Source of the DNA: Chloroflexota bacterium
Lineage (GTDB): Bacteria; Chloroflexota; Anaerolineae; UBA4142
Direction: 5' to 3'
DNA: 34,677 bases
Assembly (NCBI GenBank): GCA_023381515.1
Contig: JAMCQI010000067.1
Span: 1 to 34,677, forward strand
Made by a program: the position numbers and the translations under genes. This document shows, one piece after another, positions 1-34,677 of this stretch (positions are counted from its first letter, which is position 1; every line of letters begins with the position of its first letter). The notes beneath the pieces are model-generated. The model was not told where the DNA came from and searched no databases. It worked only from the letters and a program-made list of their open reading frames with translations.

Positions 1-2
1 TC

Positions 3-80
3 CCTGAAGCGCGGCGCTATTTCGACGCTCATCCGGCCAAGGCGCAGCAGCTTGTCCTACGCAGGTTGTCTGACTTTTGA
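3..80 (+). CDS. C-terminal end of an unidentified protein (5' truncated)
   Basis: An open frame enters from the left edge and stops with TGA at 78-80, giving 25 residues ending in LVLRRLSDF. Composition (Arg, Ala, Leu, Gln) and codon use resemble a real protein tail, and the stop lies just upstream of a consensus promoter, as expected for the end of a preceding gene. Too little is present to name a family. The other two forward frames are less protein-like. Moderate confidence only that this is coding. Confidence 0.45.
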   Translation, partial: PEARRYFDAHPAKAQQLVLRRLSDF

Positions 81-108
81 GAAGCCGTGCCCTAAGGGAG
101 AATATGTC

Positions 109-136
109 TTGACAAAATCTCCGAAGGTGGTATAAT
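109..136 (+). promoter_or_regulatory. Sigma-70-type promoter with perfect -35 and -10 boxes
   Basis: TTGACA at 109-114 and TATAAT at 131-136 are both exact consensus hexamers, separated by 16 bp. Transcription would start near 143-145 on the + strand, giving a leader of about 275 nt before the malic-enzyme-like gene at 420. Such a strong core promoter would normally need a repressor; the palindrome covering its -10 box supplies a plausible site. It is the only promoter in the window that I can call with confidence. Confidence 0.85.
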
Positions 137-146
137 CATTATACCA
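128..146. promoter_or_regulatory. Operator-like perfect palindrome over the -10 box
   Basis: TGGTATAATCATTATACCA is a perfect inverted repeat with 9-bp arms around a single C. It contains the whole -10 hexamer and reaches the predicted start of transcription. A further ACCA half-site follows at 151-154, 8 bp after the one at 143-146. TGGT...ACCA arms are typical of sites for FadR-type (FCD) GntR regulators such as PdhR and LldR, and a GntR/FCD regulator is encoded at 1950-2666 in the same transcription unit. Autoregulated repression is the simplest reading; that link is inference. Confidence 0.7.
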
Positions 147-419
147 TCATACCAGATGGCAGGGCAAGCGGTGCGGCTAGCCCGTCGTTCGTTTCTGAGG
201 TTGATGAATGCCTCTCACGCGTGGTCGTGAGGGGTATTTTTTGTCCGTAAATTATCCGAACCGGATAGTCGGCTCTCCTGCCTCTTGGCAGCGGGGTAGC
301 GTAGAATTCCTTTCTCGCGGCCTCGACGCCCTTCCCCCGCTCTGGGCGACAATGACATAGATAGCGCTGTAGGCTACTGACTACCGTCGACTGGTCACAC
401 TCAAAGGGGAGTGATTGAC
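143..419 (+). other. Long structured 5' leader upstream of the malic-enzyme-like gene
   Basis: From the predicted transcription start to the ATG at 420 there are about 275 nt with no convincing gene. It contains the terminator-like hairpin at 207-242, a TATCCG/CGGATA inverted repeat at 253-267, and a hairpin around CTGCC-TCTT-GGCAG near 287-304. I could not match it to a riboswitch or T-box class by eye. A weak secondary promoter (TTGTCC at 241-246, GATAGT at 264-269) could restart transcription after the hairpin. Either an attenuated leader or a short independent RNA followed by a second start would fit. Confidence 0.4.
207..242 (+). terminator. Rho-independent terminator or attenuator in the leader
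   Basis: CCTCTCACG at 211-219 pairs with CGTGAGGGG at 226-234 (one G-U pair) around a 6-nt loop. The stem can extend outward by AATG/TATT, and the 3' side runs into TATTTTTT at 235-242. The T tract lies only on the + strand side, so it acts on rightward transcription. It sits about 65-100 nt after the predicted start from the promoter at 109-136 and well before the gene at 420, so it would end a ~100-nt RNA or attenuate the operon. Confidence 0.7.
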
Positions 420-1931
420 ATGACCCAGCAACAGACCAAGGAAGAACTGCTGGCAAAGGCGAAGAAGCCATCCGCGGACGCGATGGAACTCCACCCATTC
501 TATCGCGGCAAGGTCGAAACGGCACTCAAGTGCTGTGTCCACGATTTCAATGACTATGCGATTTGGTATACCCCGGCGTCGCGGCGCCCTGCCGAGCGAT
601 CGAACAAGACCCCGAACTCGTTTACCAGCACACCAACAAATGGAACACCGTCGCCGTCGTCAGTGACTGTACGCGCGTACTGGGACTGGGCGACATCGGC
701 CCCAAAGCCGGCTTGACGGTGATGGAAAGCGATGCCCTCCTCCATATGTATCGCGGTGGCGTCTACGGCGCCGCGATCACCCTCGACACCAAAGACCCTG
801 ACGAGATTATCCGCACGGTTAAGCCCCTGCAGCCCGCCATCGGCTGCGTGAACCTCGAAGACATCTCGCAGCCCAAATGCTTCCGCATCCTCGACCAGCT
901 CCGGGCCGAATGCGAGATCCCCATCTGGCACGACGACCAGCAAGGCGCCGCGACCGTAACGCTCGCAGGCCTAATCAACGCGCTCAAGGTCGTAGGTAAG
1001 GAAATGAGCGACGCACGAATCGCGTTCATCGGCTGCGGCGCGACGAATGTCGCGATCAGTCGTCTCGTATTTGCATACGGGGCGACGCCCGCGCTCTGCA
1101 CGATGATCGACATCAAGGGTATCCTACACCAGGGACGCACCGATATAGAGATGCGCAAAGCCGAGTTCGTCGACAAGTGGAGACTGTGCAATATCACCAA
1201 TGTGGAGGGACGGCAAGGCGGTATCCCAGAGGCATTGGAAGGCACGGATGTCTGCATCGCCCTTTCCCAATCCGGCCCCGATGTAATCCAGAAAGAGTGG
1301 ATCGCGAGGATGGCGAAAGGCGCGGTTGTCTTTCTCTGTGCGAACCCGGTACCCGAGATGTGGCCCTGGGAAGCGAAGGAAGCCGGCGTCGTCGTCGCGA
1401 CCGGGCGCTCCGATTTCCCAAATCAGGTCAACAACTCGCTCGGTTTCCCGGGCATTTTCCAGGGCACACTCGACGTGCGCGTCAAGATGATCACGGATGA
1501 GATGTGCGTCGCGGCGGCTGTCGAAATGGCGAAGATGGCCGAAGAAAAGGGCCTGTGCCCGGATTGCATCATGCCGACCATGGACGAGGTCGACGTCTTT
1601 CCGCGCGAGGCCGCGGCGGTCGCGATGAAAGCGATCGAGCAAGGCATCGCCAAGTACGCCGACGTCACCTACGACCAGGAGCACGCGTACGCCAAGAAGC
1701 TCACCCAGCGCGCGCGGCATGGTGCAGGATGCTATGGCGACCGGCTATATTGAGCTGCCCAATGGCAGCCTTCTGCCCAAGCCCTCGAGGAAAATCCACG
1801 CCGCGGTAGCCAAAACGATGGGCGCCAGGCCCAAGAAGTTGACTCCCGCAAAGACCAAGCCGAAAGCCGGGCGTGGAAGTGCAAGTCACGAGAGTAGTCG
1901 GCTCGCAATTCAAAGGATTATGGAAGAGTAG
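420..1931 (+). CDS. Malic-enzyme-like protein, reading frame broken by two compensating indels
   Basis: Malic enzymes oxidatively decarboxylate malate to pyruvate with NAD(P). The N-terminal part (420-574, ATG after AAAGGGGA) reads to HPFYRGK...AIWYTP, the family's opening with the catalytic Tyr. The frame then shifts at the CCCC run 571-574 (one C apparently missing) and continues as GVAAPC, the DIGP and NLEDI segments and HDDQQ metal-binding region, and a GCGATN nucleotide-binding loop, in the frame open over 563-1753. Near 1716-1717 one extra G shifts it back; the original frame then continues as MVQDAMATGYIELP and ends at 1931 with a basic Lys/Ala/Pro-rich tail. Corrected length is about 503 residues. 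The usual Gly-Lys-Ala after the DIGP segment reads Ser-Asp-Ala, so activity is uncertain even if the indels are sequencing errors. The GntR gene follows within about 20 bp. Confidence 0.8.
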
Positions 1932-1949
1932 CGGAGGATGCCACGAAAT

Positions 1950-2666
1950 ATGTATAAGGGAATCCAAACCGAGCGCCTGTACGAGCGAATCGTCGACCAG
2001 ATCGAACAGAGAATCCTGGCGGGCGAACTCAAGGTTGGCGATCGACTTCCGACCGAGCGTGATCTTGCCGAGCAATTCCACGTCAGCCGGACAGCGGTGC
2101 GCGAGGCCGTCAAGGCGCTGTGCGAAAAAGGGTTGGTCGAGAGCCATCCGGGGCGCGGCACGTTTATCACGGACAACACTTCGCAAGCGATGCGACACTC
2201 GCTGGGCTTGGCTGCCCGGGTCGGTACTGAAGAAGGTCTCGCGTGCCTGGAAGAAGTTCGTGAAATACTCGAACCGGAGATCGCCGCCCTTGCGGCTTCC
2301 AGAGTGACTGACGATCAGATCGCCGCGATGCGCGACGCGGTCACCGTTATGGATGCAGCATTGGAGGACATTGAACGATTCGTCGAAGCCGACCTCGATT
2401 TTCATCTTGCGCTCGCCGAGGCAACTCGTAATCCCTTTATCCCGGTCTTGATGGACTCGGTCATCGACCTTCTGCGCGAGCAGCGTAAGCGTATTTTTCG
2501 GCGTGGGGGAACGAGGCACGGTCAGTTTCACCACAACCGCATACTAGAAGCAATTGTTAACCGCGATGCGGAAGGCGCACGCGAGGCGATGCGTGCGCAT
2601 CTTCGCCAAGTGCGCGAAGACGGCGAAGGCAAAGGATCAAGGCACGATTCGCGGGACGAAGGATGA
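1950..2666 (+). CDS. GntR family regulator, FadR/FCD subfamily
   Basis: A DNA-binding regulator of about 238 residues. The N-terminal winged helix shows the GntR pattern: ILAGELKVGDRLPTERDLAE, then VSRTAVREAVKAL, then KGLVESHPGRGTFI (roughly residues 20-75). The C-terminal FCD effector domain (about 90-215) shows the DLDFHLALAEATRN helix, the His of QFHHNRI and the His of MRAHLRQV, a typical metal and carboxylate-ligand site, so the effector is probably an organic acid. GGAGG at 1933-1937 abuts an ATG at 1938 but is 12 nt from ATG 1950, so I prefer 1950; 1938 would add four residues. It lies directly behind the malic-enzyme-like gene in the unit driven from 109-136, whose palindrome it may bind. 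The extreme C-terminus is charged and looks disordered. Confidence 0.9.
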   Translation: MYKGIQTERLYERIVDQIEQRILAGELKVGDRLPTERDLAEQFHVSRTAVREAVKALCEKGLVESHPGRGTFITDNTSQAMRHSLGLAARVGTEEGLACLEEVREILEPEIAALAASRVTDDQIAAMRDAVTVMDAALEDIERFVEADLDFHLALAEATRNPFIPVLMDSVIDLLREQRKRIFRRGGTRHGQFHHNRILEAIVNRDAEGAREAMRAHLRQVREDGEGKGSRHDSRDEG

Positions 2667-2690
2667 GATCGCTTTTGCTTTCTTCCTTCG

Positions 2691-2711
2691 TCTCCTATCT
2701 TGGGTAGGAGA
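2691..2711 (+). promoter_or_regulatory. Hairpin sequestering a ribosome binding site
   Basis: TCTCCTA at 2691-2697 and TAGGAGA at 2705-2711 form a perfect 7-bp inverted repeat with a 7-nt loop. The 3' arm is the Shine-Dalgarno sequence of the dehydrogenase starting at 2716, so folding would hide it. This could limit translation of the downstream gene, or be chance. Confidence 0.35.
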
Positions 2712-2715
2712 GAAA

Positions 2716-3600
2716 ATGGCTAATCTAGGGGTCGTGGGTTTGGGCTTAATGGGCAGCCGCATCGCCAAGCGCTTGCTCGACGCGGGACACACCGTTACGG
2801 GTTACAATCGCACCAAGTCGAAAGCGCAATGGCTGATTGAAGCAGGAATGAAATGGGCTGAGTCGCCGCGATTGGTAGCGCAAGTCACGGATATCGTCTT
2901 CACCATGGTGACAAACACTGCTGCGCTGGACTCGGTTACGCTGGGCGAGGAGGGTATTCTCGCCGGTTTGACGAGCGGTAAGGTCTACGTCGACATGAGC
3001 ACGGTAAGCCCGGCGGCTGGGAAGGAGCTCGCCGCAAAGGTCGCCGCGAAGGGCGCGGCGATGCTCGACGCACCGGTCTCCGGGAGCGTTGTCACGCTCG
3101 AGCAAGGCACCCTGTCCATCATGGTCGGCGGCGACGAAGCGGTATACGAGAAGGTCAAGCCAATCCTCTTGGACATTGGGCCGAAGGTGACGCGCGTCGG
3201 CGGGAACGAACATGCGGCGCTGATGAAAGTAGCGACGAATCTAAGCCTCGCAGTGCAAATGCTTGCGTTCAGCGAAGGCGTTTTGCTCGCGGAGAAATTC
3301 GGCATTTCGCGCGAGAAAGCGGTGCAAGTCCTGCTCAACAGCGTCATCGCGTCGCCGATGGTCAAGTATCGCGGACCCTTCGTTTTGAAAATGCCGGCAG
3401 AAGCCTGGTTCAACGTGAACATGATGCAAAAAGATGTGCTGCTCGCCCTCGAAATGGGCCGCCAGCTCGAGGTGCCGTTGCCGATGACGGCGTCCGTGAA
3501 CGAATGGCTCACCGCCGCGCGCGGGATGGGATTCGAGAAACAGGATTTCGCGGTGATGTTCGAGGTGCTGGCAAAATTGAGCGGCGTGGCCGCGGCGTAA
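2716..3600 (+). CDS. NAD(P)-dependent beta-hydroxyacid dehydrogenase (3-hydroxyisobutyrate / tartronate-semialdehyde reductase type)
   Basis: A 294-residue member of the 6-phosphogluconate-dehydrogenase-like family. The N-terminus has the Rossmann motif GLGLMG (residues 8-13). The substrate segment DAPVSGS is at about 118-124, with Ser where many relatives have Gly. The catalytic region has Lys171 and Asn175 in LMKVATNLSL. These enzymes interconvert 3-hydroxy acids and their semialdehydes; the exact substrate cannot be read from sequence. The start was chosen at ATG 2716 behind TAGGAGAG; a longer frame from 2554 overlaps the regulator and is unlikely. It lies between the regulator and the oxoacid dehydrogenase genes, suggesting one catabolic operon for a hydroxy- or oxo-acid. 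Confidence 0.88.
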   Translation: MANLGVVGLGLMGSRIAKRLLDAGHTVTGYNRTKSKAQWLIEAGMKWAESPRLVAQVTDIVFTMVTNTAALDSVTLGEEGILAGLTSGKVYVDMSTVSPAAGKELAAKVAAKGAAMLDAPVSGSVVTLEQGTLSIMVGGDEAVYEKVKPILLDIGPKVTRVGGNEHAALMKVATNLSLAVQMLAFSEGVLLAEKFGISREKAVQVLLNSVIASPMVKYRGPFVLKMPAEAWFNVNMMQKDVLLALEMGRQLEVPLPMTASVNEWLTAARGMGFEKQDFAVMFEVLAKLSGVAAA

Positions 3601-3655
3601 GGCGCATGCCGCAAGCGATGCATCACGTCTCACGTAGTGCGCCTGGAGTTATGGG

Positions 3656-4651
3656 ATGCTTCAAACCAAAATGGAGACCGCCGATCTGAACATGGATGTT
3701 GAACTGTCGCTGCATATGTATCAGCAGATGGTCAAGATTCGCGAGTTTGAGGAGCGGGTGAACGATTTGTACAAGAGCGCAAAGATGCCTGGACTTGCCC
3801 ACCTCTACAGTGGTGAAGAAGCCGTCGCCGTCGGCGTGTGCGAGGCACTTAAACGCGACGATTACATCACGAGCACGCATCGAGGCCACGGGCATTGTCT
3901 CGCCAAGGGTGCATCGGTGGAGCGCATGTTCGCGGAACTGCTCGGCAAGGAAGCCGGCTATTGCCGCGGCAAGGGCGGTTCAATGCATATCGCCGATCCG
4001 GAGACTGGCAACCTCGGCGCGAACGCGATCGTAGGCGGAAGCGCCGGCATCGCGACCGGCGCAGCGCTCACGGCAAAACGACGCGGCAACGGTCAGGTCG
4101 CCGTCTGCTTTTTCGGCGAAGGCGCGTTAGGTCAGGGCTTGCTGTATGAAGTGATGAATATGGCCGCGCTTTGGAAACTGCCGGTGATCTACGTTTGCGA
4201 GAATAACCTCTACAACGAATACACCCATTATACCGAAACTGCCGCGGGCGAGCTTGCCGCCCGTGCGACGGCGTTCGGCATTCACACGCAAGTCGTCGAC
4301 GGCCAGGACGTGCAACTTGTCTACACCACGATGCAGAGTTTGGTCGAACGCGCCCGGCGCGGCGAGGGCCCTTCGTTCTTGCAGTGCAACACGTACCGTT
4401 ATTATGGACATCACGTCGGAGACGTCAGCCGAACGTACTATCGTTCGAAAGACGAAGAGCATGAATGGATGACGAACCGCGACCCGGTCAGGATCCTGGC
4501 TGAGCGGGTGCTCGCGCAAAAGCTCACCGAATCAGGTGTGCTGCAACAGATTGACGGACAAGTGCAAGCCGAAATGGACGCCGGCGTTCAGTTCGCGCTC
4601 GACGCGCCGTACCCCAACGTCGGCGAGGTGGAGGAAGATGTCTACGCCTAG
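3656..4651 (+). CDS. Thiamine-diphosphate-dependent dehydrogenase E1 component, alpha subunit
   Basis: Alpha subunit (331 aa) of a pyruvate/acetoin/branched-chain 2-oxoacid dehydrogenase E1, which decarboxylates the substrate on ThDP and passes the acyl group to lipoyl-E2. Visible are the THRGHGH segment (about 74-80), the ThDP motif beginning GEG at 154-156 and ending ENN at 182-184, and the RYYGHHVGD active-site loop. The usual GDG reads GEG; the Glu keeps a carboxylate for the metal. ATG 3656 follows GGAG by 7 nt. The gene overlaps the beta subunit by 14 bp, implying translational coupling. The acetoin dehydrogenase-type alpha subunit is the closest by eye, but substrate class is not certain. 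Confidence 0.9.
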   Translation: MLQTKMETADLNMDVELSLHMYQQMVKIREFEERVNDLYKSAKMPGLAHLYSGEEAVAVGVCEALKRDDYITSTHRGHGHCLAKGASVERMFAELLGKEAGYCRGKGGSMHIADPETGNLGANAIVGGSAGIATGAALTAKRRGNGQVAVCFFGEGALGQGLLYEVMNMAALWKLPVIYVCENNLYNEYTHYTETAAGELAARATAFGIHTQVVDGQDVQLVYTTMQSLVERARRGEGPSFLQCNTYRYYGHHVGDVSRTYYRSKDEEHEWMTNRDPVRILAERVLAQKLTESGVLQQIDGQVQAEMDAGVQFALDAPYPNVGEVEEDVYA

Positions 4652-5639
4652 CACGGATGGACGCGAACTCACGTACGGCGAAGCGATCCGCGAGGCCCTC
4701 GCTGAGGAGATGCGCCGCGATCCGAACGTGTTCGTCCTGGGCGAAGACGTGGCGGAGGCGGGCACGCCTTTCAAGGTCCTCTCGGGTCTAGTCGAAGAAT
4801 TTGGCATCGATCGTGTGATCGATACGCCGATTTCTGAAGCTGGTTTTTGCGGGATTGGCGTTGGAGCGGCAATGACCGGAATGCGTCCGGTGGTCGATTT
4901 GATGTTCGGAGATTTCCTCACGCTCGCGATGGATCAAATTGTCAACCAAGCTGCCAAAGTGCACTATATGTCCGGCGGCAAATTGAAGGTGCCGATCGTT
5001 TTCCGCACGACGCTCGGCGCGACGCGACGTTCCGCCGCCCAACACTCGCAGTCGCTGCACGCGTGGGTGAGCCATATTCCGGGATTGAAGGTCGCGCTGC
5101 CGTCGACGCCTTACGACGCCAAAGGGCTGCTCAAGTCCGCGATCCGCGACGAGAACCCGGTCGTCTTTTTCGAAGACAAGATGATGTACAAGCTCAAGGG
5201 TCCAGTGCCGGCCGACGATTACACGATTCCCTTGGGGGTCGCCGACGTCAAGCGTGCAGGCGCCGACATCACGCTGGTCGCGACGAGTTCGATGGTCCAG
5301 GTCGCGCTCGCAGCGGCTGAAATGCTGCAGCAAATCGGAATTGGCGCACAAGTGATCGATCCGCGCACGACGTTCCCACTCGACAAGGCGACATTGATCG
5401 AATCGGCAAAGAAAACGTCGCGCGCGATCGTGATTGACGAGGGGTACGAACGATACGGTGTAACAGCGGAAATTGCCTCAGTGATCGCGGAGGGCGCGTT
5501 TTATTATCTCGACGCACCGGTGACTCGGATGGGTGCCAAGGATGTGCCCGTGCCGTTCTCACCGGCACTGGAAGACGTTACCGTGCCGACGGACAAGTCG
5601 GTCTTCGAAATGGCAAAGACGCTTTGCGGAAAAGCATAG
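4638..5639 (+). CDS. Thiamine-diphosphate-dependent dehydrogenase E1 component, beta subunit
   Basis: Beta subunit (333 aa) that completes the alpha2beta2 E1. Family signatures are GEDVAEAGTPFKVLSGL, the DTPISEAGFCGIGVGAA segment with the Glu that activates ThDP, the LMFGDFLTLAMDQIVNQAAK helix, and the HSQSLHAWVSHIPGLKV segment. The C-terminal transketolase-like domain has IDPRTTFPLDKATL and DEGYERYG. The start is ATG 4638 behind GGAGG, inside the end of the alpha gene. A longer frame from 4536 overlaps the alpha subunit too far and has no matching extra domain. The gene for E2 follows after about 20 bp. Confidence 0.92.
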   Translation: MSTPSTDGRELTYGEAIREALAEEMRRDPNVFVLGEDVAEAGTPFKVLSGLVEEFGIDRVIDTPISEAGFCGIGVGAAMTGMRPVVDLMFGDFLTLAMDQIVNQAAKVHYMSGGKLKVPIVFRTTLGATRRSAAQHSQSLHAWVSHIPGLKVALPSTPYDAKGLLKSAIRDENPVVFFEDKMMYKLKGPVPADDYTIPLGVADVKRAGADITLVATSSMVQVALAAAEMLQQIGIGAQVIDPRTTFPLDKATLIESAKKTSRAIVIDEGYERYGVTAEIASVIAEGAFYYLDAPVTRMGAKDVPVPFSPALEDVTVPTDKSVFEMAKTLCGKA

Positions 5640-5662
5640 ATTACTGATTGCTGGAGGTTGCT

Positions 5663-6961
5663 CTGGCTACGAAAGTCATCATGCCTGCGCTGGAGTTGGC
5701 GCAGGAAACCGGCAAAGTGTTGCGGTGGCTGAAAGCCGAGGGAACGCTGGTGACGAAAGGCGAACCGATCATGGAGATCGAGACCGACAAGGTCACGGTT
5801 GAGATACAAGCCCCTGCGTCTGGCACCCTTGCGCGCATCGCCGCGCGTGAAGGCAACGTGGTCCCGGTTGGGCAGACGGTTGCCTGGATTCTCGCGCCGG
5901 GTGAATCTACCGCGACTGCATTGCCGCCTTTTGAACCGACCGAAACATCGCCCAAATCCCCCGAGTTCGTCGCCTCCCCGGTCGCGCGTCAGATCGCAAA
6001 GGAACATGGAATTGACCTTGCCCTCGTCAAGCCCGGCGGCGGACGAATCGACAAGTCCGACGTGCTGGCGTACCTCGACACGACCCCAACTCGGGTCCCC
6101 GCGCCCGTTGCACGCGAGAGCGACGCCAAAGTACCCGTACAGGTACCCGTTTCTCCAAAAGCACGCCGCCTGGCCGCGGAACGCGGTGTGGACATTACCA
6201 CCCTGCAGGGCTCCGGCCCCGAAGGAGCGGTTCTCTGCGCAGACGTCATTTCCGCGCCGCTAACCCTCGCTGAGCCATCGTCCCCTACGCTCCCGACTAT
6301 TTGGCGCTTGATGGTGGAGCGCATGAGACAGAGTTGGACGACGGTGCCGCACTTTTACCTGACGCGCGAGATTGCGGCAAGCGAATTGGCCGAGCTGCGC
6401 GCCCGGATCGCACCGGCTGTCGAAAAGCGCAATGGGGTCAAGCCGACGTACTCGGATCTGCTCGTGAAGATCGTGGCCGTGGTTCTGCGCGATCATCCGC
6501 GCGTAAACGCGAGCTGGATAAACGGCAATATTCGATGGAGTGATGCGATCAACGTCGGCTTGGCGACCGCAGTCGAGGACGGCCTGGTCGTGCCGGTGAT
6601 TCACGGCGCTGACGGCTTGAGCATCGGCGAAATCGCGGCGCGGCGCAAAGACCTGGTCAAACGCGCGAATGCAGGAAAACTTGGCCCCGCAGATATCACC
6701 GGCGGCACGTTCACAGTCACCAACCTGGGAATGTACAATGTGGATGCGTTCAACGCGATCATCAACGCGCCGCAAGCCGCGATTCTCGCGATCGGACGCA
6801 TCGCCGAGCGGGTGGTCGCGGTAAATGGAAAACCCGCCGTACAACCAATGATGACGGTCACACTATCCGCCGATCACCGCGTGGCGGACGGCGCGCGTGC
6901 CGCCAAGTTCCTGGACGACCTCGCGAACCTGATTCAAGAACCCTGGAGCATACTCGCTTAG
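5663..6961 (+). CDS. Dihydrolipoyl acyltransferase (E2) of the oxoacid dehydrogenase complex
   Basis: E2 core of the complex, transferring the acyl group from lipoyl-lysine to CoA. It has one N-terminal lipoyl domain with the modified Lys43 in EIETDKVTVEI, then two peripheral subunit-binding domains (about 105-138 and 160-195, each opening SPxAR), then the catalytic domain ending in DHRVADG (His405, Asp409). Ala/Pro/Thr-rich linkers separate them. The best start is a CTG at 5663, 5 nt after GGAGG at 5653-5657, giving MATKVIMPAL; a TTG at 5648 in the same frame has no ribosome binding site. No E3 (dihydrolipoamide dehydrogenase) gene is in the window, so E3 is probably shared from elsewhere in the genome. 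The 240-bp gap after this gene shows no confident promoter or terminator. Confidence 0.92.
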   Translation: MATKVIMPALELAQETGKVLRWLKAEGTLVTKGEPIMEIETDKVTVEIQAPASGTLARIAAREGNVVPVGQTVAWILAPGESTATALPPFEPTETSPKSPEFVASPVARQIAKEHGIDLALVKPGGGRIDKSDVLAYLDTTPTRVPAPVARESDAKVPVQVPVSPKARRLAAERGVDITTLQGSGPEGAVLCADVISAPLTLAEPSSPTLPTIWRLMVERMRQSWTTVPHFYLTREIAASELAELRARIAPAVEKRNGVKPTYSDLLVKIVAVVLRDHPRVNASWINGNIRWSDAINVGLATAVEDGLVVPVIHGADGLSIGEIAARRKDLVKRANAGKLGPADITGGTFTVTNLGMYNVDAFNAIINAPQAAILAIGRIAERVVAVNGKPAVQPMMTVTLSADHRVADGARAAKFLDDLANLIQEPWSILA

Positions 6962-7201
6962 TGTCGTGACTGTCCCGTTTCGTCATATGAACGTAGTGCC
7001 ATGCAGCTGTCTGCCACGCGCGGTTGCGTGAGGCGGCCGACTGGATGGTGCGCAATTGAAGGAATGGGCGGGATAACGTCGCTCTCGTACGGTCGTCTGG
7101 CATGTCGAATCAAGGCGAGAAAGGAGGGAGTCAGTAATTACGCTGAGCGGCACACGATTCTGATTCAGGTTGATTTCGTTTCACTCCAAAGGAGGAGTTG
7201 A

Positions 7202-8626
7202 ATGAAACGCATTCTCTGGTTCTTGTTCGGCGTTAGCGTTCTCGCAGTGCTTGCACTGAGCGCGTGCGCTGCGCCAGCCCAACCGCCCGCCGCAGCTACG
7301 AGTGCCCCTGCTGCAGCCACGAGCGCCCCGGTTGCTGCCACAAGCGCCCCAGCAGCCCCCAAAGCTGCCGCCCCCGATTACATTCTCATCGGCGGAAGCG
7401 TGCCGGAGACTGGTATGTATGCCGGTTTCGGGCAGGGTGGCGTATGGGGCGCGCAAGCCGCCGTCGACGATATCAACGCTCAGGGCGGAATCTACATCAA
7501 AGCGTATGACAAGAAGATTCCCGTCAAGCTCGTGCTCGCCGATAATGCGAGTGATCCTTCCAAGTCGGGGACACTAGCCGAGGATCTGATTCTCCGGGAC
7601 AAAGTCGTCGCATTGTTCTCTCCGGATAACCCCCCGCCGATGCATATCCCGATAGCCGAAACGGCTGAAAAGTACGGGATTCCGCACGTAGTGGGCGGCG
7701 GACCTTTGGAACCCTGGCTTGAAGCACGAAACTCCACAGAGACAAAGTGGCAGTACACCTGGTTCAGCGGCTTTGGAATTGCCACACCGCCTCCGCAGGG
7801 AGATCCGAGGTACGGCAAGCCCGGCTACACGATCAAAGACGCCTGGTTCGCCGTGCTGGATGCCTACGGCAATCAGACGAACAAGGTCGCAGGTGTCTTC
7901 GCGACGGATGAGCCGGACGGCATCGGTTGGTACAACCTGTTTCCCGGTCTGCTGAAGGAATGGGGCGCAACCGTCGTCGGCGCAGACCAAAAATTGGGCT
8001 TTTATCCGGTTGGCACGACTGACTTTACCTCCATGTGTACCGCGTGGAAGAAGGCCAACGTCGAAATTCTCTGGGGCAATACGCCCGGTCCAGAGTTCGG
8101 CCCGCTGTGGCGGCAATGTACTCAACTGGGCTTTCATCCCAAGATAGTCATGGTGGGAAGAGCTCCGCTTTTCTACACGGACGTGAATTCCTGGGGTGGA
8201 GACCTGCCTCAAGGCGTCGGTTCAGAGGTTTGGTGGGATCCAGCGTTCACCGGCCCCGGGATCGGCACCACGACTCCACAGTCACTCGCAGATCGATGGG
8301 CTAAAGCTACCAATCAACCGCTAAACCGCGGTATCGGCCACGGCTACACTCCAATGCAAGTGCTCTTTGATGCCATCCAACGCGCCGGCTCGTTGGACGG
8401 GAAAGCCATCAACGCGGCGCTCGCGGACACCAACATGCAGACGATAAACTACTTGGTGAAATTCGATCCGGCGACGCACTTTAGCTGGATTCCGGTGTTC
8501 GTGGGTCAATGGCAAAAGACCGACAAACCGTGGGTTTGGGAGTCCCCGATTACCTTCTCGAAGCATGACTTTTTGCCGGCTACCGCAAAGTACATCTTCC
8601 CAGTTCCTGGAGCCCCGGCCCAGTAG
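7202..8626 (+). CDS. Liv-type ABC importer substrate-binding lipoprotein
   Basis: Extracytoplasmic ligand-binding protein of 474 aa in the Peripla_BP_6 (branched-chain amino acid receptor) family. A signal peptide with hydrophobic core FLFGVSVLAVLAL leads to a lipobox ending in Cys22, so it is membrane anchored by lipid. Residues 23-58 form an Ala/Thr/Ser/Pro linker of repeated ATSAPA units. The mature domain opens IGGSVPETGMYAGFGQGG and includes NASDPSKSGTLAEDL and the GTTDFTSMC hinge region typical of the family. A strong AAAGGAGGAG precedes ATG 7202. Liv-type receptors bind amino acids, but many bind aromatic acids or other small organics; the neighbouring catabolic genes suggest the latter. 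It heads a transporter operon whose ATPase and permease genes lie at 8742-15050. Confidence 0.93.
   Translation: MKRILWFLFGVSVLAVLALSACAAPAQPPAAATSAPAAATSAPVAATSAPAAPKAAAPDYILIGGSVPETGMYAGFGQGGVWGAQAAVDDINAQGGIYIKAYDKKIPVKLVLADNASDPSKSGTLAEDLILRDKVVALFSPDNPPPMHIPIAETAEKYGIPHVVGGGPLEPWLEARNSTETKWQYTWFSGFGIATPPPQGDPRYGKPGYTIKDAWFAVLDAYGNQTNKVAGVFATDEPDGIGWYNLFPGLLKEWGATVVGADQKLGFYPVGTTDFTSMCTAWKKANVEILWGNTPGPEFGPLWRQCTQLGFHPKIVMVGRAPLFYTDVNSWGGDLPQGVGSEVWWDPAFTGPGIGTTTPQSLADRWAKATNQPLNRGIGHGYTPMQVLFDAIQRAGSLDGKAINAALADTNMQTINYLVKFDPATHFSWIPVFVGQWQKTDKPWVWESPITFSKHDFLPATAKYIFPVPGAPAQ
7291..7350 (+). repeat. In-frame imperfect repeats coding the lipoprotein linker
   Basis: Three imperfect copies of a GCNGCNACNAGYGCCCC-like unit, about 20 bp each, encode the ATSAPA repeats directly after the lipid-anchored cysteine. 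The linker probably acts as a flexible tether between membrane and binding domain; copy number may vary between strains. Confidence 0.6.
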
Positions 8627-8642
8627 GGAGCGCAACCAATCA

Positions 8643-8676
8643 GGGTGGGGTTGGCCGGAAACAGCCGACCCCATCC
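8643..8676 (+). other. Strong intergenic stem-loop after the binding-protein gene
   Basis: A 13-bp stem (two G-U pairs) between 8643-8655 and 8664-8676 with an 8-nt loop. It lies 16 bp after the lipoprotein stop codon and before the ATPase gene. No T tract follows directly (TTTT only about 8 nt later), so it is more likely a 3'-end stabiliser or partial terminator that keeps binding-protein mRNA more abundant than the downstream genes. Confidence 0.55.
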
Positions 8677-8741
8677 GACTGCGATTTTGTGGATAGCCGA
8701 ATGCCTTCTTGCCCTGCATTCTAGATGGTTGAGGTGGTAGG

Positions 8742-9467
8742 TTGAACGAGCCAATTCTGTCGGTCAGCGGCGTCAAGAAACATTTCGGAGGGATACAAGC
8801 CCTCAATCGCATTGATTTTGACTTGCCGGCGGGCGCCATCATGGGCCTGATGGGACCCAACGGCGCGGGCAAGACAACGCTCGTCAATATCATTTGCGGC
8901 TCCTACAAGCCAGACGCCGGCACGATCAAGTTCAAGGGAGCGGACATCACGGGCTGCTCGCCGCATTCAAGCTGTCACCACGGAATTGCGAGAACGTTTC
9001 AGATTCCTCAACCCTTCAAGACACTGACGGCACAACAAAATGTCACCGTTGCCGCCATGTTTGGAAAAGGCCTTGGCAAAGCGGCGGCTGAAAAACAAGC
9101 CCTGGAGGTGCTCAAGTCAACCGATCTCCTCGATCGGAAGGATACACTGGCGCGTGACATGTCGACGATAACGCTCAAGCGGCTCGAAGTGGCGCGGGCG
9201 CTTGCCACTGATCCAAGTCTTTTGCTCGTAGACGAAGTAGCTGCCGGCTTGAACGAGTCCGAGCTTCCCCGGATGTTGGAAATCCTCGCCGCGATCCGCG
9301 CGAGAGGCGTCACGATCATACTGATCGAACACATTATGAAAGTCATGCGCGAGGCGGTGGATAATATTCTTGTGCTGAACGAAGGGCAAACCATCGCATT
9401 CGGCCGACCGGAAGAGGTCATGCGCAACAAGCAAGTCGTGGAATGTTACCTGGGCGAACACGCCTAG
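8742..9467 (+). CDS. Liv-type ABC importer ATP-binding protein (LivG-like)
   Basis: A 241-aa cytoplasmic ATPase that would power the importer. Walker A is GPNGAGKT (38-45), the Q loop RTFQIPQPF (84-92), Walker B LLLVDE (160-165) and the switch His sits in LIEHIMKVM. The C-terminal segment ending CYLGEHA is LivG-like. The ABC signature is unusual: where LSYGQ or LSGGQ is expected the protein reads MSTITLKRLEVARAL, resembling the SLTLA...RLEVARAL variant of some LivG relatives but shorter. Start is TTG 8742 behind GAGGTGG. The next gene is not LivF but a BKACE, so transporter and catabolic genes are interleaved. Confidence 0.9.
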   Translation: MNEPILSVSGVKKHFGGIQALNRIDFDLPAGAIMGLMGPNGAGKTTLVNIICGSYKPDAGTIKFKGADITGCSPHSSCHHGIARTFQIPQPFKTLTAQQNVTVAAMFGKGLGKAAAEKQALEVLKSTDLLDRKDTLARDMSTITLKRLEVARALATDPSLLLVDEVAAGLNESELPRMLEILAAIRARGVTIILIEHIMKVMREAVDNILVLNEGQTIAFGRPEEVMRNKQVVECYLGEHA

Positions 9468-9499
9468 GATCATCGCCTACCCTTTAAGAGAGAAGCATC

Positions 9500-10432
9500 A
9501 TGGAGAAGCTAATCCTCACCACCGCGCTCACTGGCGCGATCACCGTTCCGACACAGACCCCGCACTTGAAATACAGCATCGCGGGGATTGCCGAGGATGC
9601 TATCGCCTGTGCACGCGCCGGTTCGACTTCTGTTCACATTCACGCGCGGGAACCGGAAAACGGTCGCCCCTCCTCCGATCCGGAGCTTGTGCGCGAGATC
9701 GTGACTCGCATCAAGGCAGGTTGCAACGCGATCATTTGCATCACCACCGGCGGCGGGATGGGCATGTCACCGCAGGAACGGCTGCGGGGCGCTGCATCCT
9801 GCCGGCCCGAATTGGCGACCTTCAACCTGGGTTCGATGAATTTCTCCATGCACCCGGTCGCGCGGCGCTACAAACCGGGAGAATGGAAGTTCGAATGGGA
9901 GCCTGGCTACGTCGAGGGCACCAAGGATTTCATCTTCCGCAATACCTTCGGGGACATGGAGGTGTTTGCCAAGACGATGGAGGAGAACCACGTCAAGCCG
10001 GAATTCGAGGCCTACGACGTCGGGCACCTTTACAATTTGAAATTCCTGGAGAAGGCGGGACTGGTCAAACCGCCTTACTGGATCCAATTTGTGCTAGGGG
10101 TCCTGGGTGGCCTCGGCGCCAATCCCGAAGACCTGATTCTTATGAAACAGACGGCCGACCGACTGCTCGGCCCCGACAACTATCGCTGGTCGGTGATCGG
10201 CGTGGGATATCCCAATGAGTTCAACATGACGGCGATGGGCATCATGATGGGCGGGCATGTCCGAGTTGGGCTCGAAGACAACATTTACGTCCAACGGGGC
10301 AAACTGGCGGCTAATGTGGACTTGGTGGAGAAAGCCAAGCGAATTGCCGCGGAGTTTGAGCGAGAGATTGCGACACCGAGCGAGGCGCGTCAGATACTTG
10401 GGCTAAAAGGGCTTGACGCCGTTAATTTCTGA
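9500..10432 (+). CDS. BKACE family beta-keto acid cleavage enzyme (DUF849)
   Basis: A 310-aa TIM-barrel enzyme. The BKACE family condenses a beta-keto acid with acetyl-CoA and splits it into acetoacetate and a CoA ester. The divalent metal ligands are visible: His46 and His48 in VHIHARE, and the conserved VRVGLEDN motif with Arg255, Glu259 and Asp260, matching the Arg/Glu/Asp motif of the 3-keto-5-aminohexanoate cleavage enzyme Kce as I recall it; SMNF at 112-115 is also typical. ATG 9500 follows AAGAGAGAAG. It is the first of four catabolic genes placed inside the transporter operon. With the cyclase, SDR and transhydroxylase nearby, triacetate (3,5-dioxohexanoate) is a good candidate substrate, but the side-chain specificity cannot be read from sequence. 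Confidence 0.92.
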   Translation: MEKLILTTALTGAITVPTQTPHLKYSIAGIAEDAIACARAGSTSVHIHAREPENGRPSSDPELVREIVTRIKAGCNAIICITTGGGMGMSPQERLRGAASCRPELATFNLGSMNFSMHPVARRYKPGEWKFEWEPGYVEGTKDFIFRNTFGDMEVFAKTMEENHVKPEFEAYDVGHLYNLKFLEKAGLVKPPYWIQFVLGVLGGLGANPEDLILMKQTADRLLGPDNYRWSVIGVGYPNEFNMTAMGIMMGGHVRVGLEDNIYVQRGKLAANVDLVEKAKRIAAEFEREIATPSEARQILGLKGLDAVNF

Positions 10433-10447
10433 CAGGAGGGTCAAACG

Positions 10448-11242
10448 ATGGCTTCGTCAACCAACGCACTTGAATTCTATGATTTGAGTTACCCGTGGGG
10501 TCACGGAGTTCCACTGTGGCCTTACTTCCCTGACGTCAAAATCGAGCGCATGCACTACCATGCCCGGTCGGGTGTACTCTCTCAGCAGATCACGACCTTC
10601 ATGCATTGCACGACGCATACGGACGCGCCAGCCCACGTCATCGAGGGCGCACCGTACATGGACGAGGTACCCCTCGCCAAGTTCTTCGGCACGGCGGTCG
10701 TGGTCTCCATCCCCAAGAACAAGTGGGAAAAGATCATGCCGGAAGACCTCGAACGTGCCGAGCCGCGTATCGAGCCGGGCGACATTGTGATCATCAATAC
10801 CGGCTGGCACAAGTATTGGGGCGATAACCAACAATACTTTGCCTATTCGCCGGGATTGTATCACGAGGCGGGCGAATGGTTTGTGGCGCGCGGCGTCAAA
10901 GCGGTTGGCGTGGACAACCAGGCGCTCGATCATCCACTGGCGACTGCGATCGGTCCCCACGGTTCCGGTCCCCTGCTGCCGAACGTCTGCAAGGAATTCG
11001 AGCTCGAGACCGGCCATAAGGTCGAAGAGGTCTTTTCGGAATGGGAGCCTAACCACCGGCTTTTGCTTGGCAACGGCATCGTCGGTTTCGAGAACGTCGG
11101 CGGAGACATTGACAAGGTTACCGGCAAGCGTGTGACCCTCGCGGCGTTTCCGTGGCGCTGGATGAAGGGTGATGGCTGCATCGTGCGCATGGTCGCGATG
11201 GTCGATCCAAGCGGCGAGTATCGAATCGAAAGGGGGCTCTGA
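10448..11242 (+). CDS. Metal-dependent cyclase-family hydrolase (PF04199, kynurenine-formamidase/cyclohydrolase type)
   Basis: A 264-aa protein with the family metal motif H-x3-H-x-D-x3-H: His53, His57, Asp59 and His63 in MHCTTHTDAPAHV. Members hydrolyse amides or C-C bonds of cyclic diketones (kynurenine formamidase, and dihydrophloroglucinol cyclohydrolase in anaerobic phloroglucinol breakdown). The opening ALEFYDLSYPWGHGVPLWP is also family-like. AGGAGGG lies 7 nt before ATG 10448. It follows the BKACE by 15 bp and overlaps the cupin by one base (TGATG), so the three are co-translated. Opening of a reduced aromatic ring is the role I favour from context; a formamidase-like role is the alternative. 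Confidence 0.9.
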   Translation: MASSTNALEFYDLSYPWGHGVPLWPYFPDVKIERMHYHARSGVLSQQITTFMHCTTHTDAPAHVIEGAPYMDEVPLAKFFGTAVVVSIPKNKWEKIMPEDLERAEPRIEPGDIVIINTGWHKYWGDNQQYFAYSPGLYHEAGEWFVARGVKAVGVDNQALDHPLATAIGPHGSGPLLPNVCKEFELETGHKVEEVFSEWEPNHRLLLGNGIVGFENVGGDIDKVTGKRVTLAAFPWRWMKGDGCIVRMVAMVDPSGEYRIERGL

Positions 11243-11589
11243 TGAAAGTCACGCGCGTGGAAGAAGCGGTCAAGTACTGCCCGCCCAAACATTTGGACTG
11301 CTACGCCATGTACCTGCAGCACAAGAACATGGGCTGTGAGGCGCCTTACTGGGTGGGCTGTTCCTACTATCTTCCTGGCGGCAAAGCCGATTGGGATGCT
11401 ACGCCGTTAGCCAAGATCTACATCGTGCTCGAGGGCGAATTGACCATGGCCTTCGACGGTAAAGAGGTCAAGTTAGGGCCGATGGATTCGATCTACATAG
11501 GGCCGAGCGAGAACCGGCAGGTGCGCAACGACACCAATCGTGTCGCCACGATGCTGGTCGTGATGCCCTATCCGCCCGCCGCGGCCTAG
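11242..11589 (+). CDS. Small cupin-fold protein
   Basis: A 115-aa single-domain cupin: YLPGGKADWDATPLAKIYIVLEGELTM forms the first cupin motif and GPMDSIYIGPSENRQVRND the second. The metal-binding histidines of the standard motif are largely absent, so it may be structural, a ligand binder or an isomerase rather than a metal enzyme. It shares one base with the cyclase stop and is followed closely by the SDR gene, so it belongs functionally to that group. A similar-sized cupin is encoded at 18326. Specific function unknown. Confidence 0.82.
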   Translation: MKVTRVEEAVKYCPPKHLDCYAMYLQHKNMGCEAPYWVGCSYYLPGGKADWDATPLAKIYIVLEGELTMAFDGKEVKLGPMDSIYIGPSENRQVRNDTNRVATMLVVMPYPPAAA

Positions 11590-11600
11590 GAGAAGTTCAC

Positions 11601-12383
11601 GTGAACAAGATCCCAGATACTCAATCGCTCTTCGACGTTTCCGACAAAGTGGCTCTCGTCACCGGCGCCACGGGCGGCTTGGGACAAGCGGCGGCTAAGG
11701 GACTCGCTCAGGCTCGTGCCAAGGTGATGCTGACCGGCCGTGACGAGGCAAAGCTCAAGCCGGTGCTCGCCGAGATAGAGGCTTGCGGCGGAAACGCGGC
11801 GTACGTTGCCGGCCGCCCCGACGACGTCGGCGACATGCAGCGCATCGTCGCGGCCACGGTCGAACGCTTTGGCGGCATTGACATCTTGATCACCGCCGCC
11901 GGCATGAACAAGCCCAAGCCCATCGTCGAGCAATCGGTAGAGGAATGGCAGGCGATCTTGGACGCAAATCTCAAAGCCACCTACCTGGCCTGCAAAGAGA
12001 CGGGCAAGGCAATGATCGCGCAAGGTCGCGGCGGCAAAGTGATCCTGGTTTCGTCCACGCGGGGCAAGCTGGGGATGGCCAACTACTCCGGCTATTGCCC
12101 GTCCAAAGGGGCGGTCGATTCCCTGACGCAGACTCTGGGGTGGGAGTGGGGACGATACAAGATCAACGTCAACGCGATTGCGCCGACCGTCTTCCGCACT
12201 CCGCTGACCCAGTGGATGTTCGACGACCAGTCGGTTTACAAGAATTTCTTGACGCGGATTCCGTTGGGCAGACTGGCCGAACCGGAGGACTTGATCGGCA
12301 CGCTCATTTTCCTCTCGTCACACGCGTCTGACTTTATTACAGGAGCGATCATCTACACTGACGGCGGCTACACCGCCGGCTAG
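11601..12383 (+). CDS. Short-chain dehydrogenase/reductase (phloroglucinol-reductase candidate)
   Basis: A classical SDR of 260 aa. The cofactor motif TGATGGLG is at 21-28, the catalytic Ser at 151/152 in LVSSTRGKLG, and YxxxK at Tyr165/Lys169. The usual NAAG reads TAAG (98-101). The C-terminus FITGAIIYTDGGYTAG is typical. GTG 11601 is preceded by TAGGAGAAG overlapping the cupin stop. The enzyme would reduce a carbonyl or enolised phenol with NAD(P)H; by context it could reduce phloroglucinol to dihydrophloroglucinol, as the known phloroglucinol reductases are SDRs. Many SDRs with sugar or keto-acid substrates look alike, so the substrate is inference. Confidence 0.9.
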   Translation: MNKIPDTQSLFDVSDKVALVTGATGGLGQAAAKGLAQARAKVMLTGRDEAKLKPVLAEIEACGGNAAYVAGRPDDVGDMQRIVAATVERFGGIDILITAAGMNKPKPIVEQSVEEWQAILDANLKATYLACKETGKAMIAQGRGGKVILVSSTRGKLGMANYSGYCPSKGAVDSLTQTLGWEWGRYKINVNAIAPTVFRTPLTQWMFDDQSVYKNFLTRIPLGRLAEPEDLIGTLIFLSSHASDFITGAIIYTDGGYTAG

Positions 12384-12442
12384 AGGCGACGCTCTGCGCT
12401 CGCAACACGTGCGGCGGCAATTGGACTGATCAAAGGGGCGGG

Positions 12443-13165
12443 ATGGAAGAACAAGTTTTGTTGCGAATAGACAAGATCGACGTGTTTTACGGCAGTCTTC
12501 AGGTCTTGTGGCAAGTCTCGCTTGAGGTCAAGCGTGGCGAGATGGTCGCCATCGTCGGCGCGAACGGCGCAGGCAAGACCACTTTGCTCAAGACCGTTTC
12601 GGGCGTATTCCATCCCGCCCACGGCACCATCGAGTTCGCGGGTCAACAGATCACCCACCAGAATCCCTATGACATTGTCAGCCTCGGCATCTCTCACGTG
12701 CCGGAGGGGAGAAGACTGTTTCCCGAGATGACGGTCTTTCAGAACTTACGGATCGGTTCGTACAATCACACCGCGCGGGCAAAACGGGAAGAGAATCTCA
12801 GACGAGTCTACGAGCTGTTCCCCATCCTGAAGGAACGCAAAGACCAGCTCGCCAAGACCCTAAGCGGGGGGCAGCAGCAAATGGTGGCGATTGCGAGGGG
12901 ATTGATGGCTGACCCCAAGCTGCTCATCATCGACGAGATGTCGCTCGGCCTTTCTCCTTTGATCGTAGACGAGCTGTTTCGCATCTTGCACGAGATCAAA
13001 GCGCGCGGGATCACCGTTCTCCTGGTAGAGCAGAACGTCTGGCGAACGCTGCACGAAGTGGATCGCGCGGACGTCATCGAGACTGGACGGCTTGTGTTGA
13101 GCGGCATGGCCCAGCAACTAATAGAGGAGGACAGGGTGAGGAATGCTTACTTCGGCGCGCTGTAG
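12443..13165 (+). CDS. Liv-type ABC importer ATP-binding protein (LivF-like)
   Basis: A 240-aa ATPase partnering the LivG-like protein. Walker A GANGAGKT (39-46), the family-typical HVPEGRRLFPEMTV segment, a full LSGGQ signature (140-144), Walker B LLIIDE (160-165) followed by MSLGLSP where relatives usually have PSLGL, and VEQNV in place of the canonical switch-loop sequence, as is normal for LivF. ATG 12443 follows AAAGGGGCGGG. The pair LivG/LivF therefore has one canonical signature (here) and one altered one (at 8742). It is separated from LivG by four catabolic genes and followed by both permeases. Confidence 0.93.
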   Translation: MEEQVLLRIDKIDVFYGSLQVLWQVSLEVKRGEMVAIVGANGAGKTTLLKTVSGVFHPAHGTIEFAGQQITHQNPYDIVSLGISHVPEGRRLFPEMTVFQNLRIGSYNHTARAKREENLRRVYELFPILKERKDQLAKTLSGGQQQMVAIARGLMADPKLLIIDEMSLGLSPLIVDELFRILHEIKARGITVLLVEQNVWRTLHEVDRADVIETGRLVLSGMAQQLIEEDRVRNAYFGAL

Positions 13166-13193
13166 TGACATCAATTAGGGCGGGGGCAACGAA

Positions 13194-14060
13194 ATGGAAT
13201 CGCTAAACAGCCTGATGCTGCCTATCGTCATCGGAATCTTGATGGGTGGACTGTATGCCGTCATCGCCCTGGGTCTCTCCCTCGTTTTCGGGGTGATGAA
13301 AGTGATCAACGTCGCGCATGGGGACCTGGTGATCCTCGGCAGTTACATGGGTTTTTCGGCGCTGAGCATGTGGAAGCTCGACCCGTTGCTGTGGCTGCTT
13401 CCCATCGCCCTCATCTTTTTTGTGCTCGGTTTCCTGCTGGAAAAGTACCTGTTGAACCGCGCGGCCAAGATGTCCGCGGATGCCGCTCTGATCGTCGCAT
13501 TCGGCGTTGCGCTCATCGTTCAAAACGCCGACCAGATCCTATGGACTCCGCAGAGCCGGTCTCTCGTTACGTCCTACAGCATGAGCACTTTTTCGTTGGG
13601 GGATCTGAACGTGCCTCTCGTCTACTTACTCGATTTCGCCGCCGCACTGATCGTAATGGTAGCCCTTCATCAATTCTTGCAAAGGACCTATCTCGGCCAG
13701 GCCATTACGGCTGCCTCGCAAGACCGGCAAACCGCGGAGTTGATGGGAATCGATCCCAACCGGGTCTACCACGTCGCTTTCGGCATCTCCATGTCGATAG
13801 CGGCGATTGGAGGCATCTTCTTTGGCCTGACCTTTCCTTTCAACCCAACCTCCGGCTCCGCACTCCTCATCATCGCCTTTGGCGTGATCATCTTGGGGGG
13901 GCTAGGCAGCATGGTGGGGACGTTTGTGGGCGGTATCGTTTTTGGTTTGTCACAGACTCTCGGCGGTTATTTCGCGGGTCCGACAGGACAATTGCTGATC
14001 CCGTTTTTGATGGTCCTCGTCGTCCTGAGCGTTCGTCCGCAGGGTCTATTCGGTCGTTAG
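13194..14060 (+). CDS. Liv-type ABC importer permease (LivH-like)
   Basis: A 288-aa integral membrane protein with about eight hydrophobic segments. LYAVIALGLSLVFGVMKVINVAHGD near the N-terminus is the LivH hallmark. The cytoplasmic coupling loop is ASQDRQTAELMGIDPNRVYHVAFGIS, and GVIILGGLGSMVGTFVGG plus the terminal VRPQGLFGR are equally typical. It would form the translocation path together with the LivM-like protein. ATG 13194 lies behind a G-rich ribosome binding site 28 bp after the LivF stop; the LivM gene begins 9 bp after its own stop. Confidence 0.95.
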   Translation: MESLNSLMLPIVIGILMGGLYAVIALGLSLVFGVMKVINVAHGDLVILGSYMGFSALSMWKLDPLLWLLPIALIFFVLGFLLEKYLLNRAAKMSADAALIVAFGVALIVQNADQILWTPQSRSLVTSYSMSTFSLGDLNVPLVYLLDFAAALIVMVALHQFLQRTYLGQAITAASQDRQTAELMGIDPNRVYHVAFGISMSIAAIGGIFFGLTFPFNPTSGSALLIIAFGVIILGGLGSMVGTFVGGIVFGLSQTLGGYFAGPTGQLLIPFLMVLVVLSVRPQGLFGR

Positions 14061-14069
14061 AGGGCGCCG

Positions 14070-15050
14070 ATGCGAGAATATATACCGAGGTCGCTTCCCT
14101 GGATTCCTTTCGCGGCGACGGTTGGGGTGCTTGCCATCTTGCCTTTGGTGGGCGCGCCTCAGACCTGGCTGTTGTACCTGTTCTACTTCGGCGTTTACCT
14201 GGCCGCCGCCAACATGTGGAACTTGCTCGCCGGTTTCAGTGGGCTGCTGGCGCTTTGCCCGGCAGCGTTCATTGGGCTTGCCGGCTACTCCATGACCATA
14301 CTCACCTGGGTGGGCGTCCCGTACTATGTGGGAATTCTGGCGGGGGGCGCCGTAGCGAGCTTGTTTGCGGTGGTCATTTCAGTGTCCGTCTTTAGGATGA
14401 AAGGCATCTACTTTGCGATCGGCACCCTGGTGGTGCCAGCCGTCCTGCGCCTGGTCTTTCTACGGTGGAAACCGGTCGGCGGTGACCTGACCGGCGGGGG
14501 CGCGGGCTACATGGTCAAGGGTGTGAGCGGCATTCCTCCGGCCGTAACGTACTGGCTGGCCCTCGCCGTCGGAGTGGCTTCCATGATCGTCGTGCTGGTC
14601 ATCTTGCGGTCGAAATTTGGAATGGGACTGGCCGCGATCCGCGATAATGACGTCAGTGCCGCAGCATCCGGGATTGACGTTTTCAGGCTCAAGCTGTCCT
14701 CGTTTGTAATCGCGGCATTCATCATGGGGGTCGCCGGCGCGATCTTTTACATGAATCAGGGCTATATCGAGCCGAACAACGCATTTGACATCAACTGGTT
14801 GATGATCGTTCTGCTCGCGACCGTCATCGGTGGCGAGGGTCTGGAATGGGGCCCAGTGGTGGGGACGGTCATTGTGGTGGCATTGCGGTTTCAACTCGCG
14901 AGATATGCCGACATCAGCCTCCTGATCCAAGGTCTGATCCTCGTCGTCATCATGCTCGCGGCCCCGCAGGGGATCGTCGGATTGGTCCGCCGGTTGCAGC
15001 GGGTAAGTATGGTTCATCGGATCTGGCTGCGCTGGCCAGCCCATCAATAG
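14070..15050 (+). CDS. Liv-type ABC importer permease (LivM-like)
   Basis: A 326-aa membrane protein with about nine to ten hydrophobic segments. It shows NMWNLLAGFSGLLALCPAAFIGLAGY, MKGIYFAIGTL, and the coupling loop GMGLAAIRDNDVSAAASGIDV followed by RLKLSSFVIAAFIMGVAGAI, all LivM features. The family's usual Gly-His before AAF in the early loop reads Cys-Pro. AGAGGG overlapping the LivH stop serves ATG 14070. The final 20 residues after GIVGLVRRLQ are basic and look unstructured. Confidence 0.95.
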   Translation: MREYIPRSLPWIPFAATVGVLAILPLVGAPQTWLLYLFYFGVYLAAANMWNLLAGFSGLLALCPAAFIGLAGYSMTILTWVGVPYYVGILAGGAVASLFAVVISVSVFRMKGIYFAIGTLVVPAVLRLVFLRWKPVGGDLTGGGAGYMVKGVSGIPPAVTYWLALAVGVASMIVVLVILRSKFGMGLAAIRDNDVSAAASGIDVFRLKLSSFVIAAFIMGVAGAIFYMNQGYIEPNNAFDINWLMIVLLATVIGGEGLEWGPVVGTVIVVALRFQLARYADISLLIQGLILVVIMLAAPQGIVGLVRRLQRVSMVHRIWLRWPAHQ

Positions 15051-15097
15051 CGAATACAAGAAGGCAAAGTACAAAGTAGGCTCGAAGGAGGCTTCTC

Positions 15098-15487
15098 ATG
15101 ATCGACGTGGCAATTCTGGTTCTTCGAGTTTTCATGGGCCTCGTCATGATTCCTCACGGCGCGCACAAACTCCAAGAGTTGGGTACGCTCAACAAGAAAT
15201 GGCGCGAAAAGTACGGTTTGCCAACCGGGTCCGTTGCTTTGGCCGGCTTCTTGGAGGTCGTTTGCGGATTCGCGATGATTGTGGGGGTTTTCAGCAGCGT
15301 CGCCGCCTTCATCCTTGCCGTCGTCATGCTGGTGGGAACGTACGTCAGCATTTGGAAAGACCACGAGCCGTATCTCAGTCTGCCCAGAGGCAAGGGATGG
15401 GATTTCAATGTGTTCCTGTTCGGAACACTGATCGCTCAGATCTTTTTGGGCGATGGACTTATTTCCTTGCTTCACTTGTTCTCGTAA
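15098..15487 (+). CDS. DoxX family small membrane protein
   Basis: A 129-aa protein with four hydrophobic helices. The opening ILVLRVFMGLVMIPHGAHKL, the AGFLEVVCGFAMIVGVF helix and the closing WDFNVFLFGTLIAQIFLGDG segment match the DoxX family. The biochemical role of most members is unknown; some are linked to quinone or thiol redox chemistry. ATG 15098 follows GAAGGAGG. It lies at the end of the transporter block, 47 bp after the LivM-like gene, and may be co-transcribed. Function here unknown. Confidence 0.85.
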   Translation: MIDVAILVLRVFMGLVMIPHGAHKLQELGTLNKKWREKYGLPTGSVALAGFLEVVCGFAMIVGVFSSVAAFILAVVMLVGTYVSIWKDHEPYLSLPRGKGWDFNVFLFGTLIAQIFLGDGLISLLHLFS

Positions 15488-15603
15488 GCTCACCTGACCC
15501 AGGCGTCGCCCCAGTTGAGGATTGCTCATCCTGCGCTCGCTTCACTCTACCTCGGCGGCGGGAGGGGCTTAACCTGCCCGGCGACTGGGCTTACGGGCCA
15601 GCG

Positions 15604-15636
15604 CTCCCGGCGAGCGGAGCTCCCCGCTCGCGGGAG
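15604..15636. repeat. GC-rich intergenic stem-loop
   Basis: CTCCCG (15604-15609) plus CGAGCGG (15611-15617) pair with CCGCTCG (15624-15630) plus CGGGAG (15631-15636): 13 bp with one bulged G and a 6-nt loop. It lies in the 236-bp gap between DoxX and the M24 gene. There is no T tract, so it is not a classic terminator. It looks like a dispersed palindromic element or an mRNA-processing structure; I saw no second copy in the window. Confidence 0.5.
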
Positions 15637-15723
15637 GCGAGGTTTCAGGGCAAAAACAAGCGGAACCGAGGTCGCGCGTATCCTCGGCAGGCTCTTAACG
15701 AACCACAGAAACGGAGTATTTCA

Positions 15724-16947
15724 ATGACACTTGGAATGATGGCGTCCGACGTTGAACAGCGCGTCGACTTTGAGACGATGAGAAAGTATCGTCTCGCACG
15801 CGCGCGCGAGCAAATGGAAAAGTACGACTTGGGCGCGCTCTTGTGTTTTGACCTGGACAACATCCGCTACATCACGAGCACTCACCTGGCGGAATGGGCC
15901 CGCGGCAAGTATTGGCGCTGGTGCTTGCTTCCGCGAGGCGGCGAGCCGATCCTTTACGAGGTCGGCACGGCAGCGGTCGTGAAACGCGAACTGTGCCCAT
16001 GGCTCAAACCAGAAAATATCCGGCCGGCTGTGACGTGGAATCGCGGCACGAACGTGCGGGAGGTCAACCTGGCGCTCTCTCGCAGCGCGATCGCCGAAAT
16101 CAAGAACGAGTTGGTCAAGTGCGGGGCGGCGGGCCTGCCGGTTGGTGTCGACGAAGTCGAGATGTATACCCTACAAGCGCTCCAAGAAGCCGGCCTGCGC
16201 GTCGCCAACGGGTACGACGCCATGTTTGATGCGCGAATTGTAAAGTCGCCCGAGGAGCTCAAGCTTATCGAGATGTCGGCCTCGCTCGTGGACGGCGTCT
16301 ACGCCCAGGTCGTTGATTTCGTCAAGCCCGGCGTCAGGGAAGACGAAGTGGTCGGCATGATCTACGGCTGGCTGATCTCGCACGGGGTGGATCGAATCAG
16401 CGGAGTCAACTGCGTCTCCGGTCCGCGGAGCAATCCGCATCCGCACGACTATTCAGACCGCATGATCCGACCCGGTGAACTGGTCTTTATCGACATCATG
16501 AGCCACTACCTCGGCTACGCCACGTGCTACTATCGGACTTTCGCGGTCACGCGCTCGACTCAGCGGCAGAGGGACGTGTACAAGCGTGCCATGGACTGGC
16601 TGCAAGCATCCATCGACGTGGTCAAACCGGGCATTACGACGGCGGATATCGCGGCCCAGTGGCCATCGGCCAAGGAATTAGGCTACGCGAGCGAAGAGGA
16701 AGCATTTGCGCTGGCTCTGGGTCACGGGATCGGACTGAGTCACCACGAAAAACCGTGGATCTCGCGTGCCTATTCGCTCGACCATCCCGTACCCATCGAA
16801 GCGAATATGCACTTTGCGCTGGAGACCTTCTACGGCGAGGGAGACGACGGCGCTCGGATCGAGTCCCAGGTCATCGTCACCAAGGACGGACACCGCGTGA
16901 TCACAAAGTGGCCGTGCGAGGAGTTGATGGTCTGCAATCCCAAGTGA
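15724..16947 (+). CDS. M24 metallopeptidase-like protein (Xaa-Pro peptidase/creatinase fold)
   Basis: A 407-aa protein. Residues about 20-165 form a creatinase-type N-terminal domain and about 180-400 the pita-bread catalytic domain. Four of the five M24 metal ligands are visible: Asp257 in VFIDIMS, His334 in GHGIG, Glu367 in ALETF and Glu380 in IESQV. The second Asp is replaced by Cys268 (GYATCYYRTF where GYxxDxTRT is usual). The protein may thus bind metal differently or, like creatinase and some non-peptidase relatives, do another hydrolysis or lyase reaction. ATG 15724 with GGAG 6 nt upstream; the open frame extends to 15199 but overlaps DoxX and lacks homologous content. A small-molecule amidase or lyase role in the surrounding pathway is possible. 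Confidence 0.88.
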   Translation: MTLGMMASDVEQRVDFETMRKYRLARAREQMEKYDLGALLCFDLDNIRYITSTHLAEWARGKYWRWCLLPRGGEPILYEVGTAAVVKRELCPWLKPENIRPAVTWNRGTNVREVNLALSRSAIAEIKNELVKCGAAGLPVGVDEVEMYTLQALQEAGLRVANGYDAMFDARIVKSPEELKLIEMSASLVDGVYAQVVDFVKPGVREDEVVGMIYGWLISHGVDRISGVNCVSGPRSNPHPHDYSDRMIRPGELVFIDIMSHYLGYATCYYRTFAVTRSTQRQRDVYKRAMDWLQASIDVVKPGITTADIAAQWPSAKELGYASEEEAFALALGHGIGLSHHEKPWISRAYSLDHPVPIEANMHFALETFYGEGDDGARIESQVIVTKDGHRVITKWPCEELMVCNPK

Positions 16948-16984
16948 TGGGTGAAAACGGACGATTGTTGAACCTGGGCGCGTC

Positions 16985-17003
16985 ACGCCTGAGGTTCAGG
17001 CGT
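16985..17003. other. Short perfect hairpin between M24 and acyl-CoA dehydrogenase genes
   Basis: ACGCCTGA (16985-16992) and TCAGGCGT (16996-17003) form an 8-bp perfect stem with a 3-nt loop, 37 bp after the M24 stop. No T tract follows, so terminator function is doubtful. Confidence 0.4.
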
Positions 17004-17043
17004 TCCCCAAGAATCACAGCTAAGGAGACCAGTAGGAACCCGC

Positions 17044-18270
17044 ATGGAAATGCGCATGGTGGGTCTTTCGGAAGAACAAAAACAGATCTGGCAAGTATGC
17101 CATGACTTTGTTGACGCGCAAGTCATCCCCTTCGTCCGGGCGAATCGCGAGCGGGAGTGGCGCGCTCCGCCTGAAGAGCGGCTTCCCATGGAACTCCTCC
17201 GCAGCGCTCACAAGATAGGACTGCGGACGCTGGGCGTGCCTGAAAAGTACGGCGGGAGCCGGTTCGAGGCCCCAGCCCAAACATTCGCCCTGATCGGCGA
17301 AGAGCTGGCTCGCGGGGACTCCGGTTTTGCGGATATGCTGTGCCAGACCTGGAAGGTGTCGGTCTTGCTGAGCGCTTGTGCTCCCCAATGCCTCCAGGAT
17401 GAGTGGTTCCCTCGCATCGCGGGTGATCCCGACTTGTTGTTAGCTCATGCCCTCACCGAGCCGCGCGGCGCATCGGACCGATGGCTGCCCTACAATGTTC
17501 CGGAAGCCAACATGCAGACCAAAGCCGTCCACCATGATGGTGGTTGGGTGCTGAACGGACGCAAACAATTCATCACCAACGGCTATGACGCCAAACTCTA
17601 TGTGGTCTATGCCGACACGAACCCAAATGTCGGCATTCTGGACGGGACAAGCAGTTTTCTCGTGCCCCGCGGTACACCCGGCTTTACTCCGACACGAGTC
17701 AACGAGAAGATCGGTTCGCGCTTTATGAACAACGGCGAAATGGTCTTTGACGACTGCTGGATTCCAGAGGATCATCTGCTCGTCAAAGATGTCGCTCTCA
17801 GAAAGGCGGGAGTCTACTTCCGTCCGGGTAAGATTCTTCAGGCGGCGAAAGCGCTGGGGGTAGCCGCGGCGGCTTTCGACGACGCGGTGGCCTTTGTCCA
17901 TCAACAAGTGCAGGGCGGCCGCCCGCTCATCCAGCATCAGATTGTTGCAGCGACTGTGGCCGATATGGCGATCAAGCTGCACACCGTCCGCGCTTTCATC
18001 CGCTATGCCGCTCGCGCGCTAGACGAGGGCGCGTCGGATGCCGACCAGCTCTGTCTGATGGCGAAGGTCTATTCCGCAGACGCGGCCTTCGAGGTTTGCA
18101 AGCAAGCGATGGAACTACACGGCGGGAGTGGGGTCATGCTGGAAGTGGGGGTCGAAAAGCATTTGCGCGACGCCGCCGTCTTTCTCCACATGGACGGCAC
18201 CCAAGACATTCATCGCTTCAAGATTGTGAAATCCATGTTTCCAGATACAGCCGGCACGTACGCTGGCTAA
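17044..18270 (+). CDS. Acyl-CoA dehydrogenase family flavoprotein
   Basis: A 408-aa acyl-CoA dehydrogenase fold: N-terminal helical domain (MVGLSEEQKQIWQVCHDFV), mid beta domain (LAHALTEPRGASD, VLNGRKQFITNGYDAKLYVV, RVNEKIGSRFMNNGEMVFDDCWIPEDHLL), and C-terminal helical FAD domain with ELHGGSGVMLEVGVEKHLRDA. It would oxidise an acyl-CoA to the 2,3-enoyl-CoA, passing electrons to ETF. At the common catalytic-base position (YEGT in medium-chain enzymes) it has MDGT, Asp384, so rate or substrate may differ. The start at ATG 17044 has AGGA 7 nt upstream; ATGs at 17050 and 17056 are alternatives. In the pathway context it is not needed for phloroglucinol itself and may serve a related acid. Confidence 0.92.
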   Translation: MEMRMVGLSEEQKQIWQVCHDFVDAQVIPFVRANREREWRAPPEERLPMELLRSAHKIGLRTLGVPEKYGGSRFEAPAQTFALIGEELARGDSGFADMLCQTWKVSVLLSACAPQCLQDEWFPRIAGDPDLLLAHALTEPRGASDRWLPYNVPEANMQTKAVHHDGGWVLNGRKQFITNGYDAKLYVVYADTNPNVGILDGTSSFLVPRGTPGFTPTRVNEKIGSRFMNNGEMVFDDCWIPEDHLLVKDVALRKAGVYFRPGKILQAAKALGVAAAAFDDAVAFVHQQVQGGRPLIQHQIVAATVADMAIKLHTVRAFIRYAARALDEGASDADQLCLMAKVYSADAAFEVCKQAMELHGGSGVMLEVGVEKHLRDAAVFLHMDGTQDIHRFKIVKSMFPDTAGTYAG

Positions 18271-18325
18271 AAGACGAGGACGGGCGCCATAGAGTGGAGT
18301 GGCGCAGACAGGACCTGGAGTGTCG

Positions 18326-18658
18326 ATGCCAACTCTGTTCAATCCGCCCGAACTGGCCACGACCGGCCTGAACGGCGTGGCCCACACGCTGCTTGCGAAC
18401 CCGCCAATGGTAGGCGCGGGATCGCTGCAGGTTGACCGACTCAAGCTGAATCCCGGCACGCGGACCTCAGTAGCCGCCGCACCCAATTCCGAGTGCTTTC
18501 TCTACGTGATCCGAGGTTCAGGGTTCGCGCGAAGTGCCTCCGAGGCACTCCAGCTCGAGCCCGAATCAGCACTCTGGTTTGAGCCGGGTGACGACTACTT
18601 GCTCGAGGCAGGAGGCGACTCACTTGAAGCCCTGATCTGTCACGCCTCCTCGCCGTGA
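18326..18658 (+). CDS. Small cupin-like protein
   Basis: A 110-aa protein predicted to adopt a cupin barrel: VDRLKLNPGTRTSVAAAPNSECFLYVIRGSGFAR resembles the first cupin motif and LEPESALWFEPGDDYLLEAGGDSLEALICHASS the second. Metal-binding histidines are missing. ATG 18326 has GGAG 5 nt upstream; a GTG at 18299 would extend it by nine residues. It sits between the acyl-CoA dehydrogenase and the hydroxyacyl-CoA dehydrogenase-like gene. It may bind or sense a pathway intermediate; function unknown. Confidence 0.75.
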   Translation: MPTLFNPPELATTGLNGVAHTLLANPPMVGAGSLQVDRLKLNPGTRTSVAAAPNSECFLYVIRGSGFARSASEALQLEPESALWFEPGDDYLLEAGGDSLEALICHASSP

Positions 18659-18786
18659 ATGCCAATCTCCGATGCGAGTCCGCATCCGGGATATTTTCCG
18701 GAGCGATTGGTACACCCAGGACGATCACCAGGGGTACATAAGGCACTTTTAGGTCATGAAAAGGCTTAGGAAATCGAGGTTGCCTC

Positions 18787-19716
18787 ATGGAAACCATTGC
18801 AGTCGTCGGAGCGGGCATGATGGGGCCCGGCATTGCCCAGGTCTTTGCAAGCCGCGGACATCCGATCTGGGTACAGGACATTGCAGTCGAGATGCTCGCT
18901 TCGGTCAAGGAGCGCATTCAGGCCAATCTGACCCAGATGGCGGAATACAACTTAGTTTCGGAGGAGGAGATTCCGTCCATCCTCGAACGCATCCAGACGA
19001 CCTCAGACCTTGGTTCTGCCTGCGCCCGCGCAGATATTGTCATCGAGGCGGTCAGCGAAAACCTATCCTTAAAGCAGCGGCTGTTTGCCGAGCTGGACCG
19101 GCGGTGTCCCGCACACGTCATCCTGTGCAGTAACACTTCTGTCATCAGCATCACCCAGATCGCCGAACAAGCGTCGCGGCGCGAGCGTATCCTTGGCACG
19201 CACTTTTGGAATCCCCCTTATCTCGTTCCTCTCGTCGAAGTTGTGCAGACCGAATACACTGCGCCGGCATGCATGGACGCCATGTTCGACCTTTTGCTAA
19301 AGTCGGGCAAAGTCCCGGTACGCGTCAAGAAGGATGTTCCAGGATTCATCGGCAATCGGATGCAGCACGCGCTCTGGCGCGAGGCCTTTGCGATCATCGA
19401 CGAGGGCATCTGTGATGCGGCGACGGTTGACATCGCCGTTCGCAACAGCTTTGGGTTTCGTCTTCCCGTTCTCGGACCGGTCGCCAATGCTGACCTCGTC
19501 GGGCTTGACCTCACCCTGGCGATCCATGACTATATTCTTCCGCACCTCAACGCGTCTCCAACACCCTCCACCACGCTGCGTGCCAAGGTGAAGCAAAGCC
19601 AACTGGGCTTTAAAACGGGCAGTGGATTTCTCTCCTGGACGCAAGAGTCGATGGCGGCTGTTCGCAATCAACTAACAACCTATTTGCTTGAAGCGCTTTC
19701 GCGGCGTAAGAGCTAG
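18787..19716 (+). CDS. 3-hydroxyacyl-CoA dehydrogenase-like NAD-dependent dehydrogenase
   Basis: A 309-aa protein of the 3-hydroxybutyryl-CoA dehydrogenase family. The NAD motif GAGMMG is at 8-13, SNTS at 115-118, and the catalytic pair His139 (GTHFWNPP) and Glu151 (LVEVV) keep the 12-residue spacing of the family. The C-terminal helical domain (KDVPGFIGNRMQHALWREAFAI onward) is complete. It would oxidise a 3-hydroxy group to a 3-oxo group. Family members also act on free hydroxy acids, so oxidation of 3-hydroxy-5-oxohexanoate to triacetate is a reasonable context-based guess. ATG 18787 with GAGG upstream. The 128-bp gap before it holds only a weak hairpin. Confidence 0.92.
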   Translation: METIAVVGAGMMGPGIAQVFASRGHPIWVQDIAVEMLASVKERIQANLTQMAEYNLVSEEEIPSILERIQTTSDLGSACARADIVIEAVSENLSLKQRLFAELDRRCPAHVILCSNTSVISITQIAEQASRRERILGTHFWNPPYLVPLVEVVQTEYTAPACMDAMFDLLLKSGKVPVRVKKDVPGFIGNRMQHALWREAFAIIDEGICDAATVDIAVRNSFGFRLPVLGPVANADLVGLDLTLAIHDYILPHLNASPTPSTTLRAKVKQSQLGFKTGSGFLSWTQESMAAVRNQLTTYLLEALSRRKS

Positions 19717-19767
19717 CTCTGCGCGTTTGATCGACGTTCGTGGTCATAGAAGGAGACTACCATTCAC

Positions 19768-22758
19768 ATGAAATCGATTGTGAGCATGATTGCAAAGTCA
19801 GAGACACTCGCGAATATGGTCTTCTCTATGCTCCTCCTTGGCTTGAAGTTGATGCTCGGGCTGACAGCGGCGCGATATCCATTCTTCAAGAATCGTCTCA
19901 AGGAAAAGAACCTCACAGCCCAAATCAAGCTCAAGGACAATTCGCGCGGCCGGTATTTCACGCTCAAGGACGGAAGGATCACTTCCAGAGGCGGTATTCA
20001 TGTCGCCCCGGACGTGACGATCAACTTCGGCAACGTCCACGTGGCGCTGGATGTGCTTGTGCCTCCTCGGGATCAATTGGCGACTATCAATGCCATGAAG
20101 AGTTTCCAGTTGGGGCTGGAAGGCCCCGACGAGTTGAGTTCCTGGTGGATGGAGACTTTGAGTATCATGCTCAACGCCGGCACCCGGTTCGGAACCGATG
20201 TGGGCAAGGGAGTCATGCGCTATACCAGTAATACGAATGGGGGGCCCGTCTTTGTCTATGTCAAAGACGGCAAGATCGTTCGGATCACTCCGATCGAGTT
20301 TGATGATCGGGACGCCAAGCCGTGGACGATTCGCGCCAGAGGAAGGGCGTTCACACCGCCGCGCAAGGCGACTGTCTCCCCCCACACCCAGGTATTAAAA
20401 TCGATGGTTTATTCGCCCGACCGGATCCTCTATCCAATGAAACGCGTCGATTTCGACCCCAACGGCGAAAGGAACTGTCAAAATCGAGGCGTCTCGGGCT
20501 ACGTCCGTATTACCTGGGACGAGGCGCTAGATGTTGTGGCGAACGAGATAAGGCGAGTGAAAAGAGAGCATGGTCCGGGAGCCATCATGAACGGAAGCGG
20601 CTCCCACCACCTCTGGGGAGTCTTGGGCTACTGGCTCGGCGTTCGACTCCGATTTTTCAACAGCATTGGCTGGACACCGGTCGTGCACAACCCCGACAGC
20701 TGGGAAGGCTGGTACTGGGGAGCGATGCATCACTGGGGACAGAGCATGCACCTCGGCGCACCAGAAAGCTATGGAACCGTAGAAGACTGCCTCAAGGAAT
20801 GCGAGATGGTTGTCTTCTGGTCGAGCGATCCAGAGGCAACCAGCGGCGTCTACGGCGCGTTTGAAGGCACCGTCCGGCGCCAGTGGCTAAAAGAGCTGGG
20901 AATCCAGATGGTACACATCGATCCTTACTACAACCATACAGCTGCCTTCTTGGGCGGCAAGTGGTTCGCCCCCAAGCCGGCGACGGACAATGCGATGGCG
21001 CTGGCGATTGCCTACGTCTGGATTAAGGAAGGGTTGTACGACAAGGACTATGTTGCCAAACGCACCGTCGGCTTCGACGAATGGAAGGCCTACATCGTGG
21101 GCGACGAAGACGGAATTCCCAAGACGCCAGAATGGCAGCAAGAGGAGACCGGCATTGCGGCCAAGGATGTGACGGCTTTGGCAAGGCAATGGGGAAGCAA
21201 GAAAACGTATCTCGCCGCCGGCGGACTGTCCGGCTTTGGAGGCGCGTGCCGGAGCGCGACTGGGAATGAATGGGCGCGTTCCATGGTCTGCCTCATGGCG
21301 ATGCAGGGTCTAGGCAAGCCGGGAGTCAATCTCGGAGGAATGCAGCAGGGAACGCCTGTGGATATGGGCTTTTATTTCCCTGGCTATTCGGAAGGCAGTC
21401 TTTCCGGAGATCTGGCCGGGACGGCCTTGGGTGTGGCACTGTTTTCGCGATTTCCCCAGCTCCCCACGGTGAACACCGTCTATCAACAGGTGCCTCGACT
21501 GAACATCCCCGAAGCCATCCTGGACGGGCACACCCACGGTTATGCCACGGATTCGAAGACGATCGAAGGTCAGTTCCGTCGATTCGAGTATCCGGCGCCG
21601 GGATATTCACCCGTCAAGATGTACTATAAATATGGGGGTTCTCACATCGGCACGATGGTTGAGACGAACCGCTACGTCAAGGCCTACCGCTCGGAAAATC
21701 TCGAATTCGTCGTCAACCAGTCGATTTGGTTTGAAGGTGAGGCCAAGTTCGCCGATGTCCTGTTGCCTGCCTGCACGAGTTTTGAGAGGTGGGATATCAG
21801 CGAGTTTGGAAATTGCGGTGGGTACATACAGCACAGCTTCAACCAGTGCAATCACCGTGTGCTCGTCATGCAGCACAAGTGCATCGAACCGCTGGGCGAG
21901 TCGAAATCGGACTATCAGATCTTTTTAGAGCTTGCCAAGCGGCTTGGATTTTCCGCAATGTTTTCCGAGGGTGCCACAGAACTCGATTGGTGCAAACGGC
22001 TGTTTGATGCCACGGACTTGGCCAAAGTGACTTCGTGGGAAGATTTCCTCACCAAGGGCTACTATGTGCTTCCCGCGCCGAAAGAGGAGATGCGAGCCCC
22101 CGTTTCCTTCAGGTCCTTTGCGGAGGACCGGCTGAAAGATACGCCGGAGATTTCGCCACTGCCGGCGGACTATGCCGAAAAAGTGTTCAAAGGGCTGCAG
22201 ACCCAATCGGGCAAACTGGAGTTTGTGTGTTCCAGCTTGAAACGGTTCGATCCCGACGACCCAGAGCGGCCGGTGATGACGAAATACATTCCCTCCTGGG
22301 AGGGTCCTCACACGACTGAGCTGTTTGACAAGTTTCCACTGCAGTTGATAACTCCGCATCCACGGTACAGCTTTCATACGATGGGAGACGGCAAGCACAG
22401 TTGGGTCAACGATCTGCCCGAACACCGGGTAAGGGTCGGCGGACACTATTACTGGGTGCTGCGGGTCAATCCTAGAGACGCTCGTGCCTACGGGGTTGAA
22501 GAGAACGATCTGGTGCAAGTGTTCAACGACCGAGGCGCCGTGATCTGCGCGGTTCGGGTGACGGAAAGAATCCGTCCCGGAACGGTGCACTCGTATGAAT
22601 CATCGGCAGTTTACGATCCCGTCGGCGAGCCGGGTTCCTCGCCGGATCGCGGCGGCTGTATGAATATTCTGACCCCCAGCCGGCCCATCATTGCCAAATC
22701 ACACAGTATCGCTGCAAATTCATGTCTCGTGCAAATCGAGAAATGGACGGAAAAATGA
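19768..22758 (+). CDS. Pyrogallol-phloroglucinol transhydroxylase-type molybdopterin enzyme, large subunit, with N-terminal SCP2-like domain
   Basis: A 996-aa member of the DMSO reductase family. From about residue 155 it follows the large subunit of pyrogallol hydroxytransferase, which moves a hydroxyl group between phenols and has no N-terminal Fe-S cluster. Residues I recall as active-site in the Pelobacter enzyme (His144, Tyr152, Asp174, Mo ligand Ser175, Trp176, Tyr404) all have counterparts here offset by exactly 136: His280, Tyr288, Asp310, Ser311, Trp312, Tyr540. The C-terminus NSCLVQIEKW is also typical. The extra first ~136 residues hold a hydrophobic stretch (17-34) and a segment resembling an SCP2 sterol-carrier fold (FTLKDGRITSRGG...PDVTINF...FQLGLEGPDEL). 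No Tat signal is seen, so it is probably cytoplasmic. The gene overlaps the small-subunit start (ATGA). Related resorcinol hydroxylases are the main alternative. Confidence 0.88.
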   Translation: MKSIVSMIAKSETLANMVFSMLLLGLKLMLGLTAARYPFFKNRLKEKNLTAQIKLKDNSRGRYFTLKDGRITSRGGIHVAPDVTINFGNVHVALDVLVPPRDQLATINAMKSFQLGLEGPDELSSWWMETLSIMLNAGTRFGTDVGKGVMRYTSNTNGGPVFVYVKDGKIVRITPIEFDDRDAKPWTIRARGRAFTPPRKATVSPHTQVLKSMVYSPDRILYPMKRVDFDPNGERNCQNRGVSGYVRITWDEALDVVANEIRRVKREHGPGAIMNGSGSHHLWGVLGYWLGVRLRFFNSIGWTPVVHNPDSWEGWYWGAMHHWGQSMHLGAPESYGTVEDCLKECEMVVFWSSDPEATSGVYGAFEGTVRRQWLKELGIQMVHIDPYYNHTAAFLGGKWFAPKPATDNAMALAIAYVWIKEGLYDKDYVAKRTVGFDEWKAYIVGDEDGIPKTPEWQQEETGIAAKDVTALARQWGSKKTYLAAGGLSGFGGACRSATGNEWARSMVCLMAMQGLGKPGVNLGGMQQGTPVDMGFYFPGYSEGSLSGDLAGTALGVALFSRFPQLPTVNTVYQQVPRLNIPEAILDGHTHGYATDSKTIEGQFRRFEYPAPGYSPVKMYYKYGGSHIGTMVETNRYVKAYRSENLEFVVNQSIWFEGEAKFADVLLPACTSFERWDISEFGNCGGYIQHSFNQCNHRVLVMQHKCIEPLGESKSDYQIFLELAKRLGFSAMFSEGATELDWCKRLFDATDLAKVTSWEDFLTKGYYVLPAPKEEMRAPVSFRSFAEDRLKDTPEISPLPADYAEKVFKGLQTQSGKLEFVCSSLKRFDPDDPERPVMTKYIPSWEGPHTTELFDKFPLQLITPHPRYSFHTMGDGKHSWVNDLPEHRVRVGGHYYWVLRVNPRDARAYGVEENDLVQVFNDRGAVICAVRVTERIRPGTVHSYESSAVYDPVGEPGSSPDRGGCMNILTPSRPIIAKSHSIAANSCLVQIEKWTEK

Positions 22759-23594
22759 GAAAATGGCACCTCGTCATCGACGTGGCCTTGTGCGAAAACT
22801 GCAACAACTGCTACTTAGCCTGCAAAGACGAGCATGTGGATAACGACTGGCCCGGGTACGCCGCGCCCCAACCGGGTCAGGGACAAGGCTGGATACGAAT
22901 CCAGGCCACAGAACGTGGGCAGTACCCCCTGATTGACGTCGCCTACCGGCCGATCCTGTGCATGCAGTGTGATGATGCGCCTTGTGTCAAAGCGGGCAAC
23001 GGAGCGGTCTACAAGAGACCCGATGGCATCGTGATCATCGACCCGGTCAAGGCAAAAGGCATGAAGAACCTTGTCAACGCCTGCCCGTATGGCGCGATTC
23101 AGTGGAACGAAGGACTGGAGCTACCGCAAAAGTGCACCCTTTGCGCCCATTTGCTCGACGATGGCTGGGGCAAAACCCGTTGCGTCCAATCCTGTCCGAC
23201 CGGCGCGCAAAGTCTGCTCTACATCGAGGATGACGAGATGCGCCAAGTCGCGGAAAAGGAGCATCTCGAGGTCTACCAGCCTGAACGCAGGACGAGCCCC
23301 CTTCTCTACTACAAAAACCTGCACCGAGTTACCCGCTGTTTCGTTGGCGGGAGCGTGGCGGTACGGGTCGACGGCAAAGAAGAGTGCGCCGAAGGCGCGC
23401 AAGTGACACTGCTAAATGCGTCCAAAACAAAGGTTGGCGAGCGCACAACTGACCCCTATGGTGATTTCAAGTTCGACGATCTAGTCGAGAATGGCGGGGC
23501 GTATTCTCTCCAACTCACATACCCGGGTCACGACGTGAAAACGATCGAGCTAGATCTAAAGGCTAGCCTCAACGTCGGCACGATCGTGCTATAA
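22755..23594 (+). CDS. Transhydroxylase-type small subunit, three [4Fe-4S] clusters plus C-terminal beta domain
   Basis: A 279-aa electron-transfer subunit. Twelve cysteines fall in ferredoxin-like groups at 13, 16, 19, 23, 69, 72, 77, 110, 127, 130, 143 and 147, enough for three [4Fe-4S] clusters. This is the number reported for the transhydroxylase small subunit; many DMSO-reductase-family beta subunits have four. The last ~80 residues (VGGSVAVRVDGKEECAEGAQVTLL onward) look like a carboxypeptidase-regulatory/Cna-B-type beta sandwich, again as in transhydroxylase. The preferred start is ATG 22755 overlapping the large-subunit stop; ATGs at 22722 and 22743 would add 11 or 4 residues. It must pair with the protein encoded at 19768. 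Confidence 0.9.
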   Translation: MRKWHLVIDVALCENCNNCYLACKDEHVDNDWPGYAAPQPGQGQGWIRIQATERGQYPLIDVAYRPILCMQCDDAPCVKAGNGAVYKRPDGIVIIDPVKAKGMKNLVNACPYGAIQWNEGLELPQKCTLCAHLLDDGWGKTRCVQSCPTGAQSLLYIEDDEMRQVAEKEHLEVYQPERRTSPLLYYKNLHRVTRCFVGGSVAVRVDGKEECAEGAQVTLLNASKTKVGERTTDPYGDFKFDDLVENGGAYSLQLTYPGHDVKTIELDLKASLNVGTIVL

Positions 23595-23600
23595 GGGAGA

Positions 23601-23649
23601 CGCGGGATCGACTTGATCGAGCTGCAATCTGCCCGCGGTATCCTTTTCT
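23601..23649 (+). terminator. Possible weak terminator after the transhydroxylase genes
   Basis: CGCGGG (23601-23606) can pair with CCCGCG (23632-23637), enclosing a 25-nt segment with a further GATC repeat, and TATCCTTTTC follows. The long loop makes this weak. It lies directly after the small-subunit stop, in the 143-bp gap before the next molybdopterin enzyme gene. Confidence 0.3.
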
Positions 23650-23737
23650 CATTGAAGGCGCGTTTGTTCGCGGGGAACCGTGCAAAAGGCGCCCCGTGTG
23701 GTCGCGTAAACGCGCAAGCGGCATTAGAGGCTGTTAT

Positions 23738-25891
23738 ATGAAAGGAAATAGCGTGAATCAGTTATCGGCGAATGAGAGGAGATATCTAGCCGCGTGTCCG
23801 GCCATGGGCCTCTGCACGGCGACCTGCCCACTGGAGGTGACGGTTCAAGACGGTCGAATCACGCACATCTCTGACCACCCGGCTTACCCCGCCTGCGTCA
23901 AGGGTCATGTCCAACACATGACGGTGAACGATCCCACACGGCTAAAGTACCCAATGGTACGGGTGGGCAAGCGAGGGGAAGCAAAGTTCGAGCGCATCAG
24001 TTGGGACGCGGCAATTGACTTGTATGCGGGAAAGATCAAGGAGATCGGCGACGAATACGGCCTCGAAGCGATACTGTTCTATGCAGCACGCGGCACCGGC
24101 GGCTTGGCGCGTCTTGCGGCGAAGGAGCGCTTCCCGAACGTCCTCGGTGGGCTGGTCACGTGCTGGGGCTCATTGTGTATCGCGAACAAGACAGCCGCAG
24201 CCCAAACCATGTTCGGGACACCGGCATCCGAAAGTGACCTGGATACGATCAAGGACTCTCGCCTTGCGATCTTTTGGGGCTATGGCTTCGCCGACAGCAA
24301 TCGCCGAGGCGATTTCGCAGGCGAAGCAATGGAGATCATCGCGGAGGCGAAGCGTCGGGGCACGCGCATCGTCGTCATCGATCCGTTCTTTTCGCGTACG
24401 GCGGCCGTCGCGGACCAATGGATTCCGATCATGCCCGGGACGGACGGCGCGATGGCACTGGCCATGGCGAACGTCATCATGGACCGCGGTCTGGTCGACC
24501 ACGAGTTCGTTTCCAAATTCGTTCAGGGTTTTGACGAATTTAAGCGCCACGCGCAGCCCTATACGCCGGCGTGGGCTGCCGAAATCACCGGCGTGCCGGC
24601 TGAGACGATCGTCACGCTCGCGACCGACTACGCGACCCAGCAACCGGCGGCGCTCTTTCCAGGGGACGGACCTTCCCGGGCAGGACGTGACCCGTCGCAA
24701 TGGGTGCGCGCGTGCGGCGCGCTCGCCGCGCTGGTGGGAAGCATCGGCAAACCGGGGACGAACGCGACGTCGGGCACAGCGTACAACAAGGGAATTATTG
24801 CCGGCAGTTTGGTTGCGGCGGACAAACGGAAGACCACCGTCAAGGTGAACGAGTGCCAGATCGCAGATGCCATCCTGACTGGCAGGGCGCTGCAACCCGA
24901 TGGCAGAACCGTTGCCGACACGCCGATCCGAATGTTGATCGGGCATGGCTCAAGCGTGGTCAACCAGGCCGGCGACTCGAACAAGATCGTACAAGCGCTC
25001 CAAAAGCTCGACTATATCATTGCGGCGGATCACTTTGTAACTCCCTTCGTCCGCCACGCGGACCTCGTCTTGCCCGCGACGACGGTGTTTGAAGGGAACG
25101 ATGCCGGGTTCTACGCAACAGCCGGCCACGCGATCGTTTACAGCGAGCAGGTGATTGAGCCAATGTACGAATGCCGTTCCGACCTCGACATCTGGGCAGC
25201 GGTTGCGGACAAGTTGGGCCTGGGCGACGAATACGGTTCGAACTGGAAAGATGTCGACTGGATGCGCGAGACCCTTTACGTTTCTACCGCCGCGAACCCA
25301 CGACTGGCCGACGTGACGCTCGAACGCCTGCAGAAAGAGCGCATCATCTTCGTCGGGCCTCGGCCATTCATTCCGTTCCAAGATCAGGTGAAAGGGCTCA
25401 AGCCATTCCCAACCCAGTCTGGCAAGATCGAACTCTATTCCAAAGAACTGGAAAAACAGGGGTTGCCGCCAATGCCGACCTACTTGGATGACTTTGAGAA
25501 CCTGCGCCACCCTCTTGCCCAAAAGTACCCGCTAGCGATCGCGACGCCACACCTGATTGGGTGGCTGCACAGCCGGACGAACAATCCTTTGCTCAAGGAA
25601 CAGTTTCCGGTCGAGGTGTTCATCCATCCGGCGGATGCGGCCAAGCGCGGGATCGAAGAGGGGGATGCGGTAGTGGTGTTTAACGATCGCGGAGCCACGC
25701 GGCGGACGGCTCGGGTAACCGAAGGCATACGCCAGGGCGTCCTCGTGCTGCCGCAGGGTCCGTGGTACGATCCGGGCCCCGATGGCGTCGATCGCGGTGG
25801 CTCGGTCAACGTCCTGACGACGGACACGATCGACCGCATTGGCGGTTCGGGGACGTACAACAACGCGCTCGTCGAGGTCAAAAAGGCATGA
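23738..25891 (+). CDS. Second molybdopterin oxidoreductase (DMSO reductase family) of unknown substrate
   Basis: A 717-aa catalytic subunit of the DMSO reductase family. The N-terminus has four cysteines that could bind a [4Fe-4S] cluster: Cys20, 26, 30 and 53, with a 5-residue first gap instead of the usual 2-3. Molybdopterin-domain features follow: MVRVGKRGEAKFERISWDAAID, LVTCWGSLCIANKTAA, IVVIDPFFSRTAAVADQWIPIMPGTDGAMALA, and the C-terminal dinucleotide-binding domain ending GGSVNVLTTDTIDRIGGSGTYNNALVEV. No Tat signal peptide, so probably cytoplasmic. No small subunit gene adjoins it. ATG 23738 has AGAGG 7 nt upstream; GTG 23753 (behind AAAGGA) is an alternative. It could be a second hydroxylase, hydratase or reductase; I do not recognise the substrate class. 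Confidence 0.88.
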   Translation: MKGNSVNQLSANERRYLAACPAMGLCTATCPLEVTVQDGRITHISDHPAYPACVKGHVQHMTVNDPTRLKYPMVRVGKRGEAKFERISWDAAIDLYAGKIKEIGDEYGLEAILFYAARGTGGLARLAAKERFPNVLGGLVTCWGSLCIANKTAAAQTMFGTPASESDLDTIKDSRLAIFWGYGFADSNRRGDFAGEAMEIIAEAKRRGTRIVVIDPFFSRTAAVADQWIPIMPGTDGAMALAMANVIMDRGLVDHEFVSKFVQGFDEFKRHAQPYTPAWAAEITGVPAETIVTLATDYATQQPAALFPGDGPSRAGRDPSQWVRACGALAALVGSIGKPGTNATSGTAYNKGIIAGSLVAADKRKTTVKVNECQIADAILTGRALQPDGRTVADTPIRMLIGHGSSVVNQAGDSNKIVQALQKLDYIIAADHFVTPFVRHADLVLPATTVFEGNDAGFYATAGHAIVYSEQVIEPMYECRSDLDIWAAVADKLGLGDEYGSNWKDVDWMRETLYVSTAANPRLADVTLERLQKERIIFVGPRPFIPFQDQVKGLKPFPTQSGKIELYSKELEKQGLPPMPTYLDDFENLRHPLAQKYPLAIATPHLIGWLHSRTNNPLLKEQFPVEVFIHPADAAKRGIEEGDAVVVFNDRGATRRTARVTEGIRQGVLVLPQGPWYDPGPDGVDRGGSVNVLTTDTIDRIGGSGTYNNALVEVKKA

Positions 25892-26014
25892 TTGGCCGAC
25901 ATAACGTTGGCCAACAAATCCATCCAGACTCGACGATCGCGCGCTTGGCTCGTTCTTGAAAGGGACCGGACTGGCGGCCTCCGTCGCCAGAAAAAGATCG
26001 TTGAGGTGAATGAC

Positions 26015-27031
26015 GTGGAAATCCTCGCCGAAGGGCATGGCGAATTGGTGGGCTGGCACGACCCCGACGAAAATCGCGCGTGGATCCAAGCGAACAAGTC
26101 GCGTGAGCTAAGCGACAAACGCATGGACGTGAAGCAAGCGGTTGCGGCGTTTGTCCGTGACGGCGACTATATTGCGTTTGGCGGCTTTGGTCATGTCCGA
26201 GTTCCCATGTCGCTCGTTTACGAACTCATCCGTCAACGCAGAAGGAACCTCGTCATGGCCGGCAAGACCGCCGTGCACGATATTGATCTTCTCATCGGCG
26301 CCGGCTGCGTGGACAGAGTCGAAGCGGCCTACGCGTTCGGGCACGAATTGCGAGGGCTCTCACCGGCCGGTCGCCGCGCGGTCGAGTCGGGGCAGTGCAA
26401 GGTTGTGGCAGAGATATCCAACGCCGGATACCAATGGCGGTTTCTGGCAGGGATGATGGGGATACCCTTCATCCCCGCGCGCACCATGCTCGGCAGCGAA
26501 ACGCTGGACCGCAGTGCCTGCAAAGTCATCCAAGATCCCTGGAGCGGAAAACCGGTCTGCCTGATACCCGCCGCTTATCCCGACGTGGCGATGTTTCATG
26601 CGCCGCGCTGTGACATGTACGGCAATGTACAGATCGACGGCATCGCGGTAGAGGACTTTGAACTGGCTCGTGCCGCGCGCCGCGTGATCGTCACGGTTGA
26701 GGAAATCGTCGATACCGAAGTGATCCAGTCCGCTCCCTGGCGGACGATGATCCCGTTCTACGTCGTGGATGCCGTGTGTGAGGTTCCGTACGGCGCCCAC
26801 CCGACGCAAATGCCCTACCTCTACTTTTTTGACGAAGAGAACATCGGCGAGTGGCTCGAAATGGCAAAGACGGAAGAAGGCGCCGCGGCATATCTTGAAA
26901 AGTACGTCTTCGGCGTCAATGATTTTGAAGAATACTTGGAACGAGTCGGCGGCGTCAGGAAGCTTAATTATCTGAAACGGGTGATGCAGTTCAAGGAGCC
27001 GATGAAAGCTCCCTGGCTAGGAACAAAGTGA
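26015..27031 (+). CDS. CoA-transferase family protein, subunit A (GctA/IpdA-like)
   Basis: A 338-aa class I CoA transferase alpha chain. DGDYIAFGGFGHVRVPMSLVYELI is the N-terminal CoA-transferase motif, followed by LVMAGKTAVHDIDLLIGAGCVDRVEAAY and FHAPRCDMYGNVQIDG. It resembles glutaconate CoA-transferase subunit A and the IpdA subunit of the actinobacterial steroid-ring hydrolase. The frame opens at TTG 25892, but GTG 26015, 6 nt after GAGGTG, gives a more family-like start just before GELVGWHDPDENRAW. With subunit B it would move CoA between acids or hydrolyse a C-C bond of a cyclic CoA ester. In this pathway it could activate acetoacetate; that is inference. Confidence 0.88.
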   Translation: MEILAEGHGELVGWHDPDENRAWIQANKSRELSDKRMDVKQAVAAFVRDGDYIAFGGFGHVRVPMSLVYELIRQRRRNLVMAGKTAVHDIDLLIGAGCVDRVEAAYAFGHELRGLSPAGRRAVESGQCKVVAEISNAGYQWRFLAGMMGIPFIPARTMLGSETLDRSACKVIQDPWSGKPVCLIPAAYPDVAMFHAPRCDMYGNVQIDGIAVEDFELARAARRVIVTVEEIVDTEVIQSAPWRTMIPFYVVDAVCEVPYGAHPTQMPYLYFFDEENIGEWLEMAKTEEGAAAYLEKYVFGVNDFEEYLERVGGVRKLNYLKRVMQFKEPMKAPWLGTK

Positions 27032-27043
27032 GGCGGCACCGTC

Positions 27044-27811
27044 ATGGCTGAGCGATACTCTCCTACTGAATTGTTGGCTTGCGTGGCAGCTCGACTTTTG
27101 GAAGACAAAAAGTCTGTCATGGTCGGCACGGGCCTTCCAATGATCGCTGGGTTGCTGGCGCAAAGGACCCATGCGCCAAACCTACTTCTAATCTTTGAGG
27201 CAGGGGGCATTCGACCACAGTCGCCGGTGCTGCCCATCTCCGTCGGCGATAGCCGCACCTTTCACCGAGCGATAGCGGCGTCGAGCATGCACGACGTAAT
27301 GAGCGCATGCCAGGCTGGCTACGTGGATTACGGCTTCCTCGGCGCGGCGATGATCGACGCTTACGGCAACCTCAACACAACGGTGATCGGCGATTGGGAA
27401 CACCCGAAAGTACGACTTCCCGGCAGCGGCGGCGGAAACGATATCGGCTCGCTTTGCCATCGCACGATCGTCATCATGCGACAGGACAAGCGCAAGTTTG
27501 TGTCGCACGTTGATTTCCTTACTACCCCCGGTTATCTTGATGGAGATGGGGCAAGAGAGCGCGTGGGGTTACCCACACGCACAGGTCCATACCGCGTCAT
27601 CACCCAGTTGGGACAATACGGTTTTGACGAGAAAACGAAACGAATGACACTCCTTGCCGTTCATCCAGGCATTGCGCTGGACGACGTACGTTCCAACAGT
27701 TCTTTCGAAATCGTCGTTCCCGGACAGGTCGGTGTTACCCAGGCGCCAACCGATGAAGAGCTCCGTCTGCTTCGGGAGATTGATCCAACTCGAGTTGCGA
27801 TTGGCAAATGA
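27044..27811 (+). CDS. CoA-transferase family protein, subunit B (GctB/IpdB-like)
   Basis: A 255-aa beta chain partnering the gene just upstream (12-bp gap). It shows MVGTGLPMIAGLLAQRTHAPNLLLIFEAGGIRP, in which Glu52 sits where CoA transferases carry the Glu that forms the CoA thioester. It also has GYVDYGFLGAAMIDAYGNLNTTVIGDW, LPGSGGGNDIGSLCHRTIVIM and FVSHVDFLTTPGYLDG. These features are shared by GctB and IpdB, so transferase and C-C hydrolase activities cannot be separated by eye. It is the last gene of the catabolic block; after its stop at 27811 the coding pattern breaks down. Confidence 0.88.
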   Translation: MAERYSPTELLACVAARLLEDKKSVMVGTGLPMIAGLLAQRTHAPNLLLIFEAGGIRPQSPVLPISVGDSRTFHRAIAASSMHDVMSACQAGYVDYGFLGAAMIDAYGNLNTTVIGDWEHPKVRLPGSGGGNDIGSLCHRTIVIMRQDKRKFVSHVDFLTTPGYLDGDGARERVGLPTRTGPYRVITQLGQYGFDEKTKRMTLLAVHPGIALDDVRSNSSFEIVVPGQVGVTQAPTDEELRLLREIDPTRVAIGK

Positions 27812-27827
27812 GTCGAATCTGCCTTCG

Positions 27828-28253
27828 TCAGCCAGCTGCAGAAAATCTGCCAAGACGGACGTCTTTTCGCAGAGTGGAAAAATGGAGTTTGACATACTCC
27901 TTCTTCTGGAAGGCTTCGGCCTCCTCGGCACCCGCCAGCAAGTTCTCGGCATTGATGTTATTCTTTTCAACCAGGTTTTGAAGACGTGGATGGTCTATGT
28001 AGTATTGGTTCTCCGCCTTGAGTCGACTCACGCCAGGTCGAAACGCATGAATCTGTATTGTCGCGTCCGCGCGACGTGTAGACGGCAAGTGCTTGCTGCG
28101 GCTCTCCGCACCACGCGCTTTACCAACACCCGAAACGGTTGCGTACCTCTGTAAAAATCCTCGGTTGGGAGCCCTCCCGAAGTCGCAATTTTTGACCAAT
28201 TTGGGACCCAATTTTGACCAGAAAGTGATACACTCGAAATGTCGGAATGTCAC
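27828..28253 (-). CDS. Possible gene remnant, unrecognised
   Basis: A minus-strand open frame of 141 codons. Only its last ~70 residues look protein-like (NQYYIDHPRLQNLVEKNNINAE, then LLAGAEEAEAFQKKEYVKLHF), being rich in Lys, Glu, Asn and Leu and unlike the Arg/Ala/Pro-rich shadow frames elsewhere. Its nominal GTG start lies inside the palindrome at 28246-28267, so the true 5' end is missing or elsewhere. It ends convergently 16 bp from the CoA-transferase stop. I do not recognise the family; a decayed mobile-element or hypothetical gene is possible, chance also. Confidence 0.25.
   Translation of the reverse strand: MTFRHFECITFWSKLGPKLVKNCDFGRAPNRGFLQRYATVSGVGKARGAESRSKHLPSTRRADATIQIHAFRPGVSRLKAENQYYIDHPRLQNLVEKNNINAENLLAGAEEAEAFQKKEYVKLHFSTLRKDVRLGRFSAAG
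28190..28220. repeat. Paired TTTTGACCA repeats flanking a small palindrome
   Basis: ATTTTTGACCA ending at 28199 and AATTTTGACCA ending at 28220 are near-identical direct repeats about 22 bp apart, roughly two helical turns. Between them lies the perfect 11-bp palindrome TTGGGACCCAA (28201-28211). Such spacing suits cooperative binding by a regulator dimer. Confidence 0.5.
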
Positions 28254-28267
28254 TACATAGTGACATT
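28246..28267. promoter_or_regulatory. Perfect 22-bp operator-like palindrome
   Basis: AATGTCACTA (28246-28255) and TAGTGACATT (28258-28267) are perfectly complementary 10-bp arms around CA. It lies 26 bp after the direct repeats, in otherwise gene-poor DNA, and about 430 bp before the carbohydrate-type importer. Size and symmetry fit a regulator dimer site; as RNA it would be a plain hairpin without T tract. The binding protein is not identifiable. Confidence 0.6.
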
Positions 28268-28698
28268 ATGATGTTGTGTCTTCTCATTTCTCCCCCCAAA
28301 GTTCCCGGCCCAGGGTTCCATATAGCATTTGCAGGCGCTTGGCTTGGTCTCGGTACCGTATTGTTTTCGACGTCCGGTTTCCGCCCGTCCCCCCGAACTC
28401 GCAGACGCACCAGTCATTTGCATTTCACCGGTCCGGTTCCGGGGGGCACACGCCGCATTGCAGAAAGGAAGGAGGTGCACGGGGAGAAAGCTCATCCGGT
28501 ATCAGGCTCCAGACCCGAGGGGTGGTGTCCATGACGAGCCGAATGCAATGATGCTTTCTACCCACGAGCGAGGAGAAGAGAACAACATCGCCCAGTCACG
28601 AACGGCTGATCCAGGATCTCACACCGTATGTACGGAGAATCAACGATGACTGGTCGCCCGTCCGGCCGCAGAGGACCGGAGGACGACGGAGGAGAACC

Positions 28699-30162
28699 AT
28701 GAGGAACAAGCTGCTCGTCTCGTTAGCGCTTATCGTGGCGCTGGCTGCAATGGCTGCATGCGCCGCGCCCACCGCCGCACCCCAACCGACCACGGCACCG
28801 GCCCCCGCCGTGCAGCCGACCACCGCCCCCGCCGCACAGGCCACTACGGCCCCCGCCGCAGCCGGTTGCGTCGACGCGAATCGCGTCCCCATCTCGTGGT
28901 CGACGATCGCCGGTTTCTACACGGACGCGATGACCACGATCGTCAAGAACTTTGAAGCCACCCACTGCGTCAAAGTCACCGTGGTGGGCATCGACAACGC
29001 CCAATTGTACGACAAGCAGATCATCGAAGCGGTCGGCAAGACCGGCGCCTACGACGTCTACAACATCGAGACGGCGGAAAAGGCCGGCTTCGCCGAGAAT
29101 GGCTACATCCTCCCGCTCGACGATTACATCAAGGCGAACGCCGACGCGGTAGCCTATGACGACATCGCGCCCATCCTCGCCGACATCACGACCAAGTACA
29201 AGGGACACATCTGGGGGCTTCCGTACTACACCTACACTCAGGGTCAGTTCTATAGGCAGGACCTCTTCGACGACAAGACCGAACAGGCCGCATTCAAGGC
29301 CAAGTACGGCTACGATCTGAAACCCCCGACGACTTGGGCCCAGGTGTCCGACATGGCCCAGTTCTTTACGCGCAAGACCGGCGACAAACTAAAGGGCGTG
29401 GCGCTCACGAAAGACTTTTACGGCATCGGCCTCATGGCTGGCCGCTTCCAGGAAATCCAGGACGAGCTCTCGGGCATGATCCTGTGGAAGGGCAGCGACT
29501 GGCTGAAGCCTGACGGCTCCATCGCGGTCGACGACGCCGCCAACAAGTGGGCCCTCGACTTTTACGTCAAGAAGCTGCTGCCGTACGCGCCCCCCGCCGC
29601 CCTGACCGTCACCTACGACGGCGTGATGAACCAGATGATCGACGGTCAGATCGCCATGACCGCCAACTTCTTCCTCGACCAGTGGCCGAACGCCGTCAAG
29701 ACCGAGGCGAGTGTCCCCGGCGCCAAGATGGGCATCGGCCCTGGGATCGAGAACACCGTCTACATCGGCGCATTCCTCATGGGCGTCTCTTCTTCCTCCA
29801 AGCATCCGAAGGAAGCGATGGACTTTGTCGCCTACGTCGGCGGCAAGGAAGCCCAGACCACCTTCGCGTCGATGGGAGGCTCGAGCACTCGCGTCAGCGT
29901 GCTGAGCGCGCCGCAGTTCAACAGCCCGGAGAGCTACACCAAAACCGCGCATTTCGCTATGCTGCTTAAAGTGTTCGACAACATGAAAGGCAAGACCTCC
30001 AACCTCTTCTACAGCCCGTACGGCGCCAAGCTCTACAACGCCATGGGGCCGATCTACCACGCCGCCGCCGCCGGCGAAAAGAACGTGGACGAAGACGTCC
30101 TGGAATTGAAAGACGAATTCCAAAAGATTTGCGGCGGTCCCAAGTGCACCGTTAACCGGTAG
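28699..30162 (+). CDS. Carbohydrate/polyol-type ABC importer substrate-binding lipoprotein
   Basis: A 487-aa extracytoplasmic solute-binding protein of the MalE-like family 1 type. A signal peptide (LLVSLALIVALAAMAA) leads to lipobox Cys21, followed by an Ala/Pro/Thr linker to about residue 55 and a mature domain with FEATHCVKVTVVGIDNAQLYDKQIIEAV, YDVYNIETAEKAGFAENGYILPLDDYI, IWGLPYYTYTQGQFYRQDLF and MIDGQIAMTANFFLDQWPNA. Two Cys pairs (residues 57/96 region and the C-terminal CGGPKC) could form disulfides. GGAGGAG precedes ATG 28699. Genes for two permeases, a small membrane protein and two ATPases follow. The substrate is probably a sugar, polyol or glycerol-like compound; it cannot be read from sequence. 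Confidence 0.93.
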   Translation: MRNKLLVSLALIVALAAMAACAAPTAAPQPTTAPAPAVQPTTAPAAQATTAPAAAGCVDANRVPISWSTIAGFYTDAMTTIVKNFEATHCVKVTVVGIDNAQLYDKQIIEAVGKTGAYDVYNIETAEKAGFAENGYILPLDDYIKANADAVAYDDIAPILADITTKYKGHIWGLPYYTYTQGQFYRQDLFDDKTEQAAFKAKYGYDLKPPTTWAQVSDMAQFFTRKTGDKLKGVALTKDFYGIGLMAGRFQEIQDELSGMILWKGSDWLKPDGSIAVDDAANKWALDFYVKKLLPYAPPAALTVTYDGVMNQMIDGQIAMTANFFLDQWPNAVKTEASVPGAKMGIGPGIENTVYIGAFLMGVSSSSKHPKEAMDFVAYVGGKEAQTTFASMGGSSTRVSVLSAPQFNSPESYTKTAHFAMLLKVFDNMKGKTSNLFYSPYGAKLYNAMGPIYHAAAAGEKNVDEDVLELKDEFQKICGGPKCTVNR

Positions 30163-30175
30163 CAGTGAAGCTAGA

Positions 30176-30228
30176 CCTGGGACTCGACGCAAGTCGAGTC
30201 CCAGGCAAACGGCTGCCCTTACGGCAGC
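30176..30228 (+). other. Tandem stem-loops after the binding-protein gene
   Basis: The first is a perfect 13-bp stem (30176-30188 with 30193-30205) closed by a GCAA tetraloop of the very stable GNRA class. The second has GCTGCC (30212-30217) pairing with GGCAGC (30223-30228) over a 5-nt loop. No T tract follows. Placed between lipoprotein and permease genes, they probably protect or partly terminate the upstream mRNA so that binding protein is made in excess. Confidence 0.7.
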
Positions 30229-30247
30229 ACCTTGATTGGGAGCACCC

Positions 30248-31198
30248 ATGCAAACAGCAGCGTCCACTTCCGCCCAGAGCGTGGCGCGACCCGCCCATCC
30301 GCCTCGTAAGCGGTCCATGTCCGACACGCGGTACTCGCTCCTCCTCATCACGCCGGCGATGATCATCATTCTCTTCTTCGCCCTGGTCCCGCTGTTCTAC
30401 GCGATCGTGATCTCGTTCCGACAAGCCGACCTGACCATGGGCGGCATTCAGCAGTTCGTCGGGCTGCGAAACTATCGCCTCATGCTCCAGGAGCCCTATT
30501 TCTGGCAGACGGTCGGGACGACCGTCCGGTTCACCTTCTTCGCGGTCGCCATCGAAATGGGGCTGGGCATTCTGCTGGCCTTTCTCATCAACGGCGTGAC
30601 CGTGGGCAAGGGGATCATTCGCAGCCTGTTGATCCTTCCGTTGGCCACCGCGCCGGCTGTGACCGGCTTGTTCTGGAGATACCTGTACGATACCCAGTTC
30701 GGCCTCATCAACTATTTTCTCCACCTCGTCCACTTGCCGGAGCCGAATTGGCTAGGCGATATCCACATCGGGTTCTGGAGCGTTATCATCTTCGACGTGT
30801 GGGAGTGGACCCCGTTCGTCGCCTTGATCGTTCTCGCCGGCCTCCAGTCGCTGCCCCGGGAACCCTTCGAGGCCGCCGAGCTGGACGGTGCGTCGCAATT
30901 CCGGATCCTGCGGCGTCTCACGTTCCCCATGCTCACGCCCGTCCTGACGCTCGTGCTCATCCTTCGCGCGATCGATTCGCTCCGCCTCTACGATGCGGTG
31001 GCAACCCTCACGCGCGGCGGCCCCGGCTCGGTCACCGAGACGTTGACCTACTACCTCTACCGACAGGGACTCGTGTTCTTCCGAATGGACTATGCGTCGA
31101 CGATGGCTTTATTGTTCCTGTTCGCGGTCGTCGTCGCGAGCGGCGTTGCACTTCGGCCGCTGTTGAACCGATTCGCCCTGCGTGCTGGGGAGAGATGA
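30248..31198 (+). CDS. CUT1-type ABC importer permease (MalF/UgpA-like)
   Basis: A 316-aa membrane protein with six main hydrophobic segments. The N-terminal ~25 residues are polar and Pro/Ala-rich; then YSLLLITPAMIIILFFALVPLFYAIVISF starts the membrane region. The EAA coupling loop is EPFEAAELDGASQFRILRRLTFPML, and LTRGGPGSVTETLTYYLYRQGLVFF is characteristic of this family. ATG 30248 has GGGAG 5 nt upstream; a TTG at 30236 is in frame but less likely. It forms the channel with the next gene product. Confidence 0.94.
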   Translation: MQTAASTSAQSVARPAHPPRKRSMSDTRYSLLLITPAMIIILFFALVPLFYAIVISFRQADLTMGGIQQFVGLRNYRLMLQEPYFWQTVGTTVRFTFFAVAIEMGLGILLAFLINGVTVGKGIIRSLLILPLATAPAVTGLFWRYLYDTQFGLINYFLHLVHLPEPNWLGDIHIGFWSVIIFDVWEWTPFVALIVLAGLQSLPREPFEAAELDGASQFRILRRLTFPMLTPVLTLVLILRAIDSLRLYDAVATLTRGGPGSVTETLTYYLYRQGLVFFRMDYASTMALLFLFAVVVASGVALRPLLNRFALRAGER

Positions 31199-31211
31199 GG
31201 AGCGTGTGACT

Positions 31212-32069
31212 ATGGGACAGGAAAAGAATCGGGCGCTCGAGGTCTTGCGCTACGGCGTCATCCTGATCGCCCTGCTGTGGACCGTGTTCCCGATCGCGTG
31301 GATGATCATCACCTCGTTCAAGCCGGCGGAGACCATCATGGTGTGGCCGCCGACACTCGTCTTTTCGCCAACGCTGGACAACTATCTCTACGCCATCCAC
31401 CAGGCGAACTTTGGGATGTTTCTGCAGAACACGATCTTCGTGGCCGTCATTTCAACCGTATTTGTGATCGTGCTCAGTGCGCTGGCCTCGTACAGCTTCG
31501 CGCGCTACAACGTCGGCGGCGGCAACATTCTCTTCTTCATCCTTACCACCAAGATGTTCCCGGCCATCGCCGTCGTCCTCCCGTATTTTCTGATCTTCCA
31601 ACAGATCGGCGAGACCGGCATCGGCCAAGCCGTCGGCATCGGCCTCGACCGCCAGGGGGCGTTGATCGTCAGCTACACCATGTTCAATCTCCCGTTCGCG
31701 ATCTGGCTGATGGTGTCCTTTTTCCAGGACATCCCGCGTGAACTGGAAGAGTCCGCCCGCCTGGACGGTTACAGCCGTCTGGACGTACTCCGCAAGGTCG
31801 TGTTCCCGCTCGCGGCGCCCGGCATTGCCGTCACGGCGATCTTTTGCTTGATCTTTTCGTGGAACGAATTCCTCTTCGCCTACATTTTGACGCGCGATGC
31901 GGCCCGCACGATCACCGTCGGCGTCGAGTCCTTCTTCACGCTGCGCGGAATCCTGTGGGGCCCGGTCGCCGCGAGCGGGAACACCAGCGTCCTTCCCATG
32001 CTGGTCTTTGTGCTGATCCTCCAACGCTACATGGTGCGCGGGCTGACCTTCGGCGCGGTGCGAGGTTAG
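31212..32069 (+). CDS. CUT1-type ABC importer permease (MalG/UgpE-like)
   Basis: A 285-aa membrane protein with six hydrophobic segments. The N-terminus ILIALLWTVFPIAWMIITSFKPAETI is the MalG-family opening, followed by NTIFVAVISTVFVIVLSALASYSFARY. The EAA loop is IPRELEESARLDGYSRLDVLRKVVFPLAAPGI, and FSWNEFLFAYILT follows. ATG 31212 has GAGGAG 9 nt upstream; an in-frame extension to 31182 overlaps the previous gene and is unlikely. The next small gene starts right after its stop. Confidence 0.94.
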   Translation: MGQEKNRALEVLRYGVILIALLWTVFPIAWMIITSFKPAETIMVWPPTLVFSPTLDNYLYAIHQANFGMFLQNTIFVAVISTVFVIVLSALASYSFARYNVGGGNILFFILTTKMFPAIAVVLPYFLIFQQIGETGIGQAVGIGLDRQGALIVSYTMFNLPFAIWLMVSFFQDIPRELEESARLDGYSRLDVLRKVVFPLAAPGIAVTAIFCLIFSWNEFLFAYILTRDAARTITVGVESFFTLRGILWGPVAASGNTSVLPMLVFVLILQRYMVRGLTFGAVRG

Positions 32070-32071
32070 AC

Positions 32072-32341
32072 ATGAAAAGCATGCCCATGACCCTGTCTCA
32101 GCTCTGGGATCTCTGCTTCACCTGCTTCGAGGTCTTTATCGGCGTGGGGGTCCTCTGGATGTGGTTGGTCGAACCGCGGCTCCCCGCGCTCGACTTGTCG
32201 TTCCCCGTCATGACCGCGCTGGCGGTGCTGGGCGCGGGGGTATTCTTCGTTCGCGGCTGGCGGCAGGCCAAACTCGCTCGCGAACTGGCGCAGCGCCAGA
32301 TCGACGCGGCGACGGCTCGCTTTGAGGAAGAGATAGGATGA
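32072..32341 (+). CDS. Small two-helix membrane protein of the importer operon
   Basis: An 89-aa protein with two predicted membrane helices (about 14-34, CFTCFEVFIGVGVLWMWLV, and 44-61, FPVMTALAVLGAGVFFV) and a charged C-terminal helix (RQAKLARELAQRQIDAATARFEEE). It starts at ATG 32072 behind GAGG, 2 bp after the permease stop, and ends in an ATGA overlap with the first ATPase gene, so it is tightly built into the operon. Rhizobial glycerol importer operons (glpSTPQUV) also carry a small membrane protein in such a place; I cannot show homology. It may be an accessory or assembly subunit. Function unknown. Confidence 0.8.
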   Translation: MKSMPMTLSQLWDLCFTCFEVFIGVGVLWMWLVEPRLPALDLSFPVMTALAVLGAGVFFVRGWRQAKLARELAQRQIDAATARFEEEIG

Positions 32342-33474
32342 TAGAGCTGCGTCAGGTCACCAAACGGTACGGATTGACCACGTTCGGCGTGCGGAACCTC
32401 AATTTCGATATCCGCGATCAGGAATTCCTGGTCATCTACGGGCCCGCCGGCGCCGGCAAGACGACCACCCTCCGTCTGATCGCCGGCATCACCAGGCCGA
32501 CCGAAGGCGATATCGTGCGCGACGGTGAATCGCTCCTGGACGTCTCGCCCGAGAATCGCGATATGGCCTTTGCCTTTGAAAACTATGCACTCTACTCGCA
32601 CATGTCCGTGTACGACAACCTCGCCTTCCCGCTCAAGGCGCGCGGCATGTCCCGGTCGGAGATCGAGGAACGCGTCCAGCGCATCGGGCGTGTCCTCCAG
32701 ATCGGCGACCTGCTCGAACGGCGCCCCGGCTTTCTGAGCGGCGGTCAGCGCCAACGCGTCTCGCTCGGCCGTGCGATCATTCGGCCGGCCAACCTTTATC
32801 TGCTGGACGAGCCGATCGGACACCTGGATGCCAAGCTGCGCCACCGCATGCGCGGTGAGCTCAAGGCGATGTCCGCCGACCTCAACGCGACCATCGCGCT
32901 CGTCACTACGTCGTCGCGCGAGGCGCTCGCCCTCGGCGATCGCATTGCCATCCTGAAGAACGGCGTGTTGGAGCAGATCGGGACTCCGCAAGAGGTGTAC
33001 GACTGTCCAGCCAACGAGTTCGTCGCATCCTTCGTCGGCGAGCCCCCGATGAGCTTCCTTGATATCGAGCCGTGCCAGGAGGATGGCCAGCGCTTGTTCA
33101 AGATCAAGGACTGCACCTCCAGCATCGGCATCCCCGGGCGGCTGGCGGCGAGCCTGAACGGCGAAACGAGCGGCTATCGGCTCGGCGTGCGCGCCACCGA
33201 AATCACGCTGGCGCGGCAAGAAGACGCCACGCATCGCGTTCCCGCTGAGGTCTACTACGTCGAGCACATGGGGTACACCAACATCGTCTCGGTCAAATTG
33301 GGCGGCGGCCTGCTGAGCGTCGTAACGGATCCGACGACGACGCCGTCGATGCAGCAATCCGTCTGGCTCGACCTGGACGCGGAACACATGCACCTATTCT
33401 ACAAACAAAAGGCCAGCGTTCATCCGTCGCGCACGCGCGCGCAGGCTGCCCAGGCGGCCGCGGAAGCGAGGTGA
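32338..33474 (+). CDS. CUT1-type ABC ATPase with degenerate Q and switch loops
   Basis: A 378-aa ATPase of the UgpC/MalK type with a C-terminal OB-like regulatory domain. Walker A GPAGAGKT (35-42), LSGGQ (133-137) and Walker B LYLLDE (153-158) are intact. But the Q-loop Gln is Glu81 (AFENYALY), and the switch region reads LVTTSSREALAL where VTHDQEEA is expected: Thr191 replaces the His that positions the hydrolytic water. This half is probably a poor hydrolase. The neighbour encoded at 33479 keeps the His, so the two likely form a heterodimer with one good site. The rhizobial GlpS ATPase has, as I recall, a comparable TTEPxEAL switch, which supports a glycerol/polyol-type system. ATG 32338 overlaps the upstream gene. 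Confidence 0.92.
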   Translation: MIELRQVTKRYGLTTFGVRNLNFDIRDQEFLVIYGPAGAGKTTTLRLIAGITRPTEGDIVRDGESLLDVSPENRDMAFAFENYALYSHMSVYDNLAFPLKARGMSRSEIEERVQRIGRVLQIGDLLERRPGFLSGGQRQRVSLGRAIIRPANLYLLDEPIGHLDAKLRHRMRGELKAMSADLNATIALVTTSSREALALGDRIAILKNGVLEQIGTPQEVYDCPANEFVASFVGEPPMSFLDIEPCQEDGQRLFKIKDCTSSIGIPGRLAASLNGETSGYRLGVRATEITLARQEDATHRVPAEVYYVEHMGYTNIVSVKLGGGLLSVVTDPTTTPSMQQSVWLDLDAEHMHLFYKQKASVHPSRTRAQAAQAAAEAR

Positions 33475-33478
33475 GTTC

Positions 33479-34582
33479 GTGGCATCGATCAAGCTGCAAG
33501 ATCTGCACAAGAAATACGGCGACGTCCACGCCGTGCGCGGCATCTCGTTCGAGGTCAAGGACCACGAGTTCGTCGCCCTGCTCGGCCCCTCGGGCTGCGG
33601 CAAGTCCTCGACCATGCGTATGATCGCGGGCCTGGAATCCGTCACCGGCGGCGCAATCTTTTTCGACGACGTCCCGGTCAACAAGGTCCGGCCGCGCAAC
33701 CGCAATGTGGCGATGGCGTTCGAGACTTATGCTCTCTACCCGACCCTCAGCGTGTACGAGAATCTCGCGTTTCCGCTCCGTTCGGCCGGCTGGACCCAAG
33801 ACAAGGTGGACGAGAAGGTCAAGGAGTACGCCCGGTTGATGGAGCTCTCGCGCCTGCTCGATCGAACGCCCGGCGAGCTGAGCGGCGGCCAGGCGCAGCG
33901 CGTGGGTCTCGCCCGCGCGCTGGTGCGAGAACCGGCGGTCTTTCTGCTCGACGAGCCGATCTCGCACCTGGACACCCGCCAGCGCTTCCGCATGCGCCAG
34001 CTCATCAAGCGCCTTCACCTCGAGCTCAAGTTCACCATGATCCTCGTGACCCACGATCAGGAAGAGGCGATGGCGATGGCGGACCGGATCGTCATCATGC
34101 GCGAGGGCGAAATACTACAGATCGGCACCCCCGACCAGGTCTACCAGTTTCCGGACGACGAATTCGTGGCCGGCTTTGTCGGCGAGCCGCCGATGAATTT
34201 CCTCGACGGGCAGATCCGGCAGGAGGACGGGCATTTGGCCTTTTCCTTCGGTCCGCATCGCATCCCACTCCCGGGTGCATACCGCTCCAATCTCGACCGC
34301 ATGCCGCCGCAGGTCAAACTGGGGATTCGGCCCTTTTACGTCAGTCTGAGCCTCAATCCGAACGCGCCGCACGATGCCGACGGCGAGGTGTTCGTGAGCG
34401 AGAACCTGTGTGACTGGACCGTGGTGTCCATCGATTCAGGCGGCACCCGGCTGCAAGTGACGGCGCCACCGACCTTCAACCCGGCCCGGCACGAAAGAAT
34501 CTATATGAAATTCAACCCGGAGTTTGTCCGTTTGTTCGATACGCAGACGGGCAAGGCGTTCAACCCTAGAGCGGCGGGATGA
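33479..34582 (+). CDS. CUT1-type ABC ATPase, catalytically complete partner
   Basis: A 367-aa UgpC/MalK-type ATPase. Walker A GPSGCGKS (36-43), LSGGQ (134-138), Walker B VFLLDE (154-159) and the switch His192 in LVTHDQEEAMAMADRI are all present. The Q-loop position carries Glu82 (AFETYALYPTLSV), a substitution shared with the ATPase encoded at 32338. The C-terminal regulatory domain runs from about residue 235. GTG 33479 lies 4 bp after the upstream stop with GAGGTGA as ribosome binding site. The stop overlaps the ATG of the next gene by four bases (ATGA), so transcription and translation continue past the window. Confidence 0.93.
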   Translation: MASIKLQDLHKKYGDVHAVRGISFEVKDHEFVALLGPSGCGKSSTMRMIAGLESVTGGAIFFDDVPVNKVRPRNRNVAMAFETYALYPTLSVYENLAFPLRSAGWTQDKVDEKVKEYARLMELSRLLDRTPGELSGGQAQRVGLARALVREPAVFLLDEPISHLDTRQRFRMRQLIKRLHLELKFTMILVTHDQEEAMAMADRIVIMREGEILQIGTPDQVYQFPDDEFVAGFVGEPPMNFLDGQIRQEDGHLAFSFGPHRIPLPGAYRSNLDRMPPQVKLGIRPFYVSLSLNPNAPHDADGEVFVSENLCDWTVVSIDSGGTRLQVTAPPTFNPARHERIYMKFNPEFVRLFDTQTGKAFNPRAAG

Positions 34583-34677
34583 GCCTGGTTACGGTGACGG
34601 GAGGCGCGGGAAATCTGGGACGACAGGTGGCCACGCTTCTGGCCGGCCGGGGGCACGTCGTTCGCGTGTTCGATCTG
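34579..34677 (+). CDS. NAD(P)-dependent epimerase/SDR-type protein, N-terminal fragment
   Basis: The first 33 codons of a gene cut by the window edge. The translation begins MSLVTVTGGAGNLGRQVA, with the TGGAGNLG dinucleotide-binding glycine motif of extended SDRs (sugar epimerases/dehydratases), and continues AGRGHVVRVFDL, ending at the first Asp after beta-2, which usually favours NAD over NADP. Its ATG overlaps the ATPase stop, so it belongs to the importer operon and may act on the imported sugar or polyol. Too short to name. Confidence 0.8.
   Translation, partial: MSLVTVTGGAGNLGRQVATLLAGRGHVVRVFDL

Follow-up and report, generated by a model that had tools for sequence, protein, structure and literature searches.

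A candidate operon coupling a Liv-type importer to the oxygen-independent breakdown of hydroxylated benzenes in a Chloroflexota bacterium

Can one gene cluster equip a bacterium both to import a small plant phenol and to dismantle its ring? The question is raised by a contig of a Chloroflexota bacterium, presumably an uncultured anaerobe, for which an earlier note had proposed trihydroxybenzene degradation coupled to a dedicated ABC importer (the window hereafter refers to the whole stretch analysed, 34,677 nucleotides of JAMCQI010000067.1). The stretch very probably represents an uptake and breakdown line for small plant phenols that operates without oxygen. On sequence evidence, we consider it highly likely to be a catabolic operon for hydroxylated benzenes, comprising an importer, transhydroxylase, SDR, cyclase, dehydrogenase, BKACE and CoA transferase, with a small cupin in its core. 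The breakdown steps are those of a known pathway, to which the operon adds a transhydroxylase subtype and a conserved small protein, the cupin.

Gene content and predicted route

A Pfam-type domain search of the open reading frames recovered all families named in the earlier note at their proposed starts on the + strand, and chance could be excluded for all except the weak second cupin (Table 1). The Liv-type importer set is complete, comprising one binding protein plus a pair each of ATPases and permeases. It begins upstream of the range originally described, with the binding protein and the LivG-like ATPase at 7202-9467, and its other genes (ATPase at 12443, permeases at 13194 and 14070) stand among the enzyme genes. 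The DoxX-family gene was absent from the earlier note. For the M24 gene, a start near 15718 is probable, with homologues aligning from residue 4-6 of this start and the stretch before it lacking a Pfam match, while the second molybdenum enzyme probably starts at 23738, its homologues P0246 and P0247 having the same length of 717 aa. The frame of the small transhydroxylase subunit opens at 22722, but the start at 22755 agrees with the Pelobacter small subunit, and haloarchaeal homologues of CoA-transferase subunit A align from residue 1.

Table 1. Features of the candidate operon and its surroundings (positions in the window)
Feature	Position	Strand	Evidence
Liv-type periplasmic binding protein	7202..8626	+	PF13458, 138 bits
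Liv importer ATPase, LivG-like	8742..9467	+	PF00005, BCA_ABC_TP_C; LivG-like model below cut-off
BKACE, candidate triacetate (3,5-dioxohexanoate):acetyl-CoA lyase, long Ile14 subtype	9500..10432	+	PF05853, 1e-99
Candidate dihydrophloroglucinol cyclohydrolase (DPGC)	10448..11242	+	Cyclase PF04199, 8.4e-37; WPYF; metal motif
Small cupin (CUP1)	11242..11589	+	PF07883; TM1459-like fold, metal ligands replaced
Candidate phloroglucinol reductase (PGR; SDR)	11601..12383	+	SDR domain, 1.4e-53; best PDB match 5g4k/5g4l
Liv importer ATPase, LivF-like	12443..13165	+	Domain search
Liv importer permease, LivH-like	13194..14060	+	PF02653, 115.6 bits
Liv importer permease, LivM-like	14070..15050	+	PF02653, 85.1 bits
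Small membrane protein of the DoxX family, located between importer and M24	15098..15487	+	PF07681, 53.8 bits (cut-off 23.6)
M24 creatinase/prolidase-like protein, accessory	15718..16947	+	PF00557; start by homologue alignments
Acyl-CoA dehydrogenase-like protein, accessory	17044..18270	+	PF00441/PF02770
Second small cupin-like ORF, weak	18299..18658	+	No Pfam match at 1e-3; Pirin_C 0.0017
Candidate (S)-3-hydroxy-5-oxohexanoate (triacetate-forming) dehydrogenase	18787..19716	+	3HCDH domains, 2.9e-61
Transhydroxylase large subunit (AthL), N-terminal extension and Trp153/Phe354 subtype	19768..22758	+	AhtL-like PF21423 and molybdopterin domains, ~3e-30
Transhydroxylase small 4Fe-4S subunit (AthS)	22755..23594	+	Fer4 and C-terminal CarboxypepD_reg-like domain
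Second molybdopterin enzyme with Cys at the Mo-ligand column (DMSO-reductase family)	23738..25891	+	PF00384/PF01568, 1.1e-43
CoA-transferase subunit A (glutaconate type), candidate for activating acetoacetate	26015..27031	+	CoA_trans; 1poi_A, 147 bits
CoA-transferase subunit B	27044..27811	+	PF01144, 90.9 bits

In the predicted route, the importer (7202-9467, 12443-15050) would take up the phenol, and the two-subunit molybdenum transhydroxylase (19768-23594) would shift hydroxyl groups until the ring becomes phloroglucinol. The SDR would convert this to dihydrophloroglucinol, the Cyclase-family hydrolase would open the ring to 3-hydroxy-5-oxohexanoate, and the dehydrogenase would form triacetate, from which the BKACE, with acetyl-CoA, would yield acetoacetate and acetoacetyl-CoA. 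The CoA transferase probably activates the acetoacetate. The metal-free cupin would form part of this core; that its Lys/Arg pocket handles an enolate intermediate is a guess.

The steps from phloroglucinol to acetoacetate

The SDR matches 5g4k/5g4l at 257.6 bits, against 169.1 bits for the next other protein among all PDB sequences. It shares 49 % identity with 5g4k, which we take to be the solved phloroglucinol reductase and whose sequence is 100 % that of Flavonifractor plautii. Zhou et al. cite a PGR of Clostridium sp. ATCC BAA-442 as solved. The NADPH motif, given as TR(S/N) for PGR (PMC10470551), reads TGRD in the window and TGRN in F. plautii, with the Arg in common and the following residue different.

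The substrate residues of the Clostridium scatologenes cyclohydrolase, Trp20 and Tyr22 (PMC10470551), correspond in the alignment to W24 and Y26 of the window cyclase. Both lie inside a WPYF motif that occurs in 17/17 rows, and in 8/8 close relatives against 0/5 paralogues. The metal-site motif H-x3-H-x-DAP-x-H (HCTTHTDAPAH in the window) is found in 16/17 rows, with Asn for Asp in Rhizorhabdus. The product of the gene at 10448, a candidate dihydrophloroglucinol cyclohydrolase, is only 36-40 % identical to the clostridial DPGCs. The cyclase tree comprises two 100/100 groups (6 vs 12 rows) with the window and clostridial enzymes on opposite sides, the window cyclase belonging to the short DPGC group, unlike that of C. 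scatologenes. We know of no assayed member of the window cyclase's own group.

Aligned with 4kug, the dehydrogenase has Leu56 in place of Lys56 and Arg (Arg225) in place of Asn221, the CoA-binding residues of HBD, and the catalytic His is kept. The same losses of CoA-binding residues are reported for the C. scatologenes enzyme, CsTfD (PMC10470551). The best NCBIfam model for the BKACE is NF053538 at 392.7 bits, below the cut-off of 430, with four proteobacterial cluster BKACEs scoring 504-537 bits. In the tree the window BKACE falls in a 100/99 long clade with BKACE15 of Paracoccus denitrificans (8rio; 49 % identity), branching outside the group formed by BKACE15 and the proteobacterial proteins. 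The confirmed substrates of BKACE15 include 3,5-dioxohexanoate, and its physiological role is called unknown (PMC11961710). The window BKACE has Ile14 and lacks Trp16 of the C. scatologenes enzyme CsTAL, the counterpart of Kce Glu14; Trp occupies this position in 11 short cluster rows, and Ile in 7/7 long rows and, by eye, in a short Mycobacterium row.

The sub-threshold NF053538 score, together with the acyl-CoA dehydrogenase and M24 genes, would also fit a carnitine-type or other beta-keto-acid route, in which the BKACE, dehydrogenase, acyl-CoA dehydrogenase and CoA transferase act together on compounds other than phenols and the transhydroxylase is a neighbour by chance. This is very improbable, given that the L-carnitine dehydrogenase model scores only 125.5 bits against a cut-off of 414, and that in several phyla the cyclase, cupin, SDR, dehydrogenase and BKACE are again found together, in other genomes accompanied by the same transhydroxylase. 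The earlier note had named grouping with carnitine or kynurenine enzymes as evidence against its proposal; instead, the BKACE groups with a 3,5-dioxohexanoate enzyme, and the cyclase reaches 49 bits on the arylformamidase model (cut-off 223). The trihydroxybenzene steps from phloroglucinol to acetoacetate and acetoacetyl-CoA are supported by the best structural matches, the residues and the conserved synteny.

The small cupin lies at most 1.5 kb from PGR in 47/65 loci. With the TM1459 ligands H52, H54, H58 and H92 as the reference register (H92 presumably being a metal ligand), HxH occurs in 0/17 rows, while Lys58 and Arg92 are each found in 19/20 rows. No function was found for it in the literature searched, and it is unmentioned in the main text of the C. 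scatologenes paper (PMC10470551). With its metal ligands replaced, this protein is the most novel part of the operon.

The transhydroxylase subtype

Both transhydroxylase subunits match the Pelobacter acidigallici enzyme over their full length (1075 bits for the large subunit against 4v4c_A and 257 bits for the small subunit against 4v4c_B; 55 % identity), and the Mo-ligand Ser is kept. Seven of nine positions that we take to be Pelobacter active-site residues are retained in the alignment (His144, Tyr152, Asp174, Ser175, Trp176, Tyr404 and Tyr560), with Arg153 replaced by Trp and Trp354 by Phe. The large subunit also carries ~148 extra N-terminal residues. The three rows of Pelobacter and Eubacterium oxidoreducens (two copies) stand apart from the other 20 (SH-aLRT 100), with the window across this main split. 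Since the window enzyme belongs to a separate subclade, defined by Trp153/Phe354 and the extension, we only infer pyrogallol as its substrate.

A less probable but serious alternative retains the core from phloroglucinol to triacetate and has the transhydroxylase, as a second transhydroxylase/hydroxylase subtype, act not on pyrogallol but on another phenol, either hydroxyhydroquinone or resorcinol. The tree split and the two replaced residues favour it, as does the presence of two AthL kinds elsewhere, as if two reactions were needed: L133 holds both subtypes in one operon, L166/L167 have one extended and one non-extended copy, and according to Hug 2013 two Chloroflexi each have a pair of transhydroxylase complexes or operons. 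Against it stand the seven kept residues and the single AthL copy in the window; furthermore, the 13 database rows of the AthL alignment were chosen from the 120 nearest matches, and the spread of the subtype is therefore over-represented. Extended AthL occurs in 7/395 genomes, five of which are among the nine with a window-like cyclase (Fisher 3.3e-8, ignoring kinship), which favours the operon reading as a whole; relatives with the extension also occur in aerobes with no PGR nearby, which speaks against it. A broader proposal is offered only tentatively: that this operon type is a second form of anaerobic trihydroxybenzene catabolism in several phyla. In it, the AthL subtype would supply phloroglucinol from some other compound than pyrogallol, or from more than pyrogallol alone; a BKACE of the long Ile14 kind would cleave triacetate independently of its clostridial counterpart; and the cupin, metal-free and with Lys and Arg in the ligand positions, would be an overlooked member of the pathway (e.g. 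a tautomerase or carrier for the phloroglucinol/dihydrophloroglucinol enolate).

Recurrence, relatives and accessory genes

The same operon, Liv importer included, occurs in genomes of another lineage. In L133 the order is LivG-F-H-M-SBP-cyclase-cupin-BKACE-SDR-dehydrogenase-AthL-AthS, and it is nearly the same in L166/L167. The proposed coupling to a Liv-type importer is borne out by its presence beside the core in the fetched stretches of 5/9 genomes with a window-like cyclase and in 2/6 PLSDB loci examined; a binding-protein homologue accompanies the core in L133, L135, L136/L147, L139, L166 and L088. Of four proteins of ~650 aa tested, two, beside the core of L136 and L169, score above the cut-off for acetoacetate--CoA ligase, the others being a sigma-54 regulator and a protein with no match. 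L133/L145 (G353) and L166/L167 (G297), of the phylum of a termite deltaproteobacterium, share with the window the importer, DPGC, cupin, long BKACE, PGR, dehydrogenase and extended AthL. They differ in having a second AthLS, in the absence from their fetched stretches of close matches to the window M24, acyl-CoA dehydrogenase, second molybdenum enzyme and CoA transferase, and, in L166, in a cyclase split in two frames.

The published C. scatologenes PGR-DPGC-TfD-TAL cluster has the same four enzyme steps, with the DPGC substrate residues and TfD residue losses in common, but its BKACE is of another lineage (Trp16, ~280 aa, against Ile14, ~310 aa). The transporter named for it is a 'major family transporter' rather than a Liv ABC importer (PMC10470551), and the clostridial cluster as described there differs from the window in not having the transhydroxylase in the operon. 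With the operon recurring, importer included, in another lineage, and with acetoacetate--CoA ligase beside the core of relatives, it is therefore a new variant of the C. scatologenes pathway. Pyrogallol transhydroxylase homologues have been reported in Chloroflexi RBG-2 and RBG-1351 (PMC3971608) and DEH-C11 (PMC4959651), the accessible parts of these reports describing no linked phloroglucinol operon with an importer.

No close orthologue of the M24 protein, acyl-CoA dehydrogenase, second molybdenum enzyme, second cupin or glutaconate-type CoA transferase was found in the related operons, and a pathway part for the first four, as suggested earlier, is not upheld. Nor is the suggested extension to gallate or flavonoid acids: the 30 ORFs scanned yielded no domain typical of gallate decarboxylase, tannase or phloretin hydrolase. 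Two further points weigh against the proposed route: the scanned ORFs showed no thiolase domain, and the CoA transferase resembles the glutaconate type rather than CtfAB. M24 homologues in L089 and L168 reach only 27 %, the weak L089 homologue lying beside a related operon, and one in Tritonibacter adjoins E1/E2 genes like those at 3656-6961. Among plasmids, the acyl-CoA dehydrogenase reaches 60-62 % solely with proteins of Ensifer and Shinella, the next matches being at 34 %. The second molybdenum enzyme forms a discrete clade; under the tentative broader proposal above, this Cys-ligated enzyme might make the 1,2,3,5-tetrahydroxybenzene co-substrate.

The lack of close M24 and acyl-CoA dehydrogenase orthologues, the Tritonibacter arrangement, and the DoxX gene and ~230 further bases between importer and M24 would suit two transcription units joined by position alone: importer and core (7202-15050, perhaps with DoxX), and M24 to CoA transferase (15718-27811), with M24 and acyl-CoA dehydrogenase serving another route. 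We regard this as rather unlikely, as the core needs the dehydrogenase and transhydroxylase, which directly adjoin it in L133 and L166/L167, and an M24 homologue (27 %) is located downstream of the Aminobacter cluster. Furthermore, promoter- and terminator-like sites occur in roughly the numbers found in shuffles (6 vs 5.3; 18 vs 13.2, sd 3.3), the one in this region (15431) falling inside the DoxX ORF.

Read as a single catabolic operon, the locus suggests a physiological part for long BKACEs such as BKACE15, singles out a transhydroxylase subtype, and marks out the conserved cupin as a candidate for a component missing from the pathway so far. One compact operon, repeated in other genomes, would cover everything from taking up the phenol, through rearranging and opening its ring, to the final cleavage that gives acetoacetate. 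The anaerobic degradation of polyphenols has a bearing on how carbon is stored in sediments and peat.

Gene run and its counterparts in other genomes

An earlier note had placed the cluster at 9500 to 27811, and domain scans confirm its gene coordinates on the forward strand, but the branched-chain-type (Liv) ABC importer starts upstream of that range. The note also lacked a DoxX-family gene, which lies within 15050-15718 and rules out a gene-free gap there. The alternative reading, that two transcription units (importer plus core, and the M24-to-CoA-transferase genes) are joined only by position, is thus considered slightly less probable. A promoter and terminator scan of the window was uninformative, and an Rfam search at gathering thresholds and a tRNA scan of the window both gave zero matches. 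The best database matches of the transhydroxylase and cyclase reach 91 % and 85 %, respectively, with the nearest named relatives being Chloroflexi, Dehalococcoidia, Syntrophorhabdales and Anaerolineales MAGs, which makes Chloroflexota the likely host phylum.

Features of the window, in order
Feature	Coordinates	Strand	Content
Upstream genes	563-6961	+	malic enzyme-like, GntR/FCD regulator, 3-hydroxyisobutyrate dehydrogenase-like, E1alpha-E1beta-E2 of a 2-oxoacid dehydrogenase
Gene run, in order	7202-27811	+	Liv binding protein, ATPase, BKACE, cyclase, small cupin, SDR, ATPase, two permeases, small DoxX protein; continued by M24, acyl-CoA dehydrogenase, weak second cupin, 3HCDH-type dehydrogenase, transhydroxylase large and small subunits, second Mo enzyme, CoA transferase A and B
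BKACE	from 9500	+	
Cyclase	from 10448	+	
SDR	from 11601	+	candidate phloroglucinol reductase
DoxX-family membrane protein	15098-15487	+	between importer and M24
Acyl-CoA dehydrogenase	from 17044	+	
3HCDH-type dehydrogenase	from 18787	+	
Transhydroxylase large subunit	from 19768	+	
Transhydroxylase small subunit	from 22755	+	
Second Mo enzyme	23738-25891	+	
CoA transferase	26015-27811	+	subunits A and B
Genes after the cluster	28699-34582		second, sugar-type ABC transporter (SBP_bac_1, two permeases, two ATPases)

Among the best 80 of 93 phloroglucinol reductase (PGR) loci found by scanning genome contigs, the cyclase, SDR, dehydrogenase and BKACE genes co-occur repeatedly, and a cupin often adjoins the PGR. 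A cupin is encoded anywhere in 48 of 65 PGR loci (drawn from L001-L080 and L086-L094, and restricted to those whose PGR reaches at least 40 % and is flanked by more than 1.5 kb on both sides), at most 1.5 kb from the PGR in 47, and on the same strand in 44 of those 47. A full-text search, whose coverage excludes most subscription journals, returned no literature on this PGR-linked cupin among the papers listed. Three termite deltaproteobacterial contigs (L075, L078 and L079) also encode a transhydroxylase large subunit (AthL) with an N-terminal extension (61-62 %) and the small subunit (AthS). The order cyclase-cupin-SDR-dehydrogenase-BKACE, with some insertions, recurs on plasmids of Rhizorhabdus, Novosphingobium, Pacificitalea and Aminobacter, with Liv genes interspersed in the latter two; six of the eight PLSDB records listed with a cyclase of at least 40 % were taken in, H5 and H7 being left out. 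On the Shinella plasmid pShin-01, a related cluster combines genes of a Liv importer with BKACE, cupin, dioxygenase and ETF genes; its acyl-CoA dehydrogenase shares 60 % identity with that of the window.

A comparison of 395 genomes from the phylum to which the termite deltaproteobacterium G001 belongs distinguished nine with a window-like cyclase (eight at 62 % identity or above, and G297, where the gene is split in two frames) and seven with an extended AthL. Both occur in five genomes (Fisher 3.3e-8, with kinship uncontrolled and assemblies incomplete). In G264, G181 and G081 the AthL and cyclase are on separate contigs, and G365 encodes an extended AthL without a cyclase among the matches listed. 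Locus L133 has the order LivG-F-H-M-SBP-cyclase-cupin-BKACE-SDR-dehydrogenase-AthL-AthS and holds a second AthLS as well, and L166/L167 share this gene set, preceded there by the other AthLS. Among the stretches fetched, a Liv set is linked in five of the nine window-like-cyclase genomes (L133, L135, L136/L147, L139 and L166) and a cupin accompanies the PGR in seven, with none seen in L135 and L140. The occurrence of Liv genes in both plasmid and G001-phylum clusters rules out an importer unique to the window.

Proposed ring reduction, ring opening and triacetate cleavage

Compared against all PDB sequences, the SDR matched 5g4k/5g4l best (257.6 bits), with the runner-up protein at 169 bits. 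The former, which we take to be a solved phloroglucinol reductase, is 100 % identical in sequence to a Flavonifractor plautii locus in the PGR scan. In the SDR tree, rooted on a distant outgroup, the placement of the window protein has a support of 83/82.

Trp20 and Tyr22 stand in for isatin-hydrolase residues in the Clostridium scatologenes dihydrophloroglucinol cyclohydrolase, according to Zhou et al. 2023 (PMC10470551). These residues map to a WPYF motif in the cyclase, which is present in all 17 aligned rows, and in the phylum search it was found in 8/8 relatives of at least 62 % identity and in 0/5 paralogues of 44-50 %. The window cyclase shares only 36-40 % identity with the clostridial enzymes, and the cyclase tree has two well supported groups, one joining the window with Mycobacterium and alphaproteobacteria and the other holding the clostridial enzymes. 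To our knowledge, the group of the window includes no assayed member, and the preferred reading, phloroglucinol degradation, is therefore rated slightly lower. Paralogous cyclases without WPYF are encoded in L141, L142 and L143, one of them (L142) with an SDR and a dehydrogenase of its own nearby, as well as a Leu14 BKACE; these paralogues suggest a sister ring-opening pathway for a different substrate. The carnitine and kynurenine readings are rejected on the basis of family-model scores and synteny.

Where the clostridial hydroxybutyryl-CoA dehydrogenase has Lys56 and Asn221, the window dehydrogenase, the candidate triacetate-forming enzyme, has Leu and Arg, and it retains the catalytic His. 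Loss of Lys56 and Asn221 is reported for the C. scatologenes triacetate-forming dehydrogenase (PMC10470551). None of the starred sets in the HCDH tree contains the window sequence.

Two BKACE lineages serve the triacetate-cleavage step. In eleven clusters from clostridia, Bacteroidales and deltaproteobacteria, the triacetate-cleaving enzymes are about 280 aa long and have Trp at the position of Kce Glu14; the BKACEs of the window and the proteobacterial clusters are about 310 aa, with Ile at this position in 7/7 long rows and, by eye, in a short Mycobacterium row, which is long-branched in the BKACE tree. The window BKACE falls inside the long clade (support 100/99), together with 8rio (BKACE15). 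Confirmed substrates of the latter include 3,5-dioxohexanoate, and PMC11961710 calls its physiological role unknown. On the 3,5-dioxohexanoate model NF053538 (cut-off 430), four BKACEs from proteobacterial clusters reach 504-537 bits; for the window BKACE it is the best model at 392.7 bits, which is under the cut-off and thus places the protein outside the curated family. Considering the clade shared with BKACE15 and these scores, 3,5-dioxohexanoate is the likely substrate.

Loci L136 and L169 encode an acetoacetate--CoA ligase (871 and 810 bits; cut-off 520.9) beside the core, which provides independent support for acetoacetate as the product; of two further genes encoding about 650 aa, one proved to be a sigma-54 regulator (L133) and the other was unrecognised (L137). 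In the window the CoA transferase, though of the glutaconate type, would take the place of the ligase. No close orthologue of it was found in the related stretches. Among plasmids, the closest relatives of its subunit A (53-55 %) are haloarchaeal and have a sodium:proline symporter nearby.

Accessory genes and substrate range

The earlier note had suggested that the M24, acyl-CoA dehydrogenase, second cupin and second Mo enzyme would be new parts of the pathway, a view not borne out by the related stretches, where none has a close orthologue. Weak homologues of M24 (27 % in L089 and L168, among them a protein downstream of the Aminobacter cluster), acyl-CoA dehydrogenase (26-33 % in L006, L068 and L093) and the Mo enzyme (29-30 % in L139 and L143) do occur. 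A Tritonibacter M24 homologue (L102) is encoded beside E1/E2 genes like those upstream in the window, and M24 may thus belong to the upstream 2-oxoacid dehydrogenase module. Within the DMSO-reductase family, the second Mo enzyme falls into a discrete clade, whose N-terminal cysteine motif resembles CPxxxLCTATCP. The Mo-ligand column holds Cys in 27/27 close homologues and 1/12 distant rows, and Ser in AthL. Across the 120 matches listed identity drops from 64 % to 40 % with none between. A precomputed twin-arginine signal domain, not shown by the window copy, is annotated in 7/27 homologues. The proposed extension to gallate, tannins or flavonoids gained no backing, with no such entry domain among the 30 ORFs scanned.

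Transhydroxylase subtype

The window transhydroxylase subunits score 1075 and 257 bits against the two Pelobacter subunits. Twenty-three AthL rows were aligned, thirteen of them chosen from the 120 nearest database matches. At positions 153 and 354, which presumably line the active site, the Pelobacter copy and the two from Eubacterium oxidoreducens carry Arg153/Trp354 and lack a long extension, while eighteen rows including the window have Trp153/Phe354, and Ensifer and Burkholderia have Tyr153/Phe354. All twenty rows with Trp153 or Tyr153 carry 131-162 additional N-terminal residues, and a quick tree without bootstraps splits the rows 3 versus 20. Exceptions are L143 (Lys153/Phe354, no extension) and Salipiger, which lacks Asp174. 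The extension of the window copy has no Pfam match; an SCP2 match at E 0.027 in 1/7 extended members gives a weak lead that it may be SCP2-like, and an AlphaFold model from four rows (pLDDT 38.5) was unusable.

Two transhydroxylases of different subtypes occur in one operon in L133 and L145, which may hint at a need for two hydroxyl transfers. On three aerobic proteobacterial plasmids (L090, L091 and L092), an extended AthLS lies near fumarylacetoacetate hydrolase (FAH) and VOC genes without a PGR, and in two of them there is also an acyl-CoA synthetase; aerobic use of a transhydroxylase-like enzyme is probable there. Given the subtype residues, the exceptions and the aerobic relatives without a PGR, AthL sequence alone leaves the substrate unfixed. 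Phloroglucinol is the likely product, considering the linkage of the transhydroxylase to the PGR.

Chloroflexi transhydroxylases were already reported in 2013 (PMC3971608) and 2016 (PMC4959651), and a study of catechin-amended microcosms describes 57 MAGs from 13 phyla expressing phloroglucinol-degradation genes. The chemistry of the window is that of the published phloroglucinol pathway combined with the published transhydroxylase. The parts that merit specialist attention are the transhydroxylase subtype, the long BKACE and the cupin.
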